A DNA stretch of 64,000 bases, from the NCBI GenBank assembly GCA_002507545.1, contig DAVR01000011.1, positions 1 through 64,000 of the forward strand, given 5' to 3'. Both the position numbers and the translations under genes were made by a program. Source of the DNA: Archaeoglobus sp. UBA230. Its GTDB lineage: Archaea > Halobacteriota > Archaeoglobi > Archaeoglobales > Archaeoglobaceae. The notes under the pieces are model-generated. The model saw only the letters and a list, made by a program, of their open reading frames with translations. It made no database searches and was not told where the DNA came from. Shown here piece by piece: positions 1 through 64,000 of the stretch (positions are counted from its first letter, which is position 1; each line of letters begins with the position of its first letter).

Positions 1-36
1 TAATAGGTTGGTGGTATATAAATGGTTAAAGGAAAT

Positions 37-1239
37 TCAGATCATCCCCATAAACGCCTCTAACAAATCATGATCTTCCCTCAACTTCTTAGCAAGTTCA
101 AGCATCACCCTTGCTCTATCAAATACTTCAGGATCCTCCTTAAGAAGACTTATCAACTCGTTTATAATTCCAGCCCCCTCTATCTCATATCTAATCCTCT
201 CAGATTCATCCAAAATTAAAGCACACCTGCCACAAAAACGATCTGTAGGAGCATTCAAATAACCACATCTTGGACATTTCCGAGGCTTAGTCACTTCCTC
301 CTCTTCCTCCTCCTTCAACCCATACAACCTATCAATCGCACCGTCAATATCTCTCCCTGAAAGATGAACGTATATCCTTGGCATATCACTTCCCTGAATC
401 CATCCAAAGTATTGACACATCTGAGCCTCCGTTAAGAAATTAGCAAGAACTGACGCCCTCGTATGCCTCAAAGTATGTGTCGAGATCTTTTTCTTAATGC
501 CAGCTCTCTTTGCTATTTCCTTAACTTTCCTCAGTAGAGGTTGATAATCTATCATTCCACCATAATTGCTTTTCGCAAAGCTACAAAACACAACAGCATC
601 AGGATCATCTCTGAAAGGATGATTCTCAAGCCAACGCTTCAGGTATGGCGCAGAAACAACAAGTGGAATGACTCGCTCCCCAGTCTTACCCCTCACTTTA
701 ATCTTTGCCTTAACATCTCCTCCATTCTGCCAGACCACATCCTTTATTCTCAACGTTGCCAACTCTGCAACTCTCAATCCTGCCTCATACCAAACCGCAA
801 TCATCGCCTTATCTCTCTCATTCGCTGCAGCCTCTATCATCCTAAAAACTTCTTCTTCTGTCAGAACATCTGGAACCCTGTTACTCTCCTTAACTTTCTT
901 CAAAAGTTTCAGACCTTCCCACTCTTCTCCTCTCAACCACTTGAAAAACTTCTTCATCGCCTTCCTGAACTCATTTTTAGTCCCTACTTTGTAGTTGCTT
1001 TTCTCCAACTTTACAAGCACAAACAATATCTCCTCTCTATCCCATTCCTGCAACGGCTTATCCAACCACTCCGAAACCATCCGCATGATCTGAACATACC
1101 TCAAAATCCGCAACGGACTAATACCCTCAGAAATTAAGTAATCCGCAAACTTCTGGAGCACTGTTTTGTTTTCAACAGGTAGTTTTTCGAGAAGCTGAAG
1201 CTGTTTATTTAACCGCTGCCAGCCCTTATGAAAATCCAT
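37..1239 (-). CDS. tyrosine recombinase / integrase with C-terminal zinc ribbon
   Basis: This 400-residue protein is a tyrosine recombinase (phage integrase/Xer family) expected to cut and join DNA at an attachment site. The catalytic residues are visible in order: R156 in AGLRVAEL, K185 in RGKTGER, H255 and R258 in HTLRHTR, W280 and the nucleophile Y290 in RIYVHL. Residues 1-120 look like the SAM-like arm and core-binding domain. A Cys4 zinc ribbon (C322, C325, C336, C339) follows the catalytic domain, after a run of Glu. The gene starts 42 bases beyond the 3' end of tRNA-Gln, the same position the second integrase (32843-34045) has next to tRNA-Met. The two are equal in length and architecture, so they are paralogues. 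It probably belongs to a separate element extending left of the window; it could also be a relic. Confidence 0.93.
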   Translation of the reverse strand: MDFHKGWQRLNKQLQLLEKLPVENKTVLQKFADYLISEGISPLRILRYVQIMRMVSEWLDKPLQEWDREEILFVLVKLEKSNYKVGTKNEFRKAMKKFFKWLRGEEWEGLKLLKKVKESNRVPDVLTEEEVFRMIEAAANERDKAMIAVWYEAGLRVAELATLRIKDVVWQNGGDVKAKIKVRGKTGERVIPLVVSAPYLKRWLENHPFRDDPDAVVFCSFAKSNYGGMIDYQPLLRKVKEIAKRAGIKKKISTHTLRHTRASVLANFLTEAQMCQYFGWIQGSDMPRIYVHLSGRDIDGAIDRLYGLKEEEEEEVTKPRKCPRCGYLNAPTDRFCGRCALILDESERIRYEIEGAGIINELISLLKEDPEVFDRARVMLELAKKLREDHDLLEAFMGMI

Positions 1240-1280
1240 AAAATCACGTGTAGCCCTTTATATTAAACGTTTATGGAGTA

Positions 1281-1353
1281 TAGCCCCGGCCGGATTCGAA
1301 CCGGCGTCGCCGGATCCAGAGTCCGGCAGGATTGACCGCTACCCCACGGGGCT
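1281..1353 (-). tRNA. tRNA-Gln (CTG anticodon)
   Basis: The reverse strand folds as a complete 73-base tRNA. The seven-pair acceptor stem is AGCCCCG with CGGGGCT and discriminator A. The anticodon stem CCGGA/TCCGG holds loop CTCTGGA, giving anticodon CUG (glutamine), and the T loop is TTCGAAT. CCA is not encoded. The integrase at 37-1239 begins just past its 3' end, which suggests that this tRNA served as an integration site for an element to the left. Confidence 0.96.
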
Positions 1354-1483
1354 TTTGCCAACTCCTTTTGCTAACCTTGTAGCTAAGATTTATCAAAATT
1401 TTGGTCTTGTTTCACAATCTTCTCAAAATATGCTCAACTTTAACAAAACCTTTTTAAACTTTAATCAGGAAAATAAAAAGAGC

Positions 1484-2002
1484 ATGTCAACTATATCTCG
1501 TATTCAGAGAATTAAAGAGTATCTTTCTAAAAGAAGGTTATCGCAGAGAAAGAAGGTAGGTGTTCTTGTAGATGGTCCTAATATGCTTAGGAAGGAGTTT
1601 AACATTAACTTGAAAGAGATTAGAGAGATTTTGACCGAGTATGGAGATATTAAAATAGCCAAGGTCTTTCTGAATCAGTATGCAACCGAAAAACTCGTTG
1701 AAGCCATTGAAAATCAAGGATTTGAACCAATAGTAACGTCCGGGGATGTTGACGTTCGATTGGCTGTTGAGGCGATGGAACTCATTTACAACGACTCCAT
1801 AGATGCCATAGCCATCGTCACGAGGGATGCGGATTTCAAGGCAGTTTTGATGAAAGCAATGGAGATGGGGAAGGAAACTATCATAATTGGTGCAGAACCC
1901 GGATTTTCAACTGCACTTAAAAATTCCGCAGACATTGCCATAGTTTTGAATGAAGAGATGATGGAGGAAGAGAGGGAACCTGAGGAAATAATTGAGGTAT
2001 GA
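1484..2002 (+). CDS. NYN-domain putative ribonuclease (TIGR00288-like)
   Basis: This 172-residue protein has a NYN (PIN-like) fold of the LabA/TIGR00288 type, a family predicted to cut RNA with a metal-binding acidic site. Conserved acidic motifs are visible: D30 in VLVDGPN, D88 and D90 in GDVDVRL, and D115 and D117 in TRDADF. I start at ATG 1484 because the reading frame upstream has low complexity, and an AT-rich promoter-like tract (TTTTTAAACT) lies about 35 bases before this codon. The stop overlaps the start of the following ATP-grasp gene by four bases, so the two are probably cotranscribed. The RNA substrate is unknown. Confidence 0.82.
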   Translation: MSTISRIQRIKEYLSKRRLSQRKKVGVLVDGPNMLRKEFNINLKEIREILTEYGDIKIAKVFLNQYATEKLVEAIENQGFEPIVTSGDVDVRLAVEAMELIYNDSIDAIAIVTRDADFKAVLMKAMEMGKETIIIGAEPGFSTALKNSADIAIVLNEEMMEEEREPEEIIEV

Positions 2003-2916
2003 AACTTTTTTTGTTCGAATTTGCTACTTGTGGTGAAAAAATAGAGGATAGTATTGCTGTTGAAGGGCTTGCGATGTTTAAAGCTGCCTACGATGGATTT
2101 AAAAAGTACTATGACATTCATGGTTTTGTCAGATCTGAATACTCCTTCCTTTTCGATGTTCCTTCTGGAAATATCACTCTGCTGGAAGATTACCTTTCTG
2201 AAAGTGATGCATTTCTAATAGTAGCCCCGGAAGACGAGAACCTGCTACTGGAGTTAACTAAGGTTGGGGAGAGGTATGCCGAAAACCTCGGGTCTTCGAG
2301 CAGAGCCATCTCAGTCGTTTCCGATAAGTGGAAATTGTATAAAAAGCTGAAAGGGAGTGTTCAGATTCCTGAAACGTCAAAAAAACCGCTTGATGGCAGA
2401 TTTATTATTAAACCAAGAATTTCATGTGCTGGAGAAGGGATTTCCTTTGGTTCTGGTAATGTTCCGAGTGGTTACATCGCTCAGGAATACATCGAAGGCA
2501 AAAATCTGAGTGTAAGCGTGATTGTTAAGGACGGAGAGTGCAGGACTGTGAGTGTTAATGAACAGCTTCTTGATGGCTTCAAATATGCTGGTGCGATTCT
2601 ACCAGCGAGGGTTGATGAAAAAATTGCGAAAGATGTAGAAGAGGAGGCGTTGAAGGCTGTAGAATGTATTGAAGGATTAAATGGCTACGTCGGGGTGGAT
2701 ATCGTTTACTCTGATCAGCCATACGTTGTAGAGATAAACGCGAGACTCACAACTCCTGTTTCAGCCTTCGAAAGGGCTTATGGCGTATCACTTGCAGATA
2801 TGCTAATTGGGAAGTTACCTAAATTTGCGAGAAGGCAAATAATAAGGAAGGGCACTGGATTCGCCAAGTGGTACGTTAAATCAGGAGAGTGGTGTTTGGA
2901 AATCTCCGGTCTTTAG
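1999..2916 (+). CDS. ATP-grasp ligase, MfnD-like (tyramine-glutamate ligase family)
   Basis: This 305-residue protein is an ATP-grasp enzyme, a class that joins an acyl-phosphate intermediate to an amine. The N-terminal sequence KLFLFEFATC with a following AVEGLAM segment resembles the archaeal COG1821 family, which includes MfnD. MfnD adds glutamate to tyramine in methanofuran biosynthesis. ATP-grasp features are present: IIKPRISCAGEGI near residue 135, QEYIEGKNLSVSV near 160, and a metal-binding VVEINARLTTP near 245. Archaeoglobales use methanofuran, so the role fits, but the substrate is inferred from family resemblance only. The ATG start overlaps the NYN stop by four bases. The 3' end meets the convergent herA gene with a four-base overlap. 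Confidence 0.75.
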   Translation: MKLFLFEFATCGEKIEDSIAVEGLAMFKAAYDGFKKYYDIHGFVRSEYSFLFDVPSGNITLLEDYLSESDAFLIVAPEDENLLLELTKVGERYAENLGSSSRAISVVSDKWKLYKKLKGSVQIPETSKKPLDGRFIIKPRISCAGEGISFGSGNVPSGYIAQEYIEGKNLSVSVIVKDGECRTVSVNEQLLDGFKYAGAILPARVDEKIAKDVEEEALKAVECIEGLNGYVGVDIVYSDQPYVVEINARLTTPVSAFERAYGVSLADMLIGKLPKFARRQIIRKGTGFAKWYVKSGEWCLEISGL

Positions 2917-4430
2917 CCGAACAGCCTTCTGAGCAATCCTTTTCTCTCTTTTCTCTCTTCTTTCTTCTTTCTTTTCTCCTTCTTCTTCGCTCTTTCTTTA
3001 ACCCTTGGAGCTGTTACACTCACAGCCTCGCCGTGCCTGCTCTTCCTGCTTCTAACCCTGACGATCACGGGTCTTTCAAGTTCGGGACTTACTATCATGG
3101 CGTTTCCGGGTGGTAACCTTTTAATCTCTTCCACCATCTCAGCAGTAATCCCCTCCACTCCACTCCTTATTGCGTTGATGTCGTTGGGGTTGGTTACCCT
3201 CAGGATTATCTGGGTGTTGCACTGACTTATCACGTTCTTGTCAACCCTCGCTGGCCTTTGGCTGATCACCATCAATCCAAGACCGAATTTCCTGCCCTCA
3301 CTGGCTATCGTTCTGAGTATGCCGGTAGACACGGCTCTGTCAAAACCTCTTTCGGGTATGAAGTTGTGAGCCTCCTCAATAACTATCATTCCCGGCTCCA
3401 CTTCCTCTTTCTTTCTCAGTTCGAAAAGCTTTGTGCAGACTCTTGAAACTATTAAATCCTGATACGCTGGCTCAATACCCCTCAAGTCAATAATCGTAGC
3501 TTTCCCCCTCTGAAGGAGCCTTCTTATATCCGTGGGCTTTTCACCAAACAGTCCCGAATCCTCGACCTTCGTAAGGGCGCCGAGCAATGTCCATTTTCCG
3601 TTGTGTTTAATCCTCTCGACTTCATCAATGATATCTTGTATCGTGTAGTCCTCATCCTTTAGCTCCTTCAGTGCCTGATACAGCAGAGCCTGAGCCGTTG
3701 GGTTCTTTAGGCCAGTAAGCTCAATCAACTCCTCGGCTGTAAGATTAACCCCATCGAGAATTAGAATTTCGTCAGCCTTGTCAGCGAAGGGTGAGATTGG
3801 AGGAACTGCGATTCTGATCTGATCTGCATAACTTTTCGGCTTTATGCCAAATTCTCCGTTGACTTTCTCGTTTGGATGCTTCATCGAGTGATACTCTCCA
3901 TGTGGGTCAATAATGAGGAGAGGAACGCTGTGTTCGAGAAGCTCCTCTATTATCACCCCGGCAGTGTAGCTCTTCCCGCTACCAGTTTTTGCGAGGATAC
4001 ATACATGCTTCTGAACGAGGCTGTTTGGGTCGAGCCTCACCTTAACCCCTGTATCACCGAGAAGGCCGATATAAACCCCCTCGTTGCTCAGTCCAAGCAC
4101 TTCCGAGATAAGCTTTTCTTCAGCCAAAAATACGCTCTCACCCGGTACAAAAGGACTTCTGGGAACTTTCAATCTTCCGTCTTCCCTTTTTCCGAGGACT
4201 ACAGCTTTTCCGATAAAAACTTCGCTTGCACCATTAACGATCTCCTTTATCTCTTTATTTCTCACATTGGATTTCGCAATTATATCCTCGACATAAGCAA
4301 CAACCCATCCATCAACATCATTCCATACCTTTACGTAATCCCCCCTTTTCACCTTCTTTTGGTCAAAAATCACAAAGTTGAATTCGAAGGATGATGCCTC
4401 TCCGTAAATCTTTCCCACAGCGCCTTTCAT
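2913..4430 (-). CDS. herA: HerA-type hexameric DNA translocase
   Basis: This 505-residue P-loop ATPase matches HerA, the archaeal bidirectional DNA translocase/helicase that works with the NurA nuclease in end resection. An N-terminal beta-barrel (HAS-like) domain covers about residues 1-130. Walker A (AKTGSGKS) lies at 147-154, followed by LLIIDPHGEY, and Walker B is VIEEAHNF with E352/E353. The C-terminus is a long Lys/Arg/Glu-rich tail. The open frame continues upstream to a TTG inside tRNA-Ser, so I take ATG 4430, which begins the typical HerA N-terminus. NurA, Mre11 and Rad50 genes are not adjacent. The gene is host chromosome, immediately left of the integrated element. Confidence 0.88.
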   Translation of the reverse strand: MKGAVGKIYGEASSFEFNFVIFDQKKVKRGDYVKVWNDVDGWVVAYVEDIIAKSNVRNKEIKEIVNGASEVFIGKAVVLGKREDGRLKVPRSPFVPGESVFLAEEKLISEVLGLSNEGVYIGLLGDTGVKVRLDPNSLVQKHVCILAKTGSGKSYTAGVIIEELLEHSVPLLIIDPHGEYHSMKHPNEKVNGEFGIKPKSYADQIRIAVPPISPFADKADEILILDGVNLTAEELIELTGLKNPTAQALLYQALKELKDEDYTIQDIIDEVERIKHNGKWTLLGALTKVEDSGLFGEKPTDIRRLLQRGKATIIDLRGIEPAYQDLIVSRVCTKLFELRKKEEVEPGMIVIEEAHNFIPERGFDRAVSTGILRTIASEGRKFGLGLMVISQRPARVDKNVISQCNTQIILRVTNPNDINAIRSGVEGITAEMVEEIKRLPPGNAMIVSPELERPVIVRVRSRKSRHGEAVSVTAPRVKERAKKKEKRKKKEERKERKGLLRRLFG

Positions 4431-4550
4431 CGCATAAAGTCTTCTACAATTATTTTTATTTTTTCCGCTCTGGCGGGTAATTGTGGTGAGAACACTAAAA
4501 AATTTGAAGCGCTCGATTGAGGTAGAACACGAGACCTTTAGACAGATACA

Positions 4551-4632
4551 CGCCGGGGGTGGGACTTGAACCCACGAGCCCTTACGGGCACCAGCTCTCA
4601 AGGCTGGCGCAGTGCCTCTCTGCAACCCCGGC
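4551..4632 (-). tRNA. tRNA-Ser (TGA anticodon)
   Basis: The reverse strand folds as an 82-base class II tRNA. The acceptor stem is GCCGGGG with CCCCGGC and discriminator G. The anticodon stem CCAGC/GCTGG holds loop CTTGAGA (anticodon UGA), and a long variable arm built around GCCC-GTAA-GGGC is typical of serine. The T loop is TTCAAGT. A CTTTATAGG box upstream on the same strand is a plausible promoter. Confidence 0.96.
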
Positions 4633-4744
4633 TTGTCTGTAAAGCCTATAAAGATGTTTATGAAATTTGTGCTTATATTTATTGTTTAATTCCCACACAA
4701 TTCCTAAGTAAAAACATTTGGTCTATATTCCTCCACTTTGCCAT

Positions 4745-4760
4745 ATGCCGAGGGGGGGAT
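4745..4760 (+). repeat. attL, left attachment-site repeat
   Basis: ATGCCGAGGGGGGGAT is identical over 16 bases to the sequence at 34120-34135 that forms the 3' end of tRNA-Met. The match stops at 4744 and 4761. It is a partial copy of the tRNA end and marks the left junction of the element. Confidence 0.93.
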
Positions 4761-4841
4761 ATCCTACTTCTGGTGCAAACCCCTACCATGACTATCGGAC
4801 TACTCTCTCCCTTTTTATGTTTACCGAACTTAAGCTTATGC

Positions 4842-5066
4842 ATGAAGGAGTACATAGTCGTTCGACTCGTAGCCAGCAGCAGAAAGCAGGTGATCCGCTT
4901 TATCTCTGCAAAGACGATAGAAGAAGAGGAGGAAATTGTAATCAGCCGGTATAAGAGGTATTACTTCATTATCCTGCCAGGCGTCGAGATCGGTATGCCA
5001 GCTCAAACGCTTAAGAAGCTGATATCGCTGGCTCAGCATGCGATGGAGCAGGAGAGGTGGGTTTAG
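4842..5066 (+). CDS. small protein of unknown function at the element's left end
   Basis: This 74-residue reading frame starts at ATG 4842, directly inside attL. It begins MKEYIVVRLVASS and contains a glutamate run (EEEEE), an aromatic beta-like stretch (YKRYYFIILPG) and a C-terminal amphipathic helix. A TTTTTATG box about 25-30 bases upstream may be a promoter, and no strong ribosome binding site precedes the start, so it may be leaderless. A reading frame on the opposite strand spans the same bases but has a less protein-like composition. Its position next to att would suit an excisionase or regulator, but I see no motif proving that. Confidence 0.55.
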   Translation: MKEYIVVRLVASSRKQVIRFISAKTIEEEEEIVISRYKRYYFIILPGVEIGMPAQTLKKLISLAQHAMEQERWV

Positions 5067-5067
5067 T

Positions 5068-6048
5068 CTACAGTAACTCACGTATCGGTTCTAGAATTTC
5101 ATCCTCCTTTAGTATATCGTTGTAAACTTCTTCAAGACCTATCCAATAATTATTGCCATTAAATCCAGCGTATTTGAGTAATCCAACTGTTTCGAGTTGT
5201 ATTAAGTATCGATCGAGTTTGAACAGTTTTTCATTTCTATCTGTAGAGGTATAGAAATAATTTATTTTTTTAACGAAGAACTTTTGACTTACTCGTGGTA
5301 GTTGACCAATTTGCAAAGCCATTGAGTAATAACTACCAGTCAACTTGAGGTGGGGGCCAAGAATTTCACTTATTTTATCCAATTTATCATATCCAAGTTT
5401 GAAAAATAATTCCATGGCATCGGCTAATTTTTCTGAAAGGGGTTTATTGTTGGCCTCTATTTCAATGAGCAGATCTCCAGAAACGTATTTATCGCCTTCA
5501 AATACCACCAGGTCAAGTTCTTCCAAAGTTTGTAAATAGTCAAGATATTTCTGTTTAGTATCGCTACTTAGTTTATCTAATTCGCTCAAATTAATGTTCT
5601 CTGACAATAATAATTTTGAAAAGATATCTAAAATAGGTGTCCATCTATGTTCAGAAAATGGGATGCGAGAAAATTTCTTAGATTCTGCTTTAACTAAAGC
5701 CTTCTCGACAGTATTCTGGACTTCTATAAGTCTACTTTTAATTTTATTTATAACAACACTCCTCTGTGGGTATTTTGGCTCGCCACTCATTCCGTCAACT
5801 TCAATCCATCCAAGTTCTATGGGCCTCATCAGTTTTATTCTAGCTGGGCGCGGAGGAGAGCGAGTGAAATCAAAAAGCACCCTTGGGTAAACTGATATAA
5901 GCTTGAATTTCCACACGGTCCCCTCTCTTCTCACACTTTCAATTCCCACCATGTTTCCGAATTTTTCACGAAGCACTTTTCTTGCTATTTCCAGAGCTTC
6001 ATCTTCTGAAATAGGTAGTTCTGAAAAACCCTCAATCATGATTTTCAC
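5068..6048 (-). CDS. unknown protein coupled to the C39-like peptidase
   Basis: I do not recognise this 326-residue protein. Residues 1-100 look like a compact alpha/beta domain of PepSY-like character (DEALEIARKVLREKFG, then strands WKFKLISVYP and RIKLMRPIELGWIEVDG). Residues 100-326 are mostly helical, with no signal peptide or membrane segment. The start overlaps the end of the upstream peptidase gene by 17 bases, so the two are almost certainly translated together. The base composition is more AT-rich than that of most of the element. As the partner of a papain-fold enzyme it could be a substrate, a chaperone or an immunity/sensor protein. Confidence 0.75.
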   Translation of the reverse strand: MKIMIEGFSELPISEDEALEIARKVLREKFGNMVGIESVRREGTVWKFKLISVYPRVLFDFTRSPPRPARIKLMRPIELGWIEVDGMSGEPKYPQRSVVINKIKSRLIEVQNTVEKALVKAESKKFSRIPFSEHRWTPILDIFSKLLLSENINLSELDKLSSDTKQKYLDYLQTLEELDLVVFEGDKYVSGDLLIEIEANNKPLSEKLADAMELFFKLGYDKLDKISEILGPHLKLTGSYYSMALQIGQLPRVSQKFFVKKINYFYTSTDRNEKLFKLDRYLIQLETVGLLKYAGFNGNNYWIGLEEVYNDILKEDEILEPIRELL

Positions 6049-6694
6049 CCATCCCTAATTCTTTTTCTTTTCTGGATTTATAAGTTTCCTTCAACGATTC
6101 GTCTAAAGTGAGTTGGACAGCTCTTATATTTACCTTAACTTCGACTACAGCTCGACAGGCTCTATCCCATGCGTCATAGAAATTTGCTATGTCGATTCTT
6201 TCATAACCTTGCCCCCAAGGATCGTTGAGGACTATCCACTGTTCATCTTCCAGACCAACAACAACTGCTGAATGCAACATGGGTTCAAGTAATAAGTAAT
6301 TTGAGTCTATTAAATACAATTTATCGAATATTATTATTTTGGGTATGTGGGCTGACAAATTAGCCTCCAAAATAGACATGTCAACCATTTCAGAGTATAC
6401 AAATTCAAGTGATGCTGTGGCTTCGCTGAGCTGTTGTAGTCTTTTTTCACTCATAACCCAACCATCTTCTTTTATATCAAGAATCTTTGCAATTTCATCG
6501 ATATCTAAGCTATTCACAGTGCGTCTAACTTTTTCGTCTGGATATATATTTTTGAAATAATCAAGAATCATTTTCACACAATAAGCGAAACACAAAGGTT
6601 CATCATCTGGTTGTGTATACAAAGGCACCCTAAGGCAATCTATCTGAACACCATCACTCCATGTTCTTGTTGTATATGGTCTGGATGCGCCCAT
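6032..6694 (-). CDS. C39-like papain-fold cysteine peptidase
   Basis: This 220-residue protein resembles the C39-like (papain-fold) peptidase family. A candidate oxyanion Gln (Q28) and nucleophile C35 sit in the segment TQPDDEPLCFAYCVKMIL. The His partner is H141 in EPMLHSAVVVGL and the third triad residue is D158 (or N157) in VLNDPWG, the typical C39 spacing. No signal peptide or membrane segment is visible, so it probably acts in the cytoplasm. It precedes the 326-residue unknown gene with a 17-base overlap. C39 enzymes classically cleave leader peptides after double-Gly. Here the substrate is unknown, and a role in conflict or host takeover is only an inference. Confidence 0.72.
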   Translation of the reverse strand: MGASRPYTTRTWSDGVQIDCLRVPLYTQPDDEPLCFAYCVKMILDYFKNIYPDEKVRRTVNSLDIDEIAKILDIKEDGWVMSEKRLQQLSEATASLEFVYSEMVDMSILEANLSAHIPKIIIFDKLYLIDSNYLLLEPMLHSAVVVGLEDEQWIVLNDPWGQGYERIDIANFYDAWDRACRAVVEVKVNIRAVQLTLDESLKETYKSRKEKELGMGENHD

Positions 6695-6723
6695 TTAAGC
6701 TAACCTCTCAACTATATTCATTT

Positions 6724-7296
6724 TCAAATTTGATCTAACAGCTTCCTTTTCTTCTCCTCAAACTCTTCTTTGGAGATAACTCCAGCCTCATAGAGCTCCT
6801 TTAACTTCTTCAGTTTCTCTATGGGATCTTCCTTCTGTAGCGGCGCCCTCTCTACGACCTGTGTCATCGGAAGACCCCTCGTTACGACCTCCTTCGGCTT
6901 GGATAGAGTTAGTTCAACGCCAAGTAGTCCTTTCTTCTTTTGAATTGACACAGGCTCAACAGCGATGGCGTTGAGAGCGTCCCTTATAGTCTCCATGGCC
7001 TCTTCTGCCTCTTCCCTCTCCATCCACGTTAAGGTTATTTCTTTCCCTTCTTCACTTCTGATCGTGAATTTGGCTCCGATTTTCCCCTTCTTGAAGTGAA
7101 CGAATTCGAGCTTCTCATATGGTACATCCACGAGGTCGTATCTCCCCAGAATTTTCTGATCGAGGTAAATCACCCTCCTGTCAGTCACGACCAGGAATTT
7201 CGGCTTCATTTCGGTGTAGAGCTTTTTCTTCACACTGTACAGAACTTTCTCACCAGGATAAAGGTTCTCGGTTATCTCTTTCGGGACTTCCGCCAT
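6724..7296 (-). CDS. PH-like domain protein with C-terminal SHOCT domain
   Basis: This 190-residue protein has two recognisable parts. Residues about 10-110 form a bacterial PH-like domain (GEKVLYSVKKKLY, then VVTDRRVIYLD). A short C-terminal SHOCT module (PIEKLKKLKELYEAG followed by ISKEEFEEKKRKLL) lies at about 155-190. Both are common in proteins that sit at membranes or form oligomers. I choose ATG 7296 rather than an upstream codon because GAGGTGA lies just before it. It follows the gene for a four-helix membrane protein with no gap and ends the three-gene operon begun by the winged-helix gene at 8137. The role is unknown. Confidence 0.8.
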   Translation of the reverse strand: MAEVPKEITENLYPGEKVLYSVKKKLYTEMKPKFLVVTDRRVIYLDQKILGRYDLVDVPYEKLEFVHFKKGKIGAKFTIRSEEGKEITLTWMEREEAEEAMETIRDALNAIAVEPVSIQKKKGLLGVELTLSKPKEVVTRGLPMTQVVERAPLQKEDPIEKLKKLKELYEAGVISKEEFEEKKRKLLDQI

Positions 7297-7301
7297 GCCC
7301 T

Positions 7302-7787
7302 TCACCTCTTTAGAACCCATGCAGCGATTAAGAGTACTCCAGCAAGTATCATGAAGACTACAGCAGTGCCCATGTTAATATTCACGATCGTTGAGGTCAC
7401 AGCTCTCATAATTAAGCTTGCACTAATCACCCTTTCTGTTCCAATATATGCTGTAACAACAGTTATCCATGCAAAAGCGGCTGCTACACTCATCCCTTTT
7501 TTAGATACTGCGGAGATTACCGACAAAATCAAAGTCAGCAGAGCACAGAAAGCTGAAATGATGATCAACATGATGCCCATTGCGGCCTGACTGTCCGCCA
7601 CACTGTTATGACCGCCGCTAAACGGGGAGGAGAAATGGCCAATATTAGTCAAAATGTCTATATAGGAAAGTCTTATCTCACTACTGTATCCAAATGGCCC
7701 GCTAATATTCCACAACGGTGTGAACAAGGCAATTAATACAAAAACAGAAGCAATAGCAGATAGGGCTTGAACAGCCTTTTCCCTCAT
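7302..7787 (-). CDS. four-helix membrane protein of unknown function
   Basis: This 161-residue protein has an N-terminal hydrophobic segment (about 8-28), a polar, probably extracytoplasmic loop (about 30-65) and three further hydrophobic segments (about 68-92, 98-118 and 137-158). The start overlaps the stop of the upstream winged-helix gene by four bases, and the PH-SHOCT gene begins just before its end. The three genes form a tight operon that may act as a small membrane-stress or superinfection module. That role is an inference from context. Confidence 0.75.
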   Translation of the reverse strand: MREKAVQALSAIASVFVLIALFTPLWNISGPFGYSSEIRLSYIDILTNIGHFSSPFSGGHNSVADSQAAMGIMLIIISAFCALLTLILSVISAVSKKGMSVAAAFAWITVVTAYIGTERVISASLIMRAVTSTIVNINMGTAVVFMILAGVLLIAAWVLKR

Positions 7788-8137
7788 TCCTCATCCCCCT
7801 CCATCTGCTTTTCAACCCATCTCATCTCCTTCTCCTCCAAACTGACACCTTCCTTGTAAACCCTCTCGATCTCCTCCAAAAGTTCGAGAATGCGCTTTCC
7901 TGTAGGAGTTAAAACGTAAACTTTCTTACTGCGACCTTTTCTAACCTCTACTAAAGTTTCTTTGACTAGTCCATTACTAATCAACCACTCAAGCCGATCG
8001 TTAAAATTTGATTTTGAAAGCGAGCAAGCAGAAGCTAATTCTGTGAAAGTTTTAGCTCCTGACCGTAGAGTAGACAAAATTTGGTATGATGGCAGGTCAA
8101 GATAGTCAAAGAGGTGCTGTTTTACTCTGGCTGGCAT
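7784..8137 (-). CDS. winged-helix transcriptional regulator (MarR/PadR-like)
   Basis: This 117-residue protein has a winged-helix DNA-binding fold. Recognition helices appear in TFTELASACSLSKSNFNDRLEWL (written here only by its ends, residues about 30-52), and a basic wing lies in EVRKGRSKKVYVLT. It resembles small archaeal MarR- or PadR-like regulators. It is the first gene of the leftward membrane operon and is divergent from the ribbon-helix-helix gene at 8285. The 150-base gap between them contains repeated AAGTTCTATT motifs that could be its operators. Confidence 0.82.
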   Translation of the reverse strand: MPARVKQHLFDYLDLPSYQILSTLRSGAKTFTELASACSLSKSNFNDRLEWLISNGLVKETLVEVRKGRSKKVYVLTPTGKRILELLEEIERVYKEGVSLEEKEMRWVEKQMEGDEE

Positions 8138-8184
8138 CGCACGAAATTCTTTCTGGAAAATATATAGTATCTACCGTAATCAGA

Positions 8185-8270
8185 AGAACTAAGTTCTATT
8201 GATACTTTAAAGTTCTATTAAAGAAACCTTTAAGTAACATAAGTTCTATTGTTAGAACATAGTTCGATAG
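8185..8270 (+). promoter_or_regulatory. divergent regulatory region with AAGTTCTATT repeats
   Basis: Three exact AAGTTCTATT copies lie at 8191-8200, 8210-8219 and 8241-8250, with a degenerate fourth (AGTTCGATAG) at 8261-8270. The first is part of the palindrome AGAACT-A-AGTTCT at 8185-8197, and a reverse AGAACAT lies between the third and fourth. The 19-base spacing of copies 1-2 and of copies 3-4 suggests cooperative binding. The region separates the winged-helix gene (leftward) from the ribbon-helix-helix gene (rightward), and either product could bind here. Confidence 0.7.
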
Positions 8271-8284
8271 GAGGGATGTGAAAT

Positions 8285-8497
8285 ATGGGTGTGGTAAAAG
8301 TTGTTGTACCTGACGAAATGCACGAAGAAGTCAGAGAACTGGTTAAAAGACGCAAGTACCGTAGCGTCGCCGACTTCTTCTACATTGCAGCCCGTAAGGA
8401 GCTTGATAGAATAAAAGCGGAGAAGAGACTCCAGCGCTGGGAGAAGATGCAGCAGGAGGGCGACTGCGAGATCATCAGCGATGCGGAGGTGGTTTGA
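8285..8497 (+). CDS. ribbon-helix-helix DNA-binding protein
   Basis: This 70-residue protein has the ribbon-helix-helix pattern: a beta strand KVVVPDEM at residues 5-12, helix EEVRELVKRR, a turn at KYRSVADF, and a second helix FFYIAARKEL. Such proteins dimerise to bind operator repeats. GGAGGGATG lies just before the ATG. It heads the rightward run of small genes and sits next to the AAGTTCTATT repeats, so autoregulation is likely. Its C-terminus is charged and may contact a partner such as the next gene product. Confidence 0.85.
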   Translation: MGVVKVVVPDEMHEEVRELVKRRKYRSVADFFYIAARKELDRIKAEKRLQRWEKMQQEGDCEIISDAEVV

Positions 8498-8911
8498 GTG
8501 TCTTTTGTTGAGATTTTAATCGATGCTGGAGCATTGTCAGAAAAAGCGAGGGAAAAGTACATCAAATGGCAGGAAGAATGGGAGGGAACCTGCAAAGACG
8601 GATATCGTTTCACGGAATTCAAGATTGAAGAGCTGAGCATAGATTACGATGGTAGTCTGAATCTAACACTAATATCTGGAGAGAACTGCGAGCAAGTATT
8701 TGTTTCTATCAGCATACCTTTCGTGACTTGGTTCATGGAAATGGCGAGACGAGACGACTTTAACACAATAATCAAGTTGCTCGAAAAGAAGCAGAAGGAA
8801 ATCAGCAAAGCTCTCGGGGCGCTGAAAGGTGTAAAGGCTGTTCTGAGGAAAATAAAGTCTGAGCAGAAAGTGAATGATGCCGAGATGGGGAATAAAGATG
8901 CCAGTCCTTGA
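8498..8911 (+). CDS. unknown 137-residue protein
   Basis: The gene starts at a GTG immediately after the stop of the ribbon-helix-helix gene, so it is translationally coupled to it. The N-terminal 60 residues look like a compact alpha/beta domain. Residues 75-130 are helical and Lys-rich (KLLEKKQKEISKAL, then GVKAVLRKIKSEQK), probably a coiled coil. No membrane segment or known motif was found. It may be an oligomerising partner of the upstream DNA-binding protein. Confidence 0.72.
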   Translation: MSFVEILIDAGALSEKAREKYIKWQEEWEGTCKDGYRFTEFKIEELSIDYDGSLNLTLISGENCEQVFVSISIPFVTWFMEMARRDDFNTIIKLLEKKQKEISKALGALKGVKAVLRKIKSEQKVNDAEMGNKDASP

Positions 8912-9101
8912 AGTCGAACCACTTACCGAAGACATCGAGCCGCAGCACAAGATCTGTCCCCTGAGGGCCATAGCCTACACCATAGCTGGCGTTCCAAATA
9001 AGGTGCAGGAACCGCTCTGCATAGGCCAGAGATGTGCCTGGTTCATCCCCGAAGACGAGGGCTTGGGCGTTTGTGTGCTCAAGAGGCTTGCCTGGCCGTG
9101 A
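8898..9101 (+). CDS. small Cys-rich protein
   Basis: This 67-residue protein has four cysteines, two of them in ICPLRA and CIGQRCAWF, with a last one in GVCVLKR. The pattern suits zinc or iron-sulfur binding. I take ATG 8898; an in-frame ATG at 8874 is possible but lies further inside the preceding gene. The gene overlaps the end of the previous gene in another frame. It belongs to a run of at least six very small Cys-containing genes. Confidence 0.65.
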   Translation: MPVLEVEPLTEDIEPQHKICPLRAIAYTIAGVPNKVQEPLCIGQRCAWFIPEDEGLGVCVLKRLAWP

Positions 9102-9111
9102 GGTGAGAGTG

Positions 9112-9306
9112 ATGGGAGTCTGCAACAATCCGAGAAGCTATTATTTCGACACACAAGTTGATGATGACTTCCAGCCAGAAGAATGTGGATTCAGAACCTG
9201 CAAGTACTGTCCTCATTTCATCAGAGCAAGCGAACTTGACGATATGGCATACTATGAGCTGGAGAGAGAAAGAGAGAGGCTGACAAGGCTTTTTGGAGTG
9301 CTATAG
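9112..9306 (+). CDS. small Cys-containing protein
   Basis: This 64-residue protein starts at ATG 9112 after a clear GAGGTGAG site. It has cysteines near residue 4 and at ECGFRTCKYCPHF (about 25-33), a possible metal site, then a charged helix rich in Glu and Arg at the C-terminus (ELERERERL). I do not recognise the family. Confidence 0.65.
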   Translation: MGVCNNPRSYYFDTQVDDDFQPEECGFRTCKYCPHFIRASELDDMAYYELERERERLTRLFGVL

Positions 9307-9317
9307 GGTGAGGCCTG

Positions 9318-9437
9318 ATGAAGTTGGTCATGCGGATCTACTGCACAAAGCCCGACTGTGATCGCAGCGTCAACAGCTGCATCTGGGGTGGCTGTGCCTG
9401 TGAGCATGCGAGGTTCGAGGAGGTAGATGCCGAATGA
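9318..9437 (+). CDS. 39-residue Cys-rich miniprotein
   Basis: This small frame starts at ATG 9318 after GGGTGAGG and ends in TGA overlapping the ATG of the next gene. The product has five cysteines in about 25 residues (IYCTKPDCDRSV, then SCIWGGCACEH), a strong metal-binding pattern. The tight coupling to its neighbours and the ribosome binding site support it as a real gene despite its size. Confidence 0.6.
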   Translation: MKLVMRIYCTKPDCDRSVNSCIWGGCACEHARFEEVDAE

Positions 9438-9811
9438 TCCGCTGTCCTCGCTGCAACTCTTCCTGCTTCGAACCCCTTGATGACGGTACTCTCATCTGCT
9501 GCCAGTGCGGCTCAGTAATCGAACCCGATCCCGAGCTGACAATCCCGCTCGGCGAGACTTGGAGCGGCTTCGAGTTCATCAAGATCCGCCGCTACAAACG
9601 CAAACAGGGCTACAAAATCACTTTCATCCGCCGCTACTGGAGCGGCAAGTACCGCACGCTCGCAACCGATCAGGCCCAGACGGCTGACGAGATCATCCAG
9701 AAGATCAACGAATCTCTGCTTCCTATTTTCAAGCTGCCGAGAGATGTTGAGGATAAGATCAGACAGTTCTGCGGTGAGGTGATAACGTGCAAGTCCTACA
9801 GCTCCCCCTGA
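9434..9811 (+). CDS. zinc-ribbon protein
   Basis: This 125-residue protein begins with a zinc ribbon, CPRC at residues 4-7 and CCQC at about 22-25. A basic beta-rich region follows (FIKIRRYKRKQGYK and ITFIRRYW), then a helical C-terminus. The ribbon plus basic patch suggests nucleic-acid binding. The ATG overlaps the stop of the 39-residue gene (ATGA). Base composition here is GC-rich compared with the left arm. Confidence 0.75.
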   Translation: MIRCPRCNSSCFEPLDDGTLICCQCGSVIEPDPELTIPLGETWSGFEFIKIRRYKRKQGYKITFIRRYWSGKYRTLATDQAQTADEIIQKINESLLPIFKLPRDVEDKIRQFCGEVITCKSYSSP

Positions 9812-9951
9812 AGAAGCTCAAAATAGATGGCGAGGAGTTCCTCGAATGGCTCGACAAAATCCCAGAACCCGAACGAAAAAAGTACAGCCCAGAGTTCTTC
9901 GCCACCCTCTTCGTCGTCGAGAATGTCCTCGAAGCCTACTACGGGGGGTAA
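9787..9951 (+). CDS. 54-residue unknown protein
   Basis: A GTG start at 9787 follows a good GGTGAGGTG site inside the end of the previous gene. The product starts VQVLQLPLKKLKIDG and continues with acidic and aromatic helices (EEFLEWLDKIPEPE, then FFATLFVVENVLEAYY). It stops three bases before the next ATG. I do not recognise it. A longer frame across these bases in another phase (9846-10580) is Arg/Ser-rich and looks like a shadow. Confidence 0.55.
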   Translation: MQVLQLPLKKLKIDGEEFLEWLDKIPEPERKKYSPEFFATLFVVENVLEAYYGG

Positions 9952-9954
9952 GCG

Positions 9955-10296
9955 ATGAGGAGGCAGCTTTCCCTCTCCCACTTCTCCGGTCCCGACGGTT
10001 TCGAGCGCTACATCGAGATGGTCGAGGATGGCAAGGAGGGCGAACTCCTCGCCGAGCTTGCTGTGGAAATCGCAAGAGAGCAGGGCTACGTGACGGCCGA
10101 CGACCTCCGCCACGCGGTCGAAGCCCTCGGTATCAGACTGAGGAAGAGCTACAACATCTTCGGAGCCGTGCTGGCGTCGCTGAAGCGAAAGGGTGTTCTG
10201 CGCGTAGCCGGCTACAGACCTTCAGAGGTGCCGACATCGCACGCCCGTCCAATTGCCATCTTCGTTCTCAACGAGGAGGGCGATCCCAATGCTTGA
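9955..10296 (+). CDS. probable winged-helix protein
   Basis: This 113-residue protein has a helical N-terminus, then a probable winged-helix segment: GYVTADDLRHAVEALGI, SYNIFGAVLASLKRKGVLRVAGY. The final strand PIAIFVLNEEG may complete the wing. A GGGGGG tract four bases before the ATG may serve as a weak ribosome binding site. It lies in the tight run leading to PCNA and may regulate or take part in replication, but I have no direct evidence for that. Confidence 0.7.
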   Translation: MRRQLSLSHFSGPDGFERYIEMVEDGKEGELLAELAVEIAREQGYVTADDLRHAVEALGIRLRKSYNIFGAVLASLKRKGVLRVAGYRPSEVPTSHARPIAIFVLNEEGDPNA

Positions 10297-10534
10297 AGCC
10301 CAGTTCCACAGCATTCTTTCCTGGTTCAGGACGCTGCAGCCGGTGGAGAAGAAGCTCGTCATCGACATCCTCACCAACGAGCTCGGCAGCGAAGCTATCG
10401 AGTGCACCTACTGCGGCCGCCGGGTCAGAAACCCAGTCTGGCTATCCAATCTCCCTCTCTGCCACCGCTGCCACTCGTGGCTGTTCAGCCCCGTCACCAA
10501 GCTCAGGCTCGCCTACGGCAGGATCAAGAGGTGA
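10289..10534 (+). CDS. small zinc-ribbon protein upstream of PCNA
   Basis: This 81-residue protein starts at ATG 10289 with GAGGAGGG in front of it, inside the end of the previous gene. An N-terminal helical half (QPVEKKLVIDILTNEL) is followed by a Cys4 ribbon, CTYCGRR and CHRCHSW. The stop lies six bases before the PCNA start, so it is probably cotranslated with PCNA and may be a nucleic-acid-binding accessory factor. Confidence 0.72.
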   Translation: MLEAQFHSILSWFRTLQPVEKKLVIDILTNELGSEAIECTYCGRRVRNPVWLSNLPLCHRCHSWLFSPVTKLRLAYGRIKR

Positions 10535-10540
10535 TGAACC

Positions 10541-11260
10541 TTGTCTGAGTTTTCCCTTGCTATTAAGGCTGAAATATTAAAGAGGATCGTCACGGCCGTC
10601 ACCAGCGTCGTCGAGGAAGCAAGGCTCTCACTCTCGCCAGAAGGACTGCAGATAACGGCGGTAGATCCAGGAAATGTCATGCTCGTTCACATCGACATGC
10701 GAAATTCAGATTTCTACAAGTTTAAGGTTGAGGACACCTTCGAGGTTGGCTTGGACTTCTCAAGGCTTGCGGACTTCCTCAAAGCCCTGAACAAGGACGA
10801 GCGGGTGAGCGTCGAAAGACACAACTCCAAAATAAGGTTCGCCGGCGACGTCATGCGGTACTCGCTCAGCGCAATCGACCCCTCAACCCTCAGAAAGCAA
10901 CCAAAGCTACCAGATCTGCAGTTCTCGGCGAGGGTCGAGATCGACCCAGCGGACTTCGCCAAGGCGATAGCCATCTGCGGAAAGTACTCCGACCGGGTGG
11001 GGCTTAGCGTCGAGGACGAAACATTCCTGATCCACGCAGCCGGCGACATCGACGATCTCAGCTTTGAGTTCACCGAAATACGCGCGGTGGTGGAGGGCGA
11101 GGGCGAGAGTCTGTTCTCTCTCGAATACCTCGGACCGATCGCCAAAGCCGTGTCGAAATTCGAGCGGCTAGAGATTCACCTCGGCACCAATATCCCAGTA
11201 GCCCTGAAGGCAGCGGAGCCCAGTGCGACGTTCTACGTTGCCCCGAGGGTGGATTGGTGA
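10541..11260 (+). CDS. PCNA-like sliding clamp encoded by the element
   Basis: This 239-residue protein is a PCNA homologue, the ring-shaped DNA clamp that holds polymerases and other enzymes on DNA. The two-domain PCNA pattern is visible: SLSPEGLQITAVDPGNVMLVHIDM in domain 1, LADFLKALNKDE, the interdomain region near 110-125, and a C-terminal strand ATFYVAPRV. It is slightly shorter than cellular archaeal PCNAs (about 245-250) and lacks their acidic tail. The start is TTG after GGTGATG. It sits directly upstream of the putative initiator, giving the element its own processivity factor. It could form homotrimers or insert into host rings. Confidence 0.9.
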   Translation: MSEFSLAIKAEILKRIVTAVTSVVEEARLSLSPEGLQITAVDPGNVMLVHIDMRNSDFYKFKVEDTFEVGLDFSRLADFLKALNKDERVSVERHNSKIRFAGDVMRYSLSAIDPSTLRKQPKLPDLQFSARVEIDPADFAKAIAICGKYSDRVGLSVEDETFLIHAAGDIDDLSFEFTEIRAVVEGEGESLFSLEYLGPIAKAVSKFERLEIHLGTNIPVALKAAEPSATFYVAPRVDW

Positions 11261-11280
11261 ATTCAGGAGCTCCTAGAACC

Positions 11281-11550
11281 ATGACCCGCTATTGTGAGGT
11301 CTGCGGGGCTGAGTTGAAACCGAACCAAGAAAAATACTGCAGCCCACAGTGCAAGGCGATAGCCCAGACCAAAGAGTGGCAACTCATCCAGGAACTCCGT
11401 AAAAGCGGCAGGGTCACCTTGGTTCAGCTCAGGATAATCGTAAGCCAGCGCTATGGTGTCAAAAGCGATGCTCACATCGAAGAGAGAATCTCAAGAATAA
11501 TGGGGCTCCTCAGGGAACTCAGCAAGATCGACATAATCATCCGGGCATGA
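11281..11550 (+). CDS. zinc-ribbon and winged-helix-like small protein
   Basis: This 89-residue protein starts with a Cys4 zinc ribbon of the type seen at the ends of DUF2116-like proteins: YCEVCGAEL and YCSPQCKA. A helical DNA-binding-like half follows (LIQELRKSGRVTLVQLRIIV and a second helix near residue 70). I choose ATG 11281; an in-frame TTG at 11254 would overlap the PCNA stop. The stop overlaps the ATG of the large HTH protein (ATGA), so these genes are coupled. Confidence 0.72.
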   Translation: MTRYCEVCGAELKPNQEKYCSPQCKAIAQTKEWQLIQELRKSGRVTLVQLRIIVSQRYGVKSDAHIEERISRIMGLLRELSKIDIIIRA

Positions 11551-13382
11551 GTTCCGACCTCTTCTCCTTCAAACCAGCCTCGGAAGTTAAAAAGACGATT
11601 TTTGACACGAACCGTGAGATAGCCGAGATAGAGGACCTACTCGAAATCTGTCGCATCTGCGATAAGGACAAGAGGGGGTGCCGATCATGCTTCATCTGGC
11701 AGGAGCTTCATAACAAAAATTGTGTAATGGGATCAGCAAATGAGCAAGTACTTACCGTTTCTCGGCAATCTGAGGTATCTCAAAAATTTTTTGACAACAT
11801 TGTCAAAAAGCCCCTCGGAAGATTGTCAAAATCCTCGGCCGTTGACATCTCATATATAAATATTTCGCCCGAAATTGTCAAAAAAGATGATTGGAGAAAT
11901 GCCTTAAATCCTGATTTTGACGGTCATAAGAAAATATCAAAAAGGAAAATAAAAACCTCCGAGAGATCGTCAAAAGGGATTTTGACAATCGGTAAGGTTC
12001 CGAGGGGTAGTACTGTTCAGCGGAAGGTCACCTCTTATACCGACCTTGAAAAACTCGATGAGTTCGATTGCAAAATAATAACTTTGATGAATGAAGACCA
12101 CCATCAAGCTGAGATCGCAAGGATTCTCGGAAAATCCAGGCAGGTAATATCCTACAGAGTGAAGAAAATACTGAAAACGGGCCTGGTTAAGGTGCTCAGG
12201 TTTGGCAAATTCATATATTATAAGCCCTCCTCCGACTTGCTGAATCTCGCTTATTCCAAATTAAATGAAATAGAAAAAGAAAATAAAAACACCAAAAACA
12301 AAGCCCTCGGAAGGGCCGAGGGGGCCGAGCCAAACCGCCCCAATCAACCAAAGCAGCCCGCTAAGTTCCTCTCCGATGTCCATCACATCACGGCAACTGT
12401 CAAAGTCAACGTGAGTAATGCCAAAGCCCTTCGACTCAAATGTCAAAACTGCCCCAAGTTCCGAGAGGGCCATAACTGCAAGTGCAAGGGTGCCCGCTAT
12501 GTCAGAATGAATAACTGGGATTTCCACGCCGTGAATTTCAACGGCTATGAGATCTCGGTCAACAACGGAAGGGAGATAACGGTAACTGTGAGGGGTGTTA
12601 AGGTCCTCGTTGACTTCCGCAACACTTCCGTACCACCATCCGACCAGATAAAGCTTAAAGTGAAGGACACAGTCAGATCCCTTCTTGAGAAGTACTTTGA
12701 CAGGTTCTGGAAAAATACGGGTATTGAAGTTATGATTGACTGGGATGACCCCTCAACACTGAGGATCAAAGGTGTCCACCTCGTCCTCGAAGAAAATGAG
12801 AAGAGAGTTCACAACATCCAAAAGACCCTCGACACGCAAACTGCCAAAGTTACAGGGGACATAGCTGATGTAGTGGTAGATGAATCTCCAGACGACGATG
12901 GAAGCCCTCAACCACACATCGAAGCCCACGTAAAAGACCTGCAGGCACTCGACTACTACCACGACCTCCTCAACGGCAAAATCCACGAAAAGCTTTCACA
13001 GCTCGAAGCAGCCCTCGCACCTGCGCAGAAGGCGGCATCCATCTACGGAGGAACTCCAGTATCCACCGAAGTAGCCGACCTGATTCGCAGGCTCGATGAA
13101 GAGTTTAGGGACCTACTCAAAAAGCAGGATCAGTACACTAAGCAATCCAGCTTGCTAAAGAGGGAAATTTCAGAGATTAAAGCCCTTATGCTGGATGTCA
13201 AAAAGGTTCTCGAAGCCCTCTGCAAGGCCGTCAAGGATATCTTTTTCGAAACTTTCGTCCAGCTGAACAACAAGCACGTCGGCGAGCTGAACAGGACACT
13301 CTCCTTGGTGGCCCACCTCCTTGACAAAATTGTAACCCTTGAGAAAAGATTGGATAAGTTGTATAACCCAGAATCTAGATAG
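11547..13382 (+). CDS. large HTH and zinc-motif protein, candidate replication initiator
   Basis: I do not recognise this 611-residue protein as a whole. It has a Cys cluster (C35, C38, C45, C48), a low-complexity Lys/Ser-rich spacer (about 60-150), a clear helix-turn-helix at about 171-225 (AEIARILGKSRQVISYRVKKIL), a second Cys cluster (C299, C302, C311, C313), an alpha/beta region to about 425, an acidic linker and a long C-terminal coiled coil (about 455-605). The DNA encoding the spacer carries a cluster of TTGTCAAAA repeats that look like iterons. With PCNA just upstream, the simplest reading is a replication initiator with an origin inside its own gene, as in phage lambda O. A transcription regulator is the alternative. 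Confidence 0.7.
   Translation: MSSDLFSFKPASEVKKTIFDTNREIAEIEDLLEICRICDKDKRGCRSCFIWQELHNKNCVMGSANEQVLTVSRQSEVSQKFFDNIVKKPLGRLSKSSAVDISYINISPEIVKKDDWRNALNPDFDGHKKISKRKIKTSERSSKGILTIGKVPRGSTVQRKVTSYTDLEKLDEFDCKIITLMNEDHHQAEIARILGKSRQVISYRVKKILKTGLVKVLRFGKFIYYKPSSDLLNLAYSKLNEIEKENKNTKNKALGRAEGAEPNRPNQPKQPAKFLSDVHHITATVKVNVSNAKALRLKCQNCPKFREGHNCKCKGARYVRMNNWDFHAVNFNGYEISVNNGREITVTVRGVKVLVDFRNTSVPPSDQIKLKVKDTVRSLLEKYFDRFWKNTGIEVMIDWDDPSTLRIKGVHLVLEENEKRVHNIQKTLDTQTAKVTGDIADVVVDESPDDDGSPQPHIEAHVKDLQALDYYHDLLNGKIHEKLSQLEAALAPAQKAASIYGGTPVSTEVADLIRRLDEEFRDLLKKQDQYTKQSSLLKREISEIKALMLDVKKVLEALCKAVKDIFFETFVQLNNKHVGELNRTLSLVAHLLDKIVTLEKRLDKLYNPESR
11787..11990 (+). repeat. iteron cluster (TTGTCAAAA), candidate replication origin
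   Basis: Exact TTGTCAAAA copies lie at 11800-11808, 11823-11831 and 11875-11883, with exact reverse copies TTTTGACAA at 11789-11797 and 11980-11988. Near matches lie at 11915-11923 and 11967-11975. The first pair forms a palindrome around a two-base centre. CCTCGG follows several copies. An AT-rich stretch with TATATAAATATTT lies at about 11851-11865 within the cluster. All of this is inside the low-complexity spacer of the HTH-protein gene. Confidence 0.65.
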
Positions 13383-13383
13383 A

Positions 13384-13530
13384 CTACGCTTTCCGTATAA
13401 CTATATCTCCATTCTCGTTCTCGTAATAGGCGATTAAGTCTCCTTCTTCGAGCTTTAGCTTCTCAACAACTCTTCTGATTATCGTCGTCTTGAATCCCTT
13501 GCTCACAGTCGATGTCCCCAAGAGTTTCAT
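13384..13530 (-). CDS. AbrB/SpoVT-family small DNA-binding protein
   Basis: This 48-residue protein reads MKLLGTSTVSKGFKTTIIR and then VVEKLKLEEGDLIAYYENENGD, the swapped-hairpin AbrB pattern (TVSxGFxTTIPxxV ... LKLxxGDxIxxY). Such proteins bind DNA as dimers, often as antitoxins or regulators. No toxin gene accompanies it. It converges with the HTH-protein gene and is divergent from the gene at 13611, with GTAAC repeats in between. Confidence 0.85.
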   Translation of the reverse strand: MKLLGTSTVSKGFKTTIIRRVVEKLKLEEGDLIAYYENENGDIVIRKA

Positions 13531-13600
13531 ATGTTACGATCGTACGAAAAGTATTTATAGTTATTCGTTCTATTGGTAACTAAAGTAACCAAAGTTACGA
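13531..13600. promoter_or_regulatory. GTAAC/GTTAC repeats between AbrB and a divergent gene
   Basis: GTAAC occurs at 13576-13580 and 13585-13589 and GTTAC at 13594-13598, making an inverted pair GTAAC-CAAA-GTTAC. ATGTTACGATCGTACG sits against the AbrB start. AAGTATTTATAG is a plausible TATA element. The AbrB-like product is the obvious candidate binder. Confidence 0.55.
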
Positions 13601-13610
13601 GGTGGTAGAG

Positions 13611-13910
13611 ATGGATGTGGTCTTCGTCAGAATCCAGAACAAATGTCAGAAGCCAACCAGTGCAACACGAATAATCTTCGCAGAGACTACAGACGCTCGT
13701 AACATAAGCGTATCGAGAACAAGAGACAAATACATTATTGAAATGGGATCGGTAGAAGTTGCGACTTCCTTAAACACTTTCACCAAGATTCTAATGCTAG
13801 GACTTGCAGCAATTCCAGATGAGTTCGTTGAAAATATATTCAAGGAAGTTAAAGAATTTAGGAACAGCATGGATTTTACGCCCCCCACTAATTCGAAGTT
13901 TATATTGTGA
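13611..13910 (+). CDS. unknown 99-residue protein
   Basis: The start is ATG 13611, placed by GAGGTGG just upstream; an in-frame GTG at 13602 overlaps that site. The product is a probable alpha/beta domain (DVVFVRIQNKC, IIFAETTDARNISVSR, KYIIEMGSVEVATSL) with two C-terminal helices. No known motif was found. The last twelve codons coincide with the conserved promoter module that precedes the next gene, so the C-terminal sequence FTPPTNSKF is partly dictated by that DNA element. Confidence 0.65.
   Translation: MDVVFVRIQNKCQKPTSATRIIFAETTDARNISVSRTRDKYIIEMGSVEVATSLNTFTKILMLGLAAIPDEFVENIFKEVKEFRNSMDFTPPTNSKFIL
13878..13906 (+). promoter_or_regulatory. conserved promoter module, copy 1
   Basis: ACGCCCCCCACTAATTC at 13878-13894 is followed by GAAG and TTTATATT. 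The same arrangement recurs at 16171 and 16786. The TTTATATT box lies about 38 bases before ATG 13938, the distance expected for an archaeal TATA box with a short leader. The upstream 17 bases are candidates for an activator site. Confidence 0.65.
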
Positions 13911-13937
13911 TTTACCTTCTAATGATTGGTGAGCGAT

Positions 13938-14207
13938 ATGTGTAACCCAGAAACTCTAAATCAAATTTTGGAGAGTATTGCTGAATTTAAAGATGAAATA
14001 AAAGCGCTGAGGGTAGAGTTTCAGCGAGTACATGAAGAATTTGAGCAACTCAAGCAGCTGATAATCGAGGGCAACGGCAAGCACATCCGTGAGATAAACA
14101 CCGCCCTGCAGACCATGGCCGCCCTCTGGCTCCGCATGGACCGCCTTGAATCAAAGCTTCAGGAATTCAGGTCCTCTTTTAGTGCTCTAGAAAATGATGC
14201 TCCTTGA
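13938..14207 (+). CDS. small coiled-coil protein
   Basis: This 89-residue protein is almost entirely helical, with heptad-like spacing (EIKALRVEFQRVHEEFEQLK, then ALWLRMDRLESKLQEFRS). Its second half resembles the C-terminal coiled coil of the HTH protein at 11547-13382 (NNKHVGELNRTL against NGKHIREINTAL, and a DKLEKRL/DRLESKL-like end). The two may therefore co-assemble or share ancestry. ATG 13938 is preceded by GGTGAG. Confidence 0.7.
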   Translation: MCNPETLNQILESIAEFKDEIKALRVEFQRVHEEFEQLKQLIIEGNGKHIREINTALQTMAALWLRMDRLESKLQEFRSSFSALENDAP

Positions 14208-14253
14208 TATAGATCGTCAGCTAAAGCTCACCGCTTTTACGGAGGTTTAACCC

Positions 14254-14625
14254 ATGGTCATGTACTTCAAAAATGAAACGGTCCTCAGCTTTCTCCTCGA
14301 AAACGGCTTAGTTTACACGCTCAGGAAGCATCTGAGAGAAAAGAACAAGGACGGAAGAACGGTCATCGACTGGATGACTCCCTACAAAGGATGCAAGAAG
14401 GTGGCCACGGCTCTCGTCACGTGGATCGGTCTCGTGGACCTAGAATCTCGAAAGGTCTTCACCCTCAACGATTCGAAACCCAAACCCCTCGAAGACTTCG
14501 TAAAGTTCAGCGGCTTTGGCTGCGTCGAGGACTGGATCAACGCCTACAGAGCCTTCGCAGGCAAGAAAACCAAAACCGCCCACCTTTATAAAGTCGTGCT
14601 CATGAAGATCCACGGCCTAAGGTGA
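14254..14625 (+). CDS. probable ASCH/PUA-like domain protein
   Basis: This 123-residue protein starts at ATG 14254 after TACGGAGG. The N-terminal segment ENGLVYTLRKHLRE resembles the start of ASCH domains. The later GFGCVEDWINAYRAF and closing strand LYKVVLMKIHGL resemble their conserved end. ASCH proteins are predicted RNA-binding or RNA-modifying domains found often in mobile elements. The assignment rests on pattern only. The next gene starts five bases after its stop. Confidence 0.5.
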   Translation: MVMYFKNETVLSFLLENGLVYTLRKHLREKNKDGRTVIDWMTPYKGCKKVATALVTWIGLVDLESRKVFTLNDSKPKPLEDFVKFSGFGCVEDWINAYRAFAGKKTKTAHLYKVVLMKIHGLR

Positions 14626-14629
14626 GAAT

Positions 14630-15243
14630 GTGCCGCAGTTAACCCTCCTCGGCCAGGTCGCAACCAAACCTGTTGACGAGGAACCTCAGTGGGTAATCGT
14701 AAGATCCAAAAGAATCCCCAGACAGCTTGCAGAAGAGACCCGATGCGTCCTCAGACGCTACTTCCCAGAGCTCCGTGGGTCCTGCTCTACTATACCAACT
14801 CTGCCAAGGGGGAGTACTTACTCGACTGGAAGATTGCCCTGGACCCCGATTTACTCAACGAGCCAAAGCGGGAGCTCCACCACACGATAGCCCACGAGCT
14901 GACTCACCTTATCCAGTGGCAGCAGAACCGCATCAGGCACCGAGCACTGCAAACAAAGTACGCCTACCTCTACGCCCAGAAGATCCCCAAGGGCGAGGAG
15001 GCCTGCGACATCTGGACCTACGCAAGACATCCTGACCTTGTCGCTCCGTCTGGCTACCTTCACACTCCTTTCGAGATGCGGAAGGGTGAAACCTCATGCG
15101 AGTTCTGGAACAGAAAATTCAGGTTCTACGAAAAGCACTGCAACGAGATCCACGAGCTGGCCAAGAAGGCGATAGAGCTTCGGGCGCGGGGCTGCAGGAG
15201 ATACATCAAGTGGTTTCTGGACGAGCTAAGGTTGATCTTATAG
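14630..15243 (+). pseudogene. HEXXH zinc metalloprotease, frameshifted
   Basis: Two reading frames appear to make one protein. The GTG start at 14630 (after GGTGAG) encodes about 50 sensible residues ending RRYFPELRG. From about 14780 the sensible sequence continues in the -1 frame with VLLYYTNSAKGEYLLDW, the zinc-protease motif HTIAHELTHLIQW (HELTH) and a helical Cys-containing C-terminus ending at 15243. A single-base loss between about 14769 and 14785 explains this. No classic X-XXY-YYZ slippery heptamer is visible. The downstream part has no convincing start of its own. It may be a recent pseudogene, a sequencing error or an unusual frameshift. Confidence 0.6.
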
Positions 15244-15435
15244 TGGATACTTCCTGTGTTTGTGAACGAACTTTCCCTCATTCGACAAAATCAGGTGCCA
15301 GACCTCTATTATTTTCCCGTCCAGCTGCCTCTTCTCATAGATCATGCTTATCCCATCTTCCATGAAGTTATATGTGGCAATTCTTATTCTGTGGAGATAC
15401 CTGTCATCTCTGAACTCAAACCTCACGATATCCAA
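15238..15435 (-). CDS. small protein of unknown function, antisense-oriented
   Basis: This 65-residue leftward frame reads like a real beta-rich protein (DIVRFEFRDDRYLHRIRIATY, then DGKIIEVWHLILSNEGKFVHK). It uses a TTG start at 15435, or a GTG three codons later. It ends six bases inside the convergent metalloprotease gene. Its promoter region is shared with the divergent winged-helix gene at 15568. The size and charge would suit a toxin or regulator, but I do not recognise the family. Confidence 0.5.
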   Translation of the reverse strand: MDIVRFEFRDDRYLHRIRIATYNFMEDGISMIYEKRQLDGKIIEVWHLILSNEGKFVHKHRKYPL

Positions 15436-15511
15436 TATTAGACTTCGATATTTAAGCTTTTCTCAACAATAACATTTAAATACAATACCCAATATAGGTT
15501 AACGAAAGAAT

Positions 15512-15553
15512 AAGGCTAATAGCCAGAAAGAATATGAGAACCATATTAGCCTT
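15512..15553 (+). promoter_or_regulatory. 10-base inverted repeat before the winged-helix gene
   Basis: AAGGCTAATA at 15512-15521 and TATTAGCCTT at 15544-15553 are perfect inverted copies with a 22-base spacer. The right arm ends 14 bases before ATG 15568, next to the ribosome binding site. It could be an operator for the encoded regulator or an RNA hairpin in the leader. Confidence 0.55.
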
Positions 15554-15567
15554 GCGAGGTGTACATC

Positions 15568-16101
15568 ATGGGAGATGTGACTCAGGCAGTAAAAAAGAGG
15601 CTCAGCATCGGGATACTTAGGCGAAACGAGATAATCAGGCTTATCGAGAGGGGCATAAACACGGCCTACTCCATAGCCAAGGCCATGGACCTGGATCCGG
15701 GCACAGTTAAGCACCACCTGGACTGGCTTGAGGAAAAGGGGCTTGTCAAATCGGAAATAGTTGTGGAAAAGGGAAGGGCAAAAAGAATTTTCAGGCTGAC
15801 ATTCCCAGCCAGAATCCTGGAGAGGGTGATGGAGATCCTCGATCTGGTAGATGTCGATATCAGAGGGGCAGAGAAGGAAATAGCGAGGCTCGTGCTGGAA
15901 GTTGTCGAGGGTTTGGAGGAGGATGAGATTAGCTTCGATGAGGCCGATAGGATCTTTACAGCCCTGCTTGCTCTCAAAACTGTTGAGCTTAGCGAGGAAA
16001 TTGAGGAGATGCTAACTCTTGCGAACGAGCTGCACGACGGGAATTGGGAAACAGTAGCGATGCTGAAGAACCTCGCAAGAGAGGTAGTTACCAACGTTTA
16101 A
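15568..16101 (+). CDS. winged-helix transcriptional regulator (ArsR-like)
   Basis: This 177-residue protein has an N-terminal winged helix (about 10-75): TAYSIAKAMDLDPGTVKHHL is the DNA-reading part and EKGRAKRIFRLT the wing. The C-terminal 100 residues are acidic helices (ADRIFTALLALKTVELSEEIEEML) that probably dimerise. ATG 15568 is preceded by GAGGTG. A 10-base inverted repeat upstream suggests autoregulation. It lies just before two copies of the conserved promoter module and is a candidate switch regulator for the large operon. Confidence 0.82.
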   Translation: MGDVTQAVKKRLSIGILRRNEIIRLIERGINTAYSIAKAMDLDPGTVKHHLDWLEEKGLVKSEIVVEKGRAKRIFRLTFPARILERVMEILDLVDVDIRGAEKEIARLVLEVVEGLEEDEISFDEADRIFTALLALKTVELSEEIEEMLTLANELHDGNWETVAMLKNLAREVVTNV

Positions 16102-16170
16102 CTTTTACTCCAAAATTGAAACTTTTTCCATCACAACGTGCACCGAAAAACTCTCCGGCATCATGAATTC

Positions 16171-16198
16171 ACGCCCCCTCCTAATTCAAGGTTTAAGT
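16171..16198 (+). promoter_or_regulatory. conserved promoter module, copy 2
   Basis: ACGCCCCCTCCTAATTC at 16171-16187 is followed by AAGG and TTTAAGTT. The TATA-like box is about 30 bases before ATG 16222, which would make the recombinase transcript nearly leaderless. It matches copies 1 and 3 in order and spacing. No gene covers these bases convincingly. Confidence 0.65.
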
Positions 16199-16221
16199 TT
16201 TTTGATAGAGTTAAACATATT

Positions 16222-16782
16222 ATGATCCTGAAAAGCGGTGTGAGGATCCTCACCCCTATGGAGTACGACGCTATCCGGGATGCGGCCAATAAGCACTACC
16301 ACCAGATAATGCTCGATGCTGCCCTCTACACCGGAATGAGGTACGTAGAGCTGCGAAGATTACAGGAACATCCGGAGTGGTTCCAGAAAGAGAGGCGGGC
16401 AATCTACCTCCCACCGGAAGCACAGCTAAAGAAAGAGCGGAGGTTCAAAGACCGCTACGTCTACCTCTCTAATATCGGAATGTATGCGATCCAGTACTTT
16501 TTAACCTTGAAAGAGAGGTTGCCAAGTATCCAGGCATGGAACAGGAACCTCAAGCGCTGGGCTGAGAAAGTGGGTTTGGACCCTACGGGAATCTCGGCGA
16601 AAACTACCCGAAAGACGTGGGAGAGCTGGCTCGTCGTCTCGTTCCCAGACAAGGTTCCGCTGATCTGCATGAACCAAGGGCACACCGAGATAACCTCGAT
16701 GAACCATTACATGCAGCTCCCATTCTCAAAAACAGAAAGAGAGGAGATCAAGGAGAGAACTGCAGGGTGGATGGGTCTCTGA
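16222..16782 (+). CDS. short catalytic-domain-only tyrosine recombinase
   Basis: This 186-residue protein is a second recombinase with little more than the catalytic domain. R40 (YTGMRYVEL), a Lys near K71 (LKKERRFKDRYVYLS), R130 in AKTTRKTW (where the usual His is replaced), H154 (NQGHTEI) and the nucleophile Y163 (NHYMQLPF) are visible. Lack of an arm-binding domain suggests a resolvase or inversion role rather than chromosomal integration, which the integrase at 32843 would do. I start at ATG 16222; the frame continues upstream through the promoter module. Copies 2 and 3 of that module flank the gene as imperfect direct repeats. Confidence 0.8.
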   Translation: MILKSGVRILTPMEYDAIRDAANKHYHQIMLDAALYTGMRYVELRRLQEHPEWFQKERRAIYLPPEAQLKKERRFKDRYVYLSNIGMYAIQYFLTLKERLPSIQAWNRNLKRWAEKVGLDPTGISAKTTRKTWESWLVVSFPDKVPLICMNQGHTEITSMNHYMQLPFSKTEREEIKERTAGWMGL

Positions 16783-16785
16783 ATT

Positions 16786-16814
16786 ACACCCCTCTCTAAT
16801 TCAACATTTATATA
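16786..16814 (+). promoter_or_regulatory. conserved promoter module, copy 3 (large-operon promoter)
   Basis: ACACCCCTCTCTAATTC at 16786-16802 is followed by AACA and TTTATATA at about 16807-16814. It begins four bases after the recombinase stop and precedes the whole rightward run of membrane and secreted proteins. It has the best TATA box of the three copies. Confidence 0.7.
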
Positions 16815-16855
16815 CCTCTTTCATCACACATTAACTGAAACGGGTCGGGGATAGC

Positions 16856-16975
16856 ATGCGAGACTGGTTGCCTTGTGAAGACGGGTTGAACTTTTTTGTT
16901 TTTTTGTTAGCTATCCCCGCCGCCACATCCTCGGCCCGGAAAAGTTGCGGAGGTGAGACTGGTTGGGGAAGGTAG
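16856..16975 (+). CDS. possible 39-residue leader peptide or small membrane protein
   Basis: ATG 16856 opens a frame with a hydrophobic core, LNFFVFLLAIPAATSSA, after a charged N-terminus, ending at TAG 16975 within the next small gene. GGGGATAGC at 16847-16855 and GCTATCCCC at 16910-16918 form an inverted repeat that surrounds the first half. It could be a real small membrane protein or merely part of a structured leader. Confidence 0.35.
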   Translation: MRDWLPCEDGLNFFVFLLAIPAATSSARKSCGGETGWGR

Positions 16976-17124
16976 TTACCCAGTTTAAGAAGACGAAGGG
17001 AATGGGCTACCACTTCAAGAAGGGGCCAGGAGGCACCATGCAGGTAGTGGAGGTGCCGATGAGCGAGCTTCGCAGGAAGCGGAAGAAGGGGGAGAGCGGA
17101 GGTGGAAGGAAGAAGAAAAGTTAG
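16963..17124 (+). CDS. 53-residue basic protein
   Basis: A TTG start at 16963 follows GGAGGTGAG. The product is very rich in Lys and Arg (QFKKTKGMGYHFKK, ELRRKRKKG and a final GRKKKS), as in small nucleic-acid-binding or packaging proteins. It is the first well-supported gene after the strong promoter module. A similar start context (GGTGAGAC, then GGTTG) recurs at the basic protein at 29884. Confidence 0.6.
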   Translation: MGKVVTQFKKTKGMGYHFKKGPGGTMQVVEVPMSELRRKRKKGESGGGRKKKS

Positions 17125-17139
17125 GCGAGGTGATGTTGC

Positions 17140-17787
17140 TTGGTGAAGACTGGTTGGATTGTAGGAGTTTTGTTTGTGCTGGCGATATTGGTTGTGCCAG
17201 CCGCAGCCGGAGTGACTACGCAGTCAAACAGTGCCCTTTCAGTGTCAGTAACGCAGAGCGACCCCATCAAAACAAATGACTTCAACTACGTAACAATAAA
17301 GCTCGATCCCAAGACGAGCTACCCCATCTCCGCCCGTATAGTCATTAAGCCATCGTACTTTGCCATAAAGCCTGAGTGGGTCAAGGGATGCGATGCGATG
17401 AAGACTGGCAGCGGCGTTACATGCACCATCTGGAACTTCCAGGACGAGAAGACGATCAAAGTTGTCATCCCAGGTGCCGTACTGGAAGGTCTTAGCTTCA
17501 AGGATGGAAAAGCCAGGCTGATCGGCGGCGTCGAGGTGTATCCGTTCACCAGCTCGGCTGCCGCAGTGTATGGCGTGGAGGCTAAAAATCTGCAAACTTT
17601 GAGCGTAGAGCCGCCTTTTAGTCAAGCGATAGATACGAATATAAACGTATTCATGGCAATGGTTCTGATAGCTTTCGGAGCTGGCTTAATACTGTTTGGC
17701 ACTAAGAACAATATAGAGCTCGGATCGACGCTGATTCTCTTCGCACTGGCTACGGTAGTTATATTGAACATGTTTAACCTGGGGTGA
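17140..17787 (+). CDS. secreted or virion-like membrane protein with two C-terminal helices
   Basis: This 215-residue protein has a signal sequence (residues 1-23, ending VVPAAAG), an extracytoplasmic beta-rich domain (about 25-160) and two hydrophobic segments near 168-187 and 194-213. The start is TTG 17140 with GAGGTGATG before it; a GTG directly after it is an alternative. It is the first of a series of exported proteins and is small enough to be an abundant envelope protein, but I recognise no family. The following gene overlaps its stop. Confidence 0.75.
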   Translation: MVKTGWIVGVLFVLAILVVPAAAGVTTQSNSALSVSVTQSDPIKTNDFNYVTIKLDPKTSYPISARIVIKPSYFAIKPEWVKGCDAMKTGSGVTCTIWNFQDEKTIKVVIPGAVLEGLSFKDGKARLIGGVEVYPFTSSAAAVYGVEAKNLQTLSVEPPFSQAIDTNINVFMAMVLIAFGAGLILFGTKNNIELGSTLILFALATVVILNMFNLG

Positions 17788-18182
17788 TGGAATTGGAGAG
17801 TAAAATGGCACTTGCCGCAGTTGCAATAGGCTTTCTAACTTTTGTAGTAGGATTTGGCTACTACTTTGGATGGTGGGATCAACTATACGATTATATCCCG
17901 TGGTTCGCCGACAAAGGCGACCTCAAGGTCACAGTTTACGATGCAAAACAAACCGCTGACACTTCTGACGACGTCCCGCTCGCCAACGTAACCGTCAGCA
18001 TATTAAGCACTGAGCTGGTGAAGAAAACCGACGAAAACGGCACCGCCTACTTCAGCGACGTTGATGTCGGCGATTATCAAGTACAGGCGGAGTGGGGATC
18101 TAACGTCCTCGCCAAGAACGTGACCATCACAAAAGACGCGATTGCAACCCTCACCTTCCTGTTCAACGAATCAGCCAGCTAA
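17787..18182 (+). CDS. membrane-anchored Ig-like domain protein
   Basis: This 131-residue protein has an N-terminal membrane anchor (about 8-27) and an external beta-sandwich domain resembling CNA-B/carboxypeptidase-regulatory-like folds (DLKVTVYDAKQ, VPLANVTVSILS, KKTDENGTAYFSDVDVGDYQV). Several Asn-X-Thr sequons suit archaeal N-glycosylation. ATG 17787 overlaps the previous stop by one base. It probably forms part of a surface complex with its neighbours. Confidence 0.75.
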   Translation: MELESKMALAAVAIGFLTFVVGFGYYFGWWDQLYDYIPWFADKGDLKVTVYDAKQTADTSDDVPLANVTVSILSTELVKKTDENGTAYFSDVDVGDYQVQAEWGSNVLAKNVTITKDAIATLTFLFNESAS

Positions 18183-18203
18183 CCTCGAAGGAGGCGAGGA
18201 GCC

Positions 18204-21011
18204 GTGAAGCGTTTTCTACTTTTTTTAGTGTTACTTTTTATTTGTTCAAATGCGGTAGCGTACACACCAATAAAAGGAGAGGTATTCCCAGAGCTTGTCA
18301 CGGTTCATGGGGATTGGGAATGGGCAGGAAGTGGTAGCAGTCCTGGAAATGCAAGAGGCATACCTGATGGAAAGATCGTCAGACTGTTAGGGAACGAAAT
18401 AGACCCTGAGACTGGTGCATATTTGATATATAGGTCAGATGTGCCATTTAATGTAGTTATTCCATACACGGCAGACATACACCTCTCTACTGGAGCGTGG
18501 GGGACAGGGGATGAAGGGGTATGGGTAAGCAAAGATGGGCGTAACTGGGTTGAAGTACCATACCCTGGCACAAGTGAACTTGTCTACGACGAAATAAACG
18601 CCGGAGATATAACCAACGACACGATTCCAGACACAATAGACGTTTACCGCAGTGTAGCAAAACTATCAGATAGCTATACATATGTTAAAATTGGAAAACC
18701 AGCAGGAGCATCAGATCCAAGCATAGAAGTAGATACAGTGAGCGTTATACCGGTTAGTCTCGGAGATGAAAACTCGGAGTACATTCTGGAAGTAAATGGA
18801 ATAGCGTGTGAGGGGATGTACACGGACATATATGTAAAACCAGGGGATACGATAACTGTAAAGGTATTCAAGAGGGGAAGTTTTATCTTTAAAGACTATG
18901 TCGGAAATGCAGACATTTATGTTAACGGAGAATTGTACGGGAGGATACCTCCCGAGTGGACGTTCTGGGTGATAGATAATCCATTTGACAGTCCTCAGTT
19001 TACATTTACACTTACGGAAGAAGGAGATTATGCGATTTACGGAGTGGTTGACGGTGTAAACACAACTTCTGCAATAATACATGTTGGTCAGAGTGTTTCT
19101 AAGAACATAATGATAGACATCGCAGAGATAAAGGGGGAAGCGAGAGAAAGGGTGGATGGTTATGAGATACTTTTCGGAACGGAAGTTGAATTCATAGTAT
19201 ACAACTACGACGATTCGATATGGAACAAGATACCTATCTACGGATGGTGGTTTGTGGAAGACTGGATACCTGCATCGGGTGCAAAAATACTCATTGATGG
19301 AGTAGAAGTTGGGACAACAGACAGCAATGGGCGTTTTGAGTACACTTTCACGAAGCCGCAAGGTGAGCTGTACCATGCGTGGATCGTTCAGGCTGAAAAG
19401 GACGGAGCTATATCAAACCCACTCAGAATCTACGGATATGAATCGTTTGAGGAGTATAATGAGTGGAACGAAACAGGGGCTTATCTAAAAGTTTTCGTAG
19501 GAACTCAGCCAGAATACGGGTCACTGTACATGCCTCTGACAGACGCACAGGTTCAGGTTTACAAGTGGGATTCTAAAGCAGAGACATGGGTGACGCCGGC
19601 AATTTACAGAACCTCATCTAACGGAACAGTTACGATACCAGTACCAGCCAATACGCAGTTGAAGGTTATTGCGGACGCTTGGGGATATGTACCTTCTGAA
19701 GCAGTGTATGTGACATTACTTGAGGGCGAAAAGAAGAGTGTAAGTATCATTCTCAAGCCAATAGGTGATAGTACACCTTACGATGAGTTCTACCTAAACG
19801 CAAAACCAGTGGGTGGAGGAATAGACTACACAGTACCAGTTGGTGGGGAGGTAGAGTTCTGGATAAGCAAGAACAGAAACTCGTGGTCGCCAGAGGTTGG
19901 GGGAACATTGCACGTACTCCTGAATGGCACAGAGGTGATAACTAAAGAGATACCAGCACCAAATGTGCTTGGATTCGGTGGAAAGGCGGTTGTGGCATTC
20001 GAAAATCCTGGAGAATACGTTGCGTATGCGGATGTTGATGGTGTCAGGACTAAGAATCAGATACTCATCAATGTGTTGACCCAATCAGATTATGACCAGT
20101 ACACCGACACATACTACATAGTTGCTGACAAGAATTACGCCAATGTGGGGGAGGAGATAGAGGCGTGGATAACAAGAGGGCAGCCAACACTCGATAAGTC
20201 GGCATCTGTCAGTGGGAAAATTTACATCTATAGGGTTGAAAACAATCAAACCGTAAAATGGAAGGAACTCGAAACGACAACAAATGGATTCTTTATCTGG
20301 AGTCATCAATCGGTAAAATTCACAGCAGTAGAACCTGGAATGTATCTCCTCGAAGGAGAGGTTGGAGGAGTAAAGACAAAGAACAATTGGAAAATAGAGG
20401 TTGGAGAGGGGACGGCAACAGACCCCAATGCAATAAGAATCGGATGGAAGTTAACCAAGATTCCCGATGATGGGAGAAGCACCGCATCAGTAGGATTAGG
20501 AGCTGGAGCTGGTGCAATAATCGGGGCCATTCTCGGTGGGGGGATAGGTGCAATTCCAGGAGCCATCGTCGGAGGTTACTTTGGCAATGGAATCGGCTGG
20601 ATAGCAGACCAGATTGATGACTGGTTCAAAGAGTGGCAGTACGGAGATTCGGTTCTGCAAGCTGGAACCGAAGTGGAATTTGCAATAATTCAGGGAGGAG
20701 AGCTGAAGACTGGGGAGATTTACATAAACGGTGAGAAAATAGCGGTACTGAACAACAACAGCGTAAGGTGGAATTTTGCATCTCCAGGTGAATACGAAAT
20801 AAGGGCGTATTGTGTTGTTGGCTCAGAAAAAAGTGAAGCAGTTAATAGTCCTGTGCACTTCACGGTAGCAGCATCTGGGGCACAGCTCTTCACGAAAATA
20901 TACAACTACCTCCCTGCGATTACTGGAATACCTCTTGTGGACATAATAATCTGTGTAGGAATGCTGCTGGTAGTAATTGCGATAATAAGGGCTGTTCTCG
21001 GAGGTGATTGA
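18204..21011 (+). CDS. giant secreted multi-domain surface protein with C-terminal anchor
   Basis: This 935-residue protein starts at GTG 18204 after GGAGGCGAGG. It has a signal peptide (1-19) and a series of beta-sandwich domains with the recurrent pattern of carboxypeptidase-regulatory or Ig-like units (AKILIDGVEVGTTDSNGRFEYTF region near 365-390, VQVYKWDSKAETW near 450, GEIYINGEKIAVL near 840). A glycine-rich hydrophobic stretch near 765-800 (GAGAGAIIGAILGGGIG) resembles a glycine zipper. A terminal membrane anchor lies near 908-932. It is the best candidate for a spike, adhesin or fusion protein. Its DNA is more AT-rich and uses more A-ending codons than the genes from 22.9 kb on. Confidence 0.75.
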   Translation: MKRFLLFLVLLFICSNAVAYTPIKGEVFPELVTVHGDWEWAGSGSSPGNARGIPDGKIVRLLGNEIDPETGAYLIYRSDVPFNVVIPYTADIHLSTGAWGTGDEGVWVSKDGRNWVEVPYPGTSELVYDEINAGDITNDTIPDTIDVYRSVAKLSDSYTYVKIGKPAGASDPSIEVDTVSVIPVSLGDENSEYILEVNGIACEGMYTDIYVKPGDTITVKVFKRGSFIFKDYVGNADIYVNGELYGRIPPEWTFWVIDNPFDSPQFTFTLTEEGDYAIYGVVDGVNTTSAIIHVGQSVSKNIMIDIAEIKGEARERVDGYEILFGTEVEFIVYNYDDSIWNKIPIYGWWFVEDWIPASGAKILIDGVEVGTTDSNGRFEYTFTKPQGELYHAWIVQAEKDGAISNPLRIYGYESFEEYNEWNETGAYLKVFVGTQPEYGSLYMPLTDAQVQVYKWDSKAETWVTPAIYRTSSNGTVTIPVPANTQLKVIADAWGYVPSEAVYVTLLEGEKKSVSIILKPIGDSTPYDEFYLNAKPVGGGIDYTVPVGGEVEFWISKNRNSWSPEVGGTLHVLLNGTEVITKEIPAPNVLGFGGKAVVAFENPGEYVAYADVDGVRTKNQILINVLTQSDYDQYTDTYYIVADKNYANVGEEIEAWITRGQPTLDKSASVSGKIYIYRVENNQTVKWKELETTTNGFFIWSHQSVKFTAVEPGMYLLEGEVGGVKTKNNWKIEVGEGTATDPNAIRIGWKLTKIPDDGRSTASVGLGAGAGAIIGAILGGGIGAIPGAIVGGYFGNGIGWIADQIDDWFKEWQYGDSVLQAGTEVEFAIIQGGELKTGEIYINGEKIAVLNNNSVRWNFASPGEYEIRAYCVVGSEKSEAVNSPVHFTVAASGAQLFTKIYNYLPAITGIPLVDIIICVGMLLVVIAIIRAVLGGD

Positions 21012-21014
21012 AAA

Positions 21015-22874
21015 ATGAGGTGGATACTGCTACTCGTGTTTGTAATGCTAATAGGAGTTGCGTCGGGAGCGACTATATGCAGCGACTACATACAGTTTAA
21101 CCTCGATGCACCCGCTTCAGCGGATTCGGTTTATAAAATCGTAGTGGACAACACCAGCATAAGCGTTTACAATGCCCTCAACGAACTTGAGATTTCGGGG
21201 ACGAGTGAATACTTCTGGAGCTACACGACGACAGAAATTGCGATTTTGAGTGATAAAGGGGAAGTACCATTCTATATTGAGGAGTGGAACGGCACAACCA
21301 AGAAAGCGGTTCTAAGATTCAAGCTTGTGGAGGGCAGCAGTTATGTGATAGTATGTTTTGGAAGCCAAGGGCAAAAGAGCACGTCAGTTTACAGTTTCTA
21401 CGATGACTTCAACGACCTCGATAACTTTAATGTGTACACGAGTTTAGGCAGTGTAACGGTTGAGAACTCTCTGCTGAAGATTAGTGGTGGGGGAACATCA
21501 ACGAGTTCGGGTTGTAATGCTGTTGAAAGCAAGCAGAAATTTTCACCACCGCTAACGATGGTAATAAAAGTGAAGAGAAGTACACCAGTATGTATAAACG
21601 CTCATCAGGCTTTCGGTTTTTCAGATTCGGATTTGTCTTCAGCACCATACAGCTTTGATTGGGCAAATGTGGTGGTTCACAACCAGGAGTGTTATCCAGA
21701 TTACACATTTTTCATAACGAGAGCCAATGGCAGCCCGGGAGTGAACGAGCAGGTGGTGCTTACACCAAACTGGACTGAATGGAGAACATTCGAAATAGTC
21801 TGGAAGGTTGGAGAGGCAGAGCTGTATGTGGACGGGCAGTTTGTAACTGAAACTACACAGTATATTCCAACAACACAGCTTCCGCTCGTAATTAGTGCTG
21901 GGAACAACTACGGACAGGATACAGTCGTGGTGGATTGGGTGGGAATACTCCCAACAACGGATGCAGCAAATTTTGTCTCTATGGAGAATGTGCACTCGAA
22001 AACGGTTATAGCACCTGGAGGCTTTGTAGAAAAGAGGGCACCATTCCTTATGCTGTTCGACATTCCATTCGTCCCACAGGACAGAAAGATTCTTGCTCTG
22101 CCAACAGTTACAAACTCCGAAAACAGCTACACATTTTACCTGCAAAACGAGGTGGTGGTTGACGAGGATACATACGGCATTCTCTACGAACTAGATATAT
22201 CTGGAACAAAGCCTCATCTGCTTAATTACAACGAGATGACAAAATACGGACGATTTTATGTGGATGGGCAGAATTTGGTGTTTGAAGCAGGTGACGCTAT
22301 AACATCTCAAAACTACAAGCTTGTGGTTATACAGCATCCTATATGGTGGGAGAAGATAGCATGGAGCTTCGGATGGCTGCCAAAACTTGAAGATGTGAGT
22401 GTAGCGAGCACAAAGAATGTTGCTACGAGTTCTGTATCGTCTGAAGCAACAACCCTCGAAGTGTGCAACGGAGGACTTTTCGGCATCGAAGGGAGCTACA
22501 CGACAAACGTTTCAGACATCGAAGTCCACTATGGCGATACGATCTTCGTGAGGGTTGCGGACGGCTCAGGTTACTCCATACTTGTTGACGGAGTCAACAA
22601 GGGCGAAGATAACGCATTCTTCCATGTGGACAAATCATCGGGCACCATCACAATAGAAACTTCCCCTGCAACGCAGACTGTAACCCTCAATGTCACGGGC
22701 TACAACGGATACATGGATTATCTGGCGGGCTACTTCCTCTTCGTCAAATCCAACTGTCCAGCACTGCTCAACAACCTGCTCTTTGATACACTGCTTTGGG
22801 CTCTGCTAATAATCCCAGTTGGGATTGCAATCGGGCTTAAGCTCGGAATAGTTGTTCTCAGGGCTATCCTCTAA
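21015..22874 (+). CDS. secreted LamG/DUF2341-like surface protein with C-terminal anchor
   Basis: This 619-residue protein has a signal peptide (1-18). An N-terminal region of the DUF2341 kind (YKIVVDNTSISVYNALNELEI, AVLRFKLVEGSSY) leads to a concanavalin/LamG-like domain at about 128-310 (SFYDDFNDLDNFNVYTS at its start, TFEIVWKVGEAELYVDGQFV near 270). Further beta domains and a C-terminal hydrophobic anchor (about 587-616) follow. LamG-type domains bind carbohydrate or protein, so a receptor-binding role is reasonable. It begins four bases after the preceding stop and shares that gene's AT-rich composition. Confidence 0.75.
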   Translation: MRWILLLVFVMLIGVASGATICSDYIQFNLDAPASADSVYKIVVDNTSISVYNALNELEISGTSEYFWSYTTTEIAILSDKGEVPFYIEEWNGTTKKAVLRFKLVEGSSYVIVCFGSQGQKSTSVYSFYDDFNDLDNFNVYTSLGSVTVENSLLKISGGGTSTSSGCNAVESKQKFSPPLTMVIKVKRSTPVCINAHQAFGFSDSDLSSAPYSFDWANVVVHNQECYPDYTFFITRANGSPGVNEQVVLTPNWTEWRTFEIVWKVGEAELYVDGQFVTETTQYIPTTQLPLVISAGNNYGQDTVVVDWVGILPTTDAANFVSMENVHSKTVIAPGGFVEKRAPFLMLFDIPFVPQDRKILALPTVTNSENSYTFYLQNEVVVDEDTYGILYELDISGTKPHLLNYNEMTKYGRFYVDGQNLVFEAGDAITSQNYKLVVIQHPIWWEKIAWSFGWLPKLEDVSVASTKNVATSSVSSEATTLEVCNGGLFGIEGSYTTNVSDIEVHYGDTIFVRVADGSGYSILVDGVNKGEDNAFFHVDKSSGTITIETSPATQTVTLNVTGYNGYMDYLAGYFLFVKSNCPALLNNLLFDTLLWALLIIPVGIAIGLKLGIVVLRAIL

Positions 22875-22894
22875 TTTTTCACGAGGTGAGGTCT

Positions 22895-23245
22895 TTGAAG
22901 CGCTGGGTCGGTTTCAGCATGCTGCTCGCATGCGTAATGCTCCTCGCTGTGGCTGACACGGCTCTCACTTTGTACTCTCTAAATACTGTCATCAACGTTT
23001 ACGGGCAGAGCTTAGCTCTGGACTTCGAACTCAACCCTCTATATAGGCTCTCTCCGGAGGCTTTTTTCTTCGCCAAGGGGATGAGCACCGGTATAATAGC
23101 GATTATAGCCTACGAGCTGAGGAGCAGGAACCCAGTCCTGGCGGAGAAAGGTCTGCTGCTCTGCACGGCACTTCTGGCAGCAATCGTCGTCTGGAACCTC
23201 ACAAACATCCTGATCAGCCTTAAAGCTATGGAGGTGATGCGGTGA
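22895..23245 (+). CDS. multi-helix membrane protein (DUF5658-like)
   Basis: This 116-residue protein has three or four hydrophobic helices and the pattern ADTALTLYSLN, then FELNPLYRL, then FFFAKGMSTGIIAI. That resembles archaeal and bacterial DUF5658 membrane proteins of unknown function. TTG 22895 is favoured because GAGGTGAGG precedes it; GTG 22886 is in frame. Base composition shifts back to GC-rich here. The stop overlaps the next start (GTGA). Confidence 0.65.
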   Translation: MKRWVGFSMLLACVMLLAVADTALTLYSLNTVINVYGQSLALDFELNPLYRLSPEAFFFAKGMSTGIIAIIAYELRSRNPVLAEKGLLLCTALLAAIVVWNLTNILISLKAMEVMR

Positions 23246-23421
23246 AGCCTTATTTCACCTTTCTTGGTTTGAGTCTTTTCTTATTCCTCTGCATTGTCTA
23301 CATCAAAACTTTCGGCTATGAAGAGTTCACGAAGTGGTTCATGACCCAAGCAATGAACTATGCCGGGCTTCTGGCTGCGGGTGGGATTATAGCCGACGTA
23401 GTCAGGGAGGCGAGATCGTGA
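23242..23421 (+). CDS. 59-residue membrane protein
   Basis: A GTG start at 23242 overlaps the previous stop, with GGAGGTGATG before it. The product has one strong hydrophobic helix (FLGLSLFLFLCIVYI) and a second weaker one near the C-terminus (AGLLAAGGIIADVV). It ends in TGA overlapping the next GTG. The coupling on both sides supports it as a real gene. Confidence 0.62.
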   Translation: MKPYFTFLGLSLFLFLCIVYIKTFGYEEFTKWFMTQAMNYAGLLAAGGIIADVVREARS

Positions 23422-23666
23422 GCCTTTCGGATTTCTTCAGTAGTGCAGCCAGTCTCTTCACGCAGCTGCAGATAATCACGGGTCTTAGCCCTCTCTCCGT
23501 GATATTCTTCCTGCTTGCCATGTGGAAATCCGCAAAGTCCGCATGGAGCGACAACGACACCATAATCGGTGTAATCGCTCAGCTGGCCTTCTTCATGCTC
23601 ATCTGGTGGCTCACGGGCTACTTGCTGTTCAATCCGATCTGGAATCTAATTCTGGGGAGGTTGTGA
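23418..23666 (+). CDS. 82-residue membrane protein with two helices
   Basis: The start is GTG 23418, overlapping the previous stop; the longer frame from 23334 is rejected because its first 28 residues are the out-of-frame reading of the preceding gene. Two hydrophobic segments (PLSVIFFLLAMW and VIAQLAFFMLIWWLTGYLLF) flank a short polar loop with DND. Such small hydrophobic proteins are typical of envelope or secretion assemblies. Confidence 0.65.
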   Translation: MSLSDFFSSAASLFTQLQIITGLSPLSVIFFLLAMWKSAKSAWSDNDTIIGVIAQLAFFMLIWWLTGYLLFNPIWNLILGRL

Positions 23667-23667
23667 G

Positions 23668-25062
23668 ATGGGTGATGAGCTAAAGTTAGTCGGAATCGCC
23701 ATCGCAGCTCTCGGACTTGCGGCATTTGTTTACGCAGCCTACATCGCCCACCCACCCCTCATCCAGGTCCCAGACTTTGGGAAGTGGCTTGAGGAGAAGG
23801 TTGAACAGGAACAGGCGAAAAACCAGAAGCTCGACCCCGTTCTGCAGCAGCAGTTAGCAGTGAACCCGAAGAAGCCTGTTAGAATGTTCGTGAGTGGCGT
23901 TAATGCGACGGAGCTGGAAAGGCAGGGCTTCAGGGTCGTAAAGGCTGGAAAGTACGCCAGCTGGGCAGTAGTTGAGGGAGACTACGAAGAGTTGCAGAAA
24001 CTCCTCAAAAATCCGAAGGTGCAGAAGGTCCTATACGACCAAAGGGTTAGGGCGATAGGCTTCGCTGATACCCTCTCTCAGATTCCGATTAAGCCTGTTG
24101 TGCAGGACCTGGGCTGGAATCTCGAAGCTATAAAGGCCGACATCGCCCACAGATCGAACTTCACGGGGAAGGGTGCTGTTGTAACAATTCTGGATACAGG
24201 AGTTAACCACAACCTGCCAGACCTCCACGACGGCTACCTCGACGGATACGACTTCGCCTACGGCGATCCCGAGCCGGACGATGTTTACGGCCACGGCACC
24301 GAGTGCGCCTCGATAATCCTGGCGGAGGGAGAGGACAGGTACACGGGCGTGGCCCCTCAGGCTAAGTACTACGCCCTCAAGGTTCTGAACGATAACGGCG
24401 AGGGGAACTGGAGCGATGTAATAGCTGGCTTGGAGTGGGTTCTGGACAAGGTGAACGCCGGCGAGAAGATAGATGTCGTGTCAATGAGCTTGGGTGCCGA
24501 TCTCGCTCCGCCTGAGCTCGAAACTCTCTGCGATTTACTCTACAGCAAGGGTGTCATCCTCGTTGCGGCATCTGGAAACTCGGGAGGAGCAACATCTCTT
24601 TATCCCGCAGCCTACGACACCGTCATCTCTGTCGCGGCGACGGACATATACGGAACGGTAGCGACTTTCAGCAACGGTGGAGCTTTGGTAGCCGCTCCGG
24701 GCGTGCAGGTTCCAGTTTTGAGCAGCGACGGCAACATCTACTACGGAGATGGTACGAGCTACGCCGCACCTCACGTCGCCGGAGTTCTACTTTTAGTCGA
24801 GGCGGAGAAGGACATCACGCCCGGGCAAGCGGAGACGCTGATTAAGCTCAGCACCGATGAGATCAGTGATCCCAATAGCAAGGTCGAGTACGGGCAGATT
24901 AACGCCGTCAAGGCAATCAACAACGCCCTCAACCTGAACCTGTCGGAGGAAAGAAGCTGGTACGAGTATCTGAACGAGCCTTGGGCTCAGATTTTGGTGG
25001 GTTTGGCTGTTCTGACTGGAGCTTTGAAGTTTGTTGTCTGGAGACAGGAGGGAGGTGAGTAG
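23668..25062 (+). CDS. membrane-tethered subtilisin-like serine protease
   Basis: This 464-residue protein is an S8 family protease. The triad is intact: D176 (TILDTGVN), H209 (YGHGTECA) and S364 (GDGTSYAAPH), with oxyanion N304 (ASGNSGG). Residues 1-27 form an N-terminal membrane anchor, about 65-130 an inhibitor_I9-like prodomain (VRMFVSGVNATELERQGF), and a second hydrophobic segment lies near 438-456. Anchoring at both ends outside the cell is unusual for subtilisins. It sits among the structural-looking genes, so it may process envelope proteins during maturation or cut the host S-layer. Start and end abut the neighbouring genes. Confidence 0.92.
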   Translation: MGDELKLVGIAIAALGLAAFVYAAYIAHPPLIQVPDFGKWLEEKVEQEQAKNQKLDPVLQQQLAVNPKKPVRMFVSGVNATELERQGFRVVKAGKYASWAVVEGDYEELQKLLKNPKVQKVLYDQRVRAIGFADTLSQIPIKPVVQDLGWNLEAIKADIAHRSNFTGKGAVVTILDTGVNHNLPDLHDGYLDGYDFAYGDPEPDDVYGHGTECASIILAEGEDRYTGVAPQAKYYALKVLNDNGEGNWSDVIAGLEWVLDKVNAGEKIDVVSMSLGADLAPPELETLCDLLYSKGVILVAASGNSGGATSLYPAAYDTVISVAATDIYGTVATFSNGGALVAAPGVQVPVLSSDGNIYYGDGTSYAAPHVAGVLLLVEAEKDITPGQAETLIKLSTDEISDPNSKVEYGQINAVKAINNALNLNLSEERSWYEYLNEPWAQILVGLAVLTGALKFVVWRQEGGE

Positions 25063-25458
25063 TTGAACCAACATCTTAAAACTGGGATTTTGGGCATGTT
25101 TGGATACTGGATTACCCTGTTCTTCATGGAGTGGATTGTTTTCAGGGGATTTGGATTGCCTGACCAGTACGTTCTAAGGATTTGGGCTTTCGCAGACTTA
25201 TTCGGAGATGGGACATGGAGAAGCTTGGAGTGGCTTGCAGACCACGAATGGATCGCGATGGTTATTGACTATGTCTTTGAAGGCCTGATAGCATTTACAG
25301 CAATCGTTGCACTGTCTATCTTGGTTTCGAGAGGCATTCTGAAGTACTTCGCCGGAATTGTGGTGATCTGCATTTTCTTGGTCATCTGGATGCTCGTAGT
25401 GATTGCTGAAGGGGTTGTAAGTGGTGTGAGGGCAATTAAGGAGGTCGTGAGAGGATGA
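25063..25458 (+). CDS. three-helix membrane protein
   Basis: This 131-residue protein starts at TTG 25063 directly after the protease stop, with GGAGGTGAG upstream. Hydrophobic segments lie at about 8-28, 70-90 and 94-118, with a Trp-rich loop between the first two (WAFADLFGDGTW). No family is recognised. It is coupled by a four-base overlap to the next gene. Confidence 0.72.
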   Translation: MNQHLKTGILGMFGYWITLFFMEWIVFRGFGLPDQYVLRIWAFADLFGDGTWRSLEWLADHEWIAMVIDYVFEGLIAFTAIVALSILVSRGILKYFAGIVVICIFLVIWMLVVIAEGVVSGVRAIKEVVRG

Positions 25459-25718
25459 TTAACATCAGATTCAAGAATGGAGGAGCGAAGAAGCTTAACA
25501 TAATCAAAGTCCCCTACACCGAGCAGGAACGAAAGGAGATAGAGAGGCAGAAAGGGATTCTGGAGTTCGACATCAAACGTCTGGAAATTGATCTACAGCA
25601 CATAAACGACCCAGAAACTCGCAAGTTTGCTGAAAAGCGTTTGGAAGAACTCAGAAGCGAACTGAATGCTCTTGATACTGTTCTCAGGCTCGCAGGAGGT
25701 GGAGGAGGTGGACGTTAG
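25455..25718 (+). CDS. small cytoplasmic coiled-coil protein
   Basis: This 87-residue protein is mainly a charged helix (ERKEIERQKGILEFDIKRL, AEKRLEELRSELNAL) with a Gly-rich tail (GGGGGG). The tail codons GGAGGTGGAGGAGGT double as the ribosome binding site of the next gene, so its odd C-terminus may be dictated by that signal. It may bridge membrane proteins to the ATPase, an inference from location only. Confidence 0.7.
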   Translation: MINIRFKNGGAKKLNIIKVPYTEQERKEIERQKGILEFDIKRLEIDLQHINDPETRKFAEKRLEELRSELNALDTVLRLAGGGGGGR

Positions 25719-26841
25719 GAGAGCTATTGCCATAATCCTACTTACTTTCGTGACCCTGCTACTCTACGGTGTGGTAGCCATTGCTATGGTTCAAGCATCT
25801 GAGGTAAACGCATTCCTGATCTGCAATGAAGCTGGCGGTGAGATAATCAGAACAGACAAAATCCCAAATGCAACAGTTTATCTCTACATTCAGGCTAAAA
25901 ACACAACGATTGCAGAAATGCAGCTATCTATCAAGTATTTCAGTCAGTCAATGAACCTGACGAACATCTCAGCTCTCGAAGGAAACTGGAGCTTCGGATA
26001 TGCAATCGCAAAAGGAGACTCAGGATATTCTTACATCAAGATTGACGCAGTAGGAAAACCAACATCCAGATTGGTTTTCGCATTTAGGTTCAGCTTCAAA
26101 GAGGAAAGAACAGGACTGTTCGACATCGAAATAGACCTGAATCACTCCTACATTTACGACAAAAATCACACGAGGTTAAATGTAACGTCAACACAGCAGT
26201 CCATTACGGCTTTCCTCATGAATCCTACAGTTACCACTCTAACACCAACTCCAACCCCTACACCAACACCTAAACCGACCCCGACACCCACACCAACACC
26301 CACGCCAACTCCGTCGTACTGCAATGGCACGGACTGTGCTTGTCTTAAACCCTCTATCTACTTCACGTACAATAACAGCACGACTTCAGAGCTGTACATC
26401 GGTGGATACATCCACTTTCCAAAAACAATAGCGGACAGAATCAAAGTTACAGGCGGGGTTATCGAGAGGGAGGATCAGACCGGATGGAGGATAAGGGTTA
26501 CGCAGAGCGTTGTTAACGTCCAGTACATCAAGCTCTCCAGCGAAGACTTCAGCTACACAACTAAAACATTCAAGGCCAAAGAATATCCAGCCGAGCTCTA
26601 CAGGCCAGTAAGCCCAGATGAGATGAGGCTTAAGCTCATCGAGCTGAACAGCAAACTCGCTGAGTTCGAGAAATATCTGAAGTCCATAAAATCTGAGGTA
26701 AAGGCTGCGGCTGAGAAGCCCACCGCTGGGGAGCAGCTGATGGGCTTCCTGCTCTATTTTCCACCGATGTGGGTGGTTTACGCAGTGCTGGGAGTTACGG
26801 GATTTTTGGCAATCGTAGGGTGGTGGTATGAGAGGAATTAA
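25708..26841 (+). CDS. surface protein with Thr-Pro repeat linker
   Basis: This 377-residue protein starts at GTG 25708 after the Gly-rich GGAGGTGGAGGAG. It has an N-terminal membrane helix (about 6-30), an external beta domain rich in glycosylation sequons, a Thr-Pro dipeptide linker encoded at about 26238-26312, a second external domain with CNGTDCACLKP, a helical stalk (LNSKLAEFEKYLKSIKSEV) and a C-terminal membrane helix. The layout resembles the dockerin/cohesin-type exported proteins of Archaeoglobales, and CohE-like beta domains are possible for the first half. It is probably a stalked surface component. Confidence 0.72.
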   Translation: MDVRRAIAIILLTFVTLLLYGVVAIAMVQASEVNAFLICNEAGGEIIRTDKIPNATVYLYIQAKNTTIAEMQLSIKYFSQSMNLTNISALEGNWSFGYAIAKGDSGYSYIKIDAVGKPTSRLVFAFRFSFKEERTGLFDIEIDLNHSYIYDKNHTRLNVTSTQQSITAFLMNPTVTTLTPTPTPTPTPKPTPTPTPTPTPTPSYCNGTDCACLKPSIYFTYNNSTTSELYIGGYIHFPKTIADRIKVTGGVIEREDQTGWRIRVTQSVVNVQYIKLSSEDFSYTTKTFKAKEYPAELYRPVSPDEMRLKLIELNSKLAEFEKYLKSIKSEVKAAAEKPTAGEQLMGFLLYFPPMWVVYAVLGVTGFLAIVGWWYERN

Positions 26842-27199
26842 GTTGTTCAGGCGAAGACGGGTTGAGGAGGGTGAGGCCAGAAGCGAGAGGAGAGGCGTTT
26901 CACCAGAGATTCTGGAGGGCTTGGTGTTCTTCCTGAACTCCGTGGTTTTTCTGGGTTTGGGTACAACCATCCTGAGGCTTAGCGATGTTGCCAATGTCCA
27001 CCTCTGGAGGATCCAGGTTGTAACTCCTGACTATGTCCAGTACGTGGGCTACGGGTACATTGTGGGCTACACACTTGTGGCATACTCGGTTATGCAAATG
27101 TTCCTCTCAGCTCTGAAGCTGTACGCTGCAAAGGAGAGAAGGAGAGTTGAGGTCTTGGTTAGGTCAGTGCAGCGAGAGGTGGTGGAGGATGCTTCCTGA
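26828..27199 (+). CDS. two-helix membrane protein with basic ends
   Basis: This 123-residue protein overlaps the preceding gene by 14 bases. A basic N-terminus (IKLFRRRRVEEGE) is followed by hydrophobic segments near 29-50 and 71-98 and a basic C-terminal helix (KERRRVEVLVRSVQREV). Both termini are probably cytoplasmic. Family unknown. Confidence 0.7.
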   Translation: MRGIKLFRRRRVEEGEARSERRGVSPEILEGLVFFLNSVVFLGLGTTILRLSDVANVHLWRIQVVTPDYVQYVGYGYIVGYTLVAYSVMQMFLSALKLYAAKERRRVEVLVRSVQREVVEDAS

Positions 27200-28085
27200 C
27201 CCGATGGTGCTTATCTTCACACTGTCGATAGCACTGGCATCATCAATAATCATCTATCTGATTGCAAAGGCAGGAAGGAAAAGGAGGAAGATAGAAGAGG
27301 CCGAGAGCACACTTGAGCAGGTAGGCATCACGATCCCACGGGAGGAGATAAAGAAGATCATTGAGGAGGAGTCAAAAAGAGAACTGGAGCAGCAGATCAG
27401 AGAGGAGGCTGAGAAAGAGGCGGAGAAGAGGTTGAAGAAGGCCACCAGAGGGCTGCACAAGGCGAGAGGACAGAAGATCACAATCTGGTACGACGAGCAG
27501 ACGGCTTTTGGGGAGGGGAACATTGTGCTCGGAAAGCTCCACAGCTACGACAGGCTCAGCCTCGACGGCCTCCACGGTTACTACGTCTTCTACTACTTTC
27601 CCGTTCACAACAGCATATTCCTCAACGGCATTCAGGCTATAGTCAAACTGTTCGGTAGGGGGAAGAAGAGGCTTGAGGTTCCAGAGGAGCTGATCCTCAG
27701 TATCAGTCCAAAGGAGATAATCATCCACGCCAAAACTCTCCAAACGATTGATGGCAACACATTTAGAGTAGTACCACCGGAGCGTATAGAGCCAGTTGTA
27801 GAGGAGAATCGTTTCCTCAGAAAGGCCTACAAACGCCTTACGGAGCTGAACACCGAGCTGCTGAAGGACATGAGCAGGGCCGTGAAGCTGTCCGTCTTCA
27901 CCAATCCGTTCTTCAGGCAGTACTACTATCAGCAGAGGCTCCTGCAGGGAATTCTTAGCGATGAGGAGATAGATGAGTTTTACGCCCTTGAGGGCAAGAA
28001 ACTACGGGAGGAAAGGATTAAGAGAGCAACAGAGAAGTTGAAGAACCTAAATGCGAGGATCGAGGGAGGGGAAAGGTACGTATGA
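27189..28085 (+). CDS. membrane-anchored coiled-coil protein
   Basis: This 298-residue protein starts at ATG 27189 after GGTGGAGG. A single N-terminal helix (LIFTLSIALASSIIIYLIAK) anchors a long charged coiled coil (about 30-95, rich in EEE and KRL patterns). An alpha/beta domain follows (about 100-210: KITIWYDEQTAFGEG, YYVFYYFPVHNSIF, LILSISPKEIIIHAK), then a helical C-terminus. The bulk is cytoplasmic, so it could dock the ATPase two genes downstream to the membrane. Confidence 0.7.
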   Translation: MLPDPMVLIFTLSIALASSIIIYLIAKAGRKRRKIEEAESTLEQVGITIPREEIKKIIEEESKRELEQQIREEAEKEAEKRLKKATRGLHKARGQKITIWYDEQTAFGEGNIVLGKLHSYDRLSLDGLHGYYVFYYFPVHNSIFLNGIQAIVKLFGRGKKRLEVPEELILSISPKEIIIHAKTLQTIDGNTFRVVPPERIEPVVEENRFLRKAYKRLTELNTELLKDMSRAVKLSVFTNPFFRQYYYQQRLLQGILSDEEIDEFYALEGKKLREERIKRATEKLKNLNARIEGGERYV

Positions 28086-28609
28086 GCGAGCTTGAGAGGA
28101 TCGGCAGACTGATGCTCTACAGGAACAGGATCTTGGAGAAGCTGCTGAGAGAGATTAGCAAGGACTTTCCCAACATGGAGATCGTGCTGGAGGAGTTCGA
28201 GAGGCTGCTTGAGGCCATAGACGACCTGGACAACGAGACTATCCACACAATTGCGAAGCTGAAGGAGAAGAACTCTCCGGTCATTGAAGATGAGTCAGAG
28301 GCAAAAGAGACTGACCAAGCTGAGGATTTCGAGGACTGGCTGGCAAGCGCCCTAAACTCGCTCAACGGCAGCGACAACCTGAAGAATTACCTTTTGACGT
28401 TAAAGGAGCTTGGAGGTGTTGCCCCAACCACAAAAATAAGTAGGATGCTAGGGCTGAAGAAGCAGACAATCTCAGACATAGAAAAAGAGCTCGAATCAAA
28501 GGGTCTGATCGGGTCCATTTTCATAGCAGACAGGAAGGTCGTCTATTTCAATCATTCCAAGTATAATGGAATGACTATGAGCGAACTCGGACAGGTGCTC
28601 AGAAAATGA
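28082..28609 (+). CDS. winged-helix protein with helical N-terminus
   Basis: This 175-residue protein overlaps the previous gene by four bases (ATGA). Residues 1-90 are acidic helices. Residues 100-170 form a winged helix (APTTKISRMLGLKKQTISDIEKEL, then GLIGSIFIADRKVVYFNH). It may link DNA to the membrane complex or regulate the operon. It directly precedes the ATPase gene, a position that would suit a DNA-recognition subunit for packaging or transfer. Confidence 0.72.
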   Translation: MSELERIGRLMLYRNRILEKLLREISKDFPNMEIVLEEFERLLEAIDDLDNETIHTIAKLKEKNSPVIEDESEAKETDQAEDFEDWLASALNSLNGSDNLKNYLLTLKELGGVAPTTKISRMLGLKKQTISDIEKELESKGLIGSIFIADRKVVYFNHSKYNGMTMSELGQVLRK

Positions 28610-28639
28610 TGGACGAGTCCGGTGGGAGGTCCGACGGAC

Positions 28640-29863
28640 ATGCTACTAAAATATAATACTGCAAGGCTCCAGCTGCCAAAGAGGAAGGACGACGGGTACA
28701 TTCCGCTTAGACTTGTCTATCGGGGCTGCGAGAATGCGGTGAAGATAGGTTACAGAATAGGCCACCGCACGCCCTGGATGCAGCCCCACTACTTCAACCC
28801 CTCCGCCTACTCCGTCGAGAAGGGCAAGGTGATCCTAGTCGTGGCGAGTAAGGGAATAGGAAAAACGAACCTCATGCGAAACGTCATTCAGGCCTACTAT
28901 CGCACAACCAGGAACCCCATCATAGCTTTCCAGGAGAAGAAGGATGACCTGAACTTCAACCGCACACCCTCGCTCAGGCAGATAAGTGAGGCTGGGATCG
29001 AGAGGATAAGGCTTGCTCCGCCGGAGGGCTGCAGTTCACCTCAGCGGAGGCTGATTCCGCTGGGAGAGGTGAAGGATCGGGACGAGGTTAGGCTGAAGAT
29101 ACCGCTTGCCGAGTTGGATTTCTCTACCATCAGCGAGTACTTCGGCAAGCGGATGTCTTCTACTGTTGCAGGACTCGTGCTGGAGAGGGTCTGGCAGAGC
29201 AGGGAGAACCACCTCACCATCGACGACCTCATCGATGCGGTGGAGAACGAGCTTTGGAGGTTTCAGGAGGATCCCTACTTCAACACCATGGTGCTGCACG
29301 TCCGCCGCTTCATCGAGCTGCTCAGGATGGACCAGCTGCTTGAGGTGAACAGAGCCAGGAGCGTTCACAGCTACATCCACCCAGAGCAAATCAACATCGT
29401 GGACCTCTCGGATCTGGGAGACATAGATGTGAAGAGGTTCGTTGTGGCCCAGATGCTCAAGATGATCGAGAGGGCTTACAAGAGGCAGGAGTGCTTTATC
29501 GGAATAACAGAGAGCCACATCTACGCACCTGAAACGGGCGATTTTGAGGCGAAGAGGGAGATAATAAGGTTGGTTACCGTGCTGGCGAGATCCTACGGCT
29601 GGACAGTGTTTCTGGAAACTCAGTCACCGGATGCCCTTGAGAGGGTCGTGCTTGAGAACGCCGACGAGATATACATTCTGGGGTACGTACAGCGAAGCAA
29701 GCTCACCAAGCTGATAAGGACCGCAAGCGTCAACTTCGAGGGTTTTCTGGATATTTTTTATAAGGTTGTGGATAACATTCCTAAGGGGATGGGTGTTTAC
29801 GGCTCGGCTGCGGATCCCACCAACCCTTACGTAGTGAGGATCCAGCTGAGCCCCGTGGGATAA
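28640..29863 (+). CDS. HerA/FtsK-like P-loop ATPase, candidate DNA-packaging or transfer motor
   Basis: This 407-residue protein is a RecA-fold ATPase related to HerA, VirB4 and viral packaging ATPases. Walker A is ASKGIGKT at residues 69-76. A HerA-like strand INIVDLSDLGDIDVKRFVVAQML lies near 251-273, and the Walker B region CFIGITESHIY has E291. The usual double-acidic Walker B of HerA (EEAH) reads ESH. LETQSPDALERVV near 340 matches the sensor region. ATG 28640 has GGGAGG ten bases upstream; GTG 28622 is an alternative. It closes a run of membrane proteins, as the ATPase does in archaeal pleomorphic-virus and vesicle modules. Confidence 0.82.
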   Translation: MLLKYNTARLQLPKRKDDGYIPLRLVYRGCENAVKIGYRIGHRTPWMQPHYFNPSAYSVEKGKVILVVASKGIGKTNLMRNVIQAYYRTTRNPIIAFQEKKDDLNFNRTPSLRQISEAGIERIRLAPPEGCSSPQRRLIPLGEVKDRDEVRLKIPLAELDFSTISEYFGKRMSSTVAGLVLERVWQSRENHLTIDDLIDAVENELWRFQEDPYFNTMVLHVRRFIELLRMDQLLEVNRARSVHSYIHPEQINIVDLSDLGDIDVKRFVVAQMLKMIERAYKRQECFIGITESHIYAPETGDFEAKREIIRLVTVLARSYGWTVFLETQSPDALERVVLENADEIYILGYVQRSKLTKLIRTASVNFEGFLDIFYKVVDNIPKGMGVYGSAADPTNPYVVRIQLSPVG

Positions 29864-29883
29864 GTTGAAGGAGGTGAGACGGG

Positions 29884-30174
29884 TTGCCGAAGCGGAGACG
29901 TGTTGCAACTCGCCCTCAGCGGGAGAAGACGACGATAAGGTTTAAACAGCAAGCCCGCTTTGAGGGCGAGGACTACGTTGTGTACGGTAGGAAGGGTACT
30001 GGGATAAGGACGATTTTTCCAAAGCCACAGAGACACCCGAAATTTGCCACCGCCAAGTTCGGCGAGGAGTTTCCAGTCTGGTGGAAGGGACGCTGGTATG
30101 TAGCTGTGAAGTCAGCGAGGAAACAGGAGAACCGCGCCGCAGTCCCCTGCTTAGTGTGGGAGGTAGAGTCATGA
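29884..30174 (+). CDS. small basic protein
   Basis: This 96-residue protein has a TTG start preceded by GGAGGTGAG. It is strongly basic, with an Arg/Lys-rich N-terminus (PKRRRVATRPQREK) and an aromatic beta-rich core (FPVWWKGRWYVAVKSAR). Nucleic-acid binding is likely. It overlaps the next gene by four bases. Its start context is nearly identical to that of the basic 53-residue protein at 16963. Confidence 0.65.
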   Translation: MPKRRRVATRPQREKTTIRFKQQARFEGEDYVVYGRKGTGIRTIFPKPQRHPKFATAKFGEEFPVWWKGRWYVAVKSARKQENRAAVPCLVWEVES

Positions 30175-30761
30175 AGCCCGCTGCACTGCTGATGCTCTCC
30201 CTGATGATTGCAGCCCCACTCGGACTGGCTCTGGAGGACGTAGCAGACCAGCTTTACCTGCACATCATGGACCTCGGCAGGATGCTCCGTATAGTCAGCG
30301 ACGATGCCTACGACAACGCCGTCAAGGCCATCATGGAGAAGTACGAGCACAGGTTGAGGGAGCTTGAGCAGAAGGGCAGGGCTGATACGGCAGAGTACAT
30401 GGAGATCCAAAAGCGGTACGAGAGATTCGCAGAAATGTACACTGAGGAGACGGACAACGACTTGGAGATCGTGGAATACTCCGTTGACTTGGATGTGGGA
30501 ACGGCATCTGTGACTCTGAAAAACATAGATAGCAAACCGATCGACTACATAACGGGCTTCGTGAAGGTCGTAGGACCTGACGGTAAGGTCAGCGAGTTCA
30601 GTGCCCCATTCCCTGTGCCGCTGAACCTGAAGCCGAACGAGACGAAGACCTACACCGTCGAGATCTGGGGATGGAGTCATGGCATGTACACCATACACAG
30701 CGAGGTCTGGAGGTGGAACGGAGACAAGATTCTGGAGGCCACCATAACACTCGATGTCTGA
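30171..30761 (+). CDS. secreted protein with coiled coil and Ig-like domain
   Basis: This 196-residue protein starts at ATG 30171. It has a signal peptide (about 1-21), a helical region (about 25-100, EKYEHRLRELEQKGRA) and a C-terminal beta-sandwich of FxLYD/CARDB-like character (ASVTLKNIDSKPIDYITGFVKVVG; PLNLKPNETKTYTVEIWGW). No C-terminal anchor is visible, so it is either released or held by partners. It is the last gene of the large rightward operon. Confidence 0.75.
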   Translation: MKPAALLMLSLMIAAPLGLALEDVADQLYLHIMDLGRMLRIVSDDAYDNAVKAIMEKYEHRLRELEQKGRADTAEYMEIQKRYERFAEMYTEETDNDLEIVEYSVDLDVGTASVTLKNIDSKPIDYITGFVKVVGPDGKVSEFSAPFPVPLNLKPNETKTYTVEIWGWSHGMYTIHSEVWRWNGDKILEATITLDV

Positions 30762-30823
30762 CCCATGATTCATCGAACTTCAATTTTTTACACACGGAAA
30801 GTTTAGGCGAGAGGGAAAGCCTG

Positions 30824-31183
30824 ATGGAGTCTGAGACCCTTCGTGAGCTGAGGCTGATCTACGAGGCCTGCTTTCACTGCGGCCTGCCGAAGTCAATTCA
30901 GAAGCCCGTAAACAAAAGAGGACGTCCGTGCTGGAACCGCTTCGTTCTGCTCACCGTGCTCATCTACGGGCTGATCAACGGCCTCAGCTACCGCAAGATG
31001 GAGGAATTCTGCCGAGAGAATAGAGATCTGTTGCAACAGCTTGATCCAGCCTGGAACCCCAAGCGCCCGCCGGACCACAAGAACTTCCACCTACTGGCCA
31101 AAAAACTAACAGTAGCAGACATAATGCGTATAATGGCGAAGGTAAGGGAGCTGAAGGGAGAGGTTCCAGTTCTGTGGTACTGA
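30824..31183 (+). CDS. transposase N-terminal-like protein, truncated or domesticated
   Basis: This 119-residue protein resembles the N-terminal DNA-binding part of IS5/IS4-type transposases: KRGRPCWNRFVLLTVLIYGLINGLSYRKMEEFCREN, then LAKKLTVADIMRIM. The DDE catalytic domain is missing, and the frame ends naturally in VLWY. No terminal inverted repeats were seen. It may be a decayed insertion sequence or a retained DNA-binding domain. An AT-rich gap of 62 bases separates it from the preceding operon. Confidence 0.6.
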   Translation: MESETLRELRLIYEACFHCGLPKSIQKPVNKRGRPCWNRFVLLTVLIYGLINGLSYRKMEEFCRENRDLLQQLDPAWNPKRPPDHKNFHLLAKKLTVADIMRIMAKVRELKGEVPVLWY

Positions 31184-31236
31184 ATAATTCAGCAACGCAG
31201 CTTATTTATACGACTTAGTCCACAATTACTTAGCTT

Positions 31237-31428
31237 ATGAAAGAACTTGAAATGGAAAAAGTGCGTGAAGCAATTTCGAAGATGTCGGTTGAGTTGCAGC
31301 GACTTGAGGCTATGCTCATGCCTGAGGAAGAGGAGCTCAGCGATGAGGAACTTGAAGAGATACTCAGAGAAGCCACGGATCCCAAGATTAAATGGATCAA
31401 GGCAGACGAAATTTTGAAAAAACTGTAA
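31237..31428 (+). CDS. RelB-like antitoxin candidate
   Basis: This 63-residue acidic helical protein (EEEELSDEELEEILREATDPKIKWIKADEILKKL region, residues 27-63) resembles archaeal RelB-type antitoxins, which wrap around RelE. A TTATTTATA box lies about 30 bases upstream. It converges exactly with the RelE-like gene: the two stop codons abut. This is an unusual arrangement for a family whose genes are normally in one operon. Confidence 0.68.
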   Translation: MKELEMEKVREAISKMSVELQRLEAMLMPEEEELSDEELEEILREATDPKIKWIKADEILKKL

Positions 31429-31707
31429 CTACTTGTAGGATTTGCCTCTTCTTTCAAGTCTGAGAACCTTGATTTCTCTTCTGTCCCAATCTACAACATA
31501 AATAACTCGGTAATCTCCAAATCTGACGCGAAAAGCGTCTAAGGATCCTGTACCTTTCAATTTTACAATGTCAAAGAACTTGGGCACGGCCCAAAACTTT
31601 AGAGCTTCGATCAGCCCCCTAAATTTGTTTCGTACGTGATCGGGTATTTTGTCCAGATCTTTTTCTATTCTTGGATGAATGTAGACTGTGAATTTTTCTT
31701 CGTCCAC
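31429..31707 (-). CDS. RelE-family toxin (ribosome-dependent mRNA interferase)
   Basis: This 92-residue protein has the RelE/ParE fold signature: YIHPRIEKDLDKIPDHV, LKGTGSLDAFRVRFGDYRVIYVVDWDRREIKVLRLERRGKSY, with the basic residues typical of RelE active sites (R in FRVRFGDYRV, R in LERRGK). It starts at GTG 31707 within an inverted repeat, CACGAA (31705-31710) and TTCGTG (31720-31725), that may be an operator. RelE toxins cut mRNA on the ribosome and often stabilise mobile elements. Confidence 0.85.
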   Translation of the reverse strand: MDEEKFTVYIHPRIEKDLDKIPDHVRNKFRGLIEALKFWAVPKFFDIVKLKGTGSLDAFRVRFGDYRVIYVVDWDRREIKVLRLERRGKSYK

Positions 31708-31770
31708 GAAAATATTTTGTTCGTGATGAAATAAACTTTGTGGCTATTCTACCTCTGGATTCACTGAAAT

Positions 31771-32862
31771 TTACCCGTAGTTCCTGATAGCTTCGAGTAT
31801 AATTTTTGGCTCGTACCGCCTCACGACGTACCTCGTCTTGCCCCTACCCTTTCTTCCGAAAACCAGATCGATGAACCTCAGCCTCTCCAGCTTGCCGATT
31901 ATCTCGTAGAATCTCTCGTAGTACAGCCCAACCTCAGCCCTCATTATCGCGTAGACGTCGCCGGTCGTTATGTTCTCCTCGTCGAGCGAGTAAATTATCT
32001 TCAGCGCCTCCCTTTCGTCGCTGTTGAGTGCTGAGAGGTTCTTTGTCAGTAATGTCGCCTCCTCTCCCTCTCTGGCTGCGATCACATCTTCCACATCTAT
32101 CTTCCTGCTTGCTCTCCTCTCTGCTATAATTCCAGCCCTCCTTAGCAAGTAGAGTCCATAGCGAATATCTCCATTCCTTGCAACCAGATCTACAACCATC
32201 TCGAAAGCATCATCGGTCATCACGCCTAGATAGAAGCCGTATTCCACGCGCCAGCGCAGTATCTCTTCCACCTCTCTCCTCGTGTACAGTGGGAAGGGGA
32301 TCTCGTGGAAGTGGAAGATCGAGCCCAAATAAGGATCCAAGCGGGCGACGAACCCCTTGCTCGTAGCTACCGCCACAACTCCAACCTTGAACTCTGCACT
32401 CTTCACTAATGCCATTAGGATCTCGTTCAGCACATTATTCGGCAAAAAGTTCACATCATCGAGAGCGACGACGAGAACCTGTTGCTCAAGAAACTCGGCT
32501 ATCTCATCAAGGAGCTTGAACAATGGCACCCCCTTCTGGGGCGGCACCTTCCCGCTCACTTCCTCAAAGATCTTGGCGAAGACATTGTACGTCGTTCGCA
32601 GCACGGGGCAGCGGAGATAAGCAACAGTGACTCCATACTCTTCAAGCTTCTCAAGCACATGGCGAACTACTGTGGTTTTGCCGGTCGACGGCGGACCGAC
32701 GCACAGTACGTGCCCAGGAGCGACACCCTTCAGCGCCGGCCTCAGGCAGGCAGCTAAATCAGCAATCTGCACATCCCTGTGCAGGATATCAGGTGGCAGA
32801 AAGTCAGGATCGAAGACTTCCTCATTCCTGAAGAGTGTTTCGTCACCCCATAGGATCTCCAT
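31771..32862 (-). CDS. Orc1/Cdc6 replication initiator of the element
   Basis: This 363-residue AAA+ ATPase resembles archaeal Orc1/Cdc6. Walker A is GPPSTGKT at residues 56-63, Walker B VVALDDVNF near 130, and a C-terminal winged helix covers about 280-350 (ITTGDVYAIMRAEVGLYYERFYEIIGKLERL). A basic wing (VFGRKGRGKTRYVVRRYEP) closes it. I choose ATG 32862, which overlaps the integrase end by 20 bases; a longer frame starts at 32883. Cotranscription with the integrase links replication to excision. It would load a helicase at an origin such as the iteron cluster. Confidence 0.88.
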   Translation of the reverse strand: MEILWGDETLFRNEEVFDPDFLPPDILHRDVQIADLAACLRPALKGVAPGHVLCVGPPSTGKTTVVRHVLEKLEEYGVTVAYLRCPVLRTTYNVFAKIFEEVSGKVPPQKGVPLFKLLDEIAEFLEQQVLVVALDDVNFLPNNVLNEILMALVKSAEFKVGVVAVATSKGFVARLDPYLGSIFHFHEIPFPLYTRREVEEILRWRVEYGFYLGVMTDDAFEMVVDLVARNGDIRYGLYLLRRAGIIAERRASRKIDVEDVIAAREGEEATLLTKNLSALNSDEREALKIIYSLDEENITTGDVYAIMRAEVGLYYERFYEIIGKLERLRFIDLVFGRKGRGKTRYVVRRYEPKIILEAIRNYG

Positions 32863-34045
32863 CACTTTCCCTCTCATCAACAAGCTTCTTAAGTCTCTCT
32901 ATTTCCTCTCGCAAACTCATTATGAGGCCCAGTATTTCAGGCTTGGTCATGGTCTCCAGCAGTTTTGCTTTCTTCTCCTCCCACTCCTCAATCTCTTTAA
33001 CTGCTTCCTCTGTTAGCGGCAGGCCGCAGCGGGAGCAAAACTTCGAACCGCCGGGATTTACAAAGCTGCACCGGGGGCATTGTATCACTTTTATGTCTTT
33101 GTCCTCGGCTGGCTTTATCCCGTGCATCTCCAGGATGGCCCTTTCGACGTCCTGATCGGCGAGATGGATGTAAACCTTGACCATTTTCGTCCCAGGAACC
33201 CATCCCATGTACTTGGCTCCTACGGCCTCCGAAACTTGCTGCAGCAGCCTCGTCGCCCTCGTGTGTCTGAACAAATGGGAATAAATTCTCTTCTTTATTC
33301 CAGCTCTCTTGGTTATCTTCTTCAGCTGCCACTGTATGTCCTTGTACTCCATCGGCTGCATGTACTTCTTCCCGCTCAGCTTGATCCACAGAGGGGCTTC
33401 TGGATCGTCCTTCAGCGGATGGTCTGACAGCCACTCTGCGAGATATCTGCTGGAGTAAACGACCCTCAGCTTCCTCCTCTGCGTTTTGGACCTCGGCAGC
33501 CAGATCACAGCCCCATATTCGTCGAACATCACATCCTTAACCCTCATCGCACCGATCTCGCCTATTCTGGCTCCCGTCTCATAGAGGAGGGACAAGAGGG
33601 CTCTGTCGCGTGAATTGAAACAGGCTCTCATCATGGCTTCGAACTCCTCCTGAGTTATGAGGTCGGATGGAGATATGTTAGACTCGACATTACCGACACT
33701 GAACCAGTTTACAAGCTCTCCCCTCCCCAACCATTTGAAGAACTTTTTAAGCGTTTTCTTAGCCTCGAAAACCGAGCTCTTACTCCGCTCACCTCTGTTT
33801 ACTAGCGTCTGGTAGTGTGCCAGCACCTTCCTGACATCGTCTTTGGTAAACTCCTCGAACCTCTTCTCCACCAAGCTGAGGATTTTCGAGAGGTATATCA
33901 CGTAGCTCCGGACTCTGTACTCGGATATCCCCTGAGCCAGCAGATCCATTGCGAAGGCCTCGATTGTGTCGTACTCCTCTGGGTACTCAGCCTTGAACCT
34001 TTCGAGGGCCCTTGATAGTCTCTGATGCGAGTGGAAGTCTACCAT
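32843..34045 (-). CDS. element integrase, tyrosine recombinase with zinc ribbon
   Basis: This 400-residue tyrosine recombinase is placed to integrate and excise the element. Catalytic residues are R160 (TGARIGEI), K187 (RSKTQRR), H257 and R260 (HLFRHTR), W282 and Y292 (VKVYIHL). Residues 1-115 form the N-terminal DNA-binding domains. A Cys4 zinc ribbon (C323, C326, C337, C340) and a helical tail follow. The gene starts 75 bases inside the right attachment site, intact and not split by integration, unlike SSV-type integrases. The ATG at 34045 begins MVDFHSHQRL, matching the start of the paralogue at 37-1239 (MDFHKGWQRL). Confidence 0.95.
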   Translation of the reverse strand: MVDFHSHQRLSRALERFKAEYPEEYDTIEAFAMDLLAQGISEYRVRSYVIYLSKILSLVEKRFEEFTKDDVRKVLAHYQTLVNRGERSKSSVFEAKKTLKKFFKWLGRGELVNWFSVGNVESNISPSDLITQEEFEAMMRACFNSRDRALLSLLYETGARIGEIGAMRVKDVMFDEYGAVIWLPRSKTQRRKLRVVYSSRYLAEWLSDHPLKDDPEAPLWIKLSGKKYMQPMEYKDIQWQLKKITKRAGIKKRIYSHLFRHTRATRLLQQVSEAVGAKYMGWVPGTKMVKVYIHLADQDVERAILEMHGIKPAEDKDIKVIQCPRCSFVNPGGSKFCSRCGLPLTEEAVKEIEEWEEKKAKLLETMTKPEILGLIMSLREEIERLKKLVDERESDGDPMG

Positions 34046-34119
34046 GAAAATCGACCCCCATAACAGAATAAAGCTACAGACGCTAATCCGATAGTCGAGG
34101 AACTGAACCAGAAGAAAGG

Positions 34120-34135
34120 ATGCCGAGGGGGGGAT
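34120..34135 (+). repeat. attR, right attachment-site repeat in tRNA-Met
   Basis: ATGCCGAGGGGGGGAT, identical to 4745-4760. Bases 34121-34135 are the discriminator, the 3' acceptor strand and most of the 3' T-stem strand of tRNA-Met. The tRNA therefore stays whole after integration. Confidence 0.93.
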
Positions 34136-34194
34136 TCGAACCCCCGACCTCCTGATTATGAGTCAGGCGCCCCAACCAGCTAGGCTACCTCGGC
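34121..34194 (-). tRNA. tRNA-Met (CAT anticodon), integration target
   Basis: The reverse strand folds as a 74-base tRNA with acceptor stem GCCGAGG and CCTCGGC, discriminator A, anticodon stem CCTGA/TCAGG with loop CTCATAA (CAU) and T loop TTCGAAT. The sequence resembles archaeal elongator tRNA-Met; an isoleucine tRNA with a modified C34 cannot be fully excluded. Its 3' end is the right junction of the element. Confidence 0.94.
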
Positions 34195-34267
34195 TTATTC
34201 ACACTTCAATACTTTGAATTAAAACTCTTTCGCTAAACGTTTTTAAGCTCAGGATTGACAGAGACCA

Positions 34268-36613
34268 ATGGAGCTTCTCAGAGACATCAGCGAAGAGTTG
34301 AAGAGTTCTTATATTGACTACGCAATGAGTGTAATTGTTGGTAGAGCCCTCCCTGATGTCAGAGATGGTTTAAAGCCGGTTCAGCGACGAATCCTCTACG
34401 CCATGTTCGAGATGGGTTTACTCAGCAACCGACCATACCGTAAGTCGGCGAGAATAGTCGGAGAGGTTCTGGGTAAATACCATCCCCACGGCGATGCTGC
34501 CGTCTATGATGCCCTTGTGAGGCTTGCTCAGGACTTCTCAATGCGCTATCCGCTGGTTGATGGTCAGGGGAATTTCGGAAGCATTGATGGAGACTCTCCT
34601 GCCGCAATGAGATATACTGAAGCGAGGCTTGCCAAGATTGCCGAAGAGATGCTTGTGGATATTGAGAAGAATACTGTGGATTTCATGCCAAACTTCGATG
34701 CAACTTTACAGGAACCGGTAGTGCTGCCAGCAAAAATACCAAATTTGCTGATAAACGGTTCAAGCGGTATCGCCGTTGGAATGGCCACCAACATTCCACC
34801 CCATAACCTATCGGAGGTCTGTGATGCCATCATTGCCTACATTCGGAACCCGGAGATTTCTGTTGAAGAGCTGATGAAATACATCAAGGGTCCGGATTTT
34901 CCAACTGGAGGTATTATCGTCGGAAGAGAAGGTATTATTGAGGCATACAGGACTGGTAGGGGAAAAGTAGTTGTGAGGGGGAAGGTCGAGGTTGAAGGCG
35001 ATGCCCTTATCATAAAAGAAGTTCCCTACATGGTTAACAAGGCAAAGCTCGTTGAAAGTATTGCCGAACTTGCAAAGGAGAAGATTGACGAAATAAGGGC
35101 GATAAGAGATGAGTCGGACAGAGAAGGAATCAGAGTAGTCATTGAGCTTAAAAGCGGTTCCAATCCAGACCTCGTCTTGAAGAAGCTTTATGCCTACTCC
35201 AATTTACAAACGACATTTGGCATCATATCCTTAGCTCTTGTTGATAAGGAGCCGAAGATTCTGAATTTGAAGGAAATTGTGGAACACTATGTCAGTCACA
35301 GAAGAGAGGTTATTAGGAGGAGAATAACCTTCGAACTTGAGAAGGCGAAGGACAGGCTCCACATCGTTGAGGGGTTGAAGGTTGTTGTAGAAGATATAGA
35401 TAATGCCGTGAACCTCATCAGGTCTTCTGCCTCTCCATCGGAGGCGAAAGACAGATTGATGGACAAATACTCACTCTCACCCAAACAGGCTGATGCTGTG
35501 CTGCAGATGAGGCTTCAGAAGCTCACAGCCATTGAAATTGACTCTCTTCTGGCTGAGTACGAAGAGCTGAAGGCAAAAATTGCCGAATACGAGTCCATTC
35601 TTGCCGATCCGAAAAGAATTGACGACATCATCGTGCGTGAGATAGAGGAAATTAAAGAAAAGTATGGTGACGAAAGGAGGACTGAAATTGTAGTGCATCC
35701 AGACGAAATCGCTGCCGAAGACCTGATCGAGGAGGAGGAAAACGTCATCGTCATAACTTCTGAGGGATTTGCAAAAAGGATGTCGCTCGAGGAGTTCAGA
35801 TTACAGGCAAGGGGTGGGGTTGGTGTCATAGGTCTTACACTGTCCAAGGATGATGAGATTTCAGTTTTCAGGATATGCAAATCAACCGATCGCCTGCTTT
35901 TGTTCACGAACTCTGGGAGAGTTTTCTGGGTCTATACTCATGAAATACCTAAGCTGGACAGAACAGCGAGGGGAACGACGATCAAAAAGTTCGTAAGGCT
36001 TGAGAATGGAGAAAAGATAGTTTCTGCAATTGGAGTTGACAAATTTGACGACAGGCAGGTGGCAATTCTTTCCCCAGATGGATATATAAAGAAAGTCTCC
36101 CTTGAAGAGTTTGAAAATGCAAAGAGAGCTGGCATAAGGGCTTCTGGAGGAGAAATTGCCTTTGTGGAGATGATTGAGGGGGAGAGTGTGGTGATAACGA
36201 CTCGTGAAGGGTATGCAGTTAGGCTCAAGTCTTCCAGCATACCTGAATACGGTAGAAATGCAAAGGGTGTGATAGCTCTGAAATTGCGTGAGGGAGACAG
36301 CATATCATCGCTCGTAGCTTCAGAGGGCGAATACATCCTGATGCTCACAGAGAGAGGATACGGGAAAAGGTGTCACATCGAGGAGTTCAGGTTCACGGGC
36401 AGAGGTGCTATGGGTATGATAGCCTACAGACTAAATGAAAAGACGGGCAAACTCGTGTTTGCAGACATGTGTAACGGAGGAGATGTTTTCATTATAAGCA
36501 AGGATGGCTACTGTATCAGGGTTGATTCATCAACTATTCCAATTCAGGGAAGATACTCGTCGGGCGTTATGGTTGCGAGAAGAGGTATAAAAAATGCGGC
36601 TGTGAGAAAATAG
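34268..36613 (+). CDS. gyrA: DNA gyrase subunit A
   Basis: This 781-residue protein is the DNA-cutting subunit of gyrase, which introduces negative supercoils with GyrB and ATP. The N-terminus ([29 protein letters not shown]) and the active-site Tyr Y116 in [10 protein letters not shown] are clear. A GyrA-box-like motif (QARGGVG) near residue 515 begins the beta-pinwheel C-terminal domain, supporting gyrase rather than topoisomerase IV. Gyrase occurs in only some archaea, including Archaeoglobus, which acquired it from bacteria. GyrB is not in the window. The promoter region lies between tRNA-Met and ATG 34268. Confidence 0.96.
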
Positions 36614-36625
36614 AAACATGAAGAG

Positions 36626-37795
36626 TTACATAAAGAGGTCTTTTAAGTCCAAGAGAAGTTTCGGGTGAGCCTTCAGAAGTTCTGCAACGATTGCCCGAAC
36701 ACTCATTTCCTTTAGATTTTTACCCGATATGCTTGCTGCAAGTTTGTTAATTGTCTCGTCACTCATTTCGAGGAATTTCTCCTGCAACTTCTTGTTTCTA
36801 CGTAGCTTCTTGCCAAAATCGTTCTTCCAGAGATTGTCATACCTTCTCAAGAATTCTGCCGAGAAATTGTTCTTCTCAACAGCCTCAGCAGCAACCTTGC
36901 CAGCGTAGTAACCAGCCGAAAGTGCGTTTGCTATTCCACCACCCGTGATAGGATCGGCATGATAGGCTGCGTCTCCAGCAAGCATTATGTTATCAGCAAC
37001 AGCGGTCTCTATTTCACCATAGACCGGCACGGCTCCTGCAACAAATTCCACAATCTTCCCCTCAATCCTCTCACGCTCTATGAATGCGTCAAGATATTCC
37101 TTCGCCGGTTTTTTTGCCATCTTAGGCAGAACACCTATACCAACATTCGCAGAACCATTCCCCTTAGGGAATATCCACGCATAGCCACCCGGAGCAACCT
37201 CTCTGCCAAGGTAGAAGTAGGTGTAACGCTCATCAATGTCCAAGCCAGTCATCAAATACTGCGCACAACTCTCAACCTCATTCATCCTTAGCGTCTTTAT
37301 TATCCCTGCCCTTCTTCCAACCTTGCTCTCAACACCATCAGCACCGATCAGGATTTTTGCCTCAACCTCCCAATCCTCCCCAAGCCTTCTGAGCCTAACC
37401 TTAACCTTCCCGTCTTTTCTCTCGAAATCAACGGCAGTGGTTTTGACATAAACCTCCGCTCCAGCCTTTGCAGCAAGCCTTGCAATGTGTCTGTCAAATA
37501 TTTTTCTCTCAAGAACGTATCCAACCTCATTTCCAGCCATCTCTTCAGACATTACAACCTCCGTTTTGTCAGGAGCGTAGATTTTCGCCCCCGTAACCTC
37601 TGCAGCAATCCATTTCTTATCAATTTCGAAGAAGCGCTCAATGTTCTCCTTGCTTATCCCCTCAGCACACCTAACTGGCGTGCCTATCTCCTGCCTCTTT
37701 TCAACGAGCAGAACGTTAAGACCGAGTTCTGCTGCCGTCTTCGCAGCCATACTACCTGCAGGCCCAGCGCCGATAACAACGACATCGTACATCAT
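36626..37795 (-). CDS. digeranylgeranylglycerophospholipid reductase (GGR family)
   Basis: This 389-residue FAD enzyme belongs to the geranylgeranyl reductase family, which saturates the isoprenoid chains of archaeal membrane lipids. The FAD-binding motif [14 protein letters not shown] is at residues 6-19, RCAEGI near 45, the second FAD motif [18 protein letters not shown] near 275, and YAWIFPKG near 205. I start at ATG 37795 (an ATG follows immediately), preceded by GGTGGAGGTG, rather than at the longer upstream frame, because the ferredoxin gene ends here with a four-base overlap. The adjacent ferredoxin is the likely electron donor. Confidence 0.92.
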
Positions 37796-37980
37796 TCCAC
37801 CTCCACCATCGCCAGTGCGCCCATTGGACACGTCTTTGCGCAGAGTCCACAACCATTACACTTATCCTCGTAAATTTCGAGATATGTTTCAACAAGCTCA
37901 TTAGCATCGACAGGACAAACAGCAATGCATGCACCGCAGTAAGCGCATTTTCTTCTGTCAACAACCGCTTTTCTGGGCAT
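37792..37980 (-). CDS. 2[4Fe-4S] ferredoxin
   Basis: This 62-residue protein has two CxxCxxCxxxCP motifs, [12 protein letters not shown] and [12 protein letters not shown], each helping bind a [4Fe-4S] cluster. It overlaps the reductase start by four bases and so probably delivers electrons to the geranylgeranyl reductase. A TTATATTTTATT stretch upstream of the start is a plausible promoter element. Confidence 0.93.
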
Positions 37981-38019
37981 GAAAAAACTGGAAGAAATAA
38001 AATATAAGTGCTTTTCTGT

Positions 38020-39144
38020 TCAGACTTCTTCTCTAAATTCTCTGACCGCAATAACACCTACAGGACAGTTGACCACGCAAAGTCCACAAGCAGTGCAGTA
38101 CTCACTTACTTTCCCCTCCGCTCGACCACCAACGATCTCTATCGTCTTTCCGTCTTTGCTTACTGGGCATATACTCTCACAGATTCCGCAACCGATACAC
38201 CCGTCTGCAACTCTTATTTCTCGCCTCCTCTCTTCTTTCACTTTTCGGAACTCGACTTCAATTTCCTCTTTCAGCCTTCTATCAATCTCAATTGCACCTC
38301 CGGGACAGTATCTCTCACAGGTTCCACAGTAATTGCATCTGTCACTGAAGATCACAGTCTTTTCAGGCTCGTAACTGTAAGATATAGCCTCATTTGGGCA
38401 GATATCCCTGCAAACTGTGCAGTCTTCAAAACATCTTTCTTTGCTCCATCTCTGCTCCCCTTCAAATATTCTGTTGATCTCAATTGCACCGGTAGGACAG
38501 TTTTCCCTGCAAATGCCACAAGTTGAACAGGTATGCTCGTCCACAATCACGGTTCCACTAACGGCATCCTTCCTTTGCTCGAAGATTCTGCATGAGTCGC
38601 ATCGGACCGAAATAACATCCATTGGACAGACCTTGGAGCATATTTCACAGTAGATGCACTTACTTTCGTCAATAACGGGCTTCCCATGGTAAATTTTTAC
38701 TGCCTTTGTTGGGCAGTTCTCAACACACAGCCTACACTCTATACAGCCATCACCGATGCTTATCTCCCCTTTTCTCAGCTTCTTCAGGTCTACCCTTCTA
38801 ACAACCTTAATAGCATCTCGTGGACAGTTTTTCATACAAAGTGAGCATAAAATACAACTATCCAAATCTACCTCAATTTTCTTAAATCCCATCTCCTCTT
38901 TCAAAATTTCGGAATATATTCCACCTTCTTTGCCATTTCTGTAGAAGCTCAGTGCACCAAACTGGCAGAAGTCGCTGCAAGTTCCGCAGACAGCACAGCT
39001 CTTTCCAATTTCGACCTCAAATCCACTGCCGTTTCTGTATACAGCTATTGCCATCTTTGGGCAGACTGATTCGCACATACCACATCCAACACACTTATCG
39101 GGGACAAAGTAGAGATAGTTCCCCCTCTCTTCGTCTCTCGCCAC
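38020..39144 (-). CDS. polyferredoxin with about ten [4Fe-4S] motifs
   Basis: This 374-residue protein is a chain of CxxCxxCxxxC motifs (for example CVGCGMCESVCP, CILCSLCMKNCP, CIECRLCVENCP, CNYCGTCERYCP, CIGCGICESICP, CTACGLCVVNCP), about ten in all. One site departs from the rule (CFEDCTVCRDICP). It resembles polyferredoxins of methanogens and Archaeoglobales (MvhB-like) that shuttle electrons in energy metabolism. The start is GTG after GGAGGTGATAAC. It lies 39 bases upstream of the ferredoxin gene in the same direction. Confidence 0.9.
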   Translation of the reverse strand: MARDEERGNYLYFVPDKCVGCGMCESVCPKMAIAVYRNGSGFEVEIGKSCAVCGTCSDFCQFGALSFYRNGKEGGIYSEILKEEMGFKKIEVDLDSCILCSLCMKNCPRDAIKVVRRVDLKKLRKGEISIGDGCIECRLCVENCPTKAVKIYHGKPVIDESKCIYCEICSKVCPMDVISVRCDSCRIFEQRKDAVSGTVIVDEHTCSTCGICRENCPTGAIEINRIFEGEQRWSKERCFEDCTVCRDICPNEAISYSYEPEKTVIFSDRCNYCGTCERYCPGGAIEIDRRLKEEIEVEFRKVKEERRREIRVADGCIGCGICESICPVSKDGKTIEIVGGRAEGKVSEYCTACGLCVVNCPVGVIAVREFREEV

Positions 39145-39280
39145 CTCTATGATGTTATCACCTCCTCTTCTCTCTCCGCATTAGGTTGTTTTATAAGCAT
39201 TTTGGTTAACTTTGTCTTGGACGTATGCGTTTGTATGGACATATATGGAAGGTTATTTAAACTGTAAAAATACTGAGGGC

Positions 39281-40078
39281 ATGGATATCTTCTGGAATTT
39301 CATCAAGGAGTATTACATAGACTCCATAGTATACAAAGAGGGCTACAATCCGGTAAACACCCTGACATGGGCTTTAATTCTGATTCTGGCAGTCGTGTTG
39401 ATATATAGATATCTGGAGAAAAGAATCAAAATTGATAGAAAGTTTGTTTATGCCAACATTCCTTATATTCTCCTTGGATCTTCCGTTCGAGTTGTGGAGG
39501 ACGCGGGTTTTTTGACTCCTCCTCTCTCATACATTTTCATGTCACCCTTTATTTACATGCTCGTTTTCACCATAGCTTTTCCCACCTTGATAGTTTCTAT
39601 CAGAAAGTTTGGTGATGGATACTACAGGCCGTATTCGGCTGTTGGGTTGGCTTTGAGCTTAGGTATACTGATACTGCTTTTTGCCAATCTTAAGACAGTC
39701 TACTGGTGGGTTATTCCAGCTGGTCTTGCACTTTCAGCAGCCGTTTCCTCTATATTTTTCTTGGTCTCTCCGAAAGCGATGAAAAATGATCTGAGTGTAT
39801 TGGTAATGTTCTCACATATGCTCGACGGATTTGAAACGTATTTCGGCATAACGTATCTCGGGTATTGGGAGTTGCATGTCCTTCCAAGATTTCTGATAGA
39901 GAAGTTTGGCGCCATTTCTCTCCCAACTGTGAAGTTTTTTGTCTTTTTTGCTATTCTGTATCTGCTTGACACTTCGGAGGAGGAAGAGAAGCTGAAAAAT
40001 TATATTAAGTTCGTGCTTATTGTTCTTGGGCTGGCACCGGGGCTGAGAGATGGTATAAGGATGATGTTTGCAACATGA
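39281..40078 (+). CDS. DUF63 membrane protein
   Basis: This 265-residue protein has about seven hydrophobic helices and the opening typical of archaeal DUF63 proteins (FIKEYYIDSIVYKEGYNPVNTLTW), with LGSSVRVVEDAGFL after the second helix. Function unknown. I start at ATG 39281, which matches the family N-terminus, rather than 69 bases upstream. The stop overlaps the next gene by four bases. Confidence 0.85.
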   Translation: MDIFWNFIKEYYIDSIVYKEGYNPVNTLTWALILILAVVLIYRYLEKRIKIDRKFVYANIPYILLGSSVRVVEDAGFLTPPLSYIFMSPFIYMLVFTIAFPTLIVSIRKFGDGYYRPYSAVGLALSLGILILLFANLKTVYWWVIPAGLALSAAVSSIFFLVSPKAMKNDLSVLVMFSHMLDGFETYFGITYLGYWELHVLPRFLIEKFGAISLPTVKFFVFFAILYLLDTSEEEEKLKNYIKFVLIVLGLAPGLRDGIRMMFAT

Positions 40079-40836
40079 AGGTTGTAACGTTGCTCACTGA
40101 CTTTGGAGAATACTATCCGGGCGTCATGAAGGGAGTAATCCTGAGAATTTCACCGGATGTCAGGATAGTGGACATAACCCATGAAGTCGAGCCCCAGAAT
40201 GTCTTTCAGGGGGCTTTTCTGCTTTACCATGCATACAGGTATTTTGAAAATGCTGTTCATGTTGCTGTTGTAGACCCGGGAGTGGGCGGGGATAGAAGGG
40301 CTATTGCGGTCATAACAGAGAACCAATGCTTTGTCGGTCCTGATAACGGCATTCTTTACCCCTCTGCTTCGGAAGATGGAATTAAAAAGGTTTACAGAAT
40401 ACGAGAGGATATTTCTGAGCTTGTCGGAGAACTTTCGACGACATTTCACGGTAGAGATGTTTTTGCACCAGCGGCAGCTTTGGTTTCGTATGGCAGGCTC
40501 GAGAAGTATTTTGAGGAGATAGACGGTATTGTAAAGCTTGATCTGTTCGACTATTCGATAGAGGAAGAAAGAGTTAGGTGCAGGGTGGCTTATGTGGATA
40601 GATTTGGCAACATAGTGACCAATCTCAGAGGAGAGGAGGTGAGGGCGAAAGCCTTTTACCTCAGTGGAATAGAATTTCCACTTGTGAGGACTTACTCGGA
40701 TGTTGATATTGGAGAACCACTCGCACTTATAGGAAGCTTTGGAACCGTTGAACTCAGCGTGAGGGAGGGTAATGCAGCAGAACTCACCGGAATAAGGAAA
40801 GGAGGAGTTAAAATTCAGCTGGAGGTAGTAAAATGA
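40075..40836 (+). CDS. SAM hydroxide adenosyltransferase (DUF62 family)
   Basis: This 253-residue protein belongs to the fluorinase/chlorinase fold family. Members without the halide loop hydrolyse S-adenosylmethionine to adenosine and methionine. Visible motifs are LLTDFGEYYPGVMKGVI, VVDPGVGGDRRAI, FVGPDNGIL and FHGRDVFAPAAA, with a C-terminal domain RFGNIVTNL. Halogenase activity is not implied. It is coupled by overlaps of four bases to DUF63 and DUF61 neighbours. Confidence 0.88.
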   Translation: MKVVTLLTDFGEYYPGVMKGVILRISPDVRIVDITHEVEPQNVFQGAFLLYHAYRYFENAVHVAVVDPGVGGDRRAIAVITENQCFVGPDNGILYPSASEDGIKKVYRIREDISELVGELSTTFHGRDVFAPAAALVSYGRLEKYFEEIDGIVKLDLFDYSIEEERVRCRVAYVDRFGNIVTNLRGEEVRAKAFYLSGIEFPLVRTYSDVDIGEPLALIGSFGTVELSVREGNAAELTGIRKGGVKIQLEVVK

Positions 40837-41237
40837 ACGAAAAGATGCTTGCTAAAATGATTGAGGCTGTAAACAAGCACATGCCTGCAAAGACGAGAAA
40901 CCTTGCTGAGATGCTGAAGGAGAAAGACCCCATGATCAGGGCAAAGGATGGTAACGAGTATTATGTAGAAAAGAAGGAACTTGAGTTCATAGCAAAGCAC
41001 GTTGATGAACTTGACTGGGCAAAGTTCAGGATTCCGATTATTCTCGAAATGAACGATATTGGAGGAGAGAGGGTTATCTATGTCAGAGACAAGCTGCATG
41101 CTGAGTTCATAAAGAAGGCATTCGGATACGATAGAATTCTAAATGGTGTTTTCACGCTTTACATGTATGAACTCCCCGAAATCAGGAGAAAACTAAGGAC
41201 TGCGAGTCAAATAATATTTCGGATTTCGCTGAAGTAA
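40833..41237 (+). CDS. DUF61 (UPF0216) protein
   Basis: This 134-residue protein matches the archaeal DUF61 family pattern: HMPAKTRNLAEMLKEKDP, DGNEYYVEKKELEFIA, RIPIILEMNDI, ERVIYVRDKLHAEFIKKAFG. The function is unknown. It overlaps the previous stop by four bases, ending a three-gene operon. The end overlaps the convergent exporter gene by 31 bases. Confidence 0.88.
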   Translation: MNEKMLAKMIEAVNKHMPAKTRNLAEMLKEKDPMIRAKDGNEYYVEKKELEFIAKHVDELDWAKFRIPIILEMNDIGGERVIYVRDKLHAEFIKKAFGYDRILNGVFTLYMYELPEIRRKLRTASQIIFRISLK

Positions 41238-43399
41238 GACTTCCTCGATTCGTAGAGAATCAGGAAAGCTGGGACTATCGAGACCGCAGATACAAGGCTG
41301 AAGATTACCGCGATGAATGCAAGAACTCCGAAGTTGCTTAAAACTGGGAATGACGAGAAGTATAGTGCCCCAAACCCACCCGCCGTTGTAAGTGCTGAGG
41401 TTAGGACTGCTTTTCCCGTCCTCTCGATAGTCCTCTTTACCGATTCCTCCACACCAAGCTTTCCTCTCTCCTCGAAGTACCTCTCGGTGATGTGGATAGA
41501 ATAATCAATGCCCATACCCAGAACTATTGAGTTGAGGGCTATGGAGATCGTCGTCTGCTTTATACCCATAACCACCATGCACAGGTTCATCGCAGCAACA
41601 GCCACTGAGATACTGATTAGGGGTATTACCGCTCTTAGGATGGAGCGGTAGGAGAGAAGAAGAAATACAACGATGAGTAAATAAGCAACTGCAGTCATCA
41701 GGTTTAGGCTGCTGAACAGAACCTCGCTGAGGTGTGCTAGGATGACAGGGAATCCCGTTATGTAGTAATCTCCGTCCCACCCAAAAAACCGAATATCCTC
41801 TTCAAAGTTTCTCATTGCGTGGTTTACCTCTTCTTCTGTTTGTGTATTGGTGTAAAGGAGAATTACCATGTGGTTTCCAGAAACAAATCTATTATACAGA
41901 CTTTCGGGTATGTTTGAGAGGGCTACTGTAAATTCTCTTTCGGCTGATGGGATAGTGCCAAAAAAGTCCTTAAGAGTTTTTCCAATAGTTTCATAGCTGT
42001 AAACTTCTTTCTCTCTATTGGAAATATATTTTGCAAGCTCCTCAGCTTTAGCAACATTGTTTGCGTCAATTCTGTCAACGGAGAGGACGATGGCATAAAC
42101 GTATTGTGGAGAGACTGATCTTTCCAGTTCTTCAAATTTAACGAGTGCGGGCAAATCTTGTGGGGCGTACTTCCTTCTGTTGGTTTCAAGCTGGACTTGT
42201 GTGGTCGCATACGCGCCAAGAATGATTAAAACTGCTGTAAGTGCCAGAATTTTCTTTGAATTCGTAATTGTTAGCTTTGCAATTGATGTCAGAACTTTTT
42301 CGAGAATTCCGGGAGCGTAGGATGCTCTTCCTGCATCTTTATCAGCTATCCTCAGCACTGCAGGCAGGAACACGAGGGAGAGGAAGAAGGCAGATAGAAG
42401 TCCAAGCGACATAAGAGTTCCAAACCAAACCAGTGATGGGATTCCGGGGGCACCCATTGATGTAAAGCCTATAACCGTTGTCGCCATTGCCATGAAGAGT
42501 GGAAATCTGGTCGTTCTAATTGCCCGCACTACAGCATTTTCCACATCTCTGCCTTCGTTTCTTTCCTCTTCAAATCTGTTTTGAAGCTGGGCTGCGTAGT
42601 CAATAGCAAGACCTACGAGAATTGGGACGGTTGCAGAAACGTATTCGGTCATTTTAAGTCTGAAGAGTGGCATTGATCCGACCATAATCGAAACGGAAAG
42701 CAACGATATTAGCAGTGGGAACAGCACAGTCACTTTTCGTCTGACCACACCGCTGAATACCACAGCAAGGACAAGAACCATTATGACGGAAGCTACAAAG
42801 AAAGTTCTGTAAACATCCTCCTGAACGGCCTTCGTGATCTGATACATCAGCACGGCTCCACCCGTAACATCTACAGAAACACCCGAAGGCTGGGGTAGGA
42901 ATGATATTACCTTTTCAATCTCCTTGGCGACCGCCATCAGTTTGTCACTTTCCATTCTCTCTATCTGGACTGAAATCAAAGCGAAGTTTTGATCAGGAAG
43001 CAAATCGCGGGCGTAGCTTTCAGCAATGGTTTCCAGCAGAACTTCATCATCCGGTATGGAGCCAAACATTTCATTGACTACTGAAGCGGGGGATGTGGTG
43101 GAGATAACACCCTCTATGTGCACAAGGGCGTTTTGGAGAGAAAGCATATATTTAAAAACGTCTGCCGTTAAAACGTCATCGGATTTAATAAAAATGTAAA
43201 CGTTCTCTGGGGCAAGGCCAAAGTCCTTGTAATACAACTCATATCTCAGATAAATTTTGTCCCATGGGGGAAAGCTATCCGAGTAATCTGCTGATCCAAA
43301 CTTGAGGTTTGATGCAGAAATCATGAATAGCGAGATGATGAAGGAGATGAGAAGGACTGTAGAGAGAGGTCGTTTAACAACCAGTCTTTCAAACATCAA
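41207..43399 (-). CDS. RND-superfamily exporter (MMPL/HAE3 type)
   Basis: This 730-residue protein has twelve predicted membrane helices in two repeats, each with a large external loop, as in MMPL/HAE3 RND transporters. Family motifs with the proton-relay Asp are LVGLAIDYAAQLQNRF in the first half and LGMGIDYSIHITERYFEER in the second. Such archaeal proteins export hydrophobic compounds or lipids by proton antiport; the substrate is unknown. No adaptor or lipoprotein gene is adjacent. The promoter faces the divergent glmM-like gene. Confidence 0.9.
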   Translation of the reverse strand: MMFERLVVKRPLSTVLLISFIISLFMISASNLKFGSADYSDSFPPWDKIYLRYELYYKDFGLAPENVYIFIKSDDVLTADVFKYMLSLQNALVHIEGVISTTSPASVVNEMFGSIPDDEVLLETIAESYARDLLPDQNFALISVQIERMESDKLMAVAKEIEKVISFLPQPSGVSVDVTGGAVLMYQITKAVQEDVYRTFFVASVIMVLVLAVVFSGVVRRKVTVLFPLLISLLSVSIMVGSMPLFRLKMTEYVSATVPILVGLAIDYAAQLQNRFEEERNEGRDVENAVVRAIRTTRFPLFMAMATTVIGFTSMGAPGIPSLVWFGTLMSLGLLSAFFLSLVFLPAVLRIADKDAGRASYAPGILEKVLTSIAKLTITNSKKILALTAVLIILGAYATTQVQLETNRRKYAPQDLPALVKFEELERSVSPQYVYAIVLSVDRIDANNVAKAEELAKYISNREKEVYSYETIGKTLKDFFGTIPSAEREFTVALSNIPESLYNRFVSGNHMVILLYTNTQTEEEVNHAMRNFEEDIRFFGWDGDYYITGFPVILAHLSEVLFSSLNLMTAVAYLLIVVFLLLSYRSILRAVIPLISISVAVAAMNLCMVVMGIKQTTISIALNSIVLGMGIDYSIHITERYFEERGKLGVEESVKRTIERTGKAVLTSALTTAGGFGALYFSSFPVLSNFGVLAFIAVIFSLVSAVSIVPAFLILYESRKSYFSEIRNII

Positions 43400-43456
43400 C
43401 AGTGCCTAAATCACCTGAGTAAAAAACTTTTTGAACATTCATCCTGAATAATCAGC

Positions 43457-44794
43457 ATGAGAGCAGGAGGAGCAGGAGAACTTTTTGGAACCAACGGTGT
43501 CAGGGGGATAGCGAATTCAGAATTAACGGCCGAAATTGCTCTTAATCTGGGGAGAACTATAGGAAGTTTGAGGCCGGGAAAAATTGCCATTGCATGTGAT
43601 ACGAGAATTTCAAGCTCAATGCTCAAATCCGCTGTTTCAGCGGGTATTATGTCAACGGGAAGTGACGTGGTTGATTTGGGCATTGCTCCCACTCCAGCAC
43701 TTCAGTATTACGTTAAAGAGACTGACTGTTCAGCGGGAGTTATAGTAACGGCAAGCCACAATCCGCGAGAGTATAACGGGATAAAATTCGTTCAGGATAA
43801 CGGGGTGGAGTTCTACAGGGAAATGGATGAAGAGAGTGAGAGAGTTTACATGAGCAAGAAATTCAGAATCGCCAACTGGGACGAGGTCGGGCAGCTTTAC
43901 ATGGATTGTTACGGTCTGAGGAGATACATTGATGCCATTGTCGAGAGCGTTGAACTCGACAAAAAGTATAGGGTTGCGGTTGACTGTGGAAACGGGGCTG
44001 GGAGCCTCTCAACTCCTGAGATACTGAAATCGCTTGGCTGCGATGTTTACGGAATAAACTGCAACCCTGATGGACGGTTTCCTGCAAGAAATCCTGAGCC
44101 CGTTGAAGAGTCCCTTGATCTACTGAAAAAAGCGGTTGTGGATTTCAATGCGGATATTGGCGTTGCCCATGATGGGGATGCGGATAGGGCAGTCTTTGTT
44201 GATGAAAAAGGAAGATTTGTGAGTGAGGATGTTATGCTGGCTGTTATGGCAAAACACTATGTTGAAGAAAACGGAGGAGGGGTGGTTGTCACACCCGTGT
44301 CATCATCAAAGTGTGTGGAGGATGCTGTGAAGGCTGCAGGAGGTGAGATTCTCTATACTCCGGTTGGCTCTCCGGTTGTTGCGAAGGTGATGATAGAAAA
44401 AAACGCCATTTTTGGCGGTGAGGGAAATGGAGGTCTGATTTTTCCGGAGCATCTGGTGGCGAGAGACGGGGGGATGAGCGTTGCAAAGGTTCTTGAGCTG
44501 ATGGATGCTACTGGCAAGAAGCTGAGCGAGCTGGCTGCTGAAATTCCGAGATACTGCATAGTGAAGGGGAAGGTGGGGTGCAGGGACAAAAAGAAGTTGC
44601 TTGAAGGACTCAGGAGGGAGTTTCCAGATGCGAACCACATTGATGGGGCGAGGATTGACTTCAGTGACGGCTGGGTGTTGATCAGACCATCAGGGACTGA
44701 ACCAATCGCAAGAATTTATGCTGAGGGCAGGACAGAGAGCAGGGCAAAAGAGCTTTACGAGTTTGGTGAAAAAGCCATAAAAAAGATTTTATGA
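43457..44794 (+). CDS. glmM: phosphoglucosamine/phosphomannomutase
   Basis: This 445-residue enzyme is an alpha-D-phosphohexomutase that moves phosphate between C6 and C1 of a sugar. Phosphoserine S100 lies in VTASHNPREYNG. The metal loop is DGDADRAVF, the sugar loop GGEGNGGLIFPEH and the phosphate loop RPSGTEPIARIYAEG. Archaeal members supply glucosamine-1-phosphate or mannose-1-phosphate for glycans and lipids; which one cannot be read from sequence alone, so the symbol is tentative. The N-terminus GELFGTNGVRGI is typical. Confidence 0.88.
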   Translation: MRAGGAGELFGTNGVRGIANSELTAEIALNLGRTIGSLRPGKIAIACDTRISSSMLKSAVSAGIMSTGSDVVDLGIAPTPALQYYVKETDCSAGVIVTASHNPREYNGIKFVQDNGVEFYREMDEESERVYMSKKFRIANWDEVGQLYMDCYGLRRYIDAIVESVELDKKYRVAVDCGNGAGSLSTPEILKSLGCDVYGINCNPDGRFPARNPEPVEESLDLLKKAVVDFNADIGVAHDGDADRAVFVDEKGRFVSEDVMLAVMAKHYVEENGGGVVVTPVSSSKCVEDAVKAAGGEILYTPVGSPVVAKVMIEKNAIFGGEGNGGLIFPEHLVARDGGMSVAKVLELMDATGKKLSELAAEIPRYCIVKGKVGCRDKKKLLEGLRREFPDANHIDGARIDFSDGWVLIRPSGTEPIARIYAEGRTESRAKELYEFGEKAIKKIL

Positions 44795-45388
44795 GAAAAT
44801 TTTCTGAAACTTCCTCGCCATCCTTATACCCTTTATTCTCAGCCTTCTTGTGAGCACCCATAACATCGTCTTAAGCGTACCAGCTCTTCCAGTGGCTAAA
44901 TCGTTTATGACGTCAAAATCAGCTGAGATAACAGAAAATTTTCCTTTTACGGGCTGTCCGTTGTAAACAGTAATTCTTCCTTGATTGAACTCGACAGTTG
45001 CAGTAGCATCCATATCTCTTACCTTCACAACCACAGAACCCTTCATATCTCTTGCTATGTTAGCCCTTGCTGGTTTCTCTGAGAGTATCTGCTCAATAAG
45101 CTGTCCGAGAATTGATGCCAGCCCTTCTCTTTCATACGTAACCTCTACTGGTCTAATAGAAATCTCGTCTTTTCCAAGGAAAACACCACTACTGACCTTG
45201 AACATCGCGGCAAAGAAACCAAAGAACATCAGGAACAAGCCTGCAAAACCAGCAAAGAATGCGAGAATTCTGATCCCGGATATGAAGAGGAATATTGCAC
45301 CCACCACAAGCAGAAAGCCTACGATGAACCATAGAAGACCGAAAAGAAATGATTTTAAAGCGAGTCTGAACGCAGTCCCCCACTTCAT
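44789..45388 (-). CDS. membrane protein of unknown function
   Basis: This 199-residue protein has two adjacent N-terminal membrane helices (about 11-35 and 38-65, very Phe-rich) followed by a cytoplasmic or external beta-rich domain (EISIRPVEVTYE, GSVVVKVRDMDATATVEFNQGRITVYNG). The C-terminus is basic. It overlaps the end of the convergent mutase gene by six bases. I do not recognise the family. Confidence 0.75.
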   Translation of the reverse strand: MKWGTAFRLALKSFLFGLLWFIVGFLLVVGAIFLFISGIRILAFFAGFAGLFLMFFGFFAAMFKVSSGVFLGKDEISIRPVEVTYEREGLASILGQLIEQILSEKPARANIARDMKGSVVVKVRDMDATATVEFNQGRITVYNGQPVKGKFSVISADFDVINDLATGRAGTLKTMLWVLTRRLRIKGIRMARKFQKIFS

Positions 45389-45723
45389 GTATCAATTGAT
45401 GATGATGATTTTTTAAAGTTTTCCATGTTAACATCAACCACTGCCTAAAATTACATCAGAAATTGCAGAGTTTTTTAGAACCTCAAGGCTTGGTGGTATG
45501 CAGCAAAATCGAGGAGAGGCAACCACATTATCCTTCATACCCAAATTTGTAGATAATATAATTCGCCAAAGAGGTGGAGGGGGTCACGACGATTATCTTG
45601 TCTGAGTTGTCTCTGAACGTCTTCGGAAAGAGAGTAGGATACTCAAAACGAAGACCTCGGCGTAGGGAGGGATGTTTTGATACAGTGCGAAAGCTTGAAA
45701 AAGTAATTTTCCATCTTGAGACT
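45389..45723. other. gene-free stretch of 335 bases
   Basis: I see no convincing gene here. A frame open from GTG 45574 runs into the B3/4 gene, but its first 50 codons (KRRPRRREG) look random. The stretch holds a TGATGATGATG run near 45398, just upstream of the leftward membrane-protein gene, and an AT-rich GATAATATAATT promoter-like tract near 45552. Confidence 0.5.
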
Positions 45724-46377
45724 ATGATAACAATCCAGATACCTATCAAAGTCGTTCTCGGTGTTAATGTGGTCAGAGAGGTTGAGGTTATCGAAAATTC
45801 AGGGAAGGCAGCGGAGCTTATCAATGAGGTTTCAGAAAAGCTGAAGAGAGAGGTGGAGGTTGACAATCTCAGGGAACATCCTGTTGTCAGAGCCTATAGG
45901 GATTTTTACTGGCGAATAGGGATAGACCCTACAAAGCAGAGGCCGAGTGGAGAGGCACTGGTTAGGAGAGCGTTAAGGGGAAGCATTCCGAGAATAAACA
46001 ATGTGGTTGATGCTGGTAACATTGCGAGCATGGAGACCTTTGTCCCTATCGGCCTTTACGATCTCGACAGAGTGAGCGGAGAGTTAAAGTTAAGATTTGC
46101 CGCTGAAGGGGAGATATTCAGACCGATTGGCGGAAAAGATGACAGACTGGAAAAGAACCAGATTGTTCTTGCAGATGAGGAGAAAGTTCTCCACGTTTTC
46201 CCTTACCGGGACTCGCGGGAGACGATGATAAGGAAGGAAACCAGAAATGTGCTGGTTGTTGCATGCGGCGTTCCGGGAGTTGAGAAAGCAATTGTGGAAA
46301 CAGCCTGCAAAAAAGCCTCACAGTATATCGTGATGCTCGCAGGAGGAATTGCTGATGAGTGCAAAATCATCTACTGA
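45724..46377 (+). CDS. B3/B4 tRNA-binding domain protein
   Basis: This 217-residue protein consists of a single B3/4 domain, the fold found in the beta subunit of phenylalanyl-tRNA synthetase and in free-standing proteins thought to edit or bind tRNA. The pattern HPVVRAYRDFYWRIGIDPTKQRPSGEALVRRAL, followed by PRINNVVDAGNIASM and a later YRDSRETMI, is characteristic. I start at ATG 45724, where family-like sequence begins. A candidate guide RNA lies antisense just beyond its stop. Confidence 0.85.
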   Translation: MITIQIPIKVVLGVNVVREVEVIENSGKAAELINEVSEKLKREVEVDNLREHPVVRAYRDFYWRIGIDPTKQRPSGEALVRRALRGSIPRINNVVDAGNIASMETFVPIGLYDLDRVSGELKLRFAAEGEIFRPIGGKDDRLEKNQIVLADEEKVLHVFPYRDSRETMIRKETRNVLVVACGVPGVEKAIVETACKKASQYIVMLAGGIADECKIIY

Positions 46378-46378
46378 T

Positions 46379-46438
46379 TGTAGCTCCGCCAACCGACCCG
46401 GGATCATGCTTTTCACCCGGGCGTGAGGGGCGGAGCCT
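46379..46438 (-). ncRNA. candidate H/ACA guide RNA
   Basis: Read on the reverse strand, this GC-rich segment folds into a hairpin with lower stem GGCTCCGCC/GGCGGAGC, an internal loop (5' side about CCTCACG, 3' side about TCGGTT), upper stem CCCGGG/CCCGGG, and a terminal loop with GTGA and TGAT that could form a kink-loop. It ends in TACA, with ACA about 15 bases from the base of the upper stem. These are the features of archaeal pseudouridylation guides. No host target is claimed. Confidence 0.55.
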
Positions 46439-46462
46439 AAGAATTACTTGGAATAAATTGTA

Positions 46463-46912
46463 TTAAATTTTGCGGTCTTCAAGGGAAAATAGGGTGATTT
46501 CAACCGCATTTCTGACAATTTCCCTGCATTTTCTCCTCTGCTCTTCAGATGTGAGATCGAGGTTGGGGTTCAGATCGCCGCAGTTCGGGCTTCCATTTAC
46601 CTCAACAAACTTTCTGAATATCTCAGCACATTTCATGTAAACTGGCATGTATCTTTTCAGAGGGTCCTTGATGTTATCTCGGTTTCCGAGCTTTTTCATG
46701 GTGTAAAGACTTGTTATAGCAACAGAACCCCATAACGCCCCGCAAATATGTCCTGACCCGGAAATGCCACCAGCGAAGCCGATTGACATGCTCCTCATCC
46801 CATCATTCAAATCTACACCAAGAGCTTCTGCAAGAGCGACGAAGGATGAGAAAGCGCAGTTTCTGCTCTCATCAAGCAGTTCGACCGCTCTTTTCCCTAC
46901 ACTTTTTACCAT
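46463..46912 (-). CDS. C_GCAxxG_C_C family protein
   Basis: This 149-residue protein matches the family named for its Cys pattern: NCAFSSFVAL near residue 19, GSGHICGALWGSV near 55 (the GCAxxG-like core), NCGDL near 110 and RKC near 128. Family members are thought to bind a redox cofactor or metal and are common in anaerobes, but the function is unproven. The ATG follows directly after a short promoter gap. The gene is monocistronic. Confidence 0.85.
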   Translation of the reverse strand: MVKSVGKRAVELLDESRNCAFSSFVALAEALGVDLNDGMRSMSIGFAGGISGSGHICGALWGSVAITSLYTMKKLGNRDNIKDPLKRYMPVYMKCAEIFRKFVEVNGSPNCGDLNPNLDLTSEEQRRKCREIVRNAVEITLFSLEDRKI

Positions 46913-47059
46913 ACAGGTTTTCTGTCAACCTGATTATAAGTTTTTCAGGGATGTCTGGTTTACCTAAATCTTTCCTTTGGTCAATTTTGGGGAAAATTTG
47001 TGGTGCTATTTTACACTAATTCCAAAAAATTTATAGTTTATCATCGCTTTACTGCAGTT

Positions 47060-48952
47060 ATGAAACTCTTTGAACCAATTGAATTCGGCGGGATGAGGGT
47101 CAAAAACCGAATCGTGTTGCCAGCTGCGGAACTCAACTACCACACTCCCGATGGTGGTGTCACAGAGCAACTCTTGACCTTCTACAGGAAAAGGGCTGAG
47201 GGTGGCATAGGTTTTGCAGTTGTTGGGGTTGCAAAAATTGAGCCCCACTTCTTTGGTGGTATCGCTGCCCACGACGACAAATACATTCCCGATCTGAAGA
47301 AGATAGCTGACGTATTTCATGAATATGATGTGAAATGCGCCTTGCAGCTATGGCATCCCGGCAGATATGAGATTTCCTTTGACCCAAGTAGAACTCCTGT
47401 AGCACCCTCACCCATTCCCCCACCAATCTTCTCCAAAAAAACCCCCAAGGAGTTAACAAAGGAAGAGATACTACAAATCGAAGAAGAATTTGCTGATGCT
47501 GCTTTAAGAGCCAAGAAAGCTGGCTTCGATGCAGTCGAGCTTATAGGCTCTGCAGGCTACCTCATATCGCAATTCTTCAGCCCGGCAACAAACAAGAGGA
47601 CTGACGAGTATGGAGGTAGCATGGAAAACAGAACAAGATTCGCAGTAGAGATAATTGAGATGATCAAAGAAAGATGCGGTAACTATCCAGTCATGATACG
47701 AATTCCCGGAGATGAATTCATCGAGGGAGGGAACACCGTAAGGGAAATGAAGCAGATAGCCAAAATTTTAGAAGATGCTGGAGTTGTTGCAATAAACGTC
47801 ATGGCAGGATGGCATGAGTCGAGAAAGCCATTAACAACAATGCTTGTTCCAAGAGGCGGCTATGCTTATCTTGCAGCGGAGATAAAGAGTGCAGTCAGCA
47901 TTCCAATCATAGCTTCGCACCGCATAAATGACCCACTTGTTGCAGAGAAAATCCTGCAGGAAGGTAAAGCTGACATGGTGGCGATGCTGAGAGCTTTGAT
48001 TGCTGATCCTGAACTTCCAAACAAAGCCAAAGAAGGCAGATTTGATGAGATAAAATACTGCGTTGCCTGCAATCAGGGATGTATGGACATGGTGATGCAG
48101 GCTCAGCCTGTAACATGCCTTGTCAACCCAATGGTTGGGAGAGAGGCTGAGTTTGAGAATTTGAAAACAGAAACTCCAAAGAAGGTTGTAATAGTAGGTG
48201 GAGGTCCCGGAGGTTGCATGGCTGCCGAGCTTTTGGCGAGAAAGGGTCACAAAGTTGTTCTGTTCGAGAAAACTGACAAGCTTGGAGGGCAGCTCAACTT
48301 GGCAGCAAACTCGCCCCTCGCCTATGAATTTGCTGAAGTGGGCAAGTACTTCACCAACGTTCTGCCAAAGCTCGGTGTTAGAGTCAGATACAACACAAAA
48401 GCAGACGCCAAAACGGTGCTTGGTGAAAATCCAGATGTCGCGATAATTGCGGTTGGAGCCTCTCCTTTAATTCCAAACATTCCGGGAGTGGAACATGCTG
48501 TTACTGCTTTCGATGTTCTGGCAGGAAGAGAGGTTGGAGAGAAGGTTGTTGTTATCGGTGGGGGAGGGGTTGGATGTGATGTTGCTGCAGAACTTGCCAG
48601 TGAAGGCAAAAGAGTTACGATTGTCGAAATGCTCCCCAAGATCGGGGCTGATATAGGCATTTCTACAAGGTGGACTGTCCTGCTTTACTTGAGGGAGAAG
48701 GGGGTGGAGATGCTCACCAACACAAAGGCTGTGGAAATAAAGCCAAATGCTGTTGTTGTTGAGCAGAATGGTGAAAAGAGGGAATTGCAGTGTGATACAG
48801 CAATACTGGCAGTGGGAACGAAGCCAAACAACAGCCTGTATGACGAGCTGAACGGTAAGATTGCAGAACTCTACAAGATTGGCGACTGTGTGAAGCCGAG
48901 AAAAGCTCTTGACGCTACGAGAGAGGCTGCCGAGCTGGCTTTGAGGATTTGA
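47060..48952 (+). CDS. NADH:flavin oxidoreductase, 2,4-dienoyl-CoA reductase type
   Basis: This 630-residue enzyme resembles the FadH/old-yellow-enzyme fusion. An FMN-binding TIM barrel covers about 1-330 (KLFEPIEFGGMRVKNRIVLPA; AGFDAVELIGSAGYLISQFFSP; NKRTDEYGGSMENR). A [4Fe-4S] motif, CVACNQGCMD followed by VTCLVNP, lies near 335-355. An FAD/NAD Rossmann module follows (VVIVGGGPGGCMAAEL and VVVIGGGGVGCDVAAEL). It probably reduces an enoyl or dienoyl substrate, perhaps in fatty-acid or aromatic oxidation. I start at ATG 47060, the family N-terminus, not at the upstream in-frame codon. Confidence 0.9.
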   Translation: MKLFEPIEFGGMRVKNRIVLPAAELNYHTPDGGVTEQLLTFYRKRAEGGIGFAVVGVAKIEPHFFGGIAAHDDKYIPDLKKIADVFHEYDVKCALQLWHPGRYEISFDPSRTPVAPSPIPPPIFSKKTPKELTKEEILQIEEEFADAALRAKKAGFDAVELIGSAGYLISQFFSPATNKRTDEYGGSMENRTRFAVEIIEMIKERCGNYPVMIRIPGDEFIEGGNTVREMKQIAKILEDAGVVAINVMAGWHESRKPLTTMLVPRGGYAYLAAEIKSAVSIPIIASHRINDPLVAEKILQEGKADMVAMLRALIADPELPNKAKEGRFDEIKYCVACNQGCMDMVMQAQPVTCLVNPMVGREAEFENLKTETPKKVVIVGGGPGGCMAAELLARKGHKVVLFEKTDKLGGQLNLAANSPLAYEFAEVGKYFTNVLPKLGVRVRYNTKADAKTVLGENPDVAIIAVGASPLIPNIPGVEHAVTAFDVLAGREVGEKVVVIGGGGVGCDVAAELASEGKRVTIVEMLPKIGADIGISTRWTVLLYLREKGVEMLTNTKAVEIKPNAVVVEQNGEKRELQCDTAILAVGTKPNNSLYDELNGKIAELYKIGDCVKPRKALDATREAAELALRI

Positions 48953-48998
48953 TGAAACCCACTTATTTTTTATTTCATTTAGTTATTGGTTCGGATTT

Positions 48999-49041
48999 GG
49001 GTGCCACCTTAAGTAAAGCAACCTAAGAACTTTTGGCACCC
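48999..49041 (+). other. hairpin in a 267-base intergenic region
   Basis: GGGTGCCA (48999-49006) and TGGCACCC (49034-49041) form a perfect eight-pair stem with a 27-base loop containing CTTAAG. The region between 48953 and 49219 has no convincing gene. A TTAAATAAAAT promoter-like tract lies near 49172, upstream of the next operon. The hairpin may end the upstream transcript or act as a regulatory site. Confidence 0.45.
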
Positions 49042-49219
49042 GTATCTCCACTCCTTCTGGATTAACCAGCCATCACATTAATCCCTTTAATTACAACTTT
49101 ATTGTAAACTTAGCTATCTAAAGGTCTAAAAATAACCAACTCAAACATAATTTTCGAGACAGAAAGGCAAATCTTAAATAAAATCATGGTGAAATTGTTA
49201 AAATGTCGGAGGTGGTTAT

Positions 49220-50590
49220 TTGGCTTCGATAGGTAGTTGCAGCGTTTATCTGCCAGTATGGAAGCTCAGCAGGGATGAAATTTCCAAAGAGACAGGAATG
49301 CCATCTCTTGGTGGAGAGAAAGCTGTAGCGCACTGGGATGAGGACAGCGTAACAATGGCAGTAGAAGCAGCAAGGAATCTTGAAGGGAAGTTTGATGCGG
49401 TAATCTTTGCCTCAACCTCCCCTCCATTCAGAATCAAGCAGTGTGCGAGTTTCATAGCCTCTGCCCTCGATTTGCCCGAAAACATCTTTACGATGGACAT
49501 CACGGACAGTATGAGGGCAGCAACTGATGCGCTAATCACTGCCAATGAATTCGTGGATTCTGGAAGGTTCAGCAGAGTTCTGGTAGTTGCTGCTGATAGA
49601 ATTCCAACAAAGCCCGGCACTTTATACGAGCAGCTTTATGGTGATGCTGCCGCTGCAATTGTGGTTGAAAAGGAGGGAGGAGCCAAGATTTTAGGATATA
49701 GCACATCAACAAAGCCATTGCCAGGTTCATGGATGCTGGCTGGTGATGATACTGTAAGAGATTACGACATGAGGGTTGACGCGAGGTATGGTTATGCTTC
49801 AAGCGTTCAGCAGGCTGCAATGCCACTATTTGCCAAACTCGGCTTAAGTCCTGCGGATATTGACAGAATTGTTGCCTCTGCTCCCGATCCGAGAAGCTAT
49901 GAGGGGCTACTTAAGGCTGTTGGAGCAAGACCTGAAGAGTTCTACTTCAGCAGTGTAGGTATTGCTGGTTCTGCCCACCCTCTCCTTCTGCTTGCCACTC
50001 AGCTTGAAAAAACAGGTAGAATTCTCCTCGGAGGCTATGGTGAAGGAGCAGACGTTCTGGCAATAGAAATAGACGAGGCGATGGAAAGCAACATTGGGAG
50101 GATGCTGGAAAGTAGGAAGGAGATTAGTTACGGGGACTATCTCTACAACAGAGGGTTTGTTGGCATCAGAGATGCACCTGATCGTCCCTCCTTAACCAAG
50201 TTCTGGAGAGATGAGAAGTCCATTATTCGCTTCTACGGTATGAGGTGCCAGAACTGCGGAACTGTGAGTTATCCAATCAGCCGTTGTTGTATCGAGTGTG
50301 GGGCGAAGGATAATTACGAAGAGGTTAGGCTGGGCGAGAGGGGGAAGATATACACCTTCACCGTAGACTATCTCGTCATGCCCGGAAACTACACTGGAGA
50401 TGGTGTGCATCCACACTGCGTTGCTGTAGTTGACTTGGATGGTGGGGGTAGGGTTATGTTTGAGGTGACCGACACTCTCAGGGAGTTCAACGGGATAGAA
50501 TGCGATGCTGAGGTTGAGAGAACCTTTAGACTGCTATTTGAGAAGAACAACTTCAGATATTACGGCTGGAAAGCCCGTTTGCCGAGGTGA
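49220..50590 (+). CDS. HMG-CoA synthase-like thiolase-fold protein fused to DUF35 Zn-ribbon/OB domain
   Basis: This 456-residue protein has a ketoacyl/HMG-CoA synthase-like fold (about 1-320) fused to a DUF35 domain with rubredoxin-like zinc ribbon (CQNCGTVSYPISRCCIEC near 345-362) and OB fold. At the position of the catalytic Cys the sequence reads DSMRAATDAL, so M98 replaces it. It is therefore unlikely to be an ordinary HMG-CoA synthase. TTG 49220 is preceded by GGAGGTGG. The thiolase gene follows after four bases. Such thiolase/HMGCS-like/DUF35 sets are known in archaea; here the pair may form an acyl-CoA complex of unknown specificity. Confidence 0.8.
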   Translation: MASIGSCSVYLPVWKLSRDEISKETGMPSLGGEKAVAHWDEDSVTMAVEAARNLEGKFDAVIFASTSPPFRIKQCASFIASALDLPENIFTMDITDSMRAATDALITANEFVDSGRFSRVLVVAADRIPTKPGTLYEQLYGDAAAAIVVEKEGGAKILGYSTSTKPLPGSWMLAGDDTVRDYDMRVDARYGYASSVQQAAMPLFAKLGLSPADIDRIVASAPDPRSYEGLLKAVGARPEEFYFSSVGIAGSAHPLLLLATQLEKTGRILLGGYGEGADVLAIEIDEAMESNIGRMLESRKEISYGDYLYNRGFVGIRDAPDRPSLTKFWRDEKSIIRFYGMRCQNCGTVSYPISRCCIECGAKDNYEEVRLGERGKIYTFTVDYLVMPGNYTGDGVHPHCVAVVDLDGGGRVMFEVTDTLREFNGIECDAEVERTFRLLFEKNNFRYYGWKARLPR

Positions 50591-50594
50591 TTTT

Positions 50595-51746
50595 ATGCGG
50601 GAAGTTGCAGTTATAGGTTGTGGTGTTACCAAATTCGGACACCACTGGGAGAAAGACCATGAGGATTTGCTTGTTGAGGCTACCTATGAAGCCATATCAG
50701 ATGCCAACATTGAGTTGAAGGATGTTGAGGCTGTATGGTGCGGAACCTTTTATCCTTCAACGGGAATCAGTGGCAACGTCTTCAGTGATACTGTGAAGTT
50801 TTTCGGGAAGCCAATAAGCAGAGTGGAGAACTACTGTGCAACGGGAATGGACAATATCAGAAACGCTGCTTTTGCCGTTGCGAGTGGTGCTTACGATATC
50901 GTCATTGCTGCCGGGGTTGAGAAACTTATGGATGCCGGCAGCAGGGGTTTGCCGCCAATCGAAGGCATATTCAGTGTTGGGATGCCAGTAGTAAGCGCTC
51001 CAGCAATGTTTGCTATGGCTGCAAACAGGGCTTTCAAGGAGTGGGGATGGACGAGAGAGGACCTGGCATTGGTTGCCGTCAAAAACCACTACAACGGAGC
51101 GAGACATCCAAAAGCCCACTTCAGGAAAGAAGTTACGGTAGAAAGGGTCTTAAAGGCTCCTATGGTTGCCTATCCCCTTGGAGTTTTCGATTGCAGTGCT
51201 GTGAGTGATGGTGCTGCAGCTGTTGTTCTCACCCGCCCTGAAATAGCCAAGCAGATGGTTGGCGATGATTATGCAGTGATAAAGGCGATAGGAATGGCAG
51301 TTGAGACCATGCACCCGTGGCATCGCCCATCTGAAAGCTTTCTCAGTTTTCCAGCAACCGTAAAGGCAGCGAAAATGGCGTATAAGATGGCCGGAATAGA
51401 AAATCCAAGGAAAGAGCTTGACTTTGGCATTGTTCATGACTGCTTCACAGTGACAGAACTAATCAACTATCAGGACATGCAACTATGCAAGCCCGGAGAG
51501 GGGGCGGAGCTGATAAGGAATGGTGTGACCGCCATTGATGGTGATTTTCCGATAAACCCTGACGGAGGATTGAAATCCTTTGGTCATCCAATTGCTGCAA
51601 GCGGTGTGAGAATGGTTGCAGAGCTAACAAAGCAGGTTCTCGGCAAGGCAGAGGGTTTGCAAGTTAAGGATGCCGAAGCAGGCTTCGCCCACAATCTTGG
51701 AGGACCGTATTCAGTTGCGACGGTTGCGATAGTTTCAAGGTCTTAA
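50595..51746 (+). CDS. thiolase family protein (acetyl-CoA acyltransferase / SCP-x type)
   Basis: This 383-residue enzyme is a thiolase of the archaeal SCP-x-like branch. The catalytic Cys lies in ENYCATGMDNIRNAA near residue 79, a His-containing motif in FGIVHDCFTVTE, and GHPIAASGVRMV near 340; HNLGG closes the family pattern. It cleaves or forms 3-oxoacyl-CoA. ATG 50595 follows GAGGTGATTTT. It is cotranscribed with the HMG-CoA-synthase-like partner, so both probably act on the same acyl-CoA. Confidence 0.9.
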   Translation: MREVAVIGCGVTKFGHHWEKDHEDLLVEATYEAISDANIELKDVEAVWCGTFYPSTGISGNVFSDTVKFFGKPISRVENYCATGMDNIRNAAFAVASGAYDIVIAAGVEKLMDAGSRGLPPIEGIFSVGMPVVSAPAMFAMAANRAFKEWGWTREDLALVAVKNHYNGARHPKAHFRKEVTVERVLKAPMVAYPLGVFDCSAVSDGAAAVVLTRPEIAKQMVGDDYAVIKAIGMAVETMHPWHRPSESFLSFPATVKAAKMAYKMAGIENPRKELDFGIVHDCFTVTELINYQDMQLCKPGEGAELIRNGVTAIDGDFPINPDGGLKSFGHPIAASGVRMVAELTKQVLGKAEGLQVKDAEAGFAHNLGGPYSVATVAIVSRS

Positions 51747-51750
51747 AGCG

Positions 51751-52653
51751 TTAAACCTTTAGATATATCCTTACTATTTTTCCCCTCTCGCTCTCAACAC
51801 TGAAGGATTCTGTTGAGGCTGGAACCAAGCAAGAATAACCGCGGTGCAGATCAACACTCTCTTTACCCTTCAGTAGGAAGTAACCCTCAGCAGCGTAGAT
51901 GATATTCATAACTCCATCAGTTCTGATCTCTGCCGTTCCTGTAACATCAATAACCTCAACGCCAAAGTTTTCGGTCTCAGCCTTCCCCTTCTGCCCTTTT
52001 ACTTCATAATCCTCTACTTTATTCGTCTTCAGCACTTTTTTAACCTTCTCAAAATCTTCCTTCTTGAATAAATACGTGAGCGTCGAGTTTGAGGACGTCT
52101 CAAGTAGCCTCAAATTCTCGGCTGCATGGGGAATGCCGGGGTTTATTACAAAGGTGTCATAGGGTGTGGTTTCAAACTTGTTCAGCAATTCTCTGAAATC
52201 GAATTCTTCTTCACCTTCAAATTTCTCCTCCAACTCCTCCAGCTTTACATCATCTTTAAATCCAATGTAAGCATTGCCCTTGTTGAACACCATCCAGATT
52301 GCCTCAACACCTCCCTCTGCCTCACCAAGTGATTCTGCAGTCTTATCGGACGGGTGAACATGGACGGGGGATGAACCGGCTACATCGGCAATCCTGACGA
52401 GTAATGGAAATGTGCTGTATTTCTCGGCAGCCTTTCCAAGCAATTCATCCTTGAATTTCGCAAAAAATTCAGGCATACTCATCTGCTGACCGTTAACCAG
52501 AACGAAAGAAGGGTTTGAGGGATGAGCGGAAAACTCCCATGACTCACCGATACCGCTCTGTCTGAACCCCTTAAGCATCGCAATCCACTCGCCCCCCCAT
52601 GGTCTCTCTACCAAATTTTCCTGAGCCTGAAAGACAAAACTCGGAAGTTCCAT
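51751..52653 (-). CDS. mannose-6-phosphate isomerase, class I type
   Basis: This 300-residue cupin enzyme resembles class I mannose-6-phosphate isomerase, which interconverts mannose-6-phosphate and fructose-6-phosphate. The zinc-binding cupin motif VHVHPSDKTAE lies near residue 115 and NPGIPHAAEN near 168. RPWGGEWIAML near residue 18 is typical of the family. It is short for class I but within the archaeal range. The start is ATG 52653. It converges with the thiolase gene. Confidence 0.87.
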   Translation of the reverse strand: MELPSFVFQAQENLVERPWGGEWIAMLKGFRQSGIGESWEFSAHPSNPSFVLVNGQQMSMPEFFAKFKDELLGKAAEKYSTFPLLVRIADVAGSSPVHVHPSDKTAESLGEAEGGVEAIWMVFNKGNAYIGFKDDVKLEELEEKFEGEEEFDFRELLNKFETTPYDTFVINPGIPHAAENLRLLETSSNSTLTYLFKKEDFEKVKKVLKTNKVEDYEVKGQKGKAETENFGVEVIDVTGTAEIRTDGVMNIIYAAEGYFLLKGKESVDLHRGYSCLVPASTESFSVESERGKIVRIYLKV

Positions 52654-52701
52654 GCATTCAGTTGGGAGAGGAATATATAAAACTTTGGGATAAATTAAAA
52701 T

Positions 52702-54285
52702 TCAAAGTTCAACATAGGTGGCATCAATTATTCCATCGAGCTTGACCATTTCACTGAGAACTTCTTCAGTCGGTGGATCGTCAACGAGAAGGAGCATCAG
52801 CTGTATCCCTCCAGGTTCGTCTCCACTCCTGCCGACTATCATTCCTGCGATGTTGATGTTGTTCTTGCCAAAGAGCGTTCCAACTCTCCCAATAACCCCC
52901 GGCTTATCTTCGTGCAGCGATATCACGTAATGACCCTTCGGAACGAAGTTGACGTTGTAAACGTCAATTTTCAGGATTCTGAACTCACTGCCGAAGCATG
53001 TCCCAGCGAGATACATTTCTTTACCATTGCTCTCAACGACAACCTCAAGCAGACTCTCATAATGCTCCGCACTCTCGACTCTGCTCTCCTCAACAGTTAT
53101 ACCCCTCTCAGCCGCAACCGGCTTTGCGGAGACGAGGTTAATCTCACTGCCGAGTATCGGCTCAAAGAGGCCTTTAAGTAGCGCTCTTGTTACGAATTCT
53201 GTGTTCTTGCTGGCGAGCTTTCCGCTACACGTTACCTTCACCTTCTTTATTGCACCGCCAAGGCGTGTGCTTGCTATCTTGCCCATTTTCTCCGCCAGCG
53301 TCAGGAAGGGCATCATGTACTCGAATTCAGCAGGTTCTATTGATGGCAGATTGACTGCGTTTCTCACTGGCAACCCCTTTGAGAGGTTAACAACGTCCTC
53401 TGCGATGATCATTCCGACATTGAGCTGGGCTTCTCTTGTTGACGCAGCTATGTGGGGAGTGGTAACAACGTTCTCAAGCTTCAAAAGAGGGTTGTTGGAA
53501 TCCGGTGGTTCCCTTTCATAAACATCAATACCTGCAGCAAAAACCTTACCATTGGTTATTGCTTCATATAAAGCATTTTCATCAACAATTCCTCCTCTTG
53601 CGGCGTTTATGACAATAACTCCATCTTTCATCTTCTTGAACTGCTCCTTTCCGATCAGACCAATGGTCTCCTTCGTCCGAGGCACGTGGATGGTAATAAC
53701 ATCGGAGATCGAGAGAAGTGTGTCAAGATCGGTCAGTTTAACACCGATTTGCTCTGCCCTCTCCTTCGGCACGTAGGGGTCAAAGGCAACAACATTCATC
53801 TCAAGAGCCTTGCAGCGCTTCGCAACTTCGAACCCCACTCTACCAAGCCCAATAACTCCGGCAGTCTTTCCTCTAAGCTCTATGCCCATAAACTTCTTTC
53901 TCTCCCACTTTCCCTCTTTAACACTCCTGTCAGCCTGTGGAATTTTTCTTGCTGCGGCAAGCATGAGGGCTATTGCATGTTCAGCAGTGGAGATTGTGTT
54001 CCCGCCCGGAGCATTGACGACAACAATTCCGTGCTGCGTTGCCGTTGCGATGTCAATGTTGTCTACTCCAACCCCCGCTCTTCCTATGATTTTCAGATTT
54101 TTTGCTGCATCAAGAATCTCTGAGTCGACTTTTGTTTGACTCCTCACGATGATGGCATCGTATTCTGGGATCGTCTGTATCAACTCCTCTCTGCTCATGC
54201 CCACCTTGATATCAACCTCAAGCCCGTTTCTTCTCATGTACTCTACCGCTTCATCACTGATCGGCTCTGCAACCAAGACCTTCAT
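52702..54285 (-). CDS. serA: D-3-phosphoglycerate dehydrogenase
   Basis: This 527-residue enzyme catalyses the first step of serine synthesis. It has the full long-form architecture: substrate/NAD domains (GRAGVGVDNIDI near 69; GVIGLGRVGFEVAKR near 143; NAARGGIVDENAL near 230; TTPHIAASTREAQLNVG near 280), an intervening ASB domain (about 315-450) and a C-terminal ACT domain (HEDKPGVIGRVGTLFGKNNINIAGM). The ACT domain suggests feedback by serine. ATG 54285 begins MKVLVAEPIS, the usual N-terminus. Confidence 0.95.
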   Translation of the reverse strand: MKVLVAEPISDEAVEYMRRNGLEVDIKVGMSREELIQTIPEYDAIIVRSQTKVDSEILDAAKNLKIIGRAGVGVDNIDIATATQHGIVVVNAPGGNTISTAEHAIALMLAAARKIPQADRSVKEGKWERKKFMGIELRGKTAGVIGLGRVGFEVAKRCKALEMNVVAFDPYVPKERAEQIGVKLTDLDTLLSISDVITIHVPRTKETIGLIGKEQFKKMKDGVIVINAARGGIVDENALYEAITNGKVFAAGIDVYEREPPDSNNPLLKLENVVTTPHIAASTREAQLNVGMIIAEDVVNLSKGLPVRNAVNLPSIEPAEFEYMMPFLTLAEKMGKIASTRLGGAIKKVKVTCSGKLASKNTEFVTRALLKGLFEPILGSEINLVSAKPVAAERGITVEESRVESAEHYESLLEVVVESNGKEMYLAGTCFGSEFRILKIDVYNVNFVPKGHYVISLHEDKPGVIGRVGTLFGKNNINIAGMIVGRSGDEPGGIQLMLLLVDDPPTEEVLSEMVKLDGIIDATYVEL

Positions 54286-54359
54286 ACCTCGCTCCGTTAA
54301 TTGGAGGACTAAAAACCTTTACGATAATCCTTTTTATCTCTGCCATTTCAAACGTTGAT

Positions 54360-54854
54360 GTGAGAATTGCGGTAACTGGCAGACCGGGAATTGGTAAGAC
54401 TACCGTTTGTATGAAGGTTTACGATGCTCTCAAGGATAGAATTAAGATTTCGGGATTTATAACGAGAGAGGTAAGGAGTGGGGGTAGAAGGATTGGATTC
54501 AAGCTTGTGAATCTCTCTGATGGCAGTGAAGAGTGGCTGGCGAAGGTTGGGGAAGGTAAAGTTAAAGTCGGGAAGTATGCGGTTTTTGTTGAATCCCTTG
54601 AAAGTTTTTTGGAGAACATAAATTTGGACTGTGATCTTCTGATTGTGGACGAGGTAGGCCCGATGGAGCTTAAAACTCGTAAATTTGTTGAGTTTATGAA
54701 AGATGCAAAGAGACTGGACAGAATACTCGTTACGGTACACTACAAGTCGAAACACTGGCTTGTTGAGGAGATAAAAAGAGATTTCAGAGTGTATGTCCTT
54801 GATGAGATGAACAGGAATAAGATTGCCGAAGAAATCGTGGAGGAACTTGGATGA
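54360..54854 (+). CDS. THEP1-type nucleoside triphosphatase
   Basis: This 164-residue P-loop NTPase resembles the THEP1 family of thermophiles, which hydrolyse NTPs; the physiological role is unknown. Walker A is GRPGIGKTT at residues 7-15, the family motif KISGFITREVRSGGRRIGFKLV follows, and Walker B is LLIVDEVGPMEL. The start is GTG 54360. The stop overlaps the trm1 start by four bases. Confidence 0.92.
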   Translation: MRIAVTGRPGIGKTTVCMKVYDALKDRIKISGFITREVRSGGRRIGFKLVNLSDGSEEWLAKVGEGKVKVGKYAVFVESLESFLENINLDCDLLIVDEVGPMELKTRKFVEFMKDAKRLDRILVTVHYKSKHWLVEEIKRDFRVYVLDEMNRNKIAEEIVEELG

Positions 54855-55891
54855 TTGAAGAGGGAAGGGCGAGGATAATCACGGAGGGAGTGTTTTACAA
54901 TTCCCGAATGAAGTTTTGCAGAGACCTCGACATGGTCATATTTTCCGAGATTGATTCGGCAGAGTATCTCGACGCCCTTGCAGCAAGCGGTGTAAGGGGA
55001 ATCAGAGCGGCTTTGGAAGCTTCAAAGCAACCCATTTTTAATGATCTGAATCCCAAGGCTGTCGAGATCATAAAGCGTAATCTGGAACTCAATGGTCTGG
55101 AAGCGGAGGTTCACTGCATGGACGCTTCGATTTTGATGAGAGGAAGAAGCTTTGAACACGTGGATATTGATCCCTTTGGCTCTCCTGCCACTTTCATTGA
55201 CTCAGCATGCTTTTCAGCAAGAAAATACCTTAGTGTTACCGCAACGGACACCGCTGCCCTTTGCGGAAGTGCCACAAACTCAGGTTTGAAAAAATACGGA
55301 GCGTATGCTGTAAAGACAGACACTTATCACGAAACAGGCCTGAGGATGCTGATTGGATTTGTTGTTAGAGAAGCAACGAAATACGAGAAGGCTTTAACAC
55401 CACTAATCTCGTGGGCAAAGGAGCACTACTACCGTGTACATTTCTGCATACGCAAATCAACATCAAAGGCTGGAGAGATTTACGAGAAAGTGGGTTACAT
55501 CAACTTCTGTCCCAGATGCCTGAGAAAGGAAGTTACGGCGATGGGAGAGTGTAGAGAGAGATGCGAGTGCGGGTCGAAGTTCGTCATGCTCGGACCCCTC
55601 TGGCTTGGTGAGTTGAAGCAGTCAGAGTTCGTCACCAGAATCTACGAGAGGTCAGAAGGAAAGCTGAGGTATTTTGTGGAAAAGTTGAAGGAAGAAGTTG
55701 AGGTGGCAACAGCCTATAATTTACAGCAGATGGCAAGCAGAGTTTCTGAGAGAGCACCTCCAACCATGGAAGTCGTGAAAAAGCTTCGAGAAATGGGCTA
55801 TAAGGCCTCCAAAACGCACTACTGTGGTTTCTGTATTAAAACCGATGCGAAGGTTGGTGTTTTGGCTGAAGTCATTAAATATTTATCTTGA
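54851..55891 (+). CDS. trm1: tRNA (guanine26-N2)-dimethyltransferase
   Basis: This 346-residue enzyme methylates G26 of tRNA using SAM. The Trm1 pattern is visible: EGRARIITEGVFYNSRMKFCRDLD, a Rossmann SAM domain (ALAASGVRGIRAALE), VDIDPFGSPATFIDSA, then ATDTAALCGS. A zinc-binding C-terminal domain follows (CPRCLRKEV, CRERCECGSKF). It is cotranscribed with the upstream NTPase and the DUF1641 gene through four-base overlaps. Confidence 0.95.
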   Translation: MIEEGRARIITEGVFYNSRMKFCRDLDMVIFSEIDSAEYLDALAASGVRGIRAALEASKQPIFNDLNPKAVEIIKRNLELNGLEAEVHCMDASILMRGRSFEHVDIDPFGSPATFIDSACFSARKYLSVTATDTAALCGSATNSGLKKYGAYAVKTDTYHETGLRMLIGFVVREATKYEKALTPLISWAKEHYYRVHFCIRKSTSKAGEIYEKVGYINFCPRCLRKEVTAMGECRERCECGSKFVMLGPLWLGELKQSEFVTRIYERSEGKLRYFVEKLKEEVEVATAYNLQQMASRVSERAPPTMEVVKKLREMGYKASKTHYCGFCIKTDAKVGVLAEVIKYLS

Positions 55892-56298
55892 GAGTTGTCA
55901 TCACTTCCATGGAAGAGAGTGAACTTGCAGAACTGACAAGGTTGCTCTCGAGTTTATCAGAACTGTCAAAGAAGCTTGAAGAAAATAAAGAAACTGTGGA
56001 AGTGGCTATTAAGGTTATGCCCAAATTACTGGCTTTCTTGGATATCTTATCTAACCTATCCGAAGAAGAGATGGAGAAGCTAATCAGGAATTTTGAGGTT
56101 GTTGTGAGGGTTGCAACAAAGATTGATGACAGGACACTTTACCTTCTCGAAAATGTTGTTGATGCGCTCAGACATGCGAAAACGGAGGAAGTGAAGTTCT
56201 TTGGAATTATTAGAACCTTGCAGGACAAGGACGTGAGAAAATCACTTGGATTCCTCTTAAACTTTGCCAAAATCTTTGGTAAGGTTCTTGACGAGTGA
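55888..56298 (+). CDS. DUF1641 family protein
   Basis: This 136-residue helical protein matches DUF1641 (NLSEEEMEKLIRNFEVVVRVATKI, then GIIRTLQDKDVRKSLGFLLNFAKIFGK). In other organisms these accompany FdhD or redox complexes; the role is unknown. The start is TTG 55888, overlapping the trm1 stop. An ATG at 55909 is also possible. Confidence 0.85.
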   Translation: MRVVITSMEESELAELTRLLSSLSELSKKLEENKETVEVAIKVMPKLLAFLDILSNLSEEEMEKLIRNFEVVVRVATKIDDRTLYLLENVVDALRHAKTEEVKFFGIIRTLQDKDVRKSLGFLLNFAKIFGKVLDE

Positions 56299-56342
56299 CA
56301 AGAAAAATATATCAAATTAATCCTTAGCAAAAAAGCTCTTAA

Positions 56343-57305
56343 ATGCTGAAAATCAGTGTTTCTATGGAAATTGCAAAAAAGGTTGAAGAATTGCTGCGGG
56401 GGGGCAGAATTTTTGACGCTTTTGAATATGTAAAAGAGAACGCTCCTGACGAACTCAGGGAAACAATTGAAAAGTCTTTTAAAGATGCAGAGGAGATAAA
56501 GAAGCTCGAGGGATTTTGGAAAAAGATTATGCTTATTCTCCACTTTGCTTATGCCTCTCAAGAGGCTGTGGAAAAGAATGATAGGCAATCGCTTGTCTCA
56601 TGTGTTGTCTCATCTGTGAATGCGATAAAACTCAGCCTTGAACTGGATATGAAGAGGATAACACCAATTTTGATGAGAAACGCTGCAAGAGCTCTGGTAA
56701 TGATGGATATGAAAGAGAATGCGGAGAGAATGTATCTTGAGGCTGAGAAGATATGTGAAGAGGAAGGAGATGAGGAGATGCTTGCAGCGATAGACAATGA
56801 TCTTGCCACACTCTACTACGAGTTAGGAAAGTACAACGAGGCAAAGGTGAAGGCTGAAGAGGCTCTTGAGATAAGAAGGAAGTTGGGAAATAAAGAGGAT
56901 ATAGCAGAAAGCCTCTCTACAGCATCTGAAATCTACGTCAAACTGGGGGAGTTTGACAGTGCTGAGGACTGCTACGTTGAGGCGGAGAAGCTTTACAGGC
57001 ATCTTTCTGGTGAGAGAGAGTCATTCAAACTGAATCTCGCCATACTTCTCAGCAACTTTGCCATGTTCAGGAAGAAGCTTGGAAGGTATAGCGAAGCTGA
57101 GAAGATGTTCCACGAGGCTCTGGAAATATTTAAAGAGCTTGAGAAGATTGACCCAGATTTTTCCCAGTTCGTTGCGTCAGCCTACAAGCACCTTGGCGAT
57201 CTGTATAGAGAAATGAAGGAATATGTGAGGGCGGAGGAATACTACAAGCTGTCGAGGGAGAAGTTCAGAGACATCCAAAAGAGATGGGAAAGTATCGCAA
57301 GCTAA
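56343..57305 (+). CDS. tetratricopeptide-repeat protein
   Basis: This 320-residue protein is built of TPR helical hairpins. Recognisable units include [66 protein letters not shown] and [21 protein letters not shown], roughly residues 155-310, with helical sequence before. TPRs mediate protein contacts; the partner is unknown. It overlaps the convergent AMMECR1 gene by four bases. Confidence 0.9.
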
Positions 57306-57910
57306 AGGCTACAACTTCTTATATCTACTTCCACAATTTTTCCTCTCGGCTCCACTTCCTTGAAAATCTGCCCCTCGAATCTGTAAACTTCTGCTCCAGT
57401 TAACCAGCAGTCCGGTGGTAAGCCGGCTTTCATGCAAGTCTCGCTTAGAAACTCCTCAGAGTCCATTTTATACTCAACGGCCACTTGAGGTAAAAGCAAT
57501 CCCGAAAAAGGACCCATTCTCACAATCAAACCGTGTCTGCCTATTTCAACGTGCTGTGGAAGGTCTCTCGGTTTTACTTCTATTTTCTCAGGTGGTGTCA
57601 GCACTGTAACCTCAACGGTGATTTCATCCATCTCGCTGAGTCTTACCGGATCAAAACGCGGATCGTCAACGGCAGCAGAAATGGCGGACTCTATGATTGC
57701 CTCATCCAGTCTCTTTATGGGATATGGGAACCCTATACAGCCCCTGAGATTGCCCTGTTTGGTGAGCGTTGTAAAAACACCTCTTTTTTCAGCAAAAACG
57801 CCATTGAATCTTTTCTGCAAAATCTTTCTCTCGTCAAGATAGGTTTCAATTGCCTCTCTCGCGAGTCTTACAGCCCTCTCTCCCTCCTCCTGAGTAAGCA
57901 GTTTAACCAT
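57302..57910 (-). CDS. AMMECR1 domain protein
   Basis: This 202-residue protein matches the AMMECR1 family, widespread in archaea and eukaryotes and of uncertain function. Signature segments are [19 protein letters not shown] (with the conserved LRGCIG), [47 protein letters not shown] and [11 protein letters not shown]. Full length for the family. Confidence 0.95.
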
Positions 57911-57953
57911 GACGGAAAGTGAATTTTAAAATTAATAACGTTGTTGCTGGTTT

Positions 57954-58730
57954 ATGATACTCGGAATTGATGTTGGTGGGACGAACACAGATGTTGCCCT
58001 GATGATGGATGACGGTTTTGATGTTAGAACATTCAGAACCGCAGAAATTTTGGCTGGTTTTTCTGAATTCATTGAAAAATACTGGCCAGATGTTAGTGTT
58101 GTGGGCATAGGGATTGCTGCTTGGCTTAAGCTAACTCCAGATGGTCTTCAGTTTATAAATGCGCCCAATCTTCCTGAAATTCCCGATCTTACCCTCTCAA
58201 AACCCTTCGTCGTGGATAACGATGCGAACTGCTTTGCTTACTTTGCTTCAAAAACTCTTGGATATAGCAATCTGCTCGGAGTTACGGTTGGAACAGGGAT
58301 TGGGGGTGGTGTGATTACAGAGGGTAAAATCTATAGAGGATGTGGGGCTGCGGGAGAAATCGGGCATACATACGTTGGTGGAGAAAAGGTGTGTATTTGT
58401 GGTGGGAGAGGACATCTTGAGGCATATTTTGGTGGATGGGCAATAGAAAATGCGGAAAAAAAGATCGAAAGCGGGGAAATTTACGAATGTGATGGATTTA
58501 AGCTTTTCTGCATGTCTCTGGCCAATGCTGTGATGATCCTCAACCCTGAAGCCGTGGCTGTCGGTGGGAGAATTGGGGGAAGGCTTGATTCCTCTTTAAT
58601 TCAGGAAAACGTTGAGAAATGGGTACATTCAGCGATTGAAGTTGAAATTCATACGGTAAGGGATGACTACGCGGTCGCAAAGGGGGCTGCTATGCTTGCC
58701 CGCGATACCATTCTTCAAACTCAGTCTTAA
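57954..58730 (+). CDS. ROK-family sugar kinase
   Basis: This 258-residue protein is a ROK (repressor/ORF/kinase) type sugar kinase with no DNA-binding domain. ATP-binding motif LGIDVGGTNTDVALM begins at residue 2, catalytic VVDNDANCFA lies near 85, GVTVGTGIGGGVI near 112, EIGHTYVGG near 138 and the zinc-binding VCICGGRGHLEAYF near 148. It is shorter than usual (about 290-320). The sugar substrate (glucose, N-acetylglucosamine or other) cannot be fixed. The end overlaps the convergent gene by 41 bases. Confidence 0.88.
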   Translation: MILGIDVGGTNTDVALMMDDGFDVRTFRTAEILAGFSEFIEKYWPDVSVVGIGIAAWLKLTPDGLQFINAPNLPEIPDLTLSKPFVVDNDANCFAYFASKTLGYSNLLGVTVGTGIGGGVITEGKIYRGCGAAGEIGHTYVGGEKVCICGGRGHLEAYFGGWAIENAEKKIESGEIYECDGFKLFCMSLANAVMILNPEAVAVGGRIGGRLDSSLIQENVEKWVHSAIEVEIHTVRDDYAVAKGAAMLARDTILQTQS

Positions 58731-59679
58731 GCCCCTCCCTCTCAAGCAGATCGAGGGAAACGATAAATTCATCCTGAACTTCCCTCTTCGTCCCTACAAT
58801 GAGGTAAAGCTCTCCATCAATCTCCTCAAGCTCGCCCCTCGCAATAATACTCTCCCCCATGAACGCCTGACCGACGTAGGTGTGTGTGAAGCTCAAAACG
58901 GCTTTGATGTATGGATGCGAGATGGGGTAGTAAGCTGGGTAGTCGAAGGTCAGAGAGTCCTCCAGAACTTTTGCCCTGACAGCATATTTTCCCTTCTTAC
59001 TGCCAATTTCTTCCGGAACATCCCTGTCAAGCTCATCATATCCCCTCACGTAGAGTAAATCGAAGTATGTACTTCCAAGAAAGGCTCTGTGATACTTTCT
59101 GCGCTCATGCGCGAGAAAAACATCATAGGGCAGGGTTACCTTCCTCTTCTTGTATATAAAGTCCCAAGTAGCTTCGTCTGGCTCGGATAGCTCTCCTGAC
59201 TCGATGCCCTTCCTCAACTTCTCTCTTGCCTCAAACCACCATTTGCCGTAAACTATAAAGTCCACATCAGACTCATCACCCTCCAGAGATAGAAGCCTTG
59301 ACCCCGTCACTCCCATCTCAGTTTTTGGAATTGCAGAAAAGAATCTAACGATCTTTCCAACTTCATCGGATCGTGAAGCGAACTCCAGTCTCTCCTCGGG
59401 CTTGTAGACCTCATCAATGTCCTCATGGGGTATTAAGAAAAGTCCACTTTTCATGTATTTTCTCGCCACATTCGTCTCAACGGCTTCGTCATGAGAGATT
59501 TTTCTGTATCTCCTTCCAGTCTCGCCGAGAACTCGGTCTCCCTTTGCATCTGGGATGTATCTCAGAAAGCACTTCACACTCGTTGAATTCCTGTATCCTA
59601 CAACTGAGAAAAAGCAGTCACCAACTCTGACAAAATCTCTCAGCCTAAGAGGTTTTGATCTCAAATCATCTCCCCTCAT
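58690..59679 (-). CDS. predicted nucleotidyltransferase (COG1665-like)
   Basis: This 329-residue protein contains a polymerase-beta-like nucleotidyltransferase core, GVTGSRLLSLEGDESDVDFIVYG near residue 118-140, with the G-S and D-x-D pattern of the fold. The N-terminus (RLRDFVRVGDCFFSVVGY) and C-terminus (AYYPISHPYIKAVLSFTHTYVGQAFMGESI) resemble the archaeal COG1665 group. The substrate is unknown. The start overlaps the zinc-finger gene upstream by 14 bases, so they are cotranslated. Confidence 0.82.
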   Translation of the reverse strand: MRGDDLRSKPLRLRDFVRVGDCFFSVVGYRNSTSVKCFLRYIPDAKGDRVLGETGRRYRKISHDEAVETNVARKYMKSGLFLIPHEDIDEVYKPEERLEFASRSDEVGKIVRFFSAIPKTEMGVTGSRLLSLEGDESDVDFIVYGKWWFEAREKLRKGIESGELSEPDEATWDFIYKKRKVTLPYDVFLAHERRKYHRAFLGSTYFDLLYVRGYDELDRDVPEEIGSKKGKYAVRAKVLEDSLTFDYPAYYPISHPYIKAVLSFTHTYVGQAFMGESIIARGELEEIDGELYLIVGTKREVQDEFIVSLDLLEREGLKTEFEEWYRGQA

Positions 59680-60241
59680 ATTTGGCGTAAAGTCTTCTTA
59701 TATCTCTCGCTCTCGCTCTACTACCTTCTCTCCTTAAAACTCCGCCAGATATAAGCTTGATCCTGTGAACTCTGAATTTCTTTCCGTCAATGTAGATGTT
59801 CTCGCCAACCTCAAACTCCGTTTCACCATCAACGACCATCTTGTATGGTGACGTAACACTCCTCTTGTGTAAACTCATCCTCAATTCCACTTCTCCTACG
59901 TCTCTGAGCCATACGGTCTCAATATCTTCTGATTGCGCGCTCTCAACCCTCTGGCCATTTTTCATCTCTATAGAGGTCACTTCACCAATCTTGTGCCCGT
60001 CTTCAGTATCAACTATGTATTCATCCCCCTTCTCGATTTTTTCTCCTTCATAGACTTTTATGCTCCCCTTTACCGATTCAGCTCCGGAACTGATAATTGC
60101 TCTTATCTTCATCTCCCTTCTTGGGGTATGGGTTGTGTATCCTCCACACTGTGTACAGCGGTAAAGGTTCTTTTCAGCCCTTACGATCTCATGCAATGTT
60201 TCCTCCTTGCATATATCGCAGTAAATGAATTCTTTCATCAT
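59666..60241 (-). CDS. HVO_0476-type zinc-finger protein (COG1326)
   Basis: This 191-residue protein begins with a Cys4 zinc finger (YCDICKEE, YRCTQCGG) followed by beta-rich domains (IRAIISSGAESVKGSIKV; VDTEDGHKIGEVTSIEM; FRVHRIKLISGGVLRREG). The layout matches the archaeal HVO_0476/COG1326 family of unknown function. Two consecutive ATG codons open the gene. It forms an operon with the nucleotidyltransferase. Confidence 0.87.
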   Translation of the reverse strand: MMKEFIYCDICKEETLHEIVRAEKNLYRCTQCGGYTTHTPRREMKIRAIISSGAESVKGSIKVYEGEKIEKGDEYIVDTEDGHKIGEVTSIEMKNGQRVESAQSEDIETVWLRDVGEVELRMSLHKRSVTSPYKMVVDGETEFEVGENIYIDGKKFRVHRIKLISGGVLRREGSRARARDIRRLYAKYEGR

Positions 60242-60293
60242 CTCACCTTTTTCATGCAGATGAAAAGTTGAGCTTCTGGGCAGTTAAATTTTC

Positions 60294-60695
60294 TCACCCA
60301 AACCTCTTCTGAATGATCTTTCCAATAGCCTCCTTAAGATCAAGACCGAGAGGATAGATGTCATCGTCAATCTTGAAGTTCTTCTCGGTTCTCTCAAGCA
60401 TCTGGATTGTGAAGAACTTCCACTTTTTTCGTGGGAGCTTCAAAGCTACATAGGATGCAGCACCAAAACTCTCCGAAAACTTTTCGAGTTGTGCAACCTC
60501 ATCGGATGACAGATAGAGTGGTAATTTTTTCCTCATCTTTACCTCAATGGCCAGATACACCTTCCCATTCCCAGCAACTATATCGGGACAGGGAAAGGTG
60601 GAAACTCCACTTCCGGCAACTCTTATCGCTGCAAAACCTTCCTTCCAAAGCTCGGCTATCAGATCTCTCTCAAATCTCGTGCCTTTGTTTTTCAT
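60294..60695 (-). CDS. hjc: Holliday junction resolvase Hjc
   Basis: This 133-residue nuclease resolves four-way DNA junctions. The archaeal Hjc active site is visible: E9 in GTRFERDLIAELW, the Asp in FPCPDIVAG near 38, and E and K in AIEVKMRK near 51-53. The length is normal for the family. Promoter-like AT-rich sequence precedes ATG 60695 and is shared with the divergent DsrE-like gene. Confidence 0.94.
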   Translation of the reverse strand: MKNKGTRFERDLIAELWKEGFAAIRVAGSGVSTFPCPDIVAGNGKVYLAIEVKMRKKLPLYLSSDEVAQLEKFSESFGAASYVALKLPRKKWKFFTIQMLERTEKNFKIDDDIYPLGLDLKEAIGKIIQKRFG

Positions 60696-60736
60696 GCCTA
60701 CCAGAAAAATTTTTTAATAATTTATTAACTTTACGT

Positions 60737-61066
60737 ATGGCGAAGTTGCTCGTTATCATAGCAAGCGGGAAAGAAGCAAAGGAAAAAGCAATTGCCGGAC
60801 TTCTCTTTGCGGCAAATTCTATCAAGTTCGGGTGGGCTGAAAGTGTCGAGATCGTCTTCTTTGGCCCCTCCCAAGACCTATTGGCAGAGGACGAAAGCTT
60901 CAGAGACATGGTTGTTAGCCAGCTCGGCGAATACAAACCCATTGCATGCAAGTTCATTGCCGATATGAAGGGTTACTCGGATAAACTGGACTTTACAAGG
61001 CTGGAATATATTGGTGAACTTGTGAACAAATTTATTGATGAAGGATACACTCCAATGGTTTTCTGA
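60737..61066 (+). CDS. DsrE-like family protein
   Basis: This 109-residue protein has the alpha/beta pattern of DsrE/DsrF-like proteins (LLVIIASGKEAKEKAIAGLLFAANS, VEIVFFGPSQDLLAED, KPIACKFIADMKG), with single conserved-type Cys near residue 76. Many members handle sulfur or act as subunits of sulfur-transfer complexes, but that role is not shown here. ATG 60737 begins the conserved part. It ends against the convergent aconitase-family gene. Confidence 0.78.
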   Translation: MAKLLVIIASGKEAKEKAIAGLLFAANSIKFGWAESVEIVFFGPSQDLLAEDESFRDMVVSQLGEYKPIACKFIADMKGYSDKLDFTRLEYIGELVNKFIDEGYTPMVF

Positions 61067-62329
61067 TTATTTTATTTTTCCTGGGTCTGTAATTTCTCCA
61101 TAAATCGCCGTAGCAGCTGCAACTGCTGGATTTACAAGATATATTTTGCCCTCAGGGCTTCCCTGTCTGCCCACGAAGTTCCTGTTTGACGTTGAAACGC
61201 TCACTTCACCACTTGCGATCAGACCAAAGCTACCTCCCATGCAGGGACCACAGCATGGTGCTTCCACCAGTCCTCCCGCCTCGACGAAAATATCAATCAA
61301 CCCATCCTTCAGTGCCTTCTGATACTCCCTTCTGCTTGCCGGTATAACAATGAGCCTGATGTTAGAGGCTACCGTTTCTCCCCTCAGAATTTCAGCAGCT
61401 ATTTTTAAGTCCTCATACCTCCCATTGGTGCATGAGCCAATGAATACCTGATCTACCTTTGTACCCTCAACTTCCGATACACCTACGACGTTGTCAACTC
61501 TGTGTGGCACAGCGACCTGTGGCTCCATTCCAGTAACATCAAGCTCAACTTCCTGAAACTCTGCACCTTCATCGCTTCTCAACTCCTTTATATCTCCCTT
61601 GAACTCTCTGCCCACTGACTTCAGGTAGTCCAGAGTTATCTTATCAGGTTCGACTATTCCGGCTTTTCCGCCCATCTCAATCGCCATATTGCACATCGTC
61701 ATTCTGTCTGACATTTCCAGTCTCTCAACAACCTCTCCGGCATATATGCACGCCTTGTAGTTTGCTCCATCTGCCCCAACCATCCCTATTAGCTTCAAAA
61801 CTATGTCCTTTCCGTAAACATGTTTCTCGAGCCTGCCGTTAACATTGAACCTTATTGACTCAGGAACTTTAAACCAGAGCTTTCCCAGAGCAAGGACACA
61901 ACCCATATCTGTTGAACCTATGCCTGTAGCAAATGCTCCGAGAGCGCCATACATGCAGGTGTGACTGTCTGCACCAACTATGAGCATTCCCGGCTCCACG
62001 TGGTTTTCTACCATCAACTGATGTGCTATCCCACCTCTGACATCATAGTTCAAAATTCCCTGCTCCTTGGTAAAGTTTCTCAGTGTTTTGTGGTTCTCAG
62101 CAGCTTGAACGCTGTCGGCAGGAACCTGGTGGTCGAAGGCCATGATAACTTTGTCAGCATTCCAAACCTTCGCTTCATTTCCGGCAATCTCTCTGAAGGC
62201 CTTGATTGCGAGAGGGGCTGTAATATCGTGGATCATGGCGAGGTCTATGTCTGCAAACACAAAATCTCCTGATTTTACATCTCTTCCGCTTGCTCGTGAG
62301 AATATCTTCTCAACCAGAGTCTGGGGCAT
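61067..62329 (-). CDS. leuC: 3-isopropylmalate/homoaconitate dehydratase large subunit
   Basis: This 420-residue aconitase-family subunit carries a [4Fe-4S] cluster. The cluster ligands lie in [13 protein letters not shown] near 301 and [13 protein letters not shown] near 357-367. [38 protein letters not shown] and [15 protein letters not shown] are typical. It works with a small subunit not present in the window. Choice between isopropylmalate and homoaconitate or methyl-substituted malates cannot be made from sequence alone. Confidence 0.92.
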
Positions 62330-62406
62330 GGTTCAAAGGATGAAGGGAGTTTTAAAAATGTTTGCAGCACAAGGTTTTTAAGCAGATTAGGGCTATAACC
62401 TAACGA

Positions 62407-62503
62407 CCCGCCTTAGCTCAGTGGCAGAGCGTGGGCCTGTAGTCAGCCACTCCGCTGGCAGGCGGAGAGCCCATGGTCCCCGGTTCAAATCCGGGAGGCG
62501 GGA
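62407..62503 (+). tRNA. tRNA-Tyr (GTA anticodon) with intron
   Basis: The acceptor stem CCCGCCT pairs with AGGCGGG, discriminator A, and has the archaeal tyrosine C1-G72 pair. The anticodon stem TGGGC/GCCCA encloses loop CTGTAG...A, giving GUA. A 25-base insertion at 62443-62467 follows position 37, the canonical archaeal intron site, and its flanks can form the bulge-helix-bulge cut by splicing endonuclease. The mature length is 72. Confidence 0.95.
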
Positions 62504-62506
62504 TGC

Positions 62507-62530
62507 TATCCGGGGTACAATCCCCGGATA
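62507..62530 (+). terminator. hairpin with T-rich tail after tRNA-Tyr
   Basis: TATCCGGGG (62507-62515) and CCCCGGATA (62522-62530) form a perfect nine-pair stem with loop TACAAT, followed by ATTTTATATAATC. It begins three bases after the tRNA. It may protect or end the tRNA transcript; archaeal termination usually relies on the T tract rather than the stem. Confidence 0.5.
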
Positions 62531-62627
62531 ATTTTATATAATCTCTTTTCTGCGAAAATAACTTGTCAGAATTTTTTAGGACATGGTATATAATAAATTT
62601 ATCGAAAAATCTAGCTAAGAATACTCA

Positions 62628-63671
62628 TCAATAGCTTTTCCGAAAAACATCTAACACGAGCTTTGCAACATCTCTAAAAGATATTATTTGTTCTTCCCTA
62701 CTAATGCTGTAAACTGCCTGAAGTATAGCATCTGCAACGATAGAATCTTCTTCCCTCAACCTACTCAAAGCATGACTGACTGCAAGTCCACAAAGCTTAC
62801 CAGCAACGAAAGAACCAGATGGAAAATCTGCAATACTGAGCAGTTCTGGGTCGATAATTGATACCCTTTTTACCGTTTTAGGTAAATTTTTCTGAGCATC
62901 CCTTGCTGTAACCTTTTCTTTCACCTTACTCGAAGAATACTTGCAGCGATTTTGCCTTAGAAGCTTAATTTCGACTCTCCCAGTTTTTGTCGAAAGTAAC
63001 CTATGAATTGCTGAAACAACTTCACAGCTTCTCACAGCAATCTCTTCTTCTCCGCTAAGGCAATCATTGCAAACTTCAACATCCATGGTCATAAACTTCG
63101 AAAGTATGTTCGCATGCCTTCTCTTTATAATACCCTTTGGCACGAACTGTCTGCTTAGCTCATCGGCAAAGAGCCTCGCAGCCCTAAGAGTTGGATTCAG
63201 CTCACTCTTCAAGTATGCATATGCGAGTGCTGCGCCATCTATGATTAGGTTATTTCCCTTAAACCAGACGAAACCCTTCATCTTTTTTGAAATGTAGTCT
63301 AAAAACAGCGTGTCATCGTAAAACGAGATCGTTCTTTCCTTGCCTTTAGGAGCTCGTAAGATTTTGTCTCCTCTAAGAATTCCCATTTTCTTAAGCCTTT
63401 TCACAGCAATTCCCGCTATCCTATCGGCAATACCAAACTCTTTTAACCTCTTACTTGTTTCTTTAACAAGTGTGGTCTCCGCTATCCTATCCCTTTTGAG
63501 GGCGATATTTGCGGCAATAATGCAAGCCCTATCCAGCTTACTATTCGTTACGTGAGCAAGAAGGAAACCAGCTTCTGCTCCGCTTAATCTAAGCAAAGGA
63601 GGAGCTGGTGTTAACTGGAGAATCGGATAAGCCAACTCTATATTACGAACAGATAGCTTGATCATGACCAT
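62628..63671 (-). CDS. unknown protein coupled to a small acidic partner
   Basis: I do not recognise this 347-residue protein. It has no membrane segments. Residues about 55-115 look like a winged helix (ETTLVKETSKRLKEFGIADRIAGIAVKRLKKMGIL). A later Cys pair, VEVCNDCLSGEE, and a basic region (KLLRQNRCKYSSSKVKEK) suggest nucleic-acid contact. The C-terminus is helical. The start (ATG 63671, or ATG 63665) overlaps the end of the next gene upstream, so the two are coupled. Confidence 0.72.
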   Translation of the reverse strand: MVMIKLSVRNIELAYPILQLTPAPPLLRLSGAEAGFLLAHVTNSKLDRACIIAANIALKRDRIAETTLVKETSKRLKEFGIADRIAGIAVKRLKKMGILRGDKILRAPKGKERTISFYDDTLFLDYISKKMKGFVWFKGNNLIIDGAALAYAYLKSELNPTLRAARLFADELSRQFVPKGIIKRRHANILSKFMTMDVEVCNDCLSGEEEIAVRSCEVVSAIHRLLSTKTGRVEIKLLRQNRCKYSSSKVKEKVTARDAQKNLPKTVKRVSIIDPELLSIADFPSGSFVAGKLCGLAVSHALSRLREEDSIVADAILQAVYSISREEQIISFRDVAKLVLDVFRKSY

Positions 63672-63979
63672 TCGTCATCATCTTCATCCTGGAATATCCT
63701 ACGCAACTCTTCCAGCCTATCTTCATTTATCTCCCTTTTTATGCTGTCACTCACTTTTTCGCCCTTCAAGTACTTCTTAAGCGCATACTCCAAAGCTGCA
63801 GTAAGCTCTTTTCCTCCCGCAGTCTCTTCTCCCATTATTCTTCTCCAGAACTCTGAATCGCTCCTCCTTACCGGAATCAGCTTGAATCCAGTCCCTGCTC
63901 TTATCACCTGCACAACGGGAAAATCGAAATCGTCTGGCGGAAAGATGAGCACGATGAAGTCTCTACCTTGTTCAGGCAT
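63662..63979 (-). CDS. unknown small acidic protein
   Basis: This 105-residue protein begins with a beta-alpha-beta-like segment (GRDFIVLIFPPDDFDFPVVQVIRAGTGFKLIPV) and ends in charged helices with a strongly acidic tail (FQDEDDDEW). GGAGATG precedes ATG 63979, and a TTTATA box reaches the window edge at about 63994-64000. It overlaps the following gene by ten bases. Family unknown; probably a regulator or partner of the winged-helix-like neighbour. Confidence 0.7.
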   Translation of the reverse strand: MPEQGRDFIVLIFPPDDFDFPVVQVIRAGTGFKLIPVRRSDSEFWRRIMGEETAGGKELTAALEYALKKYLKGEKVSDSIKREINEDRLEELRRIFQDEDDDEWS

Positions 63980-64000
63980 AACATCTCCAAATTCTTTATA

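Follow-up and report, generated by a model that had tools for sequence, protein, structure and literature searches.

A tRNA-adjoining integrative element of Archaeoglobus carries an 18-gene operon that is a candidate module for plasmid self-transfer

What purpose might be served by a compact run of genes for surface proteins, small membrane proteins, a protease and a DNA motor in an archaeal genome? Such a run occupies part of a 64,000-nucleotide stretch of Archaeoglobus sp. UBA230 (contig DAVR01000011.1; hereafter the window), and the original prediction held that it may build a particle, vesicle or transfer machine. The sequence analysis makes this the best-supported reading, given an integrative element with a pT26-2-like motor and adaptor, with the assembly of any particle hypothetical.

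The operon and its enclosing element

The operon comprises 18 consecutive co-directional genes at 16963-30761 (Table 1), separated by gaps of -14 to +21 bases when start codons are picked from Shine-Dalgarno-like sites and relatives, and 99.4% of this interval is coding by longest ORFs. The near gap-free, one-directional run described earlier is thereby confirmed. Its end at 30761 holds, but its beginning shifts from 16786 to 16963, where the first gene begins with TTG; the bases from 16786 to 16962 form a leader. A search of Rfam with 16800-16962 gave no match, and the DNA of this region folds no better than its shuffles (z -0.5). The predicted inventory of basic, beta-rich, small membrane, coiled-coil, subtilisin, winged-helix and HerA-like ATPase proteins is present as placed, and a signal peptide and C-terminal anchor in both the 935- and 619-residue proteins agree with a hydropathy scan, the one source of these assignments. 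On sequence grounds the identities of the subtilisin and of the HerA-type ATPase are certain, and the Asp/His/Ser motifs of the former are present in all five sequences compared (the window and four relatives). A net charge of at least +0.15 per residue is reached by none of the 71 greedy window ORFs of at least 90 aa, with the 29884-30174 gene barely short of it.

The original prediction saw the operon but missed the integrated element of ~29.4 kb (4745-34135) that houses it as its largest module, accounting for about half of the length. The left copy of the 16-bp attachment repeat is the sole direct match of at least 12 bases to the tRNA-Met region elsewhere in the window, and the similarity of three genomes (G001, G002 and G004) to the window breaks off at 34105-34120, i.e. 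at the right boundary. Since the left flank is unlike the DNA adjoining tRNA-Met in relatives, the left end is defined by the repeat alone. From the repeats and the recombinase we infer the reaction of a site-specific integrative element beside a tRNA gene. Homologues of the 400-aa recombinase occur in G006 (84%), G180 (65%), G012 (51%), G055 (39%) and G005 (37%); they adjoin tRNAs (Met, Phe, Asn, Ser) in G006, G180, G055 and G005, and the G012 homologue sits after the operon. Orc1/Cdc6 homologues were found in G180 and G006. The G006 operon sits on a different contig from the G006 recombinase/Orc1 module, which counts against the integrative-plasmid reading proposed below. The ArsR-type gene is covered by DNA matches in several other genomes. 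CRISPR spacers yielded no evidence on the element.

Table 1. Features of the integrated element, with window coordinates, strand and basis of assignment
Feature	Coordinates	Strand	Basis
Left attachment repeat (ATGCCGAGGGGGGGAT), copies tRNA-Met 3' end	4745..4760	.	Sole match of at least 15 bases common to 1-17200 and 30000-45000
PCNA-like sliding clamp, 239 aa	10541..11260	+	PF00705 E 4.2e-12; PF02747 E 1.4e-7
Plasmid gene common to Pyrococcus plasmid pGE2, 37% identity	14254..14625	+	blastp E 5.6e-20; hhalign probability 99.4
ArsR-type winged-helix regulator	15559..16101	+	PF01022 E 1.9e-9
Small tyrosine recombinase, 214 aa	16138..16782	+	PF00589 E 2.8e-7; G012 copy 88% identical
Leader/promoter region, TATA-like box and outer inverted repeat	16800..16962	+	Alignment with G006 and G012
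Very basic protein, 53 aa, net +13	16963..17124	+	Homologues in G006 and G012
215-aa protein with signal sequence, beta-rich ectodomain and C-terminal anchor	17140..17787	+	Sequence, hydropathy
N-anchored, carboxypeptidase-regulatory-like domain, 132 aa	17784..18182	+	PF13620 E 3e-6, under cut-off; 4 loci
Surface protein, 935 aa, glycine-zipper segment 760-798, C-terminal anchor	18204..21011	+	Pfam, hydropathy
Surface protein, 619 aa, DUF2341, weak lectin/GH16-like region, C-terminal anchor	21015..22874	+	PF10102 24.7 bits, cut-off 23.4
Small membrane protein, 119 aa	22886..23245	+	DUF5658 E 8.7e-4, under cut-off; homologue solely in G006
Small membrane protein, 59 aa	23242..23421	+	G038 58-aa counterpart, pairwise score 66
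Two-helix membrane protein (110 aa as longest ORF), GTG start 23418	23418..23666	+	5/5 loci including window
Membrane-tethered subtilisin, 464 aa	23668..25062	+	PF00082 E 1.6e-42; 5/5 loci including window
Small membrane protein, 131 aa	25063..25458	+	Sequence, hydropathy; homologue solely in G006
Small cytoplasmic protein, helical by sequence, 87 aa	25455..25718	+	Homologue solely in G006
Signal sequence, variable domain, Thr/Pro linker, conserved beta and coiled-coil part, C-terminal anchor	25708..26841	+	
Small membrane protein, 123 aa	26828..27199	+	5/5 loci including window
Membrane-anchored coiled-coil adaptor, remote t26-15p homologue	27189..28085	+	hhalign probability 92.7, score 53
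Winged-helix protein, 175 aa	28082..28609	+	MarR-like E 1.7e-4, under cut-off; 5/5 loci including window
HerA/FtsK-type DNA-translocase ATPase, remote t26-14p homologue	28622..29863	+	PF01935 34.4 bits, cut-off 23.2
Basic protein, 96 aa, net +14	29884..30174	+	Orthologues in G006, G055 and G180
Secreted beta-rich protein with signal sequence, 196 aa	30171..30761	+	Relatives, hydropathy
Orc1/Cdc6 replication initiator, 370 aa	31771..32883	-	NCBIfam NF001624, 382 bits, cut-off 354
Tyrosine recombinase with zinc ribbon, 400 aa, adjoins tRNA	32843..34045	-	PF00589 E 1.8e-23
Right attachment repeat, 3' end of tRNA-Met (34121-34194, minus)	34120..34135	.	Repeat comparison

Conservation among the Archaeoglobi

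The operon, recognised around a full-length ATPase, occurs in 5 of 59 Archaeoglobi genomes (once on a truncated contig), a sporadic distribution that speaks against conserved presence as a core chromosomal operon, an outcome that would have refuted the original prediction. All five named relatives are metagenome bins from the Archaeoglobi. The two large surface genes are swapped in G012. Between the window and G006, its nearest relative, the 11 genes compared out of the 18 have dN/dS of 0.03-0.28, i.e. purifying selection, with the ratios approximate for five of the 11 because dS is above 1.3. The recurrence of the operon in relatives, together with these ratios, argues that its genes are real.

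Conservation is uneven within the predicted surface proteins. G006 aligns only across residues 688-932 of the 935-aa protein and 474-619 of the 619-aa protein, a pattern of constant membrane-proximal C-terminal ends and variable, putatively exposed parts; the C-terminal part of the 25708-26841 product is likewise kept in all five loci, including the window. Basic proteins mark both ends of the operon. One stands at the start in each of the four loci that reach that far, among them G055, where it occupies the position equivalent to the 16963-17124 gene. Others follow the ATPase in all five operons; those of G012 and G038 are non-orthologous, and in G055 the first ORF past the ATPase is near neutral and the subsequent ones are basic.

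Relationship to known plasmids

The original prediction recognised no component from pleomorphic viruses or plasmid vesicles, yet two, the ATPase and the adaptor, belong remotely to the pT26-2 plasmid family (pT26-2, pGE2, pMEFER01, TKV2/3). The ATPase matched t26-14p with an hhalign probability of 97.2 and a score of 86 (decoy maximum 30.3), and matched pMEFER01 as a single sequence with a blastp E of 1.3e-6. The adaptor could be aligned with t26-15p at a score of 53, against at most 29.7 in 80 column-shuffled decoys, and with pMEFER01 alone at a probability of 81.7 (residues 70-218 of 262). These two pairs and the pGE2 gene (122) were the three outliers among 728 profile pairs, the next scoring 34. 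We regard motor and adaptor as remote homologues of t26-14p and t26-15p, which are adjacent pT26-2 core proteins, and the remote link as specific. The family further resembles the element in encoding membrane proteins, secreted proteins and a HerA-type ATPase together in a one-directional module, in tyrosine recombinases that target tRNA genes, in a small basic protein (pMEFER01) and in one variable gene (pGE2). In profile comparison no operon protein rose above background against t26-4, 5, 6, 7, 8, 11 or 13, the best remaining score (34, probability 7.5) coming from t26-5p and the 935-aa protein, and the t26-6p domains PF22092, PF22265 and PF20984, which t26-6p itself matches, were absent from the 10 operon proteins scanned (E 0.1). 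With the other core proteins undetectable at the profile level, the element would be a distant relative and not a family member. Its hosts are Archaeoglobi, whereas the published range of the family is confined to Thermococcales and Methanococcales; its adaptor precedes the ATPase and has an N-terminal membrane anchor, whereas t26-15p follows the ATPase; and its operon adds subtilisin and winged-helix genes.

In fold, the model of the ATPase (about 410 aa) best matches the hexameric DNA translocase HerA, with 4d2i first (E 2.5e-10, TM 0.55), yet identity to its ten best structure rows is 13-17%, and the Walker B Asp is Thr in all six full-length Archaeoglobi homologues, which is unusual for a translocase and counts against that role. 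The adaptor model was unsuccessful (mean pLDDT 45), which also counts against the self-transfer reading.

The pR1SE-type haloarchaeal plasmids (apHPVs) share a layout with the element, as judged from gene content, without specific sequence homology. Common to both are a large surface protein whose N-terminus varies while its C-terminus is constant (ORF6 is reported to be variable outside with a constant anchor), an S8 subtilisin, a VirB4/HerA-like motor, integration and, in most, Orc1/Cdc6 or MCM. Among 357 pairs of operon and pHTUR05 proteins, only the subtilisin stood out, in the test for the ORF7 S8 subtilisin (31.8% identity, 63 bits, blastp E 1.4e-14), and 60 plasmid subtilases among the matches listed score higher (72 bits or more). 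The best score of the ATPase family against the 21 pHTUR05 proteins (22.6 over 9 columns) was within background; a Walker A pattern search of these proteins for ORF25 found none, and the presumed ORF25 motor (24498-26846, chosen by eye) scored 12.3. No homologues of ORF6, 8, 9, 17, 21, 23 or 24 emerged from comparing 17 operon families with the 21 proteins. That most operon proteins lack a match to the tested pT26-2 or pR1SE-type proteins counts against the self-transfer reading.

Proposed function and competing explanations

We consider that the operon is probably the self-transfer module of an Archaeoglobi integrative plasmid, a reading in line with the published hypothesis of DNA or protein transfer by pT26-2 plasmids. 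The element would excise and replicate; the adaptor would anchor a hexameric HerA-type motor to the membrane, with the winged-helix protein assisting DNA loading; and the motor would drive the DNA of the element into, or through, a patch of membrane bearing the anchored surface proteins. Very basic proteins from both operon ends may condense the DNA, the subtilisin may mature surface proteins or open the S-layer, and the variable tips of the surface proteins may recognise recipients. A plasmid vesicle, as in pR1SE, for which vesicle transfer is demonstrated (for other plasmids of its type it is deduced), is a more likely export form than a conjugation channel, given that the operon encodes putative condensing proteins as well as a subtilisin with variable-tip surface proteins, and that neither a relaxase nor a coupling protein has so far been found. 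More tentatively, the element may represent an undescribed class of self-packaging integrative plasmids of hyperthermophilic Archaeoglobi, uniting a pT26-2-like motor and adaptor with a subtilisin-processed, variable-tip coat as in haloarchaeal vesicles. If so, pT26-2 and pR1SE-type plasmids would be variants of one widespread archaeal mechanism of vesicle-mediated DNA transfer. The means by which pT26-2-type plasmids spread is a standing question, and reports of them are limited to two archaeal orders; a relative in a third lineage separates the constant parts (motor and adaptor) from the exchanged part (surface coat) and makes vesicle versus conjugation testable.

Contact conjugation, in which a minimal VirB4/HerA-type motor and membrane partners pass DNA to a touching cell as in pT33-3 and Sulfolobus plasmids, is somewhat unlikely. 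The Ced import system and conjugative plasmids (pT33-3, pNOB8) also have a HerA/VirB4 superfamily motor, and five of six Archaeoglobi ATPases, as well as t26-14p, weakly match the DNA-import ATPase CedB, far under its cut-off (best 32 bits, in G055; cut-off 700). Membrane proteins 23418-23666 and 26828-27199, present in all five loci, could be pilin- or channel-like, but the small membrane proteins tested have no NCBIfam match to pilins or Ced components, and a recognisable channel protein was not found. The subset of ORFs scanned lacks a relaxase, although the genes described for archaeal conjugative plasmids are likewise limited to VirB4- and VirD4-like ones, without a known relaxase; by PF01935 the element has a single motor, not a VirB4/VirD4 pair. 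Improbable, too, is a pleomorphic (pro)virus with membrane proteins unlike known ones. A membrane virion would be consistent with anchored proteins that resemble spikes, with a protease and a motor, and with putative DNA-condensing proteins; viral ATPases, too, are among the matches of the ATPase model. PHROGs matches to terminase (ATPase, E 0.003, which would suit a virus equally), tape-measure and endolysin (935-aa protein, E 0.07 and 0.02) and a collar family (winged-helix protein, E 0.07) are weak and show no common pattern, and none of the 10 operon proteins compared hit a spike or capsid family; three IMG/VR pattern scans yielded no relative, phage records no relative of ATPase or adaptor, and the remote relatives are plasmids.

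Archaeal adhesion and conflict modules include variable surface, lectin-like and subtilisin domains. The operon has such domains and could be cargo of the element, serving contact-dependent secretion or conflict and exporting proteins rather than DNA; the reported slowing of T. kodakarensis growth by deletion of the pT26-2-type elements TKV2 and TKV3 would fit. This, however, is a reading of low probability: the operon makes up about half of the element, no pair of toxin and immunity genes was noticed (without systematic search), and a HerA-type motor beside very basic proteins suggests DNA rather than protein as substrate. Signal sequences, anchors and a subtilisin would equally be expected if a host operon for secretion or the S-layer were placed here by chance, which is very improbable. 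Clear homology to a known secretion or S-layer locus, which would have refuted the original prediction, did not appear: in Pfam and NCBIfam the proteins scanned reach the cut-off of no such family. The operon, with its ATPase, is restricted to the few genomes of the class noted above, is flanked by attachment repeats and is accompanied by replication and recombination genes.

The operon and the element that carries it

The likeliest reading of the operon, held with rather better than even confidence, is that it forms the self-transfer module of an integrative plasmid. Its 18 genes succeed one another with intergenic gaps of -14 to +21 bases. Pfam matches above the cut-off were obtained for the subtilisin (PF00082, E 1.6e-42), the ATPase (HerA central domain, 34.4 bits against a cut-off of 23.2) and the 619-aa surface protein (DUF2341), and below the cut-off for carboxypeptidase-regulatory-like, glycine-zipper and MarR-like domains. 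Membrane segments were assigned by hydropathy scan alone, and the labels "beta-rich" and "coiled-coil" were read off the sequences and their domain matches.

Features of the operon, the element and its flanks, with positions in the window
Feature	Position	Strand	Description
Second recombinase	37-1239		zinc-ribbon tyrosine recombinase, adjoins tRNA-Gln
Left flank	1281-4634		HerA/tRNA-Ser locus
Left repeat	4745-4760		exact copy of the last bases of the tRNA-Met gene
Leader	16800-16962		precedes the operon
Operon	16963-30761	+	18 genes
Gene 1		+	very basic protein, 53 aa
Genes 2-3		+	two anchored beta-rich proteins
Genes 4-5		+	surface proteins, 935 aa then 619 aa
Genes 6-8		+	three small membrane proteins
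Gene 9		+	subtilisin, membrane-tethered
Gene 10		+	membrane protein
Gene 11		+	small protein, helical composition
Gene 12 (linker protein)	25708-26841	+	anchored beta/coiled-coil protein with Thr/Pro linker
Gene 13		+	membrane protein
Gene 14 (adaptor)	27189-28085	+	coiled-coil adaptor, membrane-anchored
Gene 15		+	winged-helix protein
Gene 16 (ATPase)	28622-29863	+	HerA-type ATPase
Gene 17	29884-30174	+	basic protein
Gene 18		+	secreted protein
Right flank	34105-36613		gyrA side
Right repeat	34120-34135		last bases of the tRNA-Met gene
tRNA-Met	34121-34194	-	

The element spans 29.4 kb (4745-34135), and at its right end the tRNA-Met gene is adjoined by an Orc1/Cdc6 initiator and a tyrosine recombinase of 400 aa. 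The repeat at the left end is the sole word of at least 15 bases common to 1-17200 and 30000-45000, as well as the sole direct match of at least 12 bases to the tRNA-Met region elsewhere in the window. By plain arithmetic (64,000 positions, 4^16 words and few tRNA-end placements, base composition ignored), a 16-bp repeat of this kind is expected by chance about once per ten thousand windows. In G001, G002 and G004, all of the same genus, DNA similarity to the window breaks off at 34105-34120; in G003 and G005 the contig runs out no more than ~110 bases from the tRNA and tells nothing about this boundary, and G007 was left out of the comparison. A related element occupies the same tRNA-Met site in G006. 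Ordinary chromosome lies to the right, with gyrA and several metabolic genes. The left flank is chromosomal too, but distant from tRNA-Met in relatives, so that the repeat is the one feature placing the left boundary. Other genes of the element encode a PCNA-like clamp, an ArsR-type regulator and a second small recombinase; one gene is 37% identical to a gene on plasmid pGE2, and TFIIB-zinc-ribbon and SprT matches fall below the cut-off.

In the complete genome G001 some 540 kb separate the two flanks, and in G002-G007 they fall on different contigs. This points either to a chromosomal rearrangement through elements, as reported for TKV2/TKV3 (PMC6972569), or to a chimeric assembly. The recombinase beside tRNA-Gln may be a remnant of a further element. 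The operon's leader is conserved in G006 and has no Rfam match, and an ORF in it at 16856 was dropped, its frame seeming by eye poorly kept in G006. The upstream gene, AbrB-like by eye, and the promoter recur in G003 in front of different genes, which would fit an exchange of cassettes downstream of a single promoter.

Distribution and variation among Archaeoglobi

Of the 59 genomes of the class, 6 proved to have full-length relatives of the ATPase, and the same operon surrounds it in five (G000, G006, G012, G038 and G055), where the G038 contig is 7.5 kb long and genes missing from it say nothing. In G180 the recognised part of the operon is limited to the ATPase and, next to it, the basic protein of gene 17; G005 holds an ATPase fragment with three in-frame TAA codons near a recombinase and tRNA-Ser. 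Weaker matches in the class reached 17-27 bits (G308, G009, G008 and G047) and 36 bits (G026); the class and phylum genome sets are samples. Among 84,980 species genomes, a pattern-based scan picked out five loci, all from Archaeoglobi (including Archaeoglobus sp. GB_MAG3_049, JdFR-42 and Candidatus Mnemosynella biddleae), a number that is a lower bound because the scan misses distant relatives. Against plasmids the ATPase gave only weak bacterial matches (E 0.2 or more), against phage records neither ATPase nor adaptor gave any, and IMG/VR scans with the ATPase, the ATPase and adaptor alignments and the ATPase of plasmid pMEFER01 returned no match. The pMEFER01 ATPase likewise had no match in the first scan of genome contigs or in 392 genomes of the phylum, the latter search being uninformative as it had no positive control. 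A DNA search among 57 genomes returned short matches to 12000-31700. One of these, on contig C6 of G010, was considered as a CRISPR spacer and rejected, as it has no repeat array and maps within or next to an ordinary gene; most of the others fall on the Thr/Pro-linker or the coiled-coil stretch, and the search gave no evidence of spacers.

The 400-aa recombinase has homologues (37-84% identity) next to tRNA-Asn in G055, tRNA-Phe in G180 (with Orc1), tRNA-Ser in G005 and tRNA-Met in G006, and downstream of the operon in G012; the examined surroundings of the G006 operon and the short G038 contig yielded none. G055 has a 12-bp copy of the tRNA 3' end at a distance of 31.9 kb, a weaker case than the 16-bp repeat of the window, and no such repeat was found at G180 and G005. 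In G006 (contigs C36 and C2) the tRNA-Met element keeps recombinase, Orc1 and regulator genes without a transfer operon at the corresponding place. The G006 operon sits on a different contig from this element, and operon and recombinase/Orc1 modules are therefore separate.

Between the window and G006, dN/dS is 0.03-0.28 for 11 operon genes. The large surface proteins behave otherwise. By tblastn, G006 matches the 935-aa protein over residues 688-932 only, the 619-aa protein over 474-619 only, and the linker protein over 225-391 and the signal region only. G055, unlike G006, matches the two surface proteins at 187-614 and 4-458, respectively, and G012 has their genes in swapped order; these differing matched parts and the swap indicate that the large surface proteins are modular. 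In the closest relative, G006, the membrane-proximal ends are constant and the exposed parts replaced, as would be expected for recognition proteins. A basic protein (+0.25 to +0.35 net charge per residue) opens the operon in the four loci that reach its start. After the ATPase the corresponding values are +0.15 in the window, +0.11 in G006, +0.27 in G012 and +0.19 in G038, and in G055 +0.04 for the first ORF and +0.12 to +0.19 for those following, against a background of 71 greedy window ORFs of at least 90 aa (mean 0.00, s.d. 0.04).

Relation to pT26-2 and pR1SE-type plasmids

A published survey presents the pT26-2 plasmid family as limited to Thermococcales and Methanococcales and credits it with seven core genes, a 12-gene conserved region rich in membrane proteins plus an ATPase, and a proposed role in DNA/protein transfer (PMC6972569). 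We compared 28 window families, leaving out the 59-aa gene 23242-23421, with 26 from pT26-2, pGE2 and pMEFER01 by hhalign; since its E-values apply to single comparisons, ranks, decoys and the background of 728 pairs were used. Three pairs stand out, namely that with a pGE2 gene (score 122), ATPase/t26-14p (86) and adaptor/t26-15p (53), the next score being 34; column-shuffled decoys, which do not model order along the sequence, reached at most 30.3 for the ATPase and 29.7 for the adaptor in 80 trials each. The plasmid genes t26-14p and t26-15p are adjacent in pT26-2, whereas their window counterparts have one gene between them and stand in reversed order, and none of the operon proteins scanned carries the Pfam domains that t26-6p of pT26-2 has. 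The element thus has the pT26-2 engine in common but not the whole core, and so falls outside the published definition; membership was rejected on the features tested. Two short proteins with two hydrophobic stretches each, t26-9p (7084-7332 on its plasmid) and one of pMEFER01, had no NCBIfam match and may resemble mating pilins. The record NC_014116 was also used. Archaeoglobales are listed, for the integrase only, in a table of hosts of pT26-2-type integrases in another source (PMC8371274).

A matching layout is offered by the haloarchaeal pR1SE type. pR1SE moves in vesicles that contain plasmid proteins, and vesicle transfer is inferred for 40 further plasmids with its core. This core includes a subtilisin, a motor of VirB4/HerA-like type and a large protein whose N-terminus varies while its C-terminus is constant; Orc1/Cdc6 or MCM is present in most plasmids of the type (PMC10818511). 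Among 357 profile pairs against proteins of pHTUR05, combined with those of pHALXA03 where this could be done, the subtilisin alone stands out, without being specifically close. Both plasmids, chosen with the help of host names in PMC10818511, were read as pR1SE type from their layout. Membership of this type, too, was rejected on the features tested, and the element may work like pR1SE-type plasmids rather than belong to them. Four haloarchaeal plasmid subtilisin neighbourhoods (of 60 matches listed) did not look pR1SE-type. The pHTUR05 product of 24498-26846, taken for the ORF25 motor, has a weak winged-helix match at its end (HVO_A0261_N, under the cut-off); in the window, by contrast, a separate winged-helix gene precedes the motor.

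The motor and the possible form of export

The ATPase model (mean pLDDT 58, pTM 0.62) has its best structure matches in HerA (4d2i, E 2.5e-10, TM 0.55) and weaker ones in viral, FtsK-like and conjugal-transfer structures; the sequence gave two weak matches in the PDB, and the best NCBIfam match, a weak one, is CedB for t26-14p and for 5 of the 6 Archaeoglobi ATPases. The fold and family matches together assign the motor to the HerA/FtsK/VirB4 superfamily; they do not decide between packaging and conjugation. As the form of export for the self-transfer module we lean towards vesicles over conjugation, on account of the basic proteins, the subtilisin, the variable-tip coat, the single motor seen and the lack of a visible relaxase. 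No description of such an element in Archaeoglobi was found in titles and abstract openings of the openly available literature; ArcVen-P3 of Archaeoglobus veneficus is described as a different, 9.5-kb provirus-like element (PMC4158269).

A Walker A motif and a downstream Arg/Thr-Gln pattern are common to the aligned Archaeoglobi and plasmid ATPases. Walker B reads TE in all six full-length Archaeoglobi ATPases and DE in three plasmids of the pT26-2 family. The motif lies at 29495-29521 (ATPase residues 292-300), with Thr296 in place of the aspartate.
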